DNA from: Psococerastis gibbosa
Lineage: Eukaryota > Arthropoda > Insecta > Psocodea > Psocidae
Length of the DNA stretch: 64,000 nucleotides
NCBI GenBank assembly: GCA_963971405.1
Contig: OZ020486.1
Location: 30,527,419 to 30,591,418 of the forward strand
Reading direction: 5' to 3'
Positions 1-64,000 of this stretch are shown piece by piece. A model generated the notes under the pieces. The model was given only the letters and a program-made list of their open reading frames with translations, was not told where the DNA came from and did no database searches. The translations under genes and the position numbers were made by a program. Each line of letters begins with the position of its first letter. Within the stretch, counting starts at the first letter, position 1.

Positions 1-59
1 AGGTTTAATTAGAGGTTTAATCAGTGTCGGAGAAAGAAAACATGTGCGCTGCTTACGCC

Positions 60-545
60 TTTTGATTACAGGCACCCCACACTTAGACGTTTTTTGTATG
101 CAAAGTAAAATTTCCCATAAAATATAGAGCCATAAATAAAATAAAATAGAGTACAAGAACGGCTCCTTTACATTTGAATATATTGCATGATTTGTATGTA
201 GCCTAGCACCATTTGGTCACAGTTTTTGAAGACGTGTACTTAACCCAGCATTTTATTCCCGCTTTCGAAAACTGTGGCCAAACTGTGTTAGTGCTGGCTA
301 CATATTAACTATTAACAGCGGAGTTACACTCAAATAGCAAGACCCTTCACCCGGGACTACCGGCTTTACATGGTTTCCGAAGCATGGGCAGAAAATGTTG
401 CAAGCGCGGTACTATAGAAGCAACAACCTTTCTGGGTGAAAGTCAGTCGGTACCACTACTCTACATACGGAGGCAAATTTACATAAGTAAATCCTCTACT
501 ATATGGCATCTCATTTATGGTTTTATCATAGATATTTCATGATAT
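60..545. repeat. Diverged dispersed repeat block with a foldback segment
   Basis: This block shares phrases in the same order with 2200-2840: a CATAAAATAT..CATAAATAAA stretch, then CTCCTTTACATTT, ATGATTTGTATGTA and GGCCACAGTTTTTGAAG. Positions 197-302 fold back on themselves: the left end TGTAGCC..AGCACC..TTTGGTCACAGTTTT matches the reverse complement of the right end ..GGCCAAACTGTGTTAGTGCTGGCTACA with scattered differences. A SINE copy lies inside the block at 313-473. The family is not recognised. It is probably an old inverted-repeat MITE together with its surroundings. Confidence 0.5.
313..473 (-). repeat. SINE-1 copy A (tRNA-derived, truncated)
   Basis: On the minus strand this starts with the tRNA-like head (GTAGAGTAGTGGTAC, then a TTTCACCC..AAAGG arm and GTTGCTTC in place of a good B box) and runs into the body containing CATTTTCTG.CCATGCTTCGG. 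It is diverged and lacks the 3' end found in the better copies at 23299 and 34417. Confidence 0.55.
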
Positions 546-1710
546 ATTTGACTTAGTTCAAAAAACGTGTAGTAGGGGTGTCCAATTGGCTCTTGAAGAG
601 TGTAAGGGGCTTATTGCTTCCCATATCATCAGAATAAGGTATAGGTATAGGAATAGGTATGAAGTTCGGAACTTTTGTTAGATGTGCCTTTTTCGGTAAT
701 TTTTTGCAGTTTTGCAGTTTAATTTTGGCAAAACATGACTGATATATTCCACATTGTTTACTTTTCCAGAGAATATATATAGTGTGGAAGGAAAATTTAA
801 AAAAATCGAAATGCTTTTTCAAGACAACCCATTGAGGGTCCAGACCTGACCGCCTGAGGACTGGGTTGAAGATACTCTATTGCTCTATTATTCTATTTGG
901 GTTGTTGTGTCAACAGCAGCGTGTTTCTCTACTGAGAAGGTAATGTACCGATTAGGGTTGGTTGGACACAGGTGTGGCGGCAAATGTTCCTTTTGTTTCG
1001 ATTTTGAACCTCACCCTTCTGTTTCATAGTCACAACAGGACTATTCCGGAAGAACTATGGTCACTGTAAATTTCCCTCCACAACCCCCCTACATACCTAC
1101 CCTACTTAAAGCATTAGGAATTTCTCCACATTTGCATAAACATATGCTAACACAAACTACAGATAAAAACAACATATCCATTTTTCATTTACAAATCGTA
1201 ATCCTGTATGACTCCTATATTGGTCGTAAATCACTGAAGTTGTTGAGAAGTTAGCCTCCCTCAGCATGGTAAAATTCGCGTGAACATTTTTTTGAAAATC
1301 CGCCAAAGGGAAAATACAAAATTAAAGTAAGGGAGTCAACGTTGAAATACAGCTACCTACTATGTAAAGATTAGTGAAGTGTAATAAATTTCATTAGGAA
1401 TTTTTAACTGGATCTTGCTAACATTGCGTTGCCTTGACTTGACTTTCGTGTTTTAATTTAGTCTTTCGGGTTTGCGTTACTAATTTGTGGCTTTTCTTAT
1501 CATGAATTAATAATGAGAATATTGATTTTGTTGGCATCCAATAAAATGGCAAGAATCAGAATTCTACACGAGTTCTTTAACTTGGGTTCGCAGAAGCAAA
1601 TCAATTCGTTTCCTGGAGCAGGGGCAAACCTATGTTAAATGGAGAGACGGGCAATTATTAATTAATTTTAATCCGGCAAAATTCAGTCGGTAGAGACCTC
1701 ACCATGCCAT
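546..1710. other. No gene recognised
   Basis: AT-rich sequence with only short chance reading frames. A small GGTATAGGTATAGGAATAGG microsatellite lies near 636-656. No splice-linked coding run, RNA gene or inverted repeat stands out. Confidence 0.5.
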
Positions 1711-1862
1711 AGTAAATAAATAAATAATGACTTGTTCTATTACTAAGTCACCCTAGTGGGAAAGCCTGCTTTACATGCCCTCCAAAGCATGGCCAGAAAA
1801 GGCAGGAAAAAGAACAACCTTTCGGGTGAAAGTCAGAGTCCGAACTACTACTCTACATGTCG
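1711..1862 (-). repeat. SINE-1 copy B (internally deleted)
   Basis: The minus-strand order is head GACATGTAGAGTAGTAGTTC, GGACTCTGACTTTCACCCGA, CTGGCCATGCTTTGGAGGGC, then the tail ..TAGTAATAGAACAAG and an ATTTATTTATTTACT run. The middle, including the B box and the AGAGAGGGCTTTATAGCCC segment, is missing. The tail motif at the lower coordinate fits LINE-mediated insertion on the minus strand. Confidence 0.7.
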
Positions 1863-2199
1863 AGGTTCGAAATTTGGCATACAAGAAAAAGGTTTCCGTT
1901 TTAACAAGTCTGGAGCTGCGGCCAGGGTACAAACATCCCTAATGGATACCTTAACATAACGGGCTGGAAAAGCGCGGATGTCGGGAATGTTGGTGACCAC
2001 AATATCCCAATTAGAACAGTGGTGAAAGTAGAGAATCTTTTACGAATCCTCAGGCCTAAATTTTTTTAAATTTAAATAAACAATGTTTAACCTACATTAT
2101 AATAACATTAACGGTATAGTTACCGTATACGTTGAACTCGTCCAGATAAAACAACAGGGGCAATAAATTTTGACTTAACGATGCTTACAAACGTCCCTT

Positions 2200-2840
2200 A
2201 AAGTTACGATTGAAGACCCCACCAGATGTTTTTTCTACAAAGTTTTATTTCTCATAAAATATCAATCATAAATAAATAAATAAGGTCTTTTTTGTTCTAT
2301 TACTAAGCCAACCTAGGTGAGTTAGGGCTATAAAGCCCTCTCTTACACTCAACTAGAAAGGCCCGGGACCGCCTGCTTCACATGTCCTCCGAAGCATGGT
2401 CAGAAAATCATAAATCATAGAGCCATAAAATATCCTCTGCAGCATGGTCAGAAAGTAATTATTAAATAATATTTCTTTTATTATTTATTTACTTATACGC
2501 TCCTTTACATTTAAATACATTGTAGTATGATTTGTATGTAACACTAACACAGTTTGGCCACAGTTTTTGAAGGTGTGTTACATAACCTTGCTTTCCCCCC
2601 TCCCCATATAGTAGGAGAAATTTCCTCTACATGTTTATAGGTAGTATACGGCCGTCCGTCACTAATGTTATTTGGCCGCAGTTTTATGGAAGGCGTTTTT
2701 GACCGTGCAGTTTTTCATAAAACTACATATTATTAAACTGTAGAGACACATTTCTTCTACTTTAAGACATCTCAATTATGGTTCTACCATCGATATTCTA
2801 TGAGAAATACGACTTTGTGCCCAAAATATCTAGAGGCGTG
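2200..2840. repeat. Diverged copy of the 60-545 block
   Basis: It repeats the 60-545 order: TTTCTCATAAAATAT, CATAAATAAATAAATAAGG, CTCCTTTACATTTAAATAC, ATGATTTGTATGTAAC, TTTGGCCACAGTTTTTGAAGG, then TTCTTCTAC..ACATCTCAATTATGG. Related fragments occur at 35280-35410 (GTGGCCGTCACTAACTGTCA) and 54460-54510. Family unknown. Confidence 0.45.
2268..2413 (-). repeat. SINE-1 copy C (head missing)
   Basis: Well-preserved SINE-1 tail and body: TTTATTTATTTA tail, CTATTACTAAGCCAACCTAG, GGGCTATAAAGCCCTCTCTT, GGCCCGGGACCGCCTGCTTC. The tRNA-like head is absent because the copy breaks off after AGCATGGTCAGAAAA. It is nested in the diverged repeat block. Confidence 0.75.
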
Positions 2841-3183
2841 GCCGATTTAAATCCTTTGCTTAATTTAACTATTGTATGGTATTCCTTGGGGATCTGTGTA
2901 CGGAAATGTTACCTTTGGAATTACATGACGTCACATGACAAGGGTTCAGCTAATGGAATGCGAAAGAACGGGGCAAGGTAAATGGTCCAAAAGGTTTGTA
3001 TTTCGTAGACAATGGTTTATGACAGTTGTAACCGGATGACCCTGCACTGTGGTGCTACTCTGTATGAATGTCTGCCTTTCTCATTTCCTGCCATCTAATA
3101 GCCACAGTGACATTCTATAAATCATAATTCGTTGCCTGATAACCTGAATCCGGATTACTGTACCTTCTTGGTAGACTCTACCA

Positions 3184-3463
3184 CAGAGGTTCCCAAACTG
3201 TGGTCCATGGACATATATATGGACATGGTCCATATAAACATATCAGGTGTTCCACGGACCAAAGTAAGAAATAAGAAAATAAAACAGCTGAGATATTGGA
3301 AACTATGAAACTATGGAACTACAAAATTCAACCGATACCAGTCTCAAACATTTAATCAAGTATTAGCATGTAATTGTAGGCACAAAATTAATCATCCTAG
3401 AATTTGACGATTTTCCTGTCGCAGCTATGGAGGTCCACGGACAAAAAAGATAGGGAAGCCCTG
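3184..3463. mobile_element. Non-autonomous hAT-like element, 280 bp
   Basis: The ends are CAGAGGTTCCCAAACTGTGG on the left and, read inward on the other strand, CAGGGCTTCCCTATCTTTTT on the right. After that both carry GTCC(A/G)TGGACC. An exact 8-bp direct repeat CTCTACCA flanks the element at 3176-3183 and 3464-3471, which is the hAT target-duplication length. There is no coding capacity inside. Imperfect TIRs suggest an older insertion than the hAT element at 45835. Confidence 0.85.
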
Positions 3464-3474
3464 CTCTACCAAAT

Positions 3475-4206
3475 TGCAACTAGTTCAGTTTTGCTTCCGA
3501 AGAAAACTGATATACTATACACCTCGATTTTATTATAGAGTGCCAGCAATATGTTTTCGCTTTAAGGCAGAGATTTCAAAATATTTTGCCAGCGATGATT
3601 GACTGTGTTAATTTTGACGAACTCCTCCTTCCACAGCTGAAGATATGAAAATCGTCAGATTAAAAATTCATAAGAAATGCAAGCTATCTATGAAAACAGT
3701 CTATTTACCCGACTGATTTACTACTATAGTCGGAATTTTATTACTTTAACCGTTTTTTTTCTAACCCATAGCATTGAATTTACATTCAATGCCCATAAGT
3801 AATATATGAACTCTTTCTTTGTCTTACAGTCATTTGGGACAGGATATTGGGCTGCTTTGGAACTTTTAATTTGGGTGATTATATGCAAATTTAAAAATGT
3901 ACCTACCAATGTTTATGGGTGTGGGTGTAAATGTAATAATCCTTGGTGTGGAAAGAGAGGCAGCTTTGAACAGTTTAATCGATGGATATCTTGTCTTTAC
4001 CATCGATATCATATGACTTAGTCAATTTGGTCATTTTTGGAGATGAAAACCGGGTGATTTTCTCTAAATGTAAGCTTTTATCATCAGGGGAGGAAATGGT
4101 GGGTATGGACCCAAAAGCTAAGGAAACCCCCAGCGTATGCAGAGCGCTGAGAAGGAACCATTTCCCCATTGTCACTAGGTCAATCTCCTGCACAGTGGTG
4201 ATAAGT
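3475..4206. other. No gene recognised
   Basis: Several overlapping short open frames lie on both strands at 3.8-4.2 kb, but none has a recognisable domain or splice context. They look like chance frames. Confidence 0.4.
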
Positions 4207-4214
4207 ATAATACA

Positions 4215-4445
4215 CAGAGCCGGATTTACCGCATGGGCAACACGCAGATTTTAGGGGCGGCAAATTTGTGGAAAATTTTGAGTATTTTGGAAGCGGCGCT
4301 GGTGAGTGAGCTATCAGAAAATTGTAATATTTTCTCAAATACCCAAGCAAGGTTATCAAAAGTTTTAGGAAGGGTTGTGTCTGGGGGCGCAGGGGCGGCA
4401 GCTTGTCATATGCCCATGGGCGGAGAAAACATAAATCCAGCCCTG
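4215..4445. mobile_element. Non-autonomous hAT-like element, 231 bp
   Basis: The TIRs are CAGAGCCGGATTTA and, on the opposite strand, CAGGGCTGGATTTA. The 8-bp direct repeat ATAATACA lies exactly outside both ends (4207-4214 and 4446-4453). The interior has GGGCGGCAAATTTG and GGGCGCAGGGGCGGC but no coding run. hAT assignment rests on TIR form and TSD length. Confidence 0.85.
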
Positions 4446-4649
4446 ATAATACACAAAAGTGAAAATTGAACGCCAATTTTTGAATGTGTCGTGTATGGGG
4501 TGCATGGTTAAAGAAATATTTATATTATATTTATAAGAAATGTTTCAGCCTGCAGCTGTATAAATTCTTTAATAGTTGTTTCTAGTATCTGTAGAAAGTA
4601 GGTTACAACGACGTAAACAGCTACATGTTGTCATATCAAGGCCAAGGGG

Positions 4650-4979
4650 GTGGGGGGGGGGGGGTGGTAACATGAATGTCTTCCTCAGTAAATTATAAAC
4701 TTTACTGCTGTTAAAATCTTAAAACCTCACTATTTCAGACCAATTTTTTCATAAATTTTCCCCCGGTCCCTCTGTTTGGAGCAATACAAATATGCATTCC
4801 TTTACAAGATTTCCTGCTGTAAAACCCCACTGTTTTGCACTTACATTTTCAAATGTTTCCCACCGGGGGAGACCCCCGGGCCCCCCTCTTTGGGTTAAAT
4901 GCAATATTATTTCTATGAATCAGCATTCGTTTGTAAGATTTGTACAATCCATACTTTAGTGCTGTTAAATGTGTAACGG
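4650..4979. repeat. GC-rich tandem unit (first part)
   Basis: Two to three degenerate units of roughly 115-130 bp. Each contains AAAACC(C/T)CACT.TTT, then TTTTC.AA.TTTTCCC, then a CCGGGGGAGACCCCCGGGCC-like segment. A run of 13 G at 4652-4664 precedes the first unit. The same unit occurs at 5642-5745, 41333-41540 and 61500-62000. Confidence 0.6.
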
Positions 4980-5641
4980 CCATTCTCATGAAAGTGTGAC
5001 CAAGCGGTAATATGGATTAGGTTTAATTGAATTCGTACTTGACGTAGTATATAACACAAATTTTTAATTTTCTTATTATTTATTAAAATATTGCACTACG
5101 ACTGAGCTTTTACAGACTTTGTCATACCTTAATGTTAGTTCGGTCCATTTCCCATAAAATCATATCAAATTTATCTAAAAATATTTGTCAAGTATTTTAT
5201 TAAAGCTGTTTAAAGTAAAATACGCCGGATAACTTCGCTTGGTCAAGATCTGTCAAATTTCCGCGTAATAATAAAAAATGTTCGATTTGTAGCTCCAGTC
5301 CCCGTTATGCCAGTCCACTATTCGCAAGGACTGGGATACATTTTAAGGACTGCGGACAAATCTAAGTTATGGCTTTTGCTTTCAAATGCAAGGAAAACAT
5401 GGAAAAAGTATAGATAGAAAAAAATATGAACGAGATGAGCATGCCCCAACTGACAATCAGAAGAGCACTTCCACTCAAGTTTCACGAAACTGTTTTTTCT
5501 TCAGATATTTTAATTAGGCTTAGGGGAGCCTAGACGATCAAGACATGGTACATGGTAAAAAAATTATTTTGAACGGATTTTGAAGTTTTATAACTTTGGT
5601 TCTATTTTCATGCTTATGGTCACACATTCATGAGAATGGCC
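4980..5641. mobile_element. Inverted-repeat element inserted in the GC-rich tandem unit
   Basis: Left end CGGCCATTCTCATGAAAGTG continuing TGACCA, and right end whose reverse complement reads CCGGCCATTCTCATGAATGT continuing GTGACCA, so about 25 bp of near-perfect TIR. TAA stands just outside on the left and TAA just after the right end, compatible with a 3-bp TWA target site of the PIF/Harbinger type. Tandem-unit sequence lies on both sides, so the element interrupts that array. No transposase frame is visible in about 660 bp. Confidence 0.65.
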
Positions 5642-5745
5642 GGTAAAACCCCACTATTTCGCACTTGCATTTTGAAATTTTTCCCCCTGCGGAGACCCCC
5701 GGGCCCCCCTTTCCAGGCACTTGCAATATAATTTCTGACATAATG
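5642..5745. repeat. GC-rich tandem unit (second part)
   Basis: It continues the unit interrupted by the 4980-5641 element: TAAAACCCCACTATTTCGCA, TTTTGAAATTTTTCCCCC, GGAGACCCCCGGGCCCCCC. Confidence 0.6.
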
Positions 5746-8362
5746 AGGCGCGATCAGCCCATGGGGACTTTTGGCCACTCTGACAACTTCCCTACATCTT
5801 TGTCGATCCTCAGCAGCCTGTCCAAACTGCTGCCTCGACGCCAACTCGAAGGAGGTCCTTCTATATTTCTATGCTATCTAAACCGTCGTAATGATGACAT
5901 TACGATTTAGTCCGTATAACCGCAAAATGTTAGCCTGTGTTCGCACCGAAACTAAACCCTCCAATAAATTGACGTTTGATGTGCCTATGCTATCATTTAT
6001 ACGAATAACACTATAATCTCTAAAGAATACACTAGATACAATTTAATTCTCAAAAAATAAATTTACAATAGATAGGATCACTGTCGCCATAGCCACCCCC
6101 GAAAAAAATCCTGGCTACGGGCTTGTGTATATGTATTGGGATGCCAATGGTCCACATTAAAGAACACTAGCGACAATTCTGTTGGGGGGGGGGGGGGGGC
6201 AAATTCGACCGTGACCCCCCCTTAAAAAAAGTCTGTATCCGCCTCTGAGTGGTACTACTGATTCAAAGCACAAATGCAAACCTCGGAAACAGAACCGGAA
6301 ACAGACGAAAACTAAGGAATAACACGGTCCTGCAGTCTGAATCTAAATCTGTGAATAGCTGACAAAAAAATCCAATCGTCATTTGAAACTCAATGAACAA
6401 AATGTATAGAGACGGCCCGAGCATTTGTAAATCCGGTTTTGACTGCTGTCTAACTCGGGTGACAGGGCCAATGATTAGCTCGTTTGAATGATAATAATGT
6501 TATTTGTATTTTAATACCAATATTTACATTTAAATCATCTCGTTAGCATTTGCATAATTCCCGTCGCGTAATTTAAAATTACCAAATTCAATTTTCCACA
6601 CCCGACTTCCATTTTATTGATTACCGTTCATCCGCAATTCTATTTTTCGCCCAAACTCATGAAAACGTGCGGTTGGAAATGATAAATTTATCGAGTATAA
6701 TTGTAAGAAAAAAGGATTGTCTATTAGAAATTCACCTTTTGATTTTGTGTTTTTTGATTGGTTGATGGCGCACCCAATCGTGCTTCCACACGGCTACGCT
6801 CGAAGTAATATAATGTACTTTTAGTTGCCATTCACATTTTCAATGCTAATCAATGAAAAAACAAAAATATTCCAAAAATCTCACGTGACTCGCTGTTGTC
6901 GTTCACCTGAGGTCAAATACTCACCATTCGTCCAAATTCGACCTCCTATTTACGAAACCCTTTATAGTAATACAATAATCTATATAAGATACTATATATT
7001 TGGTTGGAAATCATGAATTTAAAATACATTTGGTTTCTTTTATCTAACTGAGGTTTTGCGTATATTTCCAGTGCTGACAACCTTAGACCATATAAAACTC
7101 TAGACGCGGCATTCTAGATGCACTGCATGAGAAAGTTTGGGCACCATTGGCACCAACATTATGTTTATCTTCTGCCAGCGGATGACGTCACAGCACAGAT
7201 TTATACTGGAAAAAGATTTATTTGTTCCCCAGTTACCTAGCAACAGAGACTTTGTCACCCGAATGCTTTTGTCAATGTGTGGCGTCATTTTATGTTGGTC
7301 GCCTGGGAATTTTAAAATGGCGTGTCTAGAGTATTTCAGTATTACATGGATGAAGCAGACAAAAGATTAGTAAATAAATACAATTATGAAAGATGCTATT
7401 CAATAAAATACGTAGCCTAAGTACAATAGAATGCTTTACGCGAACAGCTATACTCAATCCGTTTTCGTTAACCTGCTATAGTATTTTTATTTATTTAAAG
7501 GTTTGAAACATATTTTTCTGGTAATTACACTTGCATAATGACTATCATAAGCAGTTACGTACACCTTGTATGTCCCTCAAATAAAGCGTCATTGCGAACG
7601 AAATTTAGGGACCGATAAGAAGGTTTGGTGTACTCAAAAACGTTCCTTAACTCTATTGCCTATATCGAAGAAAATAAAACGATTCATGGGGATTGAATGG
7701 ACTACAACATGAGACATAGAGACATATTCTACATTATATTATTATATAAGAGAAGCAGATACAGCACTAGGGGTAGAGGATTAAGGGGGACGGGGGAGGG
7801 GGTACAGTTTGTCTTCATCATCGGCACTGTGTTGTATCCACACACGTCCACCTAATAAATCCAATCAGCTCAGCCGTGGATTTACCCCCGTTCTACAAAC
7901 TACCTCTGATTTACTACAAACACCAGCTTCCAAGAAACTAAACTTCCCGTACAAGCTGGATAAACGCTTGGTTTACGGAGATAACAATATACAGGAGTAG
8001 TCATAAAGTTGCGAGGGGTAGTAAATTTAATCGGGAATCACCATGAGTACTGTGCAATTAGCTGCAAGTCAGGCGGCAATTTGTTTTTGCTACATTCTTC
8101 TTCTTGTTGCCTCTTAGTGTCGATTTCAGGGTGAGTGGGCGCCTCTGCCCCATTTATTAAAACTCGAACTCGTTAGGCGATCTCATCCTGCCAAGCTAAC
8201 ACGGCTTCTGTGCATCATGCTGACCACAACATTAAAAAAACTGTAGAGCCGAGTTCAAGGAAAGTCTGAAAACACAGCACCAAATGCATCCAACTACAAT
8301 ATTCACAAGCTCAGGCTTTAACCCCCAGTGAATGATAAATGTCGTGTGAAAATACACTACTA
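5746..8362. other. No gene recognised; isolated repeat ends
   Basis: Mostly unclassified AT-rich DNA. A 16-G run lies at 6184-6199, and TATCCGCCTCTG at 6236-6247 looks like a lone hAT-type right end without a visible partner. A weak inverted pair, ACTCTAGACGCGGCAT near 7097 and ATGGCGTGTCTAGAGT near 7318, has no clear target duplication. No splice-consistent coding exons were found. Confidence 0.4.
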
Positions 8363-8370
8363 GGTACGCC

Positions 8371-8632
8371 CAGGGGCGGATTTGGATATAGGCACTGCCC
8401 TTGTCGCGGACATTAATAATAATTGTATGTATAGTGGGGGGGGGGGGAGTGTTTACTAATAAAACCACTATTTTTTATTTTATTTTTAAATTTGAAAAAT
8501 TATTAATTAATATCTGATAATTATTTTAATTTTTTTTACATAATATTCACACAAAAAATCTTTATTGTACGCGCGCGCGGTTTGGGCTTAATAGCCATTT
8601 GCATCAGTTGCATATTGGTAAATCCGCCACTA
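8371..8632. mobile_element. Non-autonomous hAT-like element, 262 bp
   Basis: The ends are CAGGGGCGGATTT and, on the other strand, TAGTGGCGGATTT, matching the YAGNGGCGG form common in hAT MITEs. The exact 8-bp direct repeat GGTACGCC flanks it (8363-8370 and 8633-8640). The interior has a 12-G run and a short GCGCGCGCG stretch. No transposase. Confidence 0.9.
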
Positions 8633-9055
8633 GGTACGCCGAATAATAATGAGTGGTAATAGGAAATTTTGAGGCGCTATAAATACGATTGCCAAAATTT
8701 TGCCACTAATAGACTATTTCAAATCAGAGTGACTGGGAACTGTAAATATGGCGGTTACAAAAATATGTTGTGTACCTACATCGTCACGTGAAGTGTGAAA
8801 AAGAAATAAGGACGAGTTCCCAGTTCCCACGGCAACTGTTTGTTTTTATAATTCACACTGTGCCCACACCCAGTGCCTACCTACTTCCCGAACCTGCGCC
8901 TGCTTCTCTCCATCAATCTATGCATATTGCATGCACAGTTACACATAGAGATGCATTTTCATATCTAAAAGCCTGAGGTGTGGGGGAAATTTAAACAAAA
9001 TGGGGACACCCACACCTTGTAAGGCCAGCACCACCCAAAGCCAAGTGTCAGCGAC

Positions 9056-9204
9056 TTGATCCTAAACTACAAGATTTCGCCTACCTTAGAAAACTGCCGA
9101 TTGAACTGAGAGCGGCGAGAAATGCTAATAACTTCCCTAAATTGCTCAGAGACCACCTCTTAGAGAAAGCTTTCTACACTGTCACTGAGGCACTAGCACA
9201 ATGA
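9056..9204 (+). pseudogene. LINE ORF2 C-terminal fragment
   Basis: An open frame ending in TGA at 9202-9204 translates to ..KLPIELRAARNANNFPKLL followed by RDHLLEKAFYTVTEALAQ. The pattern L-P-x-E-L-R..N..F..LLR..LLE.AFY is typical of the extreme C-terminus of CR1/jockey-type LINE reverse transcriptase proteins. There is no RT core, so this is a 5'-truncated insertion. A TTTATTTATT-rich stretch follows at about 9280. Family inferred from motif shape only. Confidence 0.6.
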
Positions 9205-10329
9205 CAGAACTACTCGATTTTGATGATTTTATTTTATACTTTCTTCTTGTATAAGTTAACAGAAATACACTGTATATGTGTTTATTTATTATTTATTCAT
9301 ATAGTCATGCAGTTCATCAAGAAAGAGCTACAAATCTCTGTCTTTCATAAGGGAATGTAATGTCATTGGCCACAGCTTGTGGAAGCATGCTGTTTCTTAT
9401 CGGTAATCTTAACTTGCAACAACTTGCAGTCCGAACAATCTGAAAACACTGTGCATCCAATTATACTGCTATAAAGACAAAATATTACTAATACTCTTTC
9501 TCTATGCAGGCCTGCAGCAATGTTCGATGGCCACAATGACCCTGCACATAATATATATTACCAGTAACCTATCAGACTTGCTGGTCTGATGGGATTTGGT
9601 AATTGTGTGAGGCGCTTATTGAATTGCTCCGCTATGGTAAGAATATCCCAACCATAGCGAAGTAAACCAATTAATAAGGGCTTAGTTCAGCGTACCTAAA
9701 CTAAGGAAGAACAAGCAAACAAACAAAATTCCATGAGAGAATCCCATCTGAGGAATAGTTTTTTTTTCCCCCCAGCCGGTACCCCCAGCACTGGGAGCAT
9801 TTAATAGAAAGAATACAATACAACATTAAAGAAAATGATCGTTTTTACCGGAATACTCCATATAAGCCCCATAAGGGAGGCTTGTGGCAGGATTCGCCAA
9901 AAGACTACAAACAGTTATTATAGTCCGAACTACATTATTACAAGTGTAAATAAAATAATAATAATACAGTTATATAGTTAATTAAAGTTAAATAAGTTAA
10001 AGTTACCTTACATTATCCAGTATAAAATAAAATAAAAATAAATCAAAAGAATTAATAATCTCTCTTCTCTTCTTCTTCGGCCGGTACTCCCCTGCGCCGA
10101 AAGAATATATTTATAAATTAACAATTATACCCTTATAATACAAATAACCTGTGGGCCCCCCAAGTTAATCATTTTGTCGGGGGCTCGCACAGTAAACGCT
10201 GTAGATGATGCAACATGTTTTCTATTTCACGTCTGTGTTAGCAAAAAAAAACTTAGTTTTAATTTCAAATCAGTTTAATTCATACCATTTCAAATTGTAA
10301 GTTAACGTAAAGAGTAATTACAGTAAAGT
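9205..10329. other. Non-coding; probably LINE 3' UTR in part
   Basis: No coding run. The AT-rich part at 9.8-10.3 kb, with GCCGGTACCCCC and GCCGGTACTCCCCTGC phrases and several AATAA microsatellite bits, probably includes the 3' UTR of the minus-strand LINE fragment that ends at 10376. Confidence 0.4.
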
Positions 10330-10375
10330 AAAATAATTAACGTAAAAAGTAAAGTAAGTTTTAAAGCGAAGTATT

Positions 10376-10999
10376 TTAATTCAAAAGCCATTTTTTAATT
10401 TTCGTTTTTATCTCTCCTATTTTAGTTAATTTTTTAAGTTGTATGGGCGATTCATTAAAAATTTTCGTTATACTATTTAATCTATTCCCGCATTTGTTGT
10501 AGGCTGGTTTCAAATTGACGTTTCTTGGATTTCGAGTATTGTGATGTGAATTGTTTTCTGTTTCTATGTTAAAATTCTTGTCAAAGAAGTTATATTTAAT
10601 TACTTTAAATGTATAGAGTTGTTTTAGGTTTAATATTTCGAGGTACTTATATTTATCATCAATGTGGTTAAATTTTTTGTTTAGTTTGTTTGACAATATA
10701 TTCTTAATTATTCTATTTTGGGCATTTTGCACTTTATTTACATAAGTGTTTTCGTCCCTGCAACAAGATGTTATTCCGTAAGTTATTACAGACTCTATCA
10801 GGGCGTGATAAACATTTTTTATTACTTTCCTTGACATCCCGTATTTTAATTTATGGAGAGCTGCACTCCCAGATCGCAGTCTTTTACACAATGACTCTAT
10901 ATGCGATTGCCAGTTTAGATGGCTGTCAATGGTTAATCCCAAATATTTGTGCTCTTCTACCATGTCTATATATTGTGTGCAATTGCAGGTATTGCTAAT
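10376..10999 (-). pseudogene. CR1-like LINE ORF2 C-terminal fragment
   Basis: The minus-strand frame contains HKYLGLTIDSHLNWQSHIE, then ALIESVITYGITSC, then HHNTRN..NRLNSITKIFNESP and ends KTKIKKWLLN. This matches the region downstream of the YADD box in CR1/jockey LINEs (KYLG.ID..L.W, then Y..L.S...YG, then HNTR). The core RT and endonuclease are missing, so the copy is 5'-truncated. The frame is uninterrupted for about 200 residues, suggesting moderate age. A (TAA)n microsatellite borders its upstream side at about 10997-11020. Confidence 0.8.
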
Positions 11000-11149
11000 A
11001 ATAATAATAATAATAATTGTAGTAGAAATACTCTGTATGGGACACAATTTGCCTACTGACGACTTAGGTGCATACGATACGCTAAGCACGTACCACCATA
11101 CAAAATAAATAATCGCCAAGAGTCTTCAACATGACCAACCCCTTTCACA

Positions 11150-11325
11150 GACTCGTACATCACGCTTACGCCTGTTGCATTGTATCAATGATAAGCAAGG
11201 CTCAACATGTCCATTGTCGCTTGTAGCTGGTGTGGGTTGGCATCGAGGACAGGTACCAGTTTACCAGCCAGCAATTCATACAGAAACAACTGCGATAATG
11301 TCCAAATGTCAATGAAGTACGATAG
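11150..11325 (+). repeat. Dispersed repeat family C, copy 1
   Basis: It shares CTTACGCCTGTTGCATTGTA, TCCATTGTCGCTTGTAGC, TTGGCATCGAGGACAGGTAC and AATTCATACAGAAACAAC with 12760-13058 (inverted) and 56655-56870. Family unknown. No coding capacity seen. Confidence 0.6.
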
Positions 11326-12759
11326 TTCAACGTCCGTAAGAGGCCCTAAAATTATTAGTCATAATAATAACCGCTTTAAAAGGAAATTAAGAAATATCCA
11401 TCGCTTATAAAGTTTACAATTCTCAGCCCATTTTCCTACAATTTACCAGGAACAGTCACATTACAAGTCCCTCCGTTTATTTTCAAGCGGTAACATGTTC
11501 CCAGAGTGAGTTTTGCCCTGCCTTTAAGGGCAGATGATTGAATTCCTAACACAAACCATAAACCGCGGGAGTAAGTAGGCTAAAGGCAAGACAGTAATTT
11601 CCTTGAGCAGTTAAATCGGCGAGTAAGACAGCTGTAGTGCAGTAATAAAGCAGCAGTTACTGTTGGTTTTACAACTGCTGCAGTAAATGTTGAGTGCTGA
11701 AACTCTAATGACTGGTGTTGCACGTAGCCCCACTTAAAGGTAGATTTCTTATTGGAGTCCCCCTAGCTCTGGTGACATAAATTAAGTGCACCAAGCCATT
11801 ACGATAAGTTACATGCATTCATTCCAAATGACCTTAGCTGTAAAAACTTTTTTTATGTCTCACGGCAAAACAGGTGACGCAAGGGGAATAAAGGTTTCAA
11901 TCTTATGTTAAAGTTTTTTAATAGGCACACTTTTAATTTAGTAATAATTTTTTAAAAAATACTCCTCCAAACTATGATGTAGGTCTACGCAAAATAGGTA
12001 GACCATTTTTGTATCTATTTATAATTTATGTACCCTACAATATGAACTACTATTAATAATACACTAGTGGATGTGCTTCATGTAGTTTAACTATACTCTA
12101 CAATTCGGGTCATTTGCAGCTCGTAGAAACTCAGAAAATATGCCGTTTAGAAACCAGAGAATCTTACAGGCTATTACAGCACTAGAGCTGTGTAGCACCA
12201 ACGTAAACCATACCCAAGAATAAGAGTCCATTTCCATAAATAAACTCCAAATTGACTTACGGGAATTCATGTGGATAACAATAATCAATATTGACAAGTT
12301 GTTTGTCACCATAAATTAATTGCTGCTCATTGTTGCAAGTGTAGGCGGATCATATTTTTTTGTCATTTATGACACAATTGAAAAAGGCTTATATTTCACA
12401 CCACTGAAAACGTGTACGTACCTAAAAACGCAGAATCGCATCGATTTCAACTGCTAAATCCTTAACAGTGGACAGGTCAATTTAAATAATAAAAACCAAC
12501 GGGGGTTATAATTAACTAATGGCCTGAGAGCGGGTCAAGTCCGTAATTTAAACATGCAATTGCAATTACTGCAGCCACCACTCTTGTGAATTGCGAATCC
12601 AATCAGCGAGTGTTTTCCACTGCTCAAACGCAGTTTTTTGCGCTAGGATGTCAAACCACAAGGCCATGGAACTAATTTAGTTACTTTTTTTGGGCCCCGT
12701 CCCTAGGTTCTAAGGGGTCCACTTTCGACAGGCTATTCAATAGGACGGTGTCCCAAACT
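11326..12759. other. No gene recognised
   Basis: AT-rich, with no repeat family shared with the rest of the window and no plausible exon chain. Confidence 0.4.
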
Positions 12760-13058
12760 GCTTATTATAATTTCTTGACGGGCCTATTGGTCCTTGCCCA
12801 ATGCCAACGACCCCATGGATATTCGGACATCTTTGGCAAAGTTTCCGCATGCTTTTTCGGCGTTAGAAAACTGGTACAAGTTCCCGATGTCAACCTGCAC
12901 CTGCCACAAGTGATAATGAACGAGCTGAGACAAGCTCTGGTGATCCCAACGCGCCTTTTGGCTTTGTGGCACTAGTTTAGTAAAATTTGTAATGTTTTTT
13001 TTTTATAAATCCACGCTTTATTATTATTATTAAGCTTACCAATGTAACAGGCGTAAGC
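12760..13058 (-). repeat. Dispersed repeat family C, copy 2 (inverted)
   Basis: The reverse complement carries the family order: CATGCTTACGCCTGTTACAT, GCTTACC, ..CTTGTCTCAGCTCG.., GGTTGACATCGGGAAC and CCATGGGGTCGTTGGCATTG. The last phrase is also found in the copy at 56655. Confidence 0.6.
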
Positions 13059-13261
13059 ATGTCTTCACCAAGTTTGGGTAGCAGCTTACTCCTCTCATTC
13101 ATTTTGAATAAATGAGTGTCAGTTGTGCCGCACAACTTGTGAGGGAGTAGAATCGCGAATTGCGATTATTGCATAATCATGATTGTGCAGGCGCAGGCCA
13201 TGGTCTAGTCGGACATTTATTGTATTGTACTTTTCATAAAATATGATAATCCGACCTGTCG

Positions 13262-13342
13262 TACCTATGGGTGTGAGACATGGGAAGGTCTCAGAGGAGC
13301 GAGGAGCTGCTGGAAGGATAGGAGCGTAAGATACTCCGATGG
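13262..13342 (+). pseudogene. LINE ORF2 fragment, plus orientation
   Basis: The translation begins YGCETWEGL, and a second frame continues with GRIERKILRWVY. Both are standard phrases of the late ORF2 region (Y-G-C/A-E-T-W..R.ERK.LR.). It is frameshifted and very short. It abuts the oppositely oriented LINE tail at 13343. Confidence 0.5.
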
Positions 13343-13369
13343 GTGTATGTCTTCTTCTGTAGTTGCAAT

Positions 13370-13560
13370 CTAGCGATTGGTTTGCAGCAAATCTTTCCAC
13401 CTCCTTCTCCACTCCTCCCTGTCTTGGGCCGTTCTCTTGAGTTCGAAGTAGGTTCCGCATCTCATATCTTTCTTGAGGTCTTCTGCGTACGCCTTCCTTG
13501 GTCGCCCTCTTGCATTGGTGCCTTCGATTGTGCCTTCTATTATGGGTGTATGGACCAGTG
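13370..13560 (-). pseudogene. LINE ORF2 C-terminus, minus orientation
   Basis: The minus frame without an ATG reads EGTIEGTNARGRPRKAYAED, later CGTYFELKRTAQDREEWRRR, and ends WKDLLQTNR with the stop codon at 13370-13372. The GRPRKAY..D..EEWRR pattern is a typical LINE C-terminal tail. A GAAGAAG-type run follows the stop. The frame is intact to its stop but starts abruptly, so this is a 5'-truncated insertion. The same tail, decayed, is on the plus strand at 51190-51345. Confidence 0.7.
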
Positions 13561-13624
13561 CAAAATCAGGGAGAGAGGGAGGGACCTAGAGAGTGGCCTA
13601 TCCGTAGAAATGATTTACGCGAAT

Positions 13625-13930
13625 ATACCATGAACCTACGATAGTAGCCGAAACCAATAGAGCCTGCATCAGGTGGCTAGGGTACGACGTATAGAACGAA
13701 AGCCAGACAATAGAGCATCAAGAGCAGCCTTCCTTGCACAAGGTGCCCCAAAGCAGAAGACAAGTGGGATGACCACGGATACGATGGCTGGACGACTTCG
13801 AGGTAGATCCAGTGGCCTTTGGCGTCGATGACCAGCGGAGGAGAGCGCAGGACCGCGCAGACTGGCGCGATGAGGAAGAGCAGGCCAAGGCCCTACACGG
13901 GCCGTGGCGCCAAGGAGTAAGCAACAGGTA
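13625..13930 (+). pseudogene. LINE ORF2 C-terminal fragment of a second family
   Basis: One frame gives NRASRAAFLAQGAPKQKTSG. After a shift, DPVAFGVDDQRRRAQDRADW continues into RDEEEQAKALHGPWRQG and a TAA stop. The QDRADWR..EEQAKALHG ending is the classic LINE tail (DR..WR...EQAK..G). At least one frameshift separates the halves. It is a different family from the 13370 tail. Confidence 0.65.
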
Positions 13931-15816
13931 AATATATCACTAAAATGTACATAAGGGCTACCCTTCTCTAATAAAAAAATATTATACAATACTGTCAATT
14001 CAGTATAATTAATCTCAGAACAATTTACAATGGTAAAATAATCAAACTGCGTTTGCCGCTTTGCCCATGTGCATAGACAGGAACGGTGCTTGAGATTGAA
14101 TGAATACTAATGGCACGTTTCGGAAATACATATCACCAAATGCGAATAAAGGCTCCCTAAAGTAGACTCTTCGTGAATGACCCCCGTATAAGAATTTACA
14201 ATTAGGTTCGGCTCTCCAGAAAACAAATAGATGCAGTAAATTCCTATGTGAATTAACAACAGAAATATGAGCATTTCCATTTGAAATGCCTGCGGTGAGC
14301 TAATAACAGCGTACAATATCTAATAATGTCTGACCACCAATATGATTTACCTGCCAATAATTGCAACGAACCGAATACCACCTCATTAACTTTATGGGCA
14401 ACATTTGTTGTTCCCAATGCTTAAATTTTAATTTAATTCCAGGCTTTTTAGTGAGCTTAGTAATGGTCAGCAGTAGCCCAGTAAGCTTCACTTAAGAAGC
14501 GAAGTGTCAGAGTTCAATCCCCTACACATGAGGAAACATTTTCTATTCACTTCATGAATAACCAAGGAGTAGTAATCAGTAGTGATATTTCTCACTATTT
14601 TCCACTAACCAATTGAATCTGGCCCAGATCTGGGTAAATACGAGACGAGATATACACAGTTTGCGCACTGCTATTATTACATTTATTCATTCAAATTTAT
14701 TTCCTCCCCTCTTGAGCCAGCCGCGGGCAACAGTTCAACCCTTCGGGACTCGCAAGACGAACGATGGAACGGCCATTTTCATTTCAAAAAGAGATTAATT
14801 TCCACTAATACAATTTTTCTTATTCTAAAACATTGGAAAACTGGTCAAAATCCCACGGGCGAACCTTTTGTCGGATACCGAAAAATTTCCCAAAGAGGAT
14901 GTTGGTGTAAATTAAATTAAAATAGACTGCACCTATTCTGTATTGTAGTGTGATAAGGCCGCAGTGCAATTTCCCCATGCAATTTAAATGGGAATTATTC
15001 GCAACTATTTTTGGATAGCAACCTAGTCAGGTTCCGGGTTTCCATCAATCTAAACGCTTCGGGGAATTTTTATCTAAATTTTAAGCCTAAGATGACGGCC
15101 GCCTTACCAAGTTGAATCCAGCGGACCAGAGCAGGTTCAAAGATGCAGATAACTTGGTCGTGTGCACAGTGCCGGTAGGGAAACATGGTAGGACTTGTCC
15201 TGGTTACCTCCGAACTAATCGTGTGACTTCACTGTGTTTCCCCAGTGGTTCGGAATCCACTATAATCAGGAGGTCCCCTGTCTTATGGGCCCTCACCGTG
15301 GCCTGGGACTGTGTCCAACCATACTACTACTTCTAAGCCTAAGATGACGAAATTCGATGCATTGAGTGAAGAGTTGCGTGCGTAAACATAACCCAACAAA
15401 CAAATATGTTATATATACAGAGTCAGTGGACGTATGCCCAAGCTTGTAGTCGCCCTAAAAATAATTAAAAATATATATGGTATAAATCAACAGCAACAGG
15501 AGCAGCTGCAGCAAAAGCCTCATACATGTTTTGACCCCTCTAGAATCTAGATCATCCAGGAAGTGACCACGTGTCAGATACGTAGGTCTTAGGGAACAGA
15601 CCAACAACCTGTCCAAACCATCATTGTTGGAGACACCCTTCATCTGCAACCGTTCACTTCATATTTCGTCTCAATATTGAGGTAATCGTGCATTCGAGGA
15701 CGACCTGTCTCATGCCCACTTATCAAAATATTACAATCCCAATGATGAATTATTGGCCTATAATACAATATAATACTACATTAGTACTAGTACAATAAAT
15801 CTCTATTTAAAAAAAA
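13931..15816. other. No gene recognised
   Basis: Unclassified DNA. AGAGTTCAATCCCC at about 14510 resembles a tRNA B box but has no convincing A box, so no tRNA is called. No exon chain. Confidence 0.4.
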
Positions 15817-16660
15817 GAACTGGTCCGAGTTTACTAGAACATGCTTTCCAATTTATCGATTAGTAGAGAGAGAAAATGATTAATTTCATACTAAATAATT
15901 TTCTTATGGTTAAATTTGGGAGATATCACGGGGGGGGGGGGGGGGGTCCACCTGACGTCACTGAAGGTGACGTAAATTCTAGATAGGTTAGACCAACACA
16001 TTACCACACAGCAATAATGGCAGGACACGTAATGCATTTGAGCATGAATTTGTTTTTATTTTTTCAAAAAACAATTTTTTTGCTCAAAACCCAATAGTTT
16101 TTTGGGAAAGCAAACTGTCCGGTTTCGTTACTCAATTTAACACCTAAAATATGCCTGAAATTGGAAATCAACGATAGAAAGGTTTCACAGAAAAATGAGT
16201 TTTCAGTCATTTTCCATGAAAATTGAGTTATTTTTATTTTTTTTACCCCCAGAAGCAAACTATCAAGGGCCAAGGGACCCCACGCATTTTATCAACATTA
16301 ATAACGACTACAATATATGTGAATTTAAAAGAAATCGTTGGAGCTGTTTTTGAGAAATAATTTTTTTAGACGTTTTTTTGGAGTTTTTTGAGAATAAAAC
16401 CACCCCAAATTGAGTTAGCCCAAAATAAAAAAATGGTCTCGAGGTATGATTTTTGTCAACCTACATGCCAAATTCCATTCAAATCCACTGAGTAGTTTGC
16501 CCGGAAATCGATGAACAGACAGACCGACAGACAGACATTTCGTAAAAATTTTTGGGTTCCTGGGACCTCAAAACGTGTAAATCCGTTGAAATCTCGGAAT
16601 CGAAAATTTCGACCATCACAAAGCTTTCCTTATACTACGTATAAATCGGAAAGCAAAAAC
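15817..16660 (+). repeat. Dispersed repeat family D, copy 1, with terminal hairpin
   Basis: The longest copy of a family also present inverted at 21080-21655 and truncated at 52230-52525. Order: AACTGGTCCGAGTTTACT, a 17-G run at 15930-15946, GTCCACCTGACGTCACTGAA, CACACAGCAATAATGGCAGG, TTTCGTTACTCAATTTAACA, GACAGACCGACAGACAGACA, CAAAACGTGTAAATCCGTTG. The terminal hairpin GCTTTCCTTATAC / GTATAAATCGGAAAGC is at 16624-16655. No coding capacity. The family name is unknown. The conserved 3' hairpin argues for a defined element end. Confidence 0.75.
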
Positions 16661-16749
16661 ATGAATAATTAGTTAAAATCGAAGACTTTGTTTGGGTCCT
16701 GCTCTCACAAATTGTTCCTGTTGTTCCTATTTCAGATGTAGTCCTTATA

Positions 16750-16885
16750 GGCGGGGATTCCACCAACGTCAATAGTTATAGTAAATGTTTTTTACTGGTA
16801 GCAGACATTTTTATACTGTCTAAAATGTCTGCTACCACGTCAAAAAACATTTACTATCACTATTGACGTTGGTGGAATCCCCGCC
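16750..16885. mobile_element. Palindromic MITE P1 (family P)
   Basis: A 136-bp near-perfect hairpin. Tips GGCGGGGATTCCACC / GGTGGAATCCCCGCC, with TTA after the right tip and ATA before the left. The copy-specific stem AACGTCAATAGTTATAGTAA is matched on the far side with one or two differences plus a small indel. The core TGGTAGCAGACATTTTTA..AATGTCTGCTACCA is shared with the other P elements. No coding capacity. Tip form and a TWA-type flank suggest a Tourist/Harbinger-like MITE. Confidence 0.85.
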
Positions 16886-17644
16886 TTAGGCATCGGCAGC
16901 AGCGATGTGCCCTCTAATGGCGTAAAGAATTATTTAGAAAAGTAGTCTAGGCTCAAAATAATACTTTTATTGGGTCTCGCTTTTAAGCGGGAGTTTGTTC
17001 GTACTTCAGTTAGTACAAATATTACTGAATTTAGGTGCGAATGCCTCAAATCATTCTGTATTATAAATAGTATGACCACAACGAATATGACCCCCGCCCC
17101 CAGCCTAAGAGCTGGGGCTGGCTGGCCCTTGTTTGTAGTTGGGCCAGTAGAGGTTATTTATCTACTGGGTTATTATACAGGTTTTGTATTATTGGACATG
17201 TCGTAACCTTAAGAAATCTAAGATAAGCCATTTGAACTCTCTGGGGCGGAAAAAAGACTGTCACTGAACAGTGAAGGAGCGATGTTGGAAAGTGTGGAGG
17301 AGATTCGAGTGTTGAGCAAGACGAATTGGGGGAAGGGGAGCCGGACAGTGCGGATTCGAGTCGCAAGGTGATTGATGGGCAACCCCCTCCTCCCCAAATA
17401 AGTCAGCCTTACACGAATAGTTTGCCCTAAATTAAGGCGAATTTACAAACTTTGCCAACCAACATTTTAATATGAGATTGTAAGAATCCTCGTGCATTCG
17501 TTTAACGATGATGCAAAGAGCGTACTACCGACCACGGTAGGATGATACTTGGAACACTTCGTTTATTCGAAAACATAAGCAGAACACCTAGTATATTCAA
17601 TTTAATATGTGTTTCAAATGTCATCTCATGGCGGTCGGGTAGTA

Positions 17645-17870
17645 GATGGTGGAGTGGTTAATGGGCTGAGTTTTACGACCCAGGGTTAACATCGCTCACT
17701 TTGGGATGTTGGGGTCAGCAACATGCCGCGTTTTCCTCGCACTGATGAGGGTGAAGTACCCATTCGTGCTGGCTGAAAATGTTTTTCTTTTATACCGAGT
17801 ATCGAACCATGACCTTTCGTTTCACTGTCTAGTTCTCTATCCACTAAACTATTCCTTGACCATAGATAAT
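17645..17870. repeat. Two inward-facing tRNA-like sequences
   Basis: Plus strand from 17648: TGGTGGAGTGGTTAATGGGC followed by a TTTTACGACCCAGGGTTAAC stretch, resembling A box, anticodon arm and T arm. Minus strand, about 17868 down to 17796: TAGTTTAGTGGATAGAGAAC (A-box-like), then CAGTGAAACGAAAGG and CATGGTTCGATACTCGG (B-box-like GGTTCGATACT). Neither has clean cloverleaf ends, so both are better read as tRNA-derived SINE heads than functional tRNA genes. Confidence 0.5.
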
Positions 17871-18789
17871 AGTATGTAAACCTGTATGCATTAAAAGCAC
17901 CAAAGCCGAGACCAAGATCTCTTTGTCTCATCTTGGTCTTGCTTTACAAAAATCATATCACTAATCCATGCACAGATTTATCTACTGAGTTCATAATGAA
18001 CATTAAGTTCTTATAATAATGATTGGCCCCCATAGCTGACGTAACCATGCTAAGCAAAAAGTCACTTCATTTGAGGAATTAATAATTGATACCACTCCCT
18101 AGGCGAGCCAACTAGGGATGAATGAAGCTCAAAATTTGAGATAACTACAAAAACTTAGAAGGAGCTGGGAGGAATGCGGGGGGAGGGGGGTGAAGATGAA
18201 GGGAAGCAATTGCGACCTCAGCGGGGAATATCCGTCAGCACTCAGCGTCTTAATTAAGCCAGCAGAAGACGAGATAAAAATGTAACACAAGATAAAAATG
18301 AAAGAGCAAACTAACTTGATCAAAGATGGCGGCGTATAATTGTGTTTGGGCAACTCACTAATTCACTTAATTCCCCCCAACCAATCTGATTTCTGCACAC
18401 ATCTGCTGATAAACAATGTCCTCTCATCGCAATTTCTGAGCTCAGTTGTTAATACTTTCTAGTTCACAATGGGAAAAAAATGTTATCTGCAGTATCTTGT
18501 TCAGAACATATATACACTAAGGGCGGATTCTAATATACTCCTTATAACGTTATTGTTAGTTTAAGGTAAGTTAGTCAATCGCCGGCATATAGTACGAACG
18601 GCATGTAGTACTTTATCGGTTGTTATGGGTAGAATCCCACAGGATCTAAGCCTTCATAATGGAAAAGGGTCATGAATGGCGAAAAAATGGAAGCGTCCAT
18701 GGTCCATTTCAGATACCACTATTCCAAATGCTAATCCTCAAGTCGGAAAAACTGAAAAACAACAGTATTAAAATACGGACAAAAACTTT
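17871..18789. other. No gene recognised
   Basis: AT-rich, with no domain or repeat shared with the rest of the window. Confidence 0.4.
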
Positions 18790-19170
18790 TTAAGTTAAGT
18801 TCTTTATGTTAGTTAGGGAGTACACATTTTAATTTAATTATAAGTGTCTTTCAAGCTTATTCGTGAATATTTTAAGGGTAGGGCTGTTTTTATATATTTG
18901 TATAGTATCTATTGGTAGGTTGTCATAGGTATTAAGAACGGTATATTTTGCCGATTCAGTAGTTCTGGTTGTGATTAGTTTAGTCGTAGTGAGTATTAGT
19001 ATTTGGATCTGGTGTTGTGATCGTGTTCAAACTGACTTTATAAATGGCAGTGCGGTTCTTACATAATAATTAAATAATATCATAGGGTAGGCTATGTTTA
19101 ATTTATGGCGATCAATTTTTTTAATTTTACATTGCTTGAATTTCAGTCCACAGTAAAGTTCTTGGCATCA
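18790..19170 (-). pseudogene. CR1-like LINE ORF2 C-terminal fragment, decayed
   Basis: On the minus strand, pieces in shifting frames give EHDHNTRSKY, then NRQNI/YTVLNTYDNLP-like residues, then IYKNSPTLKIFTN. The HNTRS motif followed by Y..LP..I is the CR1-type ORF2 tail, as seen intact in the element at 25.8 kb (HNHGTRSRSNL). Multiple stops and frameshifts make this an old relic. Confidence 0.55.
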
Positions 19171-20255
19171 AAACAACGTCAACAATTAAAAATACCTTAT
19201 GACACGATGTGTGAAACAGTCATTTCACTTGAATAGACTAAATATTTAATAAATTCTTCAGCAAATTAAATAAATAAAATTTGCTAGATTTCGGATTGCT
19301 AATTTTGTACGCCCATGTTCAATTAATGACGCCAAACGTCAAGGAAATGTCCAACGCCAAAAAAAACGCCAAACTGATGTATCACAGGAAACGCAACGCA
19401 TCTACAAGTAACTATCTAGGCATGCACTTTAAAGTATACGCAACATAATGCTACCCAATTGAATGACTACCTAGTACAACATAGAAACCACTTGAGCTCT
19501 TTCAAGTTGAAGTGGCTAAGGAGAAGTGACTTCTGGTTGAAGAATTGCGAAAAGCTTACACAAATTTTGCAGAATCTGAAGTGATTTCAAACTTTTTAAT
19601 TTTGGTGAACTCTGGGGAACCCATGGAAAATTGAGGAGTTTAAAATTATACAACTAGGAAAATTTTGAAACTAAGTTTGTTTGATTTTTTACAGTTACCT
19701 CATTTTGTGGGAGCGACTCTTTCCCTTTGGCAAATATTGGCGGAATTATTGGTTTGAATAAGTTACTCTTTGGCAAGTTTGTGGATGGTTACTGCATTGC
19801 ACAGAAACTATTTAACCACAGAAACTTTTTGTTTGGTTCATTTCTAACAGCACTCACTATACTATCAAAATAAATAATGCTTTCAAAGGACATAGAAATC
19901 TTTAATACATTTAAATGTTTCAATTTATCTATCCCTACATGTTTCTGTTGCTAGTGCAAGTACAATGTCATCTTTCTATTGTTTACCGTATCTTTAGGGT
20001 GGACTCGTGTGTAAACTCGCCTGAAGAATAACTGGACGGCACCGCAATGTTCTATTCCAGTGCACTATTACTTACCGAGACTTTTTTTTTATATTTTGGG
20101 GTACATTTTTATATATGCCAGGTGGCCTATTGGGCCCCCTACTCAATACTACTACGTAATAAATTTGCAAAACCTATACGGAATGCTCCTTCACACTCAA
20201 CAAGGAACAAGGAACTAGGAACTGTAGTGGCCATGCATCAGCGGATAATGTGACC
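19171..20255. other. No gene recognised
   Basis: AT-rich, with no recognisable coding or structural feature. Confidence 0.4.
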
Positions 20256-20360
20256 TGTAGTCATGTGCACATTTCAGGAAATGTGAAAGCGGACTTCCTA
20301 GCAAAAATGGGTGCCCACCTCCACCAGCCAAGGACCCAACAGTTACTCACGTGACTATCA
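20256..20360 (+). pseudogene. LINE RNase H-like fragment
   Basis: The frame SHVHISGNVKADFLAKMGAH resembles the final RNase H block of LINE ORF2 proteins (GH..I.GNE.AD.LAK.G), in which the ADxLAK segment carries the last catalytic aspartate. Only about 35 residues remain. It cannot belong to the CR1-like elements here, which lack this domain, so another LINE clade is implied. Confidence 0.45.
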
Positions 20361-20860
20361 GTGCGGAAAAGGATCTAAAGCACTCTTAGGCAAGCGGCGG
20401 AAGGAAGGAACCAAATATTAATTGCATTTGCAAGGAATAAAATGAAATATAAATTGTAAACTGTAAAGAGGCCTAATATAACGACGTTTTTGATTTCATT
20501 TCATAAAACATAAATGGATGAAAAGTCTGCCTAGGTACCAGCCTTGAGACTTCCCTGCCAAAATGCACCATTTCCGATTTAATTTTAATGAATTTATGGG
20601 GGTAGACTCCATAATAAATGAGCCAGAAGTGGGGAGTCACATAGTCTGATACGTTATGGGATGTGACGTAGGGAATAAAGGAGGGTTAGGGTATTGGATT
20701 ATACTCGCTGGATTACGAAAAAGGATTCCAGGATACTTACTCCCCAGACTGGAAAGGATCAGATCAACTATCGATTAAAGATTATGGAGAATTTTATATG
20801 TCGTACAATAAGTCAGGATTCCATACGGAAATATAGAAGAGATGGAACAATTGTGCCGCC

Positions 20861-21079
20861 ATAATAAATAATTAAATATACATAGACTCTTTTTCTACTA
20901 TTAAGCCAACCTAGCGGAGCTAGGGCTACAAAGCCCTTTCTTACACTGAACTAGGAAGACCCGAGACCGCCTGCTTTACATACCCTCCGAAACATGGCCA
21001 GAAAATGTAGCAAGTGTGGGACTCGAACCAACAACATTTCGGGTGAAAGCCGGAGACTGTACCACTACTCGAAATGTCC
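20861..21079 (-). repeat. SINE-1 copy D
   Basis: Near full length. Minus-strand head with GAGTAGTGGTACAGTCTCCG, GCTTTCACCCGAAATG, B box GGTTCGAGTCCCACACTTGC, then the body with GCCATGTTTCGGAGGGTATG and AAAGGGCTTTGTAGCCC. An AT-rich tail lies at the low-coordinate end. Confidence 0.8.
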
Positions 21080-21655
21080 TGACAATGGTTACTTTTTGCT
21101 TTCCAATTTATACGTAGTATAAGAAAGCTTTGTGATGGTCGAAATTTTCGATTCCGAGATTTCAACGGATTTACACGTTTTCAGGTCCCACGAACCCAAA
21201 AAAGTGGTTTTTACGAAATGTCTGTCTGTCTGTCTGTCTGTGCATCGATTTCCGGGCAAACTACTTCTGTGAAACCTTTCTATCGATGATTTCTACCTTC
21301 AGGCATGTTTTAGGTGTTAAATTGAGTAACGAAACCGGATAGGTTGCTTTCCCAAAGAAATATTTGGTTTTGCACAAAAAATTATTTTTTGAAAAAAATA
21401 TAGAAAATTCGCGTTCAAATGCATTGCGTGCCCTGCCATTATTGCTGTGTGGTAATTAATGTGTTGGTCTCACCTATCTAGAATTTATCTCGCTTCCAGT
21501 GACGTCAGGTGGACAACCCCCCCCCCCCCCCCCCGAGAAATCGGAAATTTAACCACTGGAACATTATTTACCATGAAATTACTCATATTCCCTCTCTGCT
21601 AATGTTGATAAGTTCGAAAGCATCTTCGAGTAAACTCGGACCGGTTCTTTACTTT
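21080..21655 (-). repeat. Dispersed repeat family D, copy 2 (inverted)
   Basis: Reverse-complement copy of 15817-16660 with an internal deletion. It keeps the terminal hairpin (TTGCTTTCCAATTTATACGT / AGTATAAGAAAGC at 21097-21131), a (CTGT)n run at 21222-21241, CACACAGCAATAATGGCAGG on the minus strand and an 18-C run at 21517-21534 in the position of the copy-1 G run. It begins directly after SINE copy D. Confidence 0.75.
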
Positions 21656-23298
21656 ATGGTGCCACCTGCCACCAACCAGAGTACGCCTTGAGAACTTCCA
21701 AACAACAACAATTCTCGCCTCATTGGACGAACAAGACCACCAGAAATTACAAAAATATCCTTAACGGGAGCGAATGACCCATCTCTCCTAAATAGGACTC
21801 ACATTTACGTTACCAAGAATTAACGGAGCAATTCTAAGAAGTGCTTTGAACTTTGGACATAGCCAGTAGTAGGATACCATATCCAACAAAAAGCAGTGTC
21901 TAAAATTAGCTTTTTGTTTAGCGTTGCTACACGAAAAATTAGCCAAAGGATTCGCAGGGTAACGTTGCGATAATTCCATGTTTTAATTATGAAAACACAT
22001 TGCTGTTTTTACTGTACCCTCGCTGAATTTCGCTACCGGAAGCAATTTCCAGCGCTATAAAAATTATACTCCTCTACGCTTAGCAAGCGCTGACTACAGA
22101 GCAAAAAATTCACCTTCAGCTTCGGTTCTTTGGTGAATTTTTTTGTGATTTTGCCAAAGGTACTCGCAGTACAGTTCATGAACGTTACAATTTCACCGTC
22201 ACTTAACACCCAGCATTTGTTTGCGGAACGTCAGTATTAAACGTCATAATAATTAAGAAGAAATGCCAATCAGACGGGTCACTTCAAAATTTGATACATT
22301 GAATTATTTTATTACTCATAATTTAATAAGAAAGGTATTAAAAATTAAAAGCGCCTCATTGGTATAGATAACTAATTAATACATTGAATCATAAGAAGTT
22401 TTTGATTTTTGGCGAAGTAATATTTTTTGTAAAACTCTACTTCTTATTTTTTGAACCGAAATTAGAGAAGCAAGAAAAATTTGGACTTAGCTCGATTCTA
22501 ACCCACGATCTATACCTTGCCGAGGCATCGTGTCATTACTTACACTTACACTAGGGCTTGTGTATATGTTAAATACGGTAAATTGTCTTATTGACTATTG
22601 TATTAGGCTTGCTGGATGAAAAATTACTTCATACACCGCCAACAGGCAACACCAATCTTAACTGGCAAAAACCTAACAACATTACTAGAAATTATGCGAA
22701 GAACTCCAATTCTATTTAACTTTTAATTATATTCTGTAGAAATCTATTTCGAAATTAGTCATACAACAGTATAAGTACCAAGTTTGTCAATTATGGATAC
22801 TAGATTAAAGTCTTCTCAGCAAAGTCAACAAAGAAAGCGATAAACGTCTCCAATTTGTTACAACTTTGAAAATCAAATTAAACCCGACGGCGACGGATGG
22901 GCTCATTTATTCTCGCTGGTACTCGAGGCGAACTCGAGGGCTTGTGTCAATTAGTACCGAATAAGTCCAACGAATAATCCAAATGGAAAAGTTACCCTAT
23001 ACTTTTTTGGTTTCATTAGTCCGTTCGAATATCATCCGTTTTGCAATATAATGTATATCGGAAAATAGAAAATCACGAAAAAAATTAGACAATATGGGAC
23101 TCCAACCCTCGATCTATACCTTCCTACAACTACACACAACTATCTAACTCAACAAGTCTGCGGGCTACCTAATCGCATGAAGGGATATCAATGTTTAGCA
23201 TGAAATCATTGAAATGGACTTAGGTTGAAACCTCCTCGGGACAATATATCCGAAAATCAAAGAAAAACTGGATAGTGAGGGATGCGAACACACGATCC
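21656..23298. other. No gene recognised
   Basis: AT-rich. Phrases at 22490-22515 and 23098-23125 (CCAACCCTCGATCTATACC type) look like decayed tRNA-like B boxes on the minus strand but are too degenerate to call. Confidence 0.4.
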
Positions 23299-23507
23299 AT
23301 AAATAAATAAATAAGGACTTTTTTTGTTCTATTACAAAGCCAACCTAGCGGAGTTAGGGCTATAAAGCCCTCTCTTACACTCAACTAGAAGGGACCGCCT
23401 GCTTTACATGCCCTCCGAAGCATGGCCAGAAAATGTAGCCAGTGTGGGACTCGAACCAACAACCTTTCGGGTGAAAGCCAGAGTCCGTACCACTACTCTA
23501 CATGTCT
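23299..23507 (-). repeat. SINE-1 copy E (best preserved)
   Basis: Read on the minus strand it has the tRNA-like head with A-box region GTAGAGTAGTGGTACGGACT, arm CTTTCACCCGAAAGG and B box GGTTCGAGTCCCACACTGG. The tRNA-unrelated body follows (CATTTTCTGGCCATGCTTCG, GAGTGTAAGAGAGGGCTTTA) and then a TTATTTATTTATT tail. This copy defines the family at about 205 bp. An internal pol III promoter is inferred. Confidence 0.9.
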
Positions 23508-25390
23508 TGGAGCTTTGTGTTACCTCGTCCCAGAATGAGGACGATCTTAGATGAGTGTGACTGGAAGCAGAAGAAGTGTTGAAAAATCAGAAGAGACATA
23601 GGAGGGAGTGGAGGGGGCTCGCTGTTACACCCGGGCAACTGCAGCTGATTATTGATGATGTTGAATATACAAAGGCCACTTCTATTCTTTATTAAACCAC
23701 TTAACTTAGCTCAGGGAGAGAGGGCCTTATTTCCCCATGACCCCGAAGTCTACGCTCCGCCCCCTAACGAAAATCCTAGATCCGGGAGTGTCTGGTCTTA
23801 CAGAATAGTAAGCACAGAAACGTTAGTAAGATAAATGATTCCGGCTATCGCCCTATCAGCTTATACTTGCACGACATTCCCAATAGCAAAAACAAACCGC
23901 TGGCAAAAACAGCGTGATGTGTTGCTGAGGGCTAACTGGGACCTGAGAATAGCTGTGCAGGTATCCCTACCCGTAAATTACACGGTCTTAACCGCTACTG
24001 CTGACAAACATAAGAAGGAGCAGTTTGTGTAGGTTTGAGAATGGAGAGCACCGGCATTTTAGAAAGTAAATAAAGGAAATCTTAGGCAGGGACGCTTTGT
24101 TTATTTGAAGAGGACATGAATAATCTAAGGCCTCTGTAAAAAGGAATTGTTGCTGATCCCGGCTGACTCAAGACACTTGTTTATGTTCACCATTTTAACC
24201 CGTTTGCCCTAATTCTGAAGCCGTATTTCTAATCATTTGTTTGAACGTAATTATTGAAAGTTTTATGCGGGTCGGTAAATAACTTACCCTTTTTATCCGG
24301 GGGTGTTCTTCTTTTTATTAATTGAAAATCTAATTGTTGGCAGTATTTATTTTTATATTCTTAGGACGTTGGACATAGTTACATTGTATTGAATTTTGTA
24401 GAAGGAAGACTTGTTTTTACACTGACTGATTTGGTCAACAGTTGCATAAAAGAATGTTTTCCATAATTATTAAGGTAGCACAGCCTACTGTGTTGCAAAA
24501 AAGTTTTTTATTTTTATTATCTTTAGGATACGGATATTGTTATATTGTATGACATTTTTCAGTCGGGTTAATAGGCAGCTTTTGGAGAAAGCTTGCAGTT
24601 TTTATGAATTTTTCATCTGACGACGTCTATAAGCTTGCGACTGTGAAACGAAAAATAACTTAATTTCGGCAAAAATACATGACTTTTATGTTTACAAAAA
24701 ATTTGAAATCTATCCCTTAATGCCTTTTATATAAAAGTACACAGAAATGAAAATGTTTTAATCCTACACAGAGCATACCGGAGTGTTCGATAACTAACCC
24801 CGGGTGCTTGAAATAAGGGATGATTTTTGTATTGAAATTAGGGGGGGGGGGGCTATGAAAATGGACATGTCCCCCGATGGATATTGACGTATTGACATTC
24901 TTCCAATTATAAACCCCCTCCCTATTTTCGTTCCACCATTCTCTTCAAAACACCAGCCAATTTTTATTTATATTACGTGCAGATATGTGGGCAGCCTAAT
25001 TTGTCCACGTTATGGTATATACGAGGGTGAATGAAAGCCTTTTTTGTTTAATCAGCAGCTGATCATTGTTTTTATCGGTGAAGGGAATTTTTCATTTTGC
25101 GGGAATGGGCATTTAATTACTCTTTATTTATTTTGCTGAATAATTAGTGTTACCTATTGTGCTTAGTCTGGACATACAGTAAGTTATTGCACATTCTTGT
25201 TGGCAGCAGAGAATTGGACTAATTTACCGCCGGGCATCGGCCCACCCGACCACTATGGATGCCTTACTTTCACCAGTAAGAAAAACGCGGCTGGCAGTCA
25301 TGTTGCTGACCGCAACACCACAAATAGAGAGTGGTCAAGAGATTGGTCAAGAGAGACTATTTAACAAAGGGTTAGTTGGACTTATATTTC
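23508..25390. other. No gene recognised
   Basis: AT-rich with a 12-G run at 24841-24852. Two adjacent 60-65 residue open frames at 23652-24032 have no recognisable domain. Confidence 0.4.
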
Positions 25391-25620
25391 CTATTTATTA
25401 TATATATTCATTAGGGTTGCATCAGGACTCAACCATCAGTCCTTCGCACTAAGCCTGATGATGGGAGTAGCACTCACTCCCGAAGCGTCAACCAATTCCC
25501 CTGACAGCGGACTATTAACACAACAAGGAATGCAAGTCCAACCAACCCTTTGTTAAATAATATTACACCATTGCATTAACCTACACCAATAAACCTCAAT
25601 GGGATGTTGTGATACGGCGT
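25391..25620. repeat. Dispersed repeat family E, copy 1
   Basis: Contains the perfect hairpin AGGACT..AGTCCT followed by CTGATGATGGGAGTAGCACT / CACTCCCGAAGCGTCAACC. It shares ACTCCCGAA(G/A)CGTCA, TTCCCCTGA.A..GG, CTATTAACACA.CAAG and AGTCCAAC with 41563-41745. Family not identified. Confidence 0.55.
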
Positions 25621-25806
25621 TTTTTCTTGAGTTACTGCATAAGACTAGCCTGCATTGTATATGTAGAATAGAATAGAATAGAATAGAATAGAATAGAAAG
25701 TCTATATTGCACCGATTTTCAATACAATAGCGTAAATAATAAATGTTAAATTGTACAATGCAGTCAAGAACTTAACAGAATCCAAAGAAAAGTTCAAAGT
25801 GCTTCC

Positions 25807-28770
25807 CTATTCAAAAAACTCTTGAATGTTGTACAATGTCCTTTGAATAAGGTAACACTTCAAACTCCTTCTGAACTCTGCCAAGTTCTTGGCTGTCTTT
25901 ATTAAATTGGGCAGTTTGTTATATATGCGCACACCGATAAAAGACGGCTTACATTCGTACCGCCGGGTTTTGTGTTGCATGGCAACCAAGTTTGACCTTG
26001 ACCTCGTTCCATGATTGTGGACATGTTCTACCCGCAGGAAACTGCTTAAATTTTCGTGAATATACACAGCCACGTGCAAAATATACAGGCTAGGTACCGT
26101 TAGTATGCTCAGGTCAATGAAGTGCTGTCTACAGCTCTCTCTTTGATTAATTCCCACAATGTACCTAATAGCTCTTTTTTGGAGTTTAAAAATTCTGAGC
26201 AGGTTGCCAGCACTAGAATTGCCCCAGAGCTCAATCCCATAGGTAATGTGGCTTTGAATTAGTGCATAATAAACTGAGATAGCTGTAGCAGCACCACATA
26301 CTTTAACAATGTTCCTTAGTACAAACAAACCAGAGCATATTTTGGTTGAAATGAAGTCAATATGGTCAACCCACTTTAGATGAGAATCAATTTGCATGCC
26401 CAGGAACTTAACGCTCGATTCGTTATTTAGCATATTCTTCTCCACAAAAACACACGGTTCCGGCTGGTTGTTCGTTTGCCTCGTTTTGAATACCATTATA
26501 GAAGTCTTTGTGGAGTTAACCATCAGATTGTGTGTTGCTAGCTCCTGGGTAAGCATGTTGATCTTTACAAACATGGAGAGCTCAAGGTCGCTAGGTGTAG
26601 GAGCAACAGTAAGACATGTTGTGTCGTCCGCATATACAAAGTTATCCTTTACAATGCTATTAATATAGACTAGGAACAAAAATGGCCCCAATATAGAGCC
26701 CTGCGGGACACCAAATGTAACATCCATCAAATCTAGTTCAGGTAGATGCATAGAAGTATTATTGTCAGCCTCAATATTAGTATCAGGGAGTGATACAAAC
26801 TATTTTCTATTCGTCAGGTACGAATGCATCAAGTCGTAACCCTTCCCTCGAATCCCATAGTTTTCAAGCTTTTTCATGAGCAACCCTCGATCCACACAGT
26901 CAAAAGCAGCTGTAAGGTCGAGAAAGGTAGATGCAGCAGCATTTCCAGCTTCCATCTCCTCAATAACTTTTTCAACCATAGCAGTAACAGCATCTATAGT
27001 AGACCTACCCTTAAGGAATCCAAACTGATTAGGTGATAGTATCTTGAGTTTTATGAAGAATTTAGACAATCTTTCAAGAATTAACGTTTCATATACCTTG
27101 CTAATAGAGGAAAGATTTGAGATTGGTCTATAATTTTTAGCCTGATCACGATCTCCTTTTTTATAGACCGGAGTGACTTTGGCAATTTTTAATTCATCAG
27201 GAAAGATACCCTGCTCCATGGACAGATTCAAGAGGTGGACAAGAGGTTTGACAATGGAAGGTGCAACTTTCTTCAAAAGGTTGTTAGAAATGTAATCGTA
27301 TCCCGAGGAGTTTTTGTTCTTAAGATTGTGAATGCAAGTAAAGACTTCTTCCTCAGTAACTGGATGCATGAATATGTTTTTGTTTATTACACACTCTGTA
27401 ACAGAGCCCATGGAGTGACCACCTCGCAGACCCTCTATAGCAGATAATACATTATTAGGAACCGATAGAAAATATTTATTAAATATCGAACAAGCTCTGA
27501 TTGAATCAACAACCTGGCCAGAGTCATCCCTGATTTCAGCCTCTCTCCTAATGTTTTTATATCTCCTAGTTTCATTGTTAACGATTTGCCAGGCGCACTT
27601 GACCTTGTTGCCTGAGTTAGCTATATTTTTATCGTAACAGTGCTTCTTATATGTATGGAGTCTACTCGTGTACTCCTGTTTTAGCAATCCTAGTCTATCA
27701 GTAGACTCAGCAGTTCCAAGTAACCTGCAACTGTCACTGAGTTGAATAATTTCAGCCTTAAGTTGACGAATATCATGATCAAGCATTGAAGAATTTTTGT
27801 TTTTGTTTAAGGGTTTCATACTCATCAGTCGAAAACATAGTTGAAAAACACAAACAATGGTATTATGAAAAACACTATAGGCCTCCTGTGCATTTTGACA
27901 CTGCAGTATCTCTGTCCAGTCCTTTTCTGTTAACATCCTTTGAAAATCGGTAATAGATTCTTCAGACATGTTATACCTATAGATATTTAATGGTTTCTGC
28001 TTTTTTAAAGAATACATTTGGAAGTAGGTAGCATCATGATCAGAGAGACCAGTTTTGAGAGTCCCTGTTCTATATAGGGATTCGTCTATGTTCGTAATGA
28101 CACAGTCAATAGCCGAAGCTATTGTATCAGTGATACGTGTAGCTACCGTGAGAGCATAATGAAGGTTATATATGACCATGCATTCCAATAGTCTCCTCCT
28201 TTTATAGCTGTCCTTGAGAGAACAAATGTTAAGGTCCCCAATCACAATGATGCCCTCTTCCAAATTCGACAAGTGTTCAAGGAGTTCGGTTAGTAGATTA
28301 ATTGACTGATCTACATCAGCTTTTAGATCAGAGGGAGTTCTATAAACAGTAACAACAATAATTTTCTTATAATTTATGGAGATATAAGCAGCTGCCGCTT
28401 CAAGTATTTTCTCTTTACAATAAGAGCTGATGTCAATCGGTCTGCAGTCCAAAAAGTACTTATCTAAGACAAACAAGCCCACACCACCACCCCGATTGCC
28501 AACTCTGCAGTATGATGAAATCAATTGGTAGTTATTTACTCCATAGTGTTCGACTTCATACACATATAGGGCAAGCTCAGTTAGACAAAACAGGTCAGGG
28601 TTAAAGTCTTTCAGAACCGACTCTAATGGAGCTTTTTTATTCTCTGCAAAACGCATATTTTGATTAAGCACCGTTAACACCCTACGTTCAGTATTATTGT
28701 AGGCGTCAACAGGCTCCCGGTTTATGTCCAATTTAGGTTGGCAGTAGTGCGCTGCATGTTTTTTAGAAAA
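25807..28770 (-). pseudogene. LINE ORF2: endonuclease and reverse transcriptase, one internal stop
   Basis: The protein would nick target DNA and prime reverse transcription of the LINE RNA. Numbering from the TTG at 28731 (975 codons to the final stop): endonuclease motifs TE (51-52), GDLN (165-168) and SDH (230-232). RT motifs: VTPVYKKGDRDQAKNYRPIS from about 519, motif A STFLDLTAAFDCVD (about 601-614), GVPQGSILGP and the YADD box at 700-703. C-terminal motifs KFLGMQIDSHLKW and HNHGTRSRSNL. A TAG at 26800-26802 (codon 644) falls between RT motifs A and B and would remove the YADD active site. No ATG precedes codon 26, and the frame opens at 28770, overlapping the end of ORF1. Reinitiation or a lost start are both possible. 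CR1-like by layout. Confidence 0.88.
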
Positions 28771-29924
28771 TTAGCAAAAACCATTGTCCCATTCTTTTGT
28801 AGAAGGATTCCATCAACGTGAAAATGATTTTTATTCAGCAAAAAGTTTGCGTCTAGAAAAATAACACCTAGTTTCAGACAGACATCATTGATTTCTTTAT
28901 TAAATTTACGCAGTACTTTAAAAGTAGTATCTTTGCGTTTTAATACGCTATTAACAAATATTTTTACAGTATTAAATTTGCTTTTACATATTTTTATTAA
29001 GTTTTGAAGATCTGAACGTATATCAACATGACTAAACAGATCGTCAGAGCCAACATGTAGAAATACATTTTTAACCTTTTCAAAACTGCCCCTTAAATTT
29101 TTCAATTTCTCTAGGAGGCCTTTCATGCCAATCCCTGGAGAACAATTAACCTGTCAAGAGCGAGTGTCTAAAAATTTCCATGAGAATTTGACAATGGAGT
29201 CACCGAGGATGACATTTGGTTTTGACGGAGACCTATACTCAACTTTGGTGGGCTGTTTACTATTCTGGCTCTCTGGTCGAGGCTTGGAGAATTCAGGTTT
29301 CTGTTGTGATTGTTTCCTCATGTCACCCCTAAAAGCATGGCTGTCATTCTTATGTTGTCGTTCCATGTTTTTTTTCAGGTTTTTGTTATTGTTATGCACG
29401 CCGTCACTATTTGTTCCGGCGAACATCACTCCTTCATTCTGTACTTTATTCTTGTTAACCGAAGCTGTCATCAACTGCCTAACATTGTTTTCTATAACAC
29501 TAATTCTATGGATTAAATCGTTACCACTGGGTTCTTCAGGCTGAACGAACTATGATTGTAACATTCTATCACAGGAGCGCTCCTCTAGTAGTTCAGCATT
29601 TTGTTTCTGCAGTTCTGATAAGTCGTCCTGTAGTCGTCCAATGGTTAATGTTGACTGCTGCAGTTGATCCTCTTGGAACTGAATTGTTTCAGCCATTGAG
29701 CGAAGTGTTTCTCTCATTTGAAGTTCATTTGTTTGCAGAGAAACATTCCGGGCAATCAACTTCCTCTTCTCGCCATTACTCGTTTCTAGTAGCTGGTTTA
29801 GATTATTAATCTCAGTCATCAACTGGTTTTTGTTTTTGCTTCTATTTGATGCCTCGTCAGATGGAATATGAATAGGAATATGCTCATCAGTTGCATTAAT
29901 GACTGGTATGTATGTAATGTAGGG
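28722..29924 (-). pseudogene. LINE ORF1: coiled coil plus esterase-like protein, two internal stops
   Basis: One reading frame from 29924 to the TAA at 28722-28724, interrupted by TAG at 29550-29552 and TGA at 29154-29156. Numbered from 29822, residues 1-90 form a heptad-rich coiled coil (NNLNQLLE, QLQQSTLTIGRLQDDL). Residues around 204-207 (ILGDSIVK) match the GDS block of SGNH hydrolases. VFLHVGSDDL near 258 sits where G-x-N-D is expected, and DGILLQKNG near 342 where the D-x-x-H block would be, with Leu instead of His. An esterase ORF1 is known for CR1-type LINEs. Here two catalytic blocks look altered. No ATG is seen upstream of residue 2, so the 5' end may be truncated. The product would bind LINE RNA; inferred. 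Confidence 0.75.
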
Positions 29925-32012
29925 TCATTGGCAGATTTAGCCAACTTTTTGACCAAGCATTAGAGAGTGTAGAATGAGATTCTTGACAAACTAAATCAAA
30001 TAATGCAGAACAAGTCCCTTGAAACGTTGTATAAGTTGGCAGAATTGAAATTACAAACGACCAATCAGACTACAGAGCCACGGCACTGGCACCAATGCAG
30101 TTGCAGGTGCACCATCAGCAAAATTTTAAACTTGCCACCCTCCCCCCCTGCCCGAAAAAATTTATATCCTCCTATGCATAGGGTTGCTGACTATTTTTAA
30201 CTTAATTAATTTGACTTAATGCCGGCGGTGAGGCTCATCTTCCCATTGGGCCCGGACCACGAAATTTTCTTGTTCGATCTTGTGCTTAATCTGGCTATCG
30301 ACGTCTTGGTCTCCTTGGCGGACGATTGCCTCAGGTTTTGTCCTCCCACACCCTCGCCGCAGCTCTCTATCCAGTTATTGGACACTCACGGCTCTCAAGA
30401 TCCTCCAACACTCTGCGGGACTTCAAATTTTGAGTTCTTCATTGTGTCTCAGGTCCTAGTTTGGACTTGGCCCCATTTGGTTCTAATCAACTCTTCAATT
30501 ACTTACTTTTTAAATGATATTTTAGGTCAAATTAATTATTGGCTATAATGCTTCCAAATGGGTTTAAAGGGAACAATTTATTCATGAGAGTAGACCTAGT
30601 TTGGCCATGTGGAATCTTCAACCTAAGTCAATTTAATATTAGCTACTGACTATAGTTGTCAAAACCATGGTCAGAACAGCATTGAGAGAAAATATGAATA
30701 ATATAATAGTCATGAAACTATTTAATTTGACCGGAAATTAGCTCTCACCACCCCCCCCCCCCCCCTCTGATCCGTAGATTTGCTTGCAAGCGACTGACAA
30801 GATCAACAGACAACAGTTCTTTATGAAAATACCAATGTTAATTTTATGGGGAGTTCTTCTGGTACTTCGTTACCATGGAAACACGTCTACTATACACAAT
30901 ATACTGGCCATTAGTACATTATGCAACATTGCGATTTAGCCTCCTGTTGTGCTGACAATTGTCCTAAATGGCATAATAATGATTCACTCTGGGCAGCTAG
31001 GTCTGGAGGAAATACACGAGCGTACCTGTGTACCTATACAGCCTACTGTCATCAATTGTGCGTCATTATTAGCCAATCAGAGTGCTAGTTACATGTCTTT
31101 TAGACTATCCTGATGGGTAGGCTCCCTGAAGTGATAAAAGACTTGTAACGGCGACTTAGAGGACAATTCGTAGTTCCCAGACAAAGACGAAACAACTCCC
31201 AAATAGAAGAGAGCAGCAACAAGAATGAGATTTATAATATTATAATACATTGTATATTAAATCATTAAGTTCTATTATGTGTACTGCCTCCTATATGGTA
31301 AAATAAGACCATAACACTCCATAACCTACAACGACAACTACCTACATACAGGGGTTTCCATGGGATATACCGTATGCAATGCCATTTTCAATATTGGACA
31401 TATAATGGGTTGAAACCCGCCTTAATAAGCAATAATATTTTCTCTCGACCACAATAGCAGTAATAACACATTTAAAAGAACTTGTATCGCTATCAAAATC
31501 ATCATTACACAAAATGACTACCCTAACAACACTGCCCTCCATTGTGAGTGGCGGCCATTTCAGGGGTAGTTAAAATAAAACAATACGACGGCCCGTTATC
31601 GTATGATCGACTCAGCACTTTTGAAATGCTGCCATTGTACCCGCCCATCTAATGTTTTCTTTTCCGCGTAATAGTCCCTTTTGACGGCAACATTAATGCC
31701 TTACCGCTTTACGACATATTTCTCTGTTGTCTCTCGAGCTGCTTCACATCAATAGACTACAGTATATAACGGATTTTCAAAAACTATAAAATAAAACGGC
31801 AACGACTCGATCTTTAGCTGTCGCTAAAGTCAGAAGGGTCAGAAGTCAACTGGGGAGGGGGGGAGGGGGTTTGGTAGACTTAATTGTACTGTATATTATA
31901 TATTACTCATATACATACATATACAATATATTGTAATTTATGTACTTCAATACTTAATGGTGTATTTACAAGAAAATACTGGATTAGAATATATTTTTGC
32001 TTTTCTACATAA
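29925..32012. other. No gene recognised
   Basis: 30219-30480 is more GC-rich than its surroundings with a 109-residue plus-strand open frame and a mixed minus-strand frame (SSAKETKTSIARLS), but no domain is recognised. A 15-C run lies at 30751-30765. GTTGAAACCCGCCTTAA at 31408-31424 resembles a single P-family right tip without a partner. Confidence 0.35.
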
Positions 32013-32174
32013 GGCGGGTATTCCACATACGTCAATCGTCAATGAAAAATTGAAAAATGACGTAACAATGACGTAAATTGACGTGGTAGCAGAATTTTTA
32101 GTATGTCTTTAATGTCTGCTAAAACGTCATTCTTCAATTTTTCATTGACGATTGACGTATGTGGAATACCCGCC
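32013..32174. mobile_element. Palindromic MITE P2 (family P)
   Basis: Tips GGCGGGTATTCCACATACGT / ACGTATGTGGAATACCCGCC with TAA on the left and TTA on the right. The copy-specific stem TCAATCGTCAATGAAAAATT is perfectly repeated in the opposite arm. The core keeps GGTAGCAGA.TTTTTAG.. and ..TTTAATGTCTGCTA, slightly decayed. The left arm has about 20 extra bases (ATGACGTAA duplicated) just before the core. No coding capacity. Confidence 0.85.
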
Positions 32175-32342
32175 TTACCTCAGAAACCCCAGAAACAGTC
32201 GGCCTCAAGCTGATTTTATAAGTATAACAAGCATAATAAATATACAAAGTGTTCAATTATCAATAAATTAATGATCCGACAGTACGTATTAAGATACATG
32301 AATAACAGTAAAAAAAGGAAAACGTTTTTCCTCACCACATTA

Positions 32343-32405
32343 GGCGGAGTTTCCACCGACCTCTCATTACAGAATGCAAAGATATTGACGTGGTAGCAGA
32401 CATTC
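32343..32405 (+). mobile_element. Half palindromic MITE P3a (left arm and half core)
   Basis: Begins TTA|GGCGGAGTTTCCACC, continues CTCTCATTACAGAATGCAAA, then ATTGACGTGGTAGCAGACATT, and stops a few bases before the next element. This is a left arm with half the standard core. Its stem resembles that of P3b, which immediately follows, so the pair probably arose by duplication or nested insertion with loss of the right half. Confidence 0.7.
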
Positions 32406-32413
32406 AAGAATTA

Positions 32414-32660
32414 GGCGGGATTTCCACCGACCTCTCATTGCAGAATGCAAATGACATTGACGGAAATTTGAATTTTTCTTTTTATAGAAATCTATTAAAA
32501 TGTTTGTACTTAACATATCCCATGACGCCATTTTTTAATTTTAGTTTGTTTGTTTGTGATTTAACTTCATTGATCAATTTTAACTATGGCATAGAGTAAA
32601 GCAAAAATTTCCGTCAATGTCATTTGCATTCTGCAATGAGAGGTCCGTGGAAACCCCGCC
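32414..32660. mobile_element. Palindromic MITE P3b (family P, replaced core)
   Basis: A 247-bp element with perfect TTA duplications at 32411-32413 and 32661-32663. Tips GGCGGGATTTCCACC / GTGGAAACCCCGCC. The stem CTCTCATTGCAGAATGCAAA continuing TGACATTGACGGAAATTT is matched exactly on the other side. Instead of the usual TGGTAGCAGACA core it has a roughly 130-bp unrelated AT-rich loop, so the core is not needed for recognition as a copy. Confidence 0.85.
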
Positions 32661-32663
32661 TTA

Positions 32664-33714
32664 ATGGTATTGCTCCCATACAATCCATACTTCATAAATT
32701 GTATAATGGAATGTGCTAGCTACAGTACATGCATAAGTAGAAAATGGAAAAACACGCGTTAACAAAACGTTAATTATGTACGATAAAATTGAAAATCCCA
32801 CATGATTAATAAATAGTAGCGAGGAAAAAAGAATCGAACAGATATATAGGAGTAATGTATGTAATTTATGTGAACTGCAAGTAATTTATTTGAGTTACAT
32901 GCATTATTCACAACATTCGTGTCCCGCCGCCATTTCTGTTTTTCCTGATTTTTCAGGCAATCAGTCAAAATATCGTATCGCAAATCACAATCGTGTTTTT
33001 CAATTTTCCCCCTATCCTCAGGGACTCAACAATTTTCCTAATTGAACCGAAACCCATTGAGTTTTTTTAACTTTCTGACCTGGCCAAGCACAATAGCTAA
33101 ATAGTAATTTAATTTCTCATCAAAACTGTTTATTAGACAGAAAGGTATTTTTTTCCAGTAATTTTTAGGGGTCTAGCGAGATACTGCTGACACCCCCCGC
33201 ATACCACAATTTCAAGATTTTGCTCATTTTTCAGGGCCTTTCAGGGCTTTAGGCCTTCACACAAAAGTGAATAAGCACGGGGACTATGTTACTTTTTTTC
33301 CCCCCTACCATAATACTCAGCGACACAAGTCCCCGTAGAAACACTTAGTGCTGAGTTTAAATGTTTAAACTGGAATTGTAGCATGTTGATATATATTTAC
33401 TTTCTTACTTACTGTAGACTGAACACAGTTTATAAAAAGAACAGGCCACAGCCACCCACTAATACCTGTAGTGAACTCAATTTAAGGACCATGTGCTGGG
33501 ATTCAATGACCGTAAGTTGCCATCACTGCTGTTGTGCTTATTGGTTAATGCCGACGGCGTCGTCTTGTTACTACAGTTCACCTTCACTGCATAAGAAGAT
33601 TTTCACGAGATTAGCAACTACTTTGGAACTAAGAAGGCTACTGATGGCAACTAGCACACAAGGTAAACATTCCTATCGGGAACCTTGCCTACATCGTTTG
33701 TAAATTCTCTCTCC
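32664..33714. other. No gene recognised
   Basis: AT-rich. The 106-residue plus-strand open frame near 33383-33703 has no recognisable domain. Confidence 0.4.
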
Positions 33715-33754
33715 TCGAAAACGCGGGAAGGATGAGTTTGAAACTGACCTACGC

Positions 33755-33895
33755 GAGTTGGGAGTCCGTAGATGGTGGAGCGTTGCAAAAAACTGAGATG
33801 ACTGGAGGAATGTTGCCGAGCAGGCCCAAGCTCATCAAGGGCTGTAGAGCCAGAAGAAGAAGAAGAAGCAGAAGAAGAACAAGAAAAAAAAGATA
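33755..33895 (+). pseudogene. LINE ORF2 3' tail with (GAA)n
   Basis: The frame reads ELGVRRWWSVAKN, an internal TGA stop, DDWRNVAEQAQAHQGL, a TAG stop, then a CAGAAGAAGAAG repeat. The D.WR...EQA..HQGL ending is a typical LINE terminal peptide. Only the tail remains. Confidence 0.65.
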
Positions 33896-34416
33896 CGGCC
33901 ACGACGCAAGTCCCCTTCTCATGGTGCAGTTAGTGTGGCACTTTGATATTTAGTGATTGTATTATGTTTCTAATTAATTAATAAATACTCAATACTCAAT
34001 TGCCATTTAAATTTAGTTGTATTGTGGTACAAGTGATAACTGCAGTGTTTTCAGTTGTCTCTGTCAAATCAGGTCCCGTTCAACAGTAAATGGAGTCTAA
34101 TAAATTATATTGATGGATTGAAGGCCGTCAAGAGCAGGGCCAGTTGGAGCGGAATAAGCAGAGCGGAGATTGATGGCCGATGGAGTTGATGGATGGTCAA
34201 ACATTCGCTGCTTCTTGGAAACTGCCCTGCTAACTCCCCCCGGTTTTGTTAACCCTGACAAACAAGGGGAATCGGAATAGACGGAAAATAATTTTAGCTA
34301 GAATTATAATAATATTTGTCTTTAATGAAAAAAAAACAACGACAACAATGTTCGCAGCGAATATTAGGGTTAAATGCCCTCTCTTACAATTATTACAATT
34401 AACTGTTTAAATTCAA
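33896..34416. other. No gene recognised
   Basis: No coding or repeat signal beyond low-complexity AT stretches. Confidence 0.4.
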
Positions 34417-34625
34417 GACATGTAGATTGTAGAGTAGTGGTATGGACTCCGGCTTTCACCCGAAAGGTTGATGGTTACATTTTCTGGCCATGCTTCCGAG
34501 GGCTTGTAAATCAGGCGGTCCCGGGCCTTTCTAGTTGAGTGTAAGAGAGGGCTTTATAGCCCTAACTCCGCTAGGTTGGCTTAATAATAGAACAAAAAGT
34601 ACTTCTTATTTATTTATTTATTTAA
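34417..34625 (+). repeat. SINE-1 copy F
   Basis: Plus-orientation copy: ACATGTAGATTGTAGAGTAG head, GGCTTTCACCCGAAAGGTTG, body CATTTTCTGGCCATGCTTCC, AGTGTAAGAGAGGGCTTTAT, GGTTGGCTTAATAATAGAAC and a TTATTTATTTATTTATTTA tail. The B box is damaged by a deletion of about 16 bp between GGTTGATGGTT and ACATTTTC. Confidence 0.85.
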
Positions 34626-34784
34626 AATAGTATGATAACAGACTGTAAGTAATATTCTCATTCACACAACCATTCTAGCTCATTCACTCACTAGGTATTG
34701 TTCGATGCCTAAAGGTCAATTGGGTATTTCGAGTAGGTTTACCTGAAAATTTTTATTGATGTGGAAGAACGTATTTCAGTGGGC

Positions 34785-35225
34785 ATTGAGTTCCATAATG
34801 AGGAGGATTATAATGTGAATCATTCTATATGGTATAGAGGGATGGACGTTAACACAAGCTATGGAGAACAGAATAAGAATCAGGTATACGGACGAATGCT
34901 GTGCATATCCTGGAGAGATTGTGTCCCTAATGCTGAGGTCCTGAGGTGAACGGATACAGAAGTCGAGTTGCTGCTGAAGGTTAAGAAACGGAAACTAACA
35001 TACTGTCATGAGGATTGAAAAGTATCGTCTTCTGCGAGTAATAATCCTAGGGAAGATAGAAGGACTGAGGGCTCCCGGCAAAAGAAACACATTCTGGTTT
35101 AATAACCTGAAGCACTGGTCGGGCAAGAGCACGACTTCCCTTACCAGAGCAGAAGTCACCAAGGTACAACCCGCCATGATGATCGCCAATCTTCGTTAGA
35201 AGAGGCATTTAAAGAAGAAGATAAT
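34785..35225 (+). pseudogene. LINE ORF2 C-terminal fragment (MMIANLR type)
   Basis: The first frame contains YGRMLCISWRDCVPNAEVLR. After frameshifts, KVKKRKLTYCHED and then MRIEKYRLLRVIILGKIEGL, RAPGKRNTFWFNNLKHWSG, KVQPAMMIANLR and a TAG stop. This succession (RMLRISW.D.V.N.EVL, KRRKL.Y, EKYRLL..I..GKIEG.R.PG, A.MIANLR) is a widespread insect LINE C-terminus. At least two frameshifts make it a relic. AAGAAGAAGA-type sequence follows the stop. Confidence 0.8.
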
Positions 35226-37073
35226 GAGAAGATGAGTGATCAGTGATCGGTAGAATTTATGTACATAGTCAAATTCCACAAAGAATATATATATAGTAGG
35301 GCTATTAAAAAAGTAGCATGGCTTAGAAGAAATACTCTTCTACATTTTGACATATGATATGTGGCCGTCACTAACTGTCATTGATTGGCCAAGGTTTTCA
35401 AACACTTTATTCCTCCAGGCGCCAACACCAACCGATTTTTCCACAAATCAAATTCGATAGTTGTGACCGATGGGTGTCGTAGAATAATATACTGTACCAA
35501 ATTTTGGAGTAGCATTTCTGATAAGGGGCATGATTTTTTTTCTACGATATGCAGTATATACTTTATGTGATGTTTGATTTTGTATACTTCAAGGCATTTC
35601 CCCGGCCTCTGAAGGCAGACATTTACAAATATTTTGTAACAAATTATGCGTAAGAATTTTTGACGAAATAGATTAATTACTTGATCCAAACTTAGAACTG
35701 CATAGTAGCAGCAAAGACCCTAAATTTCAAAAGTTGCGCGGCGTACTTGACTTGGTGATTGCGACGTCAGTTTCCATTTGGGAAAGATGACGCTGGTCGC
35801 TAATTCTAAAATGGTTCCGGTGGTGCGGTTGAAGGGCTTTAGCTGAGTAAGCACGGTGATGAGGGACATTGTCTTTACAAAACCGGCGTAATCGTTACGT
35901 CAACCCCCCCGCCCCGGAACCCACCACTTTTACCGCTTAATCCCACGGATGTCCTCTCGGTTGTTTCAGGTACTGCACCTACTACCGAGGGTGGCTCCTA
36001 AAATTGCCAAAATCCGAAAACTATATGAAATGAGTGTGTCACTTTGATTATTCTGGCGGAAGCTCAAAAAGCCACGGAGTTGCAAATGGAGTACGATGAT
36101 CGCAAAGCACTTTCCGAACATGAACTATTTGGAGGTTTTCCATTGGATGTATTCTGGAAACGACCAAAGTATCAGTAAGTTCTCCGTCAAATAGTGGTTT
36201 TAGGGCCGTTCCCGCCAACCTTACAAATGTCTCGGCAGAAAATACATATTTCAAGTTTCTAAGTCTCCCTTAATTTGAAGGAGGGGGGGGGGGGCTATTT
36301 ATCACCCTATACAGTTTAAAGATGAACTCAATAAAAGATTCTCAAAAAATAAAAATATTATTAAAAATTTGCAATATTAACAGACATTCCACATAATGAC
36401 TTTTAAATACAGTGCACAGCCAAAACGAGAACGGAAAATTCAAAATCCACCTATAAAAGAATATAATTTCTAAGATCTAAGATCCCCCATCTTTGACTCA
36501 GATTGTAGTCTCTCTTTAGCTTTGGGGATGGCATTGTATTTATATATATATCCTTTCCACATGAGATAATGACGTGACTTACTCGTAAGCTCTAGGAAAT
36601 ACTTATCGCAACCAAGAGAGTCATTTTAGTTTAGTTTCTGGAAAATCCCCGCAGGCTACCAGATCTGCAAAATGAAAAGCTTTTACCGCAATATAATAAT
36701 AGAGGTTTCCCGAAATGGGCGAGAAGTTTGTTCCATCATCGTGTTATTGCAAAAGGTTAAGGTTTAGTCAAAGTAACATAACAGTGCTATTAAATTATAA
36801 ATATGAGGAAGATTCGGGGTTCAAACCTAGTTAGTGCTTAGGTCATGTCATATAAATAGCCTTATAGAGCTATATTGTTAGCCTTAAAAGTAGCATTACT
36901 CCATAGACAACATCATTATTTTGTTCTAAGAAAGCACTTATCGCTTGAAGTCTTAGGTTGCATCCACACTACAGTATGCAAATAGCCGATACAATGTAAT
37001 AGAGATCAGTGAGCGGTCTCTGCTAAAAAAAAAACTTTCTGCAGTTTAGAAAGCGCGTAGTACTTGGCACAAA
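35226..37073. other. No gene recognised; one decayed repeat
   Basis: 35280-35410 matches the 2200-2840 repeat block (GAAATACTCTTCTACATTTT, TGGCCGTCACTAACTGTCAT). A 12-G run is at 36283-36294. The minus-strand 68-residue frame at 36048-36254 has no recognisable domain. Confidence 0.4.
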
Positions 37074-37243
37074 TCGACTTCGATGGCCAGGTGGTAACGT
37101 GCTTGCACTTGTGCGAACCCCGCCACACAATCGGAGACCTGTCGTAACTTAACACAGGTACTAACCTACAGAGGCGACTGAAGAGGTCAATCTGATACAT
37201 CCATCTAATTGTTTGTATGCGATATTAACCTTTAAAAAAAAAA
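37074..37243 (+). repeat. SINE-2 copy 1
   Basis: Starts TCGACTTCGATGGCCAGGTG (A-box-like TGGCCAGGTGGTAACG), then GTGCTTGCACTTGTGCGA, GGAGACCTGTCGTAACT, GAGGCGACTGAAGAGGTCAA, TTGTTTGTATGCGAT and an A-rich tail. It shares this order with 37978-38170 and 50610-50796. A tRNA-like origin is suggested by the 5' part, but no clean B box is seen. Confidence 0.75.
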
Positions 37244-37865
37244 TCACAATGTTTTTTAGTCTACTGAGATATGGAGACCGAAATGTAATGCGCTAATACA
37301 CAATCGCATATCTAAAGATATTGGGTTAAAGTTATTATATTGGGGGAGAGAAGACCACGAAAAAAGAAGTAATCTTGTATTTCCTTTCCTTGTTTTCAAT
37401 GAAAATAGACACATAAAAAGAAGAGTTAGATAAAGGCAATGCTGATGACAATATGAGACAAAAGGGACTGAAAGTAACATGGTCGTGTAACTCGCTGAAC
37501 TAGCAAGTAACTTACAGGACTTTACCTCAAATGACATTAGACGCGAGAAGTAATAGAATTTGCACTTAATTCAATGTAAAATTGAATTATTATTAACTAG
37601 CAGTTGACTATTTAAGGCTAACGGCCTTCGGGGTCGTTATCAAATAGAATTAGGGAGGAACGGTAATTACCAAGTTTGGATAATTACAATGCCAACTATC
37701 TTATTCTTAATAACGGCCACGCCCATCATAACTCCAAATTATTGCTTCTTACCCTTTCCTTTTGCCCTCAAAATCAATAAATCTACATTGACACCAACTT
37801 TCAGGGGAAATGCTAAAGTCGAAAGATTTTAACTAAGATTTATTCCAACTCTGTCAGTATCAGTT
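37244..37865. other. No gene recognised
   Basis: The 93-residue minus-strand frame at 37256-37537 is not a known domain. Otherwise AT-rich non-coding DNA. Confidence 0.4.
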
Positions 37866-37976
37866 TGCGACTTCGGCGGAAAGATGGTAGCGTGCTTGTA
37901 CTTGTGCGAGTCTTACACACTTTGCGGTCAGAGACTCGGAGACGTGTCGTAACTCGAAACCTATTAGGTTACTACT
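37866..37976 (+). repeat. SINE-2 copy 2 (3'-truncated)
   Basis: GCGACTTCGGCGGAAAGATG, GTAGCGTGCTTGTACTTGTG and GGAGACGTGTCGTAACTCG match SINE-2. It ends before the GAGGCGACTGAAGAGG part and is followed immediately by copy 3. Confidence 0.65.
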
Positions 37977-37977
37977 A

Positions 37978-38170
37978 ATCGACTTCGATGGCCAGATGGT
38001 AGCGTGCTTGTACTTGTGCGAGTCTCTACACGCCATGCGATCGGAGACGTGTCGTAACTCGACACAAGTACCTATTAGGTAACTTAGTGAGGCGACTGAA
38101 GAGGTCAATCGGATACATTCATTGAATTGTTTGTATGCGATTAACCTTTAAGAAAAAAAAAGAAAAAAAA
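37978..38170 (+). repeat. SINE-2 copy 3
   Basis: Full-length copy: TCGACTTCGATGGCCAGATG, GTAGCGTGCTTGTACTTGTG, CGATCGGAGACGTGTCGTAA, GAGGCGACTGAAGAGGTCAA, GAATTGTTTGTATGCGATTA and an A9-G-A9 style tail ending where MITE P4 starts. Confidence 0.8.
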
Positions 38171-38171
38171 A

Positions 38172-38310
38172 GCGGGGTTTCCATTGACCTCGTTTGTGAA
38201 AGCTACCGTGATATTGAAGTGGTAGCAGACATTTTTAGACTGTCTTTAATGTCTGCTACCACGTCAATATCACGGTAGCTTTCACAAACGAGGTAAATGG
38301 AAACCCCGCC
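38172..38310. mobile_element. Palindromic MITE P4 (family P)
   Basis: Tips GCGGGGTTTCCATT / AAATGGAAACCCCGCC, followed by TTA. The copy-specific stem CTCGTTTGTGAAAGCTACCG is matched perfectly in the opposite arm, and the whole stem shows only two or three differences. The core TGGTAGCAGACATTTTTAGA / CTGTCTTTAATGTCTGCTACCA is the cleanest in the window. It sits between the A tail of SINE-2 copy 3 and an internal SINE-2 fragment. Confidence 0.9.
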
Positions 38311-38380
38311 TTAGCGAGGCGATTGAAGAGGTTAATCGGATACATTCAATAAATTGTTTTTACGCGATTACCCTTTAAAT
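38311..38380 (+). repeat. SINE-2 copy 4 (3' part only)
   Basis: Resumes within SINE-2 immediately after MITE P4: TTAGCGAGGCGATTGAAGAG, GATACATTCAATAAATTG, TTTTTACGCGATTACCCTTT. The corresponding 5' part is not adjacent on the left of P4, so P4 either inserted with a deletion or marks a recombination junction. Confidence 0.65.
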
Positions 38381-38533
38381 AATTAAACAAAAGTTACAGT
38401 TACTTTGTTATGCTAAGGGTGGGTCCCATCACAGTTTGAATAGTCTCGGTAAGAAATACTGCACGGCTCCGCCATGTATTTGTATATGGCTGGGCCGTTC
38501 AATAATCATTACTGTTTGTTTCGTTGACACAGG

Positions 38534-38730
38534 CAAGGGCGGATCCAGCGAAAAATTTAGGGAGGGAGTCACATGTTGTATGTAAGTATAAAAGTTAATT
38601 TGTTTGGTGAAAAGTTGGGTTTTTTTCAATTTTTTTTACTATCTTATGGATTTACCCATTGAGGGGGCGGGGGGTTTCATGACACCCCTCAACCCCCCTC
38701 CCCCCCCCCCCGTGGAGCCATCCGCCATTG
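38534..38730. mobile_element. Non-autonomous hAT-like element, 197 bp
   Basis: Ends CAAGGGCGGATCCAGC and, inverted, CAATGGCGGATGGCTC. Flanks GACACAGG (38526-38533) and GACATAGG (38731-38738) are an 8-bp target duplication with one difference. A 12-C run lies near the right end. No coding capacity. Confidence 0.75.
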
Positions 38731-38738
38731 GACATAGG

Positions 38739-39849
38739 GTGAAGTTTCTTTTTAATAAAACTCTAACAGACTCCTATGAGTGGGATCGGCGAATTCAAGG
38801 TCACCCTTACAGAAATTTTGAAGAGCAACGACGATACTTGAAACTACGAGAAATTTGACGTGAAATTTAAAATCCATATACATATTATATTTTCAGATTA
38901 ATTAATTTTAAAAATTACACGATGCTTCTTATAATTCTTATAAATTTATTATTTAACTTATATTGCACGAATTTGTTGCAAAGTTTATGTACTGTACTTT
39001 AATACTAATTAGTAGTGTATTTTCAAGAAATTCTCAATTACTAGAATAGAATTGTGCTTTTTTAGTTCACCTCAGAAACCCTGGAAACAGTCGCCCTGAA
39101 GCTGACGCAAAGGCAGCAAGGTTATTACAATGCACCATGGTGGTTGGTTTACCTGTCTTATAATTTAATTATTTATGGATATATTTTTATAAGATTTCTT
39201 ACGGGTTCGTAGTTGCCCGGAAAATCTGTAGAATCTGCTTTATACTCTGAACGTACCAAATTTTTATTTTTTGTGTTTAATAAGTGGTAAGTGTAATTTC
39301 GGCAGCATTAAAAATTGGTATTTGACACATTGACAGCAGGAAAGATTGTTTGGAATTAAGGCAAGAAGAAAGCGTTTCTACTACTTTTTGGCAATGTTAG
39401 TACCTTCGATAACCTCATTGCAATGTGTTAATCTGATTTTGTCGGGACTGTTCGAAACCGTTTTTGCTGACTTACAGCCGATGCACGAACGCATTTATAG
39501 AGCACTAACGAAATATAGAGCATAAGTGCCATGAATTTGATCATGGGGGGATGTCATATTCCTCACAGCGTCCTTAGTTACCATAGTAATGGCCTTAAAC
39601 TATATTTTTTATTTGATTTGAATAAGTTGCCGTAAATTGAAATAGGCCAATTTTCCTGATGATTTTAAAAAGATCTAAAAGTACCAAAAAAAAATTCCCT
39701 AAAGTGCTTTAAAACGAGTGATTTTGAACCAACATTTTCACATTTTTCTCTGACGGTTTATTATCTCCGGGGCCCGGAACCCCCCCCCCCCCCTTTCCCA
39801 CGTATGCGTCCCGATTTGAAGTTCTCAGAATCTGGTCACCTTAGGTATA
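38739..39849. other. No gene recognised
   Basis: AT-rich. A 14-C run at 39780-39793 is followed by CCTTTCCCACGTATGCGTCC. No exon chain. Confidence 0.4.
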
Positions 39850-39879
39850 TCCCGTACCTGTGCCGCTACACACGACCCG

Positions 39880-40035
39880 GGGCATATGTTTGTATGCCCC
39901 AAGACGACTACTATATGCATAGCTGCTGACGTATTTGAAGCTAACGACAAAGCCATCCAAGCATCCAGGTAGGCGGTAGCTACCTATTGGACTGCAAATT
40001 AGCGCGACGTGGATGCGCTAAGTAAGTAAGTAGCA
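39880..40035 (+). pseudogene. RTE-like LINE 3' end with (TAAG)n tail, decayed
   Basis: FVCPKTTTICIAADVFEAND followed by KAIQAS aligns by eye with the better copy at 51935 (LLVCPRLDEAVSHADLSEAN / DKAIQAATFW). It then ends in a GCTAAGTAAGTAAGTAG repeat. The shared terminal (TAAG)n in both copies marks the element end. 5'-truncated relic. Confidence 0.6.
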
Positions 40036-41275
40036 ACGAGGCTGAGCCGTATGTAGCTTGGTTTAATCAGTGGTGTAGCCATAGAGGATGCTAGTGGGCT
40101 GGATGCCAATAATTGATTGGCTGCTGCTTTCACCCCCCCCCCCCCGCCTCCTCCTGCCTCTACCACCACTCATACCAATCTTTTTCATGAAATTTTCAAG
40201 CTTTGTAACGTTTTGAATTTTCAATATAGTCAGAGTCTCTATTAACCAAGGGCTATATAGACGGGCTCCAGCTCGGCTCTGCACACAAAAGCAAATAGGG
40301 GGTCTACGATATATGTATATCGCTACGCTATAGGGCTACAATAAATTTGAGTACTTTTTGGTGTTATTGAAGACCCACTTTCATAAATTCTCAACATTGG
40401 ATGCTACTATACAATACAATACCAAGCAAATTTTTTGGATCTCATCTCTTCAGCAATACGACAGATATATCCGTCGTATTGATATATCAAGAAAATATGA
40501 GTAACCCAATGTTGCATTGTTTTCAGTAGCTCCTCAAGAGTGATATCAATATCCGCGGCTTTTTAGCTCAAGCAGCGACCAATTTCTAGGGTGTGTTCCC
40601 AGTTCAATATGGAGCAAAAATAATCCATAAATCGTGCCACCGAAAATGCACCGTTATCGAGCTAAGGGCGGATTAAGGGTGAAATGTCGCAAATGTGCAG
40701 AGTTCCAGGAAATTGCCCCCTTCTCAGAAAATGGTTGACCGATTGCCGATCTAAGCATTGAATATAGAATCATTAAATTGCCCATCAGGATATACAGTAT
40801 CAGTAAGATTCTGTGGCCCTAAAGTCTAAATTTGTTCGGTAACGTTGTTTGAAATATAGTTTGATTTTTTCTGTGTTTTAATAATGTTTCTGCTTTTTTT
40901 AATGCATTCCTTCAGCAAACAGTTTCCACTTTCTGCTTTAAGCCAAAAAACTAATATATCGACATTTTTTCTGTTTAAAATAGAAAGTAGAATTTGTTTG
41001 CTGAAGGAATGCATGAAAAAGCCAGAAATATTACAATATTGAAGCACAAAAAACTCAACGATGTTTTTAACAACCATCGAGTTTCCAAAAACATTTTGAC
41101 TTTAGGGCCACAATTGATACTGAAAACTAGATTTTCTCAGAGACTTTCTGATATAGCCTATCCTGATGGGCAATTTTATGACTGTCCATATTCAATGCTT
41201 ATATCGGCAACAAATCGACAGACAGACTTTCTGTGGAGGACGCTTTTTCCTGGAATGTATCGGGAGTAGGCGCGC
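40036..41275. other. No gene recognised; possible lone TIR
   Basis: CAGTGGTGTAGCCATAG at 40068-40084 resembles a hAT-type left end, but no right end with a matching 8-bp flank was found. A near-mirror pair, GCATTCCTTCAGCAAACAG at 40903 and TTTGCTGAAGGAATGCATG at 40996, with TTTAGGGCC phrases outside, suggests another old inverted-repeat element at about 40815-41110. Confidence 0.4.
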
Positions 41276-41562
41276 CAAGGCGCGGATCTACGGGGGGGGG
41301 GCTATGGGGGCTATAGTACCCCCCCCCCCCCCATTAGAGTCCTCAAGACCCCACTATTTCAGTCCTATTTTTCACAAATCTTCTCACGGGGGAGACCCCC
41401 GGGCCCCCCTTGTGGTCGATTGTATTACTTACCTATAATATAGAACCCTTATTGCTCTGAAAATTGCGTAAAACCTCAATACTTCAGCCCTATTTAAAAA
41501 AAAAAAAAAATCGAAATTTAATCTCAGCCCCCTCCCTGGTCTCATTCTAGATCCGCGCCTGG
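41276..41562. mobile_element. Inverted-repeat element containing the GC-rich tandem unit
   Basis: Left AAGGCGCGGATCTA and right TAGATCCGCGCCT form a 13-bp perfect TIR. The interior carries a 10-G run, a 14-C run and the GC-rich unit (ACCCCACTATTTCAG, GGGGGAGACCCCCGGGCC). It interrupts repeat family E (GGGAGTAG | element | GAGCACCCACTCCCGAAACG). No clean 8-bp duplication, so superfamily is uncertain; hAT-like by TIR form. Confidence 0.6.
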
Positions 41563-41745
41563 GAGCACCCACTCCCGAAACGTCACCCCGTTCCCCTGAT
41601 AATGGGCTCCTAATTGTTCGAAGACCTGCCTCTATAGACTATTAACACAGCAAGCGATGCTAGTCCAACTAACTTGTGTTAAATAGTTGGGGCACAAAAG
41701 GCCAATGAGGCTTATATGCATAGCACGATACGCTACGTATGTATC
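41563..41745. repeat. Dispersed repeat family E, copy 2
   Basis: Shares CACTCCCGAAACGTCA, CGTTCCCCTGATAATGGGCT, CTATTAACACAGCAAG and GTTAAATAGTTGG with 25391-25620. Its 5' portion is separated by the 41276-41562 insertion. Confidence 0.5.
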
Positions 41746-42470
41746 CCCAATTAAATAAATAAAAACAAAACACAAATTGTAACTACAGTAAAAAAAAATC
41801 GTTTTCACTTAATCAAAGGGTAGCTTATGCAGGACTTAATATTGAACGCATGGATTGCTCTCTTAGACCCACTCAGCCAGGTATACAGACCTGTGAAAAG
41901 GTAATTCACACCAGCAGCGAAAAGGTGTATGAGTAATGGGGTGAAGTATAAAAGCAGAAGGGGTAGCTGGCTGGCGAGTTCTTTTTGTTGAAAGGTTTAT
42001 GAGCCCCGCTGATTCCCTCTTTGAATTGTCTCTAATTCATTCTTATTGTCCCGAAATCCCATCTTCATTTTCTTCTCGAGCTCTGATTTTCGACTTTTTT
42101 CCTTTTCCCTCATTTATTAACGGGTTTTCGGGCTTCAGTGGAAGGTCTCTGAAAGGTTACTGAAATAGATTTTTTTTGGGTGAGTTTTGTGAACTTTTGT
42201 GCGCGAGTTGAATCAGAAACTTCAGTCCAAATAAATAGAATAGAAACAACCTGAAAATGTATAACCAATGCATAGCTTATGCATAGCAAGGTTTACTTAC
42301 ATATGAAAACCAACTTTTTCCACAGTAAATATGAAATTTGAAACCAAGTATGCAAAAGACCAAGCAACCAGACTCGTGGCGACTTTTCGAAACGTTGATC
42401 CCACTGAAAGGCAAGCTGGTAAGACTAGGCGTTTAACGACTAACTTACCCCGGGAATTATTTAAACCTTA
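41746..42470. other. No gene recognised
   Basis: No coding or repeat signal of note. Confidence 0.4.
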
Positions 42471-42746
42471 GGCGGCAATTCCACCGGCGAATTTACTTCA
42501 TTTGTGATTTTTTGTTTGTTTTGTTTTAAGGAGACTAATAGTCTCAGACTATTATGGAGATACTTAACTTATCTATTACAAATTAATTTATAATATGGTA
42601 GAGACTTACTAATTATGTCTGCTACCATATTATAACTTAATTTATAATAGATAAGTTAAGTATCTACATAATAGTCTCCTTAAAACAAAACAAACAAAAA
42701 ATATTAAATCACAAAATGAAGTAAATTCGCCGGTAGAATTGCCGCC
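42471..42746. mobile_element. Palindromic MITE P5 (family P, long stem)
   Basis: The longest family member, 276 bp. Tips GGCGGCAATTCCACCGGCGA / CGCCGGTAGAATTGCCGCC, TTA on the left and CAA on the right. The stem runs about 120 bp per arm (including GTTTGTTTTGTTTTAAGGAG and TACTTAACTTATCTATTA) and is repeated in the other arm with small gaps. The centre retains the family core as TGGTAGAGAC..TATGTCTGCTACCA. The stem sequence is unrelated to P1-P4. Confidence 0.85.
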
Positions 42747-42811
42747 CAATACGAGTGTTAATTTGCCCTCTTCCAAGAGACGAAATTCATTTTGTTTTTG
42801 TCATGTTGGTA

Positions 42812-43012
42812 TAGTCCACGCAAAATGAGAAAAGTATGGACATGGAATGTTTTGCTCCTGTGCAACACTGTAAAAATATTCTTTGCACAATTTTTGTTAT
42901 GCCTTGCATCCAATGCAACAAGGTAACATAAAATGGTGCAAGGAATATTTTTATAGTGTTGCACAGGATCAAAACATTCCATGTCCATACTTTTCTCATT
43001 TTGCGTGGACTA
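42812..43012. mobile_element. TA-flanked foldback element (Tc1/mariner-like MITE)
   Basis: Inverted arms TAGTCCACGCAAAATGAGAA / TTCTCATTTTGCGTGGACTA, continuing with AGTATGGACATGGAATGTTT and its complement, and TA immediately outside both ends (42810-42811 and 43013-43014). No coding capacity. TA flanks are compatible with Tc1/mariner mobilisation. Confidence 0.75.
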
Positions 43013-43014
43013 TA

Positions 43015-43130
43015 CCTTGTTGCATTAATGCAAGACATAACAAAAATTGTGCAAAGAATATTTTTACAGTGTTGTACAGGATCAAAACATTCCATGTCCA
43101 TACTTTCCTCATTTTGCGTGAACTTTATCA
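43015..43130 (-). repeat. Third arm of the foldback element
   Basis: A further copy in the same orientation as the right arm: GCAAGACATAACAAAAATTG, ACAGTGTTGTACAGGATCAA, AACATTCCATGTCCATACTT, CCTCATTTTGCGTGAACTTTAT. It directly abuts the complete element, giving an arm order of plus, minus, minus. Confidence 0.75.
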
Positions 43131-43828
43131 CTGAGCGCAGAAAAAGTAAGATATACATAAGTTAAGCACATGCAACAATCTGTCACATTGATTTATTCCA
43201 GTTTAACTCCCATAAGAATATTTATATTCATTGGGGTTAATTTAGAATAGTTTAATCTTATTCCAGAATACGTTTAATCATTACACGCCGTGCTAGGCGT
43301 TGGCTATCAATGCGCTGTTACTGTACTTACTTAGAGTACTAGCATTTTCGGTTCAATAGTTTTGAGACAAGGAGGAAAATAGAGAAGTGCTGCTGTATTA
43401 TCCAACTGAGCAAGACTTATTTGCGGTTAGATATGGATCTGACATTTGATTAAAAATCGACAAAGGGTTTGTTTAAGCATAGGATCCTCCTTATTAAATT
43501 ATTAGTTGAAGAAGGCCACAGTATTCGTATCAATTTATAAGCAAATGATATCATATTCAAACTACATAAATTCTAATATGCTTTGCGTTTGGTAAAAGCA
43601 GTTGTGGGCAGTGTAAGAAAACGGGTATACGTGGACTCTTTGAGGGGCTGGCTTGGATTATTTTACGGGATGTGGGACGTGTTTTCAATACGTCACGTCA
43701 CAAGAAAATTTTACATTATAATTTAATTTGTCAATAATACTAAAGTCACAAATAAGGCCTGGATTCAACAAACCAAACCACCCACTGTTGTGACCCGAAC
43801 ATCTATTAGATATCTAATTTCGAACATC
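43131..43828. other. No gene recognised
   Basis: AT-rich and featureless by eye. Confidence 0.4.
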
Positions 43829-43970
43829 TACATTTTTTGGACATGCTTGGGAGGGCATGTAAAGCAGGCGGTCCCGGGTATTCCTAGTTGAGTGTAAGAG
43901 AGGGCTTATAGCCGCTACTCCGCTAGGTTGGCTTAGTAATTGAACAAAAAAAAGTCCTTATTTATTTATT
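43829..43970 (+). repeat. SINE-1 copy G (head missing)
   Basis: Starts inside the body (ACATTTTTTGGACATGCTTG), then AGGCGGTCCCGGGTATTCCT, AGTGTAAGAGAGGGCTTATA, TTGGCTTAGTAATTGAAC and a CTTATTTATTTATT tail. It stands head-to-tail with copy H. Confidence 0.8.
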
Positions 43971-43985
43971 AGATGTTGGTTAATT

Positions 43986-44147
43986 GTTGGTTCGAGTCCC
44001 ACACTGGCTACATTTTCTGGCCATGCTTCGGAGGGCATGTAAAACAAGCGGTACTTAGTTGAGTGTAAGAGAGGGCTTTATAGCCCTCGCCACCGCTAGG
44101 TTGGCTTAGTAATAGAAACAATAAAAAGTCCTGATTTATTTATTTAT
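43986..44147 (+). repeat. SINE-1 copy H (5' part missing)
   Basis: Begins at the B box (TTGGTTCGAGTCCCACACTG), then GCTACATTTTCTGGCCATGC, TTAGTTGAGTGTAAGAGAGG, GGCTTTATAGCCC and the tail ATTTATTTATTTAT. Only about 15 bp separate it from copy G. Confidence 0.8.
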
Positions 44148-44889
44148 ATGGCAAAAGTTGTCTGTTTTCTGTTTTCAGGGGGGGGGGCTTATTTACGCCC
44201 CTGACTTATTAGTTAATTTCAGGGCCAAACTGACGATTTTCGTTGGCAGCAAACTAAAAAGGGCGCCCACAATAGGGGATTCAGCATGACATTTTTAATC
44301 AAAACGTTCATAAATAATAAAATTGGTCATACAACAGGCGATATTGGTTTTCTTTTTCTGTTTCAACGGTCCTCAGTAATAACAAAGCTTATGAAATTCC
44401 TCTCTTTTATCATATTTTTTTCCATTTAAGGCCTTAAGTTGCCAGAGATATTGCAGAAAAATATTAGGGGGGGGGGAGAAGGAAAATGTGCGGTTAGCAT
44501 GCTGTAAAAGTAGAAGGACTCAAAATTGAAAGAAGCTGAAGGATGTTTTGGGGGGAGGGGGGGTGAAAAAGAAGTGCTTTGACATTGAAAGGCGGTCAAC
44601 CCTTAAAAGAAAATTCAGTCCAATTACAGTGACATTGAGCATCTTGCGTATGACATTCTTTCGCATATTTTCCCTCTATATAATGTTTTTATTTCTCCAA
44701 AAAAAAAAATGGTAAAGGAAAGATTTTTTATATGGGAAACTTCTGGACCTTTTCTGATTTTAAAGGTTTCAGTTGGAGCTTGGCTTAAATCGAGGTATAA
44801 AATTTTTTTAAGGAGTACATTTTGGTAATGGTAGTTATGAAGGATTACAAAACACTTGAGTCCTAAAACCTGCTACAGTACGATAAGTA
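44148..44889. other. No gene recognised
   Basis: Contains a 10-G run at 44467-44476 and AT-rich non-coding sequence. Confidence 0.4.
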
Positions 44890-44894
44890 GATAG

Positions 44895-45030
44895 GTCGGA
44901 TACTTCTTCTTCCTCTTCGCTCTTCCCGGTCGGTCAGCAACGTCTTGAGCTCGGCCATTGTTTTCTCGTGCTTCGACGAGTTGTTCGATTCTTTCCTCAA
45001 GGGTTGTCTTCGGTCTGCCGATGGGTCGGA
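44895..45030 (-). pseudogene. LINE ORF2 C-terminal fragment
   Basis: The minus frame reads PIGRPKTTLEERIEQLVEAR followed by ENNGRAQDVADRPGRA. GRPK.TLEERI is a common LINE C-terminal phrase. Too short to place in a clade. Confidence 0.55.
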
Positions 45031-45826
45031 TACAACCTACATAGAATCTACTATACTTTGCGTCTAAAGCAAGCAGCGTAATCTATGTACATTTTTAATC
45101 ATTTCTTTCCATAGAGGGAATCAATGTACTGGTATAATTATGTACTACACCTACGAGTACACAACGACTCAACCTACGGTTGTAGGTACCTGCACAGGGA
45201 AAGGCATAGTACGATATACCCATTTGGGCAAATCAGAAGAACCTGGTGTAGCAGTGGAGCTGTTTACTACTTGCAAGGCATGGCCGGGATTTAATGCACA
45301 TGCCTTATTTCTCACGCTTAACTTATGGATTAACCCTTTCTACATTTAATGTACAGTGCAAACGTATGTTGCCCTGTGGCGGAGTAAGTTTGAAGGAACA
45401 GTATCCATGTACATATGCCCAAACTTTCAACTTACAATAAGGATTCAGCACTGGGTTAATCACCCCATAACGGTTTTTACAACAGAGTACCTTAGTATAG
45501 TCATTTGTCTACAGTAATGCATCAGATTACGTTACTTTTATTTGTCAGTCAACTCCCCTTTCCCCCGAGGTGAAAGAGTCTGCCCTTAGGGTGCCTCGAT
45601 CAGGTTAACAAACAGACTCACTTCCCCCGCCAGGCTGACAGGGTTGCTTAAAGCAGAAATGCTGAAAGTAGGCGTTGGAAACAACAACAACAACAACTTT
45701 TATTTGTATATAATTATTTTAAGAGCAACTACAAGCTTGATTTTGCTTATAGGCCCACCGAATTGTTTGTGCTGTGTGAGATGCTGAGTTAGCGTGCAGT
45801 GGCAAACTTCTTCCTTTTCATGGCAG
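45031..45826. other. No gene recognised
   Basis: A (CAA)n microsatellite is at about 45684-45700. The sequence immediately beside the hAT insertion continues on the other side at 48694 and may be an older repeat that served as target. Confidence 0.4.
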
Positions 45827-45847
45827 GCGGTGAGTAGAGAATAAAAT

Positions 45848-45955
45848 CCCGGGATCCCGAATCCCGAAATCCCGGGATCCCGGCCAATTTTCGATCCCGA
45901 AATCCCGGGATTTTCAACAGGACAATCCCGGGATTTTCGGGATTGCTAAAAATGC
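45848..45955. promoter_or_regulatory. Left subterminal ATCCCGGGAT repeats
   Basis: About four copies of ATCCCGGGAT plus variants such as ATCCCGAAATCCCGGGAT and TTTTCGGGATTGC lie just inside the left TIR. Clustered short subterminal motifs are known binding sites of BED-domain hAT transposases. That use is inferred here. Confidence 0.65.
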
Positions 45956-46206
45956 AGAAAAACACAATGGCAGAAATCATTTTATGTGTATTTATACAAA
46001 AAATACGAAAGATCACGTACAAATCGTACAATACACCATTAGTACCATGTATACGTGACTTTTGGCTGCTTTCGCACTTTTGCAGTGTCAGCGATTCGGC
46101 AGGTCAACAGGTGCGCCTGCGTCTGCCTGCATTCATTCTCTTTCATTTTCATTTAGTGTAGTTGTTGATTTAGTGCTGTGAGGACGATCACGATAACGAT
46201 ATCAAT

Positions 46207-48457
46207 ATGGTAAGTAAAATATTCAAACACTTATTGGTTTTATTAAGCGTTCGGTTGTTTTGCCTCTGATCTGCATCTGCATCGTTAGAGTCTGGAGTTG
46301 TATAAGTATCATCTTAGGTCCGGACTCCGGAACGACACCTACCACTTAGCCCCTAACCTATTATCTATAATTATTGTCTTTTATAAGATTTAAAAAGTTT
46401 CTTTCGGAGCTACTGGAGAACTGAGTAAGTAGTATGTTTAACAATCATGTAAGGTGGATGTTGCATTAATTAATTTTTTTTTTTAGAGTCAACCCAATCC
46501 TTCGTTTATTAAACACAAGAGAGATGCGGATCCATTGTCTCCATGGAGTCATTTCTTGATAGCTGCAGACGGCAAAAGTGCCCAGTGCAAAACTTGTAAG
46601 AGTATTCTCAAGACTCTTGGAGGATCTACGAAAGGCCTCCATGTACACTTAGAGGCAAAACATAAATTAAATCTAAAAAAACAAGACGGCGGCTCGGCCG
46701 CACCAGCAACAGCTTCCCCTTCTACATCAAGCAAGCGTCAAAAAATCAGCGATTACATGTTGCCAGCACTAGACGATGGAAGTATAGAAGCTGTTTTAGC
46801 TAGAATGACAGCGCTTGACGGTATGCCCTTCAGGATTTTCGTTACATCTAAGGACTTGCGCAATTTGTTCCTGGCAAAGGGCTTTTCAAACTTGCCTAAA
46901 TCTGAACCTACTATTAGAAGCAAAGTAATGAGCTACAGTTTGGTTGTGCGATCCAAAATAAAAGCCGAGCTGACACACCATAAGGCAATGGGACAACGCT
47001 TCAGTTTAACATTCGACGAGTGGACCTCTTCTGGAAACAAACGATTTATGAATGTCAACATTCATACTGGAGAGAAATCGTGGAGTTTGGGTTTAGTTAG
47101 GATTAAAGTTTCCCTAACTGCTGAAAACTGTCTGATACTTTTAGAAAGTCGCTTAGACTTATTTGGAATCTCTCTTAAGAAAGACGTGGTGGCCATCGTG
47201 ACCGACGGTCCAAATGTTATGCTGAAGGTCGGGAGGTTGGTTGAAGCTGAGCATCAAGTTTGTTTTGCTCATGGTGTTCATTTAGCAGTTTTAGATGTTT
47301 TATACGGAAGGAAGTCGACAGAAACGACGCCACCTGCGTTGGCCGATTCGAATGAAAGTAGTGAGGACGAAGACGATGGTGATGGTACGGACGGGCAATT
47401 TATTATTGACGATACGGTGCAAGAACCTTCGATGACTAAATTGACAACTTTTCGGAACATTAAAGAAGTAATTTGTAAGGTCAGGAAAGTTGTGAAATAT
47501 TTTAAAAAATCGCCTTTAAAGGTAGACACAATATTGGAAGCGTATGTGATTGCAGAACACGGAGCCCCCCTGAGTTTACTGCTGGACTGTAAAACAAGAT
47601 GGAACAGCCTTTTTACAATGCTTGAACGATTCATCAAACTGAAGTCTAGCATCCAAAAGGCCTTAATCGACTTAAAACATCCATTTAAATTGGAGGAATC
47701 TGATTTTGATGTAATTGCAGAGGTGGTAGAGGTCCTGTTGCCCGTGAAGTTGACAGTTGAAGCTTTCTGTCGTTCGGACGCAAATTTATTCACCGCAGAT
47801 GTGGCTCTTATTTTTCTGTTCAAAAAGTTAAGGAAATTAAACACGGCCTTTGCAACTGCAATGACTGAATCCTTAGTGGAACGGGTTACAGAACGGCGGC
47901 GAAACGATCTATCTGGAGTGCTGGCATACTTACAAAACCCAGCAGCAAATGAACCTGAGGCTGATGAAGTGGGCCAAAAAGTAGTTGCCCTTTTTGCTCA
48001 ACCAACAAAAGCCACCATCAGAAAAGTAATAATGTCTCTCGTGAAAAGAGTTGGTCTTTCAAACACAGAAGACGATCCGGTACCTCATATGGTTGGTAAG
48101 GATCCCCAAGCCATACCCAAACCCAACCCTGTTCCGGTTTCAAATAAGGTAACCATGAAAAATGAGCTGGAGGAGGCAATCAAACAGAGCCTCCTTCCCA
48201 TGAAGGAAGATTACTCATGCGACCTCTTAAAAACTATAAAAAAAGAAATGAACATATATGATGGCGGGCAACAACCCCGAGGAACAAATTTACAGAAAGC
48301 GTTTATTTGGCTGAAGACCATCCCTCCAACATCAATCGAGCCCGAGAGGGCTTTCTCGGCGGCGGCATACATAGGCACAAAAATAAGGAGCCGTTTAAAT
48401 GATGAAACACTAGACGTTCTATTATTTTTAAGAATCAACTTGCGGCAAAACGTGTAG
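46207..48457 (+). CDS. hAT family transposase with BED zinc finger
   Basis: Cut-and-paste DNA transposase, expected in the nucleus, acting on the TIRs at 45835 and 48685. The model is ATG at 46207-46209, an intron 46210-46486 (GTAAGT..TTTTTTTTTTTAG), then exon 2 from 46487 to the TAG at 48455-48457, 657 residues. It is chosen because exon 2 has no in-frame ATG before the BED domain, and ATG plus intron keeps phase 0. BED finger ligands: C35, C38, H55, H60. Catalytic region: D178 in LTFDEWTS, D241 in AIVTDGPN, the C/H block CFAHGVH (C260, H263), an RW motif in CKTRWNS, an acidic EDEDDGDG linker. C-terminal dimerisation block SIEPERAFSAA..KIRSRLND from about 617. No stop or frameshift seen. Length fits the family. 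Confidence 0.93.
46210..46486 (+). other. Intron separating the start codon from the transposase body
   Basis: The donor GTAAGT directly follows ATG at 46207-46209. The acceptor is a long T tract ending in TAG at 46486. The 277-bp intron places the whole coding body except Met in exon 2. An alternative acceptor two bases further (AG at 46488) would break the frame. Confidence 0.75.
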
Positions 48458-48594
48458 AAAGGGTATGTTTAATTTTCGACATTAAATTTTTTGTTCAAGT
48501 TCAAGTTAATTATTTTTTTGTTGCAAAAAACACCTGTGAAATATGGCACTTTGTGTTTAAAGAGTAAAGACATACATGGTAGATAAATACATAA

Positions 48595-48666
48595 TCCCGT
48601 TTCGGGATCCCGGGATCCCGGGATTGAGTCTAGCCAATCCCGGAATCCCGGGATTGGAAAAACCGT
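48595..48666. promoter_or_regulatory. Right subterminal ATCCCGGGAT repeats
   Basis: Three or more copies of ATCCCGGGAT, two overlapping, plus AATCCCGTTTCGGGATC, just inside the right TIR. It mirrors the left-end cluster. Confidence 0.65.
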
Positions 48667-48693
48667 CCCGGGATTTTATTCTCTAGCGGTGAG

Positions 48694-49763
48694 GCTTTGG
48701 AGCTCTCTGTCGGACCCCCATCAGAAATGAAAGAAGTTTGAGGGTGCTTGTCACGTACATTTTATGGGTATGTTAGTTTTAATTTTTTAATATTTTATAA
48801 TTTTTTATATAAAGTTGTATTATTTATTATGGGTTAGTTGTAAGAGTGGGCCGAAAGGCCTAAAATTTGCACTTATGGGCAATAAAGACAATCTTTCTTT
48901 CTTTCAAACTGGTATCACAACGGAGTTGCCCAGAGGATTACATAAAAAGTTCATATTATTATATACGTATCTATCGTGCAAGTAAAACTTAGACCAGGTC
49001 TATTATCGGTAAAGAATAATGGACGGCACTGCCCCCTACAAATACATGGCTGTGCCATCCAGTATTCCTCCCCGAGACTTTTCAAGAAGCGTTGGGCACC
49101 GCCCTTAATCACACCGTAAGATGAGATGGCACCAACTGTATCATACTATTACATCTCAAATTTACTTACCAGTAGATTACGTATTTTAATTTTGACTCAA
49201 ATTAATTTGAAAAGCGGATTAAAAAACGTCCTTCACATACAGTATATGTTGGCATTAATTTATTTTGAAAATGAAAATTTGACGGGATAAATGGAATCCT
49301 GGTGGGGGGGGGGGGGCGTCGGCGGCGGTGCAGTGCAATCACCCTGGTAGCGGGGTGCACTCTAATTGATTGATGACCCTGCCTTTTATGGACCTGCCCC
49401 CAAATCCTTTTTCGTTGAGCCCCGATTTTTGCAAACCGGGGGCTCTGACACTGCAGATTATTCACCATAGGGGGTGGCTTATCAGGCCCAACTCGCCTGC
49501 CCCTCCCCACTTCCGAACGTTTCTGTATTGTGTTATCGTCAGTTATTATAAATTGGGCCATGTCATAACATATTTTATGCTGAACAGAGCCTAGCTGAAC
49601 TGTGTTGACATGCGAAAATAGCCTATTGCAGAAATTTAGCCTACAATTTTTAATGACCGAAAGAAGTTTGTTAAACGGCGCGAATTCGTTTTATATGAGC
49701 ATAGTATAGTACACTTCGCACAAGTAGGAGAGATCATTGAAACTATAATTTTGTTGGACTCCA
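48694..49763. other. No gene recognised
   Basis: A TTTCTTTCTTTC run lies near 48892-48905 after GGGCAATAAAGAC, a LINE-like simple-repeat ending on the plus strand. A 13-G run is at 49304-49316. Overlapping minus and plus open frames at 49.2-49.6 kb have no domain. Confidence 0.35.
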
Positions 49764-49771
49764 GTTTGTTG

Positions 49772-49943
49772 TAGAGGTTCCCAAACTACCAAGGAGAGTC
49801 ATAAACCATTTGCGACTCATGGCATAATAGATTTTTCAAATCATTGGACATAAGCTAAATACATAAAGCATTATTATATTGTACTCCCAAGCTTTAGATA
49901 ATAGATTGATCTCTCCTTGCGACCCCGAAGTTGGGAACCACTG
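49772..49943. mobile_element. Non-autonomous hAT-like element, 172 bp
   Basis: Ends TAGAGGTTCCCAAACT and, inverted, CAGTGGTTCCCAACTT, the common GGTTCCCAA hAT TIR also seen at 3184. The flanks GTTTGTTG (49764-49771) and GTCTGTTG (49944-49951) are an 8-bp duplication with one difference. Confidence 0.8.
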
Positions 49944-50354
49944 GTCTGTTGCAGTTCATTCTTTTTAGTTCTGCTTTACATTTGCATATGTTTGCCTTAT
50001 ACCTAATATACCGTAATTACTTGTAAAATAACCTGATTGGCCATACGTATTTTTTTAAGGTCTAAGATCAAGAACCAAGTAGGCCTATCAGTTTTTGGAA
50101 TGTTAAAAATCCCGAAATCATGGGACCTCTTCATTCATGAGGTATACAATTAACGAGGCATAAAAATGGGCAAAAAAATATGTCTAAGATATCCTTGAAA
50201 TATGACTCATGATCATGTGGCAAACGAAGAGGTACTTCAAAGATAAACGCCACATCAATGAGAAGTGCCAAGTGGATAGGCATCTGATCAGACAAGAACT
50301 CTTAAAGGGATTTTTTTTTTTTTTTTTTTAACACGTCACTGCTGATGTCACACT

Positions 50355-50580
50355 GAAAATGAGAGAAAGAAGACTCGGCTGGTATAAGGGGCACGTCCAG
50401 AGGAGAGATGAAACGTCCTTACTAAAGCGTATCCAAAACATGGCAGTAGCCCTCGGGGAGACCGAAGATGACACTCCCCATGACCTGACAACTCTCCCAC
50501 TAAACAGAGAAGACAGAGTTATCTGGAAACGCTTCTGCCGTGCGCCGACCACCCACCCCCCCCCCCCCCCCTTGAGGGCG
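50355..50580 (+). pseudogene. LINE ORF2 C-terminal fragment
   Basis: The frame MRERRLGWYKGHVQRRDETS, then LLKRIQNMAVALGE and LNREDRVIWKRFCRAP, matches the late ORF2 phrases (M.ERRL.WYGHV.RRDE..LLKR..., then DR..W...CRA.P). It runs into a 16-C tract at 50556. A poly-T stretch at 50311-50329 precedes it. SINE-2 copy 5 follows directly. Confidence 0.6.
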
Positions 50581-50609
50581 AAGGCGACGTGAAAGTAAAA
50601 GTAAGTTCA

Positions 50610-50796
50610 AGGACTTCGATGGCATAGTGGTAGCTTGTTCGTACTTGTGCGAGTCTCTACACATCATGCGATCGGTGACCTGTCGTAACTCAACACAGGT
50701 ATTACCTACAGAGGCGACTGAAGAGGTTATTCGGATACATTCATTGAATTGTTTGTATGTGAATAATCTTTAATAAAAAAATAATAATAATAATAA
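50610..50796 (+). repeat. SINE-2 copy 5
   Basis: GGACTTCGATGGCATAGTGG (best A box of the family), TAGCTTGTTCGTACTTGTGC, GATCGGTGACCTGTCGTAAC, GAGGCGACTGAAGAGG, GAATTGTTTGTATGTG and an A-rich (AAT)n tail. It follows the LINE tail without a gap. Confidence 0.8.
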
Positions 50797-51189
50797 AAAT
50801 AAACATGGGTGAGATCTAATTATTTAATTTTTCTGTCTAGAGCCCTTATATTGATAACAATTATTTTTACACACGTCCCAAACTATGTAAACAGTGACAA
50901 TACACCATAAATTTTGTTATGTGAACTATTGCAAATTAATCGATAAAAGCCGATGAAGTAAGTCCTATTTCTGAAATACGCCGTCGTTCTTCCTTTTAGA
51001 TAATTTTATTTTACAGATTAACAACAGCTCATATAATTAAATGCATTGTGTATTATCAAATTTTATATATTTCAACAGGGGATCAAAGAGCGATTTTGCC
51101 AATATAACCAATATGAAACGAGTTTTAACTAATAATTAGCTTTCACGCTATGATGTTTTCTAAAAATTTGTAAATATTCCCCTTAACAC
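50797..51189. other. No gene recognised
   Basis: AT-rich with no coding or structural feature. Confidence 0.4.
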
Positions 51190-51345
51190 TAACAGAAGGC
51201 ACCATTGAGGGCATCACCAACGCCAAGGGCAAATTACGTCAACAAAGATATGAGATGGGGAACTTACTCCGAACTCAAGGCGACGACCTAGGACTGAGAA
51301 TTGATTACAAGGTGGAAATATTTGCTGCAAACCAATCGATAAATT
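51190..51345 (+). pseudogene. LINE ORF2 C-terminus, decayed copy of the 13370 family
   Basis: GTIEGITNAKG in one frame, then, shifted, NKDMRWGTYSELKA and WKYLLQTNR correspond to the 13370-13560 tail (GTIEGTNARG, KDMRCGTYFELK, WKDLLQTNR). GAAGAAGAAGAAAG follows. Confidence 0.65.
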
Positions 51346-51934
51346 GAAAAGGTAGAAGAGAAGGAAGAAGAAGAAAGGCCTTAATAAGATGAAGTAAAAA
51401 TGTATTGGACTTGGATTTCTCTTTATTTCCACTCAATAAAAAAAAGGGTACCGCGCTACAACTGGTTACTGGTTTTTAATGTCCACTACCATAAAAAGCA
51501 TAACGCAATACATGAGATATTGATTCACTATTCAGGCTCCACTAATTATTGGGAATAGAACACAGTGTTATTTGAATTCTTCGGGAAATAAACCTGTTGA
51601 ACTATGTCTGCACTCAGTCTAGCCGTCAGAAGGGTCCGCACACATAACAAAACAATACATCTTTTGGCTACTTATTGCATTAAATATACAGCTGACAATA
51701 AAGTCGCGCTTTTTATGGCACACCATATAACTCGAAGAGCCCTGCACTGTCTGTGCATAGTTCTTTTTTATTTATACCTGAGCTGCTTTTATTTTAATAT
51801 AGAAATCTGTTGAGTTTAAAGACGATCCTGCCAGCAAGAGCCAGGTGAGTTTGATTTGTGGATCATTCGAGTAAAGAACCGGCACGAGTGAACCCATATG
51901 TTTTCCTATTTGTCAATTAGTATAGGAAACACTA

Positions 51935-52144
51935 TAGATAATATGAGTATTTCCAACGGTAAGGACCCGACTTGTGAATGTGGACAACTACAGGACGACG
52001 ACCACCTCCTTGTCTGCCCGAGACTTGACGAAGCTGTGTCCCACGCAGATCTATCCGAAGCAAATGACAAGGCCATCCAGGCTGCAACGTTTTGGATCAA
52101 CGTGTCGTAGGCCCGGACACGTTAAGTAAGTAAGTAAGTACGGT
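51935..52144 (+). pseudogene. RTE-like LINE 3' end with (TAAG)n tail
   Basis: The frame SNGKDPTCECGQLQDDDHLL, then VCPRLDEAVSHADLSEANDK and AIQAATFWINVS with a TAG stop. The C.CG....DHLL.C pattern followed by DL..AN..AI..A.FW is the terminal zinc-knuckle-like peptide of several LINE proteins. The element finishes in GTTAAGTAAGTAAGTAAGTA. Only the last about 65 residues are present. Confidence 0.75.
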
Positions 52145-52229
52145 AAGGAATTGTCCTAGGGTTAAATTTCGGTTGCCTCGACTTTCCCTATCTCAAAGCA
52201 ATGAATTGATAAATGGGACGACTACATAG

Positions 52230-52525
52230 TATAGGACATAATACCATACTACACAGTAATAATGGCAGGGTATGCAATTTATTGGGGCATAGATTATAAA
52301 TAATTCTTTCAAAAAATAATTTGTCTTCAAAACCCAAACTTGGTTTGGTAAAGCAACCTGATCGGTTCCGTTACTCTATTTAACACCAATTCGTAAAAGC
52401 CACGTTTTACAGTTCCTGGCGCCTCAAAACGTGTAAATCCGCTGGAATCTCGAAATCGATAATTTCACAAATGACCAAAGCTTTCTTTTCTTATAATAAC
52501 GTATAAATAGGACAGCAAAAGGCAA
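52230..52525 (+). repeat. Dispersed repeat family D, copy 3 (partial)
   Basis: Shares CACAGTAATAATGGCAGGG, CCGTTACTCTATTTAACACC, CAAAACGTGTAAATCCGCTG and the terminal ATAACGTATAAATAGGACAG arm with copies 1 and 2. The G run and the (CTGT)n stretch are absent. Confidence 0.65.
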
Positions 52526-55500
52526 AAGTAACTCCCAGTTTGACTATTAAATGGTAAAAGAGGAAACACACAAAGTAGAAATACATAACAATTCTGAGTC
52601 GGCAAAGAGGGAACAGGCAGGCACTTTAAAAAGATTAAAGAGGGGTGGGTTCACCTTAGAAGAATCTTGTACAGACTCAAAAAATGAGCTGCAATGGGCC
52701 CCTTAAAATGCAGCCTAATCTCCGACAAAAATGTCTAAGTGTTTACTGGAAACGTCGGGGGAAATAAAAATACAAAGAAGCCGGTTCTCCCCCTGGGGGG
52801 AAAGGGAAAGGGGGGCAGCGGAATCTCCATTTGAATGAGGGCGGAAACTGGATTACAGGGGAGTCAAGGGACGTCTAATGGGGAGAAAATTCCTCCTCAA
52901 CGTTTCCGGTGCAGCTTTCTCCCACCCTTTATTGTGATAAAGTAAAGAAAGTACCTATGGATGACAGACGAGGAAAATGTTGGGTTAGAATCAAAAGATT
53001 TTTCAATATAATAAAATAGCAGTATGTAACAAATGTAACATTTTTTAGTTTGCTAACGATAAGCGCCTGTTTCTTTATGGATAGCAGTTGGCACTTTAGT
53101 GGCACTAAACCCGATTTTATGTAAGGTATAATACACTACATTAGTCCGGCCGAGATGGTCAAGACAATTTAATTTTTTGTGACATAAAACTAGACTTCGT
53201 TGTCACTGTCGTTTAGACTTCAGAAGCTTCTAGTCTTTGGACAATAGATTGAAATCATGACAAAGAGACAAAGGGCCAATGACACAGAAGACAGAAGCTG
53301 AGGTAAAATAAATGGATACGCGGTAGCAGGTCCGGCGGTTGGTGATGAGTGGTGCGCGCGAGTGGGCAGATTGCGCGGCCCACGTGAGCCGGCCGGTTGA
53401 CAGCGCGTGGGCTGGAATGTGAATACGACCTTGATACCTTGATTGCTTCATCAGAGGACACCCCAAGCCTGGCTCACCCGCCGAGTGCCGACTACGATGT
53501 GGAGTATCTGGTAATCCGACGATTGTGGTCGTTGGTAGGAGCGGTTGCAGAACCCAGAAGCTCTGCGGCAGAAGGCCTCGAGCCCAGCTAATCTTATCAG
53601 TAGAGTGGGGTGACTCCAGGGGCTTCATCAGAGGCCGAGCCAGGCTTATCGATAATGCTGCTCATAGAAGATCGGACGATTGTGGTCTTTGGTAGAACCA
53701 AACTGCTACCAGTCACTGCTGAAGCCACGTTAGTAGCGGGCTAGTAGTAGAATGAGTTTCTGAGCATGACACTCCCACCATCTTCTATTATGGACTCGTT
53801 AGAACCGACAAACACAGGGTTCTTGGTGGAAGGGCCAGCATGGTATATGATTGACTCCAGGACATCCTTAACCTCTCTATGATCATGGATAGGGGTGCAC
53901 GATCCGTGTCGATTTGAGAGTTTCTTTTCAGACATTTTCTCATTCAGAACCAGTAACAGGCAGAATGTTGGTAGGACCATTCTCAATAGTTAATACCGTA
54001 TACTAATTTAAAATACGATACACCAGCTTTTGGAGAAAGACAAGAAGCAACTATTGTAATTTGAAGCCACACATAAACAATATATCAGTCGAAACTACAC
54101 TAGATGGAACTATTTAAGTAAGTAACAGTGTACTGAAATTGCTGAAGAACCAACTGCTACAGCTGCACATAAAGAAGACAATACAGCTTGGACCTCAAGT
54201 GAAACTTCCGGAGCAGTGATAACGAATTAACGAGAACATAAATTAGCCAATAAAGAGAGCTGTCTCTTCAACGGAAATCAGAACAAGCTGCCCACGAGCA
54301 GATAGAGCAATTGCTAATAATAGTTCTACTTCAAATAATATATGCTAGGACTGGACGTGGAGATTCTTGCTATACGACGACCCTACACTCTTGCCTTAAT
54401 ATATATATATATATTACCTTACTATTAAAACGATCGGACACACCCACTGTGTATTTTTTTTACAAAGTCGAATTTCTTCTATAAATAGCGATCATAGAGC
54501 CATAAATGAGAGTGGGAGAAGTAAAAGAAACTCTCCACTAGGTATATTCGGAACTGGGAAACAAAATGTCAGTTTTCAGCCATAGGAAACTGCAGGAAGA
54601 GGTCAAGAAAAAAAGGAGCATGAAAATATGTCCTGAAGAGGGCCGAGAAATGGGGTGAGATACTTAAGGCGCGAGGGGGTCTGGGAGGTTGAAGTACGTA
54701 GTGGTTGATTAGATTGGACAAGCTGTAAGATGGATTGGCCTATCTCATTCCGCCTCCCTTCTAATGTACTCTAATTCTAACTTATTTTTATGGTACTATC
54801 TAGGTCAACCGTATTTAAGCTAAAGGTAAAAAAAAGCAAATTAATTTATAGGACAGAATACATTTTGATTACGCCTATAGTTTCCGTTCTATACGGAATT
54901 ACGGATGCATACGATGCATCGTAGGTAACCTGTATCACTACAATTGGACCCTTCCCTCCTTCAATCAGTGTCAGCACAAGTTACTTAATATTGTATATCT
55001 GTAGGGTAATAAAAACTATTAAAGCTATCAAAAAGTAGCCTATTTCGCTTAATTATTAGATCTTACCACATTTGTTATGTTCCAGTTTCAAAGGGAGTGT
55101 AGACAGTTTCATATTAAACGTATGTGCTTACCTGTAATAAAAATTCAAGGGAGAATTAATCGATGGTAAAATTAATGAGATTCACGATAACTTATAATAT
55201 TTTTAGTTTTTTTTTTCCTTTTGTAGCACCATATTATCCTTATCATTAGCACCGACATTTTCACTGTTCTGGGCATCTTCCTTGCTCAACAAGAGAGTAT
55301 TATTGCTTTCCAATTTATTTATTCTTAGCTTCGGTCTTCCCCATTCTATACTGGAGGCTACATTCTTCTCAGTAGTTTTGTACCTTTTCTTCAGCAATGG
55401 TTCAGTGTTCAGACTGAAATCGTTCAACCCCAAGTTGGAATTTGGATTTTTAGTCCCTAATAAATATTTTTAGTGAGTGTTTTCCATAAATGAACCTGCA

Positions 55501-56118
55501 CAGTACGTGTACACATTTTGGCCACAAAGAATTTCGAACATTACGAGTGCATTTCACAACCATTAATATAACTTTTACTATTTCTACAAGAATTAAAATT
55601 TCAGTTAATTTCATATTTGCATCTACAATCTTATAAAGAATACGTTTTTTAACATCAACAATGATTTATACAGAGGAGGGCGCCACTTTTGACTGTAAAG
55701 AAAACTCTGCCAAAATCAAATCCACCATCATCAAATTTTGATGTACCTGTATTGATAAAATACCAATGTACCTGGCTACTGTGCGTGGAATAATGAAGAT
55801 CATAAGAAATAAGGAGTTGTGTGGTTTTGTCATTAGGCTCGGTCATGTCCACCTTAGGCCGAGTCACGGTCCGTGATTACCAGACCAAACGTGGGTGGCC
55901 CGTCCATACGAGTAGTACGTCTATGTACACTCGAGTCTAGCACATCATAATTACGGCTCCCCGCACAAAATTTTGTTATAAATAGTCCTACTACACTTGC
56001 ATTACTCCGATAATAATGGTAAAAAAATCGTTGAACAGCTTCCTGCTTCCAGCTTCTAAAAACTTTCGAAATGAAATTCCTGAAAGAAGCATATAACAGT
56101 GCTTTCTATGCAGTCCGG
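52526..56118. other. No gene recognised
   Basis: 53330-53710 is GC-richer, with the near-duplicate phrases CCGACGATTGTGGTCGTTGG (53516) and CGGACGATTGTGGTCTTTGG (53674) and two overlapping open frames on opposite strands without known domains. TTTTTTTTACAAAGTCGAAT at about 54456 belongs to the 2200-type repeat. An (AT)n run is at 54400-54415. The rest is featureless. Confidence 0.4.
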
Positions 56119-56126
56119 TCAGTGTG

Positions 56127-56435
56127 CAGTGGCGGAGCGTGCATGTAAGGCGTGCAATGCCGCATTACACTCAACAAATCCTTAAAATATATTAAGAGCT
56201 TCGTTGAAATCTATAGGAAGCCGTGAACAAATAATATTGTATGAGTATGATCTTATCAACGCAGTCTAAGAAAATTAAGAATCTCGTCACGTTAGAATTC
56301 TAATGTTTTTTTTTTCTTCAAATTTTTTAAGAAGATAGAACATGCTATATAAAATTATGCATGTTTTCTTTTTTTTTAAACTTAAATAAATATTTGCAAG
56401 CATTACACTCGCAATTATCCCACGCTCCGCCACTG
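56127..56435. mobile_element. Non-autonomous hAT-like element, 309 bp
   Basis: Perfect 15-bp TIR CAGTGGCGGAGCGTG / CACGCTCCGCCACTG and an exact 8-bp direct repeat TCAGTGTG at 56119-56126 and 56436-56443. The subterminal GCATTACACTC phrase is present near both ends. No coding capacity. Confidence 0.92.
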
Positions 56436-56654
56436 TCAGTGTGTGACTACTTAGAGCTAGTTAGAACTACTAACAGGTACTTAGCCCCCCTTCTGGTCAA
56501 AATGAAGTTCGATTCTAATCTACGTAGTTCATGACTCCGGAGTATTTTCTGTTTACAAATAAAACTGTGCTTTAATATTACAATAAATTACTAAAATTAC
56601 TATTAAGCCAATGCATGCAAAACCAAAGTTGTCAACCTGTAACCAGGCGATATA

Positions 56655-56870
56655 TGACTGGTTCTTGGTTAAGTCATGCCTTCGCCTGTTTCATTGCGTC
56701 AGTGGTAAGCTTGTCTCAGCTTGTCCATTATCGCTTGTAGCCGGTGTAGGTTGACATCGAGAACGTATACCAGTTTGCCAATGACCAAAAATTCATACGG
56801 AAACAATACAAATAATGTCCGAAATCCATGGGGTCGTTGGCATTGAACAGGGGACCTGTGTACCGCTATA
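56655..56870 (+). repeat. Dispersed repeat family C, copy 3
   Basis: GCCTTCGCCTGTTTCATTGC, AAGCTTGTCTCAGCTTGTCC, ATTATCGCTTGTAGCCGGTG, AGGTTGACATCGAGAACG and ATCCATGGGGTCGTTGGCAT match copies at 11150 and 12760 (inverted). Confidence 0.65.
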
Positions 56871-59800
56871 AGTAGGCCTGGGTCCATAAAAAGTCCTTGG
56901 AAAATAATAATCCATACCAGGCGATATGAACCTGAAAAAGGGGTTCAAAGGGCCAGGAAATCATTAAATAACTGAGAGAATATCCGCGACAAACTTTAGC
57001 TGAAAGTAATGAACAGCTTAGAAGTAGCGACAATTTGCGAGCAAAGTCCTCTCGTAGAATAAATTAAATTAAATCATGGGAAGATTCCAGCTAAATTTTG
57101 AGCGCAATTTCATTATTCAATTCATATGTTACCCTAAAACTAACGGAGCGTTGAATGGCTGGAGAAAGAGAAATAAACGGGGCATGAACAGAAAAACTGA
57201 GATAGCTGGCGCGAATTTGTAGAGGGTCCAAAATCTGCATAATTTACATAACATTTCACATCGTTGCTGTTTATATTTTAATGTCGAATTACCAGCATTG
57301 TATAAAATATTAAATCCCGGCACAAATCCAGTAAAAAGGTTTTAGATTGCTTACAGACAGCTGGGGTTTTTTTTTTTTTTGGAAAACCTCGTCTGAATCT
57401 AATTTTCAATGATAGGAAGAAGGGATTTTCCTTTTATACACTTGCCACTCATTTCAGTCATTTCAAGGAAAAGCTTGCGTCTTAGAAAGGAAAGGATGTT
57501 TTTTGGACTAAGTAATCTATTCACTACTGTTAATATAATGCGCCCAGTTCATATTACAACGCGCGGTTTTGGGTTTATTAAAAAAAAATCCACTTTTTCA
57601 TATTTTCAAAATCTTTCTGACATAGCCAACATTACAGGTTAAAATACTTTTATTACCAGTCCCTTTGGAGCATAAAATTCATCTGATTAAGAAGTCACTT
57701 CCAAGTAGTAATAATCTGCGGCTAAAATCCCTTCAGTTCATAGCCTGAAGTTCATGCAATAAAAAATGTTAGCAATAGGCACTAAGACTATTTATATATT
57801 ATATTCTTTGAGATCTCTGGCGGCATTTCAATTACTTCATGGGGGGAGCGGGGAAGAGGAGCCGAGGAGGCCAACGGGGAGCCTGGTATAGTTGATTGAT
57901 ATTTCAATGTACCTTTAAGCTAAATGGAACACCCACTTCTTAAATAATTCTCCTTATGTACCTAAGATGTACGCTGACGAACCGTATATACAATATCATG
58001 CACTGTCTCCCCCAGAATTTGACACTTTTTTTAGTTTTTCCATGCGCCCTACAAATAAAATGGCTCATAAATTGTCAATAAAGTTCTTCAGACATCATAT
58101 CTGCGTTGCCTTACTATTACTACTATTACTGGGGCGGCAAAACTTGTTAAGTTTATTTAACGTCTCATAACAATAAATAACATTGTAAACTCTTCGCCTT
58201 GATGGGTATAGATATACTATAGGTATAAATGCAATGTCATCTTCAGTATAAAACTTGTTAAAAGATATAAAGGATGTGAAAAGTCGTAGCTATGCAATTC
58301 TGTTGAGCAGCACAATGTTTCAAAGGGCCGCTATGTCCAATAACCAGCAAGAGCAGCTTTGGCGGGGTTAGTAGTGAAGTGGGGGCCAGGGAGGGAGGGG
58401 GTTGGGGTCAGCAGTAATTGAAAGCCACTCCGTGAAACTTCCCTCAGCCTTTTGAGTCGCCACTCTTTCCTTCTTATCCCTTTCATGATACCCACCCTTA
58501 TATTTATAAAGACTTGTCCCGATCCAGACTTATGCAATCATGCAAATAACGGTAGTACTGCTTAAGAAGTTCTTTTAATGTACTGTTCACCTTATTAAGG
58601 TGGTTTTGTTAAATAAATAAATGCATAAATGTATACTACAATCAAAGACACACCAAAAGATCTGTAGAATTAATGTTTAAACTATTATCATGGAGAGAGT
58701 ATACGTAGCAATGATGGATCATGGAATAACGAAAAAGAAGCAGAACCAAATGAATAGGTCCCCTTATGAGAGACGGCAGATATAATTATAATTGAAGGCT
58801 GCGTTGAGGGCAGAAATGTTTGAGGTCAACCAAGGAAGGCGTTTTGAAGACAACCTGAAATAAGACTTGAGATGCGCAATAACTGAAGAGGAATCGATCG
58901 ACAAAGTGGAAATTACAGAAGAAAACTTGCTGGAACACAATCGATAGATTATATGTTGTAACAGCAGAAGATGAGGAAAAGGTTTAGCCAATGAGCCATT
59001 GTTTTATCAGACACCTAAAGAAGGGATGCTTGAACGAACTGAAGCAAGACTAGAAATGGTGATGCAGCTATCCATCTATACCTATACAGCTCAGAAGGAC
59101 CGGACACAGTCCAAATTATGATGGAACCCTTTGTGGCAAACCATGAATTCAATCGATAGATCGAAAGTCGTAAGAGAAGGAGGTTGCCATTATTGATCAA
59201 ACACCATCATGCGATTGTCTTTCAATGAAAAATAATAAGGGATGAACACGGTTGAAGTTATAAGGTTCGGTCGAGCAGTAATTGCATGTTCTCCTGAAGG
59301 CGAAATACTCAATCGAAATTCAATATCACATGCAGTTTCTTTCCCTTCAGTGTTTCAATATTAATATGGAGCAACCGTTACAAATTGTAGCTCGTAAAAG
59401 GGGTTTCCTTTTATTTTTCAGCAATGGCGCTGCAGCACTGCTGTAGTGGCATAGCTGAAATCTCTGATGCAATAACTGTTATTTTAACTTTTATGTTACA
59501 TTCTATGAATAATGTATAGTATAATTTTGGCATAGTCAACTAACCCGTTATAACGCAACGAGCTGTAGAGGGTAAAAATTATACTCTTTTTATATTTCGC
59601 AGTTGGCTCACATGAAACACGGGCATTTCAATTGCTGCAGGGTTCAGGTACCGCTATTTTTAATGAATTTCAGTTATCTATCAATGTTTTCAGAAGCTCG
59701 ACCATTGCCTTGTTCATGGACCTCTTCCCCATAGGAAAATCCTCAACCAATCAGATTATGCGGTCAAGCGCCAACCAAACAAAAAAAATTGAAACAAATA

Positions 59801-60490
59801 GGGTTGTGACGTCATTTCATCAGCATGCTGCATGTATAGTCGCCATGCTGCATTTCCATACAAAAGGGGGTCCATTATCATTCATCGCATTTGAAAGAAA
59901 TGTAGCCGGGATAAAATATTTATAGATGAGAACCGGGTATTTTACAGTAAATTTGATTTTTTTTAAACCATGCTGGTTAGGCTAAGTGACAGGGGTATCA
60001 TTATGGTTCCAGGATAAGGTCAGTACCGTATTGCATTGTTTATGTGTGCGAAAAACCCTCGGTAATGGCATATTCTCTTTAAACTTACACCATGTGTTGG
60101 AAAGGTGAATTTAACACTATACAATGCAGTCCTGCACCATGTTTATAGGCCAAAGACGACCCAGAGTCCATCGGATTCCACTTTCCCTAAGTTTACGAGC
60201 ACATAGTGGGAGTAGTCCTGAGGTGGGCTCTTACGAACCTTTTGACAATCCAGGGGACACTTCATCCATGTCCACTTTCTCTTTGAAAGTATGGGACAAT
60301 AATTTCAATTATTGTCCCCCGGATTCCCACTGTCGGCTGTAGCCTTAAAGGTACGATAACTAACAACTAACAGGGACAACTACGACGAACTGTCTGTCAA
60401 CCATCTAAATCCAACGAATCTGCGATCATGTCTTACCATATCCCAAAGCGTAAGCAACCCATCGGAAACTACTGCCCGCAAGATTTCCGA
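56871..60490. other. No gene recognised; possible LINE relics
   Basis: 58860-58980 and 59100-59180 contain two loosely similar phrases (AAGTGGAAATTACAGAAG.., AACACAATCGATAGATT and GTGGCAAACCATGAATTCAA, TCGATAGATCG) that resemble the tail of the 13370-type LINE but are too decayed to call. The remainder has only short open frames without domains. Confidence 0.35.
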
Positions 60491-60498
60491 CACATGAC

Positions 60499-62203
60499 CA
60501 GGGTTGGAAAAAACAGTTTTTTTATTATTTTGAACAAAACAACAGTTTTTTATTGTTTTAAACTGTTTTTTTTCTGTTTAAAACAATTAAACATAGGCAC
60601 AAAATGAATCTACTGTTTAAAACTAGTTTTAAAACTAGTTTTAAACTGTTTTTTTTTAATTTTGCAAAAACAGCATTGATAAAGTAATTTTGCGTTGGTT
60701 TGACGTCAGCCACAGCCTACAGTATATGCAAGCGCAAGTATATTTAACTTTTAAGGGCCAATCGGAGTAGCCCATTTAACATTTTCTGCATTAAGTGCAA
60801 TATCTCATGCAATCTCGAGCGTAGAGCAATAAAGAATGTACAACCATTTGAAGAAATGTTCCTCTTCATTTTGATACATAGCATAACGTATATTGTAGTA
60901 AATAACCCCCAATTGGCAGTTTTGGAACTCGCTCGACCTGACAATCTGACATCCTCTATTCAAAAGAGTGAACAGGCATAAAAATAATTATAATAATAAT
61001 TACAAAATAATAAAATAAATACAGAGAGTGTAAGGTTCGAGCCACGAGGCAGCCTCGTGGCTTTTACAAGGCAGATAGTGCAGGCGCTATAGGTAGTTGA
61101 GTATACAAAATATGAAGACCGCATTCTGAAAATTGTGTTGGACTCAGAAAAGTTTGCAGATTATATGATTCTGGATGTTGCCGGGGGGCTTTCTGGTCCA
61201 TTTTCTTTATACCCCACCCCCTTATACATTGGCGGAAAATCTGAACAATTCTGCGGGGGGGGGGGGGGGGGGCTAAGCCCCTAATAATTTTTTTTTTAAC
61301 CAGTAAATCTGTAAGTCTTCCAGAAGCCTCGCCCTTCACCTCTTCTCATTAAAACAAAAAATAAAAATGTCCTGACAAGTTCACGAAAGATTATAATAGC
61401 AATGCTCAGTGGCGTACCGATAGGTTTCCCAAGGGGGGAAAACCGTTCTCATATATACAGCTTTAAATTAATGACCTTAGTGTCCTTTAAGTAGAAGCCA
61501 GAGGGTTCGGGAGACCTGAAGGGGGGGGGGGAGTGAACAGACCTGAAATAGTTAGATTTTACGCATTTTGATAGCATTGACTTCGAGATTTTACAGGCAA
61601 TTAATACAATTGCGAACGAGTAGGGCCGGGGGTCTCCCCCGGGTGAAATTTTTTGAAAAATATGCCTGAAATAGTGGGGTTTTGCTCATTTTGAGTGGAG
61701 TAATTAACACTTAGATTTTAGATGTAAAGAATATAACTGCTTTTCCAAGGGGAGGGGGGCAATTGCCCGCAGTGCCGGTCGCTGCGTCCGTCTCTGGGGC
61801 TCGACGGTCTCCTCCGGGTGACATTTCTTTAAAATGCGGCTTGTAATAGTGGGATTGTACGCATTTTGATAGTAGTAACGTTTAAATTTCACTGGCGATG
61901 AAAATAGCTGGACCCCCGGTTGAAAATTTTTAAAAAATATGCCTGAAATAGTGGGGTTTCACGCATTTTGAGTTCAGTAGCACTTGGATTTTGGACGCAA
62001 AGAATATAACTTTATGTAACTATAACATTCATTTCAATTAAACACGTCTGTTTTTTATTCAAGTTTAAAACTAGTTTAAAACTAAGTTTAGAACAGTCTG
62101 TTTTAAACAATCACTTTTTTTTACATTTTGTTTAAAACTAGTTTAAAACAGCTTGGTTTAATCAAACTGAATTAAACAAACTGTTTAAAACAAAACAACT
62201 CTG
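60499..62203. mobile_element. hAT-like non-autonomous element, 1.7 kb
   Basis: Ends CAGGGTTGGAAAA and, inverted, CAGAGTTGTTTTG, flanked by CACATGAC (60491-60498) and TACATGAC (62204-62211), a 7/8 match. Both subterminal regions are packed with AAACTAGTTT and TGTTTAAAAC motifs. The interior has no transposase but carries a G18 run, a GAGCCACGAGGCAGCCTCGTGGC hairpin (about 61032) and a degenerate GC-rich tandem array at 61500-62000. Confidence 0.7.
61500..62000 (-). repeat. GC-rich tandem unit, inverted array
   Basis: About four degenerate units, each with (C/T)CTGAAATAGT.. or TGTAATAGTGGG, a GGTTTT.C.CATTTTGA stretch, and CCGGGGGTCTCCCCCGGGTG or a variant. This is the reverse complement of the 4650 and 41333 units. 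It lies inside the 1.7-kb hAT-like element. Confidence 0.6.
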
Positions 62204-62211
62204 TACATGAC

Positions 62212-62885
62212 CCGAGTCACTCTAAGAAACGCTGACGTTTCAAGAAAAAATGTGTCTAAGTCTATGAGCAATACAGTAGTGGAAAAGCCCCATAATCGCA
62301 GCAAATCACACCGCTCCGTCAACCAGAAGATTGCTCGTAAATCGACTTTGGAAACGCAACTCAACCCCATTACAAATCCAAATTGAGACATTAAATTCGC
62401 GATGCCACGTAATTAAGACCAACGGGGGGTCCCTTTTCTCCGAAACAAAGACATCAACAATGTCACCGTCCCCGGAATGCCCTAATCTTTTTCGGGGAAT
62501 CAAAAAAACAAAAGCCGGTCTATAAAACACATAGCTGGTTTCGTCCCGCCGCGGTCCCGACGACTCTCCTATGTGGTCTTCAGCGGTCCAAAGATAAATC
62601 CCAAAGAGATGCTGCTTTGTTGAGATTTCGCTGGATTTAGCAAGAACAGGTCCGGCACGAGTTCTGTCAGGTGGTCCAGCAGCCTCGGGCGCTCAGAAGA
62701 AATCAAAAGTGAACCGGGTTTGGTTAGCTTCATTTGTCTTTTAACAACTTCACTATGGTAATTCACAAGCCGATTTTCAGCGTTATGTAATTTCTTCTCA
62801 GTCTTCTTTTTAGCCTAAGGCTAGGACCTAGGCCCCATAATAGGTTCCTTAATAGTAATAATAGGCAAAAACGTATTCAGCAATT
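62212..62885. other. No gene recognised
   Basis: Overlapping short open frames on both strands at 62.2-62.8 kb without recognisable domains. Confidence 0.4.
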
Positions 62886-62893
62886 CTAGGAGA

Positions 62894-63158
62894 CAAGCAC
62901 CTAGCCAGGATTTTATTTCTGGAGGGGCTAACTACCAGGGGGTTGGGAGGGGGGGAGGGGTATGGAATACCCTCAGTAAAACGGCGGGTCAAGTCTTCCG
63001 TAATCTGCGGAAGTATATCTTTCACTATCGAATCTACTGTATATACACTGGATCGAGCGAGAATAAATATAAATAAACTAAAAAATAATTTTTCCCCTTT
63101 TTTTTACATTTCAGGAGGGGCTTCAGCCTCCAAAGCCCCCTCCCTGGCTACGTGCCTG
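62894..63158. mobile_element. Non-autonomous hAT-like element, 265 bp
   Basis: Left end CAAGCACCTAGCCAGGATTT and, inverted, right end CAGGCACGTAGCCAGGGAGG, the common CGTAGCCAGG hAT TIR. The exact 8-bp direct repeat CTAGGAGA is at 62886-62893 and 63159-63166. The interior has GGGAGGGGGGGAGGGG and no coding capacity. Confidence 0.9.
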
Positions 63159-63166
63159 CTAGGAGA

Positions 63167-64000
63167 ACTCCATTTTTAGGATTTGAGCAAATCACCATTG
63201 GTATAACAGTCGTATCTTTAGGAACTGCACTTACGTAATCCCCCCCCCCACTATACACACTTGGCCAATAAAATAAATATAGGTGCGTAATACCTAAATT
63301 CAGATTCAAACCGTTTAGGTCCTTCATCATAAACTTCCAATTTGGAATTTCCAAATATTTCTTGCATCGAATAAATATTGGAGTGTCTAATCAGTACGTA
63401 CAGGTACCTGTATTCTGAACAAAAAGCTCCACCGCTTCTTGAATGACCTAGGATTTGAAAGGGAAGTGATGGAATTAAAATATTCATTATTTTAAATATG
63501 CCATATGAGTAAGAATAATGCCGAGGCGATACCACTCGATCGAAAATTCTGATGAGCTCTTCAATGTTACTCAACAAGATCAAAGTTTGGGCCCCTTGAC
63601 ATCGCCCATAGTTTGGGAAAACTTCCCTATCAGAATAGTTTCCGTGCTAAATCACAGCTCATTAACATCCATAGCAAACTCCATAAGCGAAACAGGGATC
63701 TTTTTTCATATATTTTCTTGCCAGGCGATATTAATATTAAACAATAGTCCCCCATATAAGATCGATCCGTTGCAGTGAGGCAATCCAAATCGTAATGGAA
63801 ATTATAGAACGATGGATTTTGCACTATGCAAAAATCAAATCAGTTTTTTTGGCTTGTGTCACTGATTTGGAATGACCCATTACGCCCTGAAAACATCTAC
63901 CCCGTTCCAAATTATGCTTGAAGCCTAGACCTCCATTGTACACAATTCTGGCAGAACAAAAAGAATAAAATTATCAGTAATAAATGGCGGTACACAAATA
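63167..64000. other. No gene recognised
   Basis: A 10-C run at 63240-63249 and short overlapping open frames (68-110 residues) without recognisable domains. Confidence 0.4.

Follow-up and report, generated by a model that had tools for sequence, protein, structure and literature searches.

Palindromic MITEs of probable PIF/Harbinger type in Psococerastis gibbosa and the possible founding of their subfamilies by arm copying

Described palindromic elements and the hairpins of the window

The Angel elements of teleost fish, which Izsvak et al. reportedly described in 1999, are said to be short and palindromic, with a hairpin-based mode of amplification suggested for them. In Anopheles gambiae, 6 of 32 clusters of MITE-like repeats grouped with the MITEs are described as palindromic (PMC3212995); like the elements reported here these are palindromic repeats of an insect, and the cited passages contain no arm-by-arm analysis of them. 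The PIF/Harbinger MITE mPing makes a 3-bp TTA/TAA target duplication (PMC2836001). Our elements resemble this Tourist-like element, as presented in the cited passages, in being short, non-coding and of high copy number, with terminal inverted repeats, a TTA/TAA duplication and Harbinger-type transposases in the genome; unlike mPing, they are almost wholly palindromic with an apical core. The CMITE elements of Acropora corals comprise several MITE families with a common conserved internal part and differing other parts (PMC2872659). The likeness to our elements lies in the internal part being kept while other parts vary among families, but CMITE, on the cited passages, has TTAA duplications, a link to piggyBac and variable ends, whereas in our elements it is the stems that vary, between conserved tips and a conserved apex. 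Finally, template switching homogenises the arms of inverted repeats (PMC8604942; PMC8794818). As in the founding event proposed below, one template there gives rise to both arms, although the setting in those passages is yeast coding DNA and RNA genes and not the founders of MITEs.

An earlier note on this DNA knew of no described family with such an architecture, which was too strong a statement given the published passages on palindromic MITE-like elements (PMC3212995) and on MITEs with a shared core (PMC2872659). A side-by-side analysis of the arms of a palindromic MITE was not found in the cited passages of PMC3212995, PMC2872659, PMC2836001, PMC8604942, PMC8794818 or PMC12628747. Overall we are dealing with a large palindromic MITE family.

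The window, by which we mean the whole 64,000-nt stretch of contig OZ020486.1 that was analysed, contains five hairpins where the earlier note had placed them, none of which is assigned a strand. The first (16750-16885; 136 nt; flanks ATA/TTA) is a palindromic MITE of subfamily A2 with an intact core in both arms, and its stem is read as AACGTCAATAGTGATAGTAAATGTTTTTTGACG in the right arm. The second (32013-32174; 162 nt; flanks TAA/TTA) belongs to subfamily F, has a degenerate core with two mismatches in each arm, and has its stem in common with the element at L021:7129-7279. A palindromic MITE with a D-type stem (38171-38310; 140 nt; flanks AAA/TTA) again carries an intact core in both arms, though its left target duplication is unrecognisable. 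The element of subfamily H (42471-42746; 276 nt; flanks TTA/CAA) has the core in one arm only, and its unlike arms are common to other copies. Thus the palindromic core that had been ascribed to these four elements is intact in both arms of two of them. The remaining hairpin (32414-32660; flanks TTA/TTA) is a J-type palindrome with no core at its apex. It is a real hairpin, but not the standalone fifth element that it was taken for: it is part of a 318-nt composite (32343-32660, plus strand) that also includes a tip at 32343 and a core at 32391-32402, and in which an outer arm and core are followed by the J-type palindrome, with TTA on each side.

Allowing one mismatch at most, the tips GGCGGNNNTTCCA have 16 matches in the window, where 2.24 are expected, and 11 of the 16 lie inside the five elements. 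The inverted repeats listed within the hairpins measure 36-65 nt, with a complementarity of 90-98%. Near-perfect agreement of the arms in each copy, as the note had it, fails for the outer 70 nt of the 42471 type. An Rfam scan of the window at gathering thresholds gave no match. Adjoining the 42471 element, at 42807-43130, are other inverted repeats with arms of 103 nt (93%) and 87 nt (95%) that have one left arm in common, in a sequence where no GGCGG tips are seen, while nested imperfect inverted repeats at 40770-41181 (44 nt, 82%; 55 nt, 84%; 32 nt, 84%) are apparently a further palindromic repeat. Judged by eye, a 640-codon open frame at 46535-48457 resembles a hAT-type transposase, and open frames of 314 and 643 codons at 25807-28731 resemble a non-LTR retrotransposon.

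Abundance, sampling and class

We searched the 409-Mb assembly (68 contigs), using reversed patterns as controls. Perfect TWA-flanked tips number 10,655+10,626 (control 0+3), and the exact core pair is matched 2,264+2,288 times (control 0+0); since this pattern is palindromic, these matches correspond to roughly 2,300 copies. The stems, which had been thought private to each copy, recur as well. With up to three mismatches, and controls of 0+0 in every case, the 16750 stem is found in 558+584 arms (1,142), the 32013 stem in 1259+1265 (2,524), the 38171 stem in 92+90 (182) and the 42471 stem in 227+250 (477); the 32414 stem is found in 19 arms at 11 loci within the 318 kb of sampled sequence. 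Subfamilies with common stems and shared tips are what the note had named as grounds for giving up its reading, and the stem counts reveal just such subfamilies. Their private look arises only from the sampling of five subfamilies in a single window. The 38171 element illustrates the effect of sampling: of the 69 elements sampled, the most similar to it is 0.91 identical, yet the genome matches listed contain 41 exact arms, its own included. No donor of any of the five stems was found outside the elements in the sampled 318 kb at up to six mismatches, all 70 matches (among which related stems can count under more than one pattern) lying just inside a tip.

Our sample consists of 81 elements of distinct sequence, recognised by their tips and arm similarity at loci that were chosen on contig C1 for their exact matches to the core, in the surroundings of these matches, and in the window. 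Two false matches (window 41239 and L020:7047) were removed before the 69- and 81-element, 50-copy and 40-copy counts. The duplicates L007_1452, L015_1452 and L005_868 were excluded from the 50-copy nearest-arm count and the arm tree. L038, a duplicate of L006, is present in the 81 elements, the 50-copy count, the tree and the E-type comparison, but it was excluded, as was L005_452, from the 40-copy and consensus comparisons. Subfamilies in the E-type, 40-copy and consensus comparisons were assigned by eye, and ten sampled copies with no clear partner were omitted.

Three further observations concern the genomic setting of the copies. At G000:C1:39143085-39143162 the arms of a 38171-type copy are separated by 46 nt, where about 78 is usual, and the copy probably lacks most of the core. 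Between 3.04 and 3.81 Mb of the same contig, nine tips of one type follow each other on one strand, spaced about 57-130 kb apart. L006, L007, L015 and L038 have flanks in common, which together with this tip series suggests that segments were duplicated or that the MITE sits inside a host repeat.

The class of the elements can be read from their ends and flanks. Flanking triplets are equal in 46 of the 81 elements (a count that retains a few duplicated loci), compared with a mean of 22.6 and a maximum of 34 in 2000 shuffles, and 37 of these 46 are TTA/TTA or TAA/TAA, as for a 3-bp TWA target duplication; against this, where TWA stands on both sides, 12 of 49 elements disagree at W. A TTAA duplication of the CMITE/piggyBac type was not seen, the flanks being mostly TTA or TAA in a 3-bp register. 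The terminal inverted repeats are conserved in the high copy number given above, and the elements (136-318 nt in the window, up to 428 nt in the sample) have no room for a transposase. Harbinger-type transposases are present in the genome, with at least 150 scored PF13359 matches among 220 candidates (best E 2.8e-45). Many of the PF13359 matches listed lie in open frames of 375-384 codons, and many of these have equal scores, suggesting a recent amplification of autonomous elements.

Our conclusion is that the hairpins are quite probably non-autonomous palindromic MITEs of the PIF/Harbinger type, with TWA duplications and GGCGSNNNTTCCA tips, forming many high-copy subfamilies that were founded by arm copying and then underwent ordinary spread and decay; this degree of confidence applies to the class and the history taken together. 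The subfamilies share tips and, mostly, the apical core. A Harbinger transposase acting in trans very probably mobilises them.

Symmetry at the founding of subfamilies

Differences between subfamilies fall on both arms at once. Among the four subfamilies with at least four copies (B, 6; A1, 4; A2, 9; C, 6), the consensus sequences differ by 85 symmetric changes and no one-arm change, and within each consensus the two arms pair perfectly (0 of 60-61 columns differ). This means that the founders of B, A1, A2 and C were near-perfect palindromes with new stems. Over all 55 pairs of the 11 subfamilies there are 597 symmetric differences, 119 one-arm differences and 13 other columns. It is important to note that both sets of counts pool subfamily pairs, such that the events are not independent, and that the 119 one-arm differences speak against the explanation we prefer.

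That explanation is a founding event which would put the sequence of one arm into both, whether by a template switch, by snap-back repair or by inverted duplication of one transposon end; ordinary transposition would then spread the founder, and each arm would decay separately. We propose only tentatively, and as something short of an even chance, that subfamilies arise repeatedly in this way, with one arm copied into both by snap-back or template switching between fixed ends. If they do, hairpin renewal would be a general engine of MITE diversification, one that erases the decay of arms, mints stems and builds nested hairpins.

The nested hairpins are a family of 374-396 nt. In all 12 sampled elements both arms run from the core through the spacer TTCAAGACTTA (up to two mismatches) into a J-type palindrome, beginning with its tip. 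All 12 have mirrored junctions (TTA ... TAA), while plain insertion would give a direct TTA ... TTA, and this favours the copying of one composite arm into both. The mirrored junctions may, however, go back to a single event. Alternatively, they may result from an insertion that hit a palindromic CTTAAG apex and duplicated 2 bp. The nested family may have originated by arm copying, as proposed for the other subfamilies. The composite of the window has the same junction but a single outer arm: 32343-32413 is one outer arm and core, including the spacer TTCAAGAATTA, and the J-type palindrome follows. The window junction also occurs at L009:721-1032 and L004:716-1024 with different outer stems, and in all three composites the 3-bp flanks outside the two ends match, which suggests that composites move as units. 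We had considered L009:721-1032 as a chimeric element, but rejected this, as it is a composite like that of the window. At L031:6523 the inner end of one arm is core while that of the other is J-type sequence.

Of the earlier suggestion that both arms derive from one template between fixed ends, then, the part that concerns individual copies fails (see below), while the part that concerns the founding of subfamilies is supported by the consensus differences of B, A1, A2 and C and by the mirrored junctions.

The main rival is independent assembly, with a different one of several related autonomous elements supplying the end from which each palindrome was built, in which case the symmetric differences would reflect different sources and not hairpin renewal. 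The middles of A-type and C/D-type stems are barely alignable, while their tips and core are alike, and the genome holds several transposase classes, both of which speak for independent assembly. Yet it would have to recreate the apical core that is common across subfamilies, and between stems such as GAAAGC and GATAGC, which are single symmetric changes apart, there are unlike-armed copies (2 among the best 100 arms). We consider independent assembly unlikely, though not negligibly so.

Less probable again, and in our judgement improbable, is selection for a well-paired hairpin, acting on excision or on an RNA, by which ordinary compensatory changes would have made the founders symmetric. The perfect pairing of the consensus arms in the four best-sampled subfamilies is what such selection would produce; however, subfamilies with unlike arms have been amplified too, among them the H type, E (consensus arms differing by side in 3 of 61 columns) and F (5 of 56). 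The consensus arms of D5 also differ by side (6 of 52 columns), F and D5 being represented by two copies each.

Arms within and between copies

The earlier note offered, as one of two readings, that the arms are rewritten as a pair, be it through template switching, conversion or hairpin-templated repair, and such rewriting would take place in individual copies, during transposition or later. Its reason was that the arms of one copy seemed to agree with each other beyond those of other copies. Across 40 copies from 11 subfamilies, the two arms of a copy are 3.78 events apart, arms of the same subfamily 4.42 on average and arms of other subfamilies 14.1. In 26 copies the own arm lies closer than the subfamily mean, and in 14 it lies farther away, an excess that pairwise rewriting would explain, but of which age differences or some conversion could be the cause. 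In 35 of the 40 the own arm is farther away than the closest arm from another copy, the latter being the smallest of several distances. When 50 copies were compared irrespective of subfamily labels, a nearer arm was found elsewhere for 39, even though the sample is tens out of thousands, and two were tied. The own arm was nearest in only nine, which might be counted for rewriting; one of the nine is the 38171 element, with its many exact arms in the genome. Own arms are sister tips in just 7 of the 50 copies in the arm tree. To a first approximation, arms of different copies in a subfamily are about as alike as the two arms of one copy.

Similar results came from 33 paired copies of the 38171 subfamily, drawn from the best 100 arms by mismatches, such that diverged arms are under-represented. 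Own arms differ at 1.12 of 32 positions and the arms of different copies at 1.38 of 32, and one-arm changes outnumber symmetric ones by 37 to 5, four of the five being variants of the GATAGC stem type. Among the matches listed, the 38171-type copy at C14:24955062 does have one symmetric G-to-A change in both arms, as rewriting would predict. Taking the change counts, the nearest-arm count, the arm tree and the 40-copy comparison together, none of which lends support, we reject per-copy arm conversion.

A further line of evidence comes from one-sided differences that copies have in common. In the E type (three copies) own arms are 4.7 events apart and same-side arms of different copies 1.7. Over the outer 70 nt of the 42471 (H) type, again in three copies, own arms are 0.75-0.80 identical and same-type arms elsewhere 0.86-0.96; by an eye count, none of 54 exact arms of the 42471 stem genome-wide has an exact opposite-strand partner nearby. 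In four copies of the nested family the inner tip reads GGTGGCG in one arm but GGTAGC in its counterpart. The tree of all 50 copies shows no more grouping of arms by side than shuffles do (38 changes, reached by 127 of 500), as expected if most founders were symmetric; side-specific inheritance is visible in particular subfamilies only. Since one-sided differences are common to copies in these subfamilies, the arms are not rewritten copy by copy, and pairwise rewriting, largely refuted by these results, is in our view very improbable. Unequal arms thus pass through transposition without being re-matched, and such shared one-sided differences, beside the symmetry of founders, make the family a natural record of how palindromic MITEs arise and renew.
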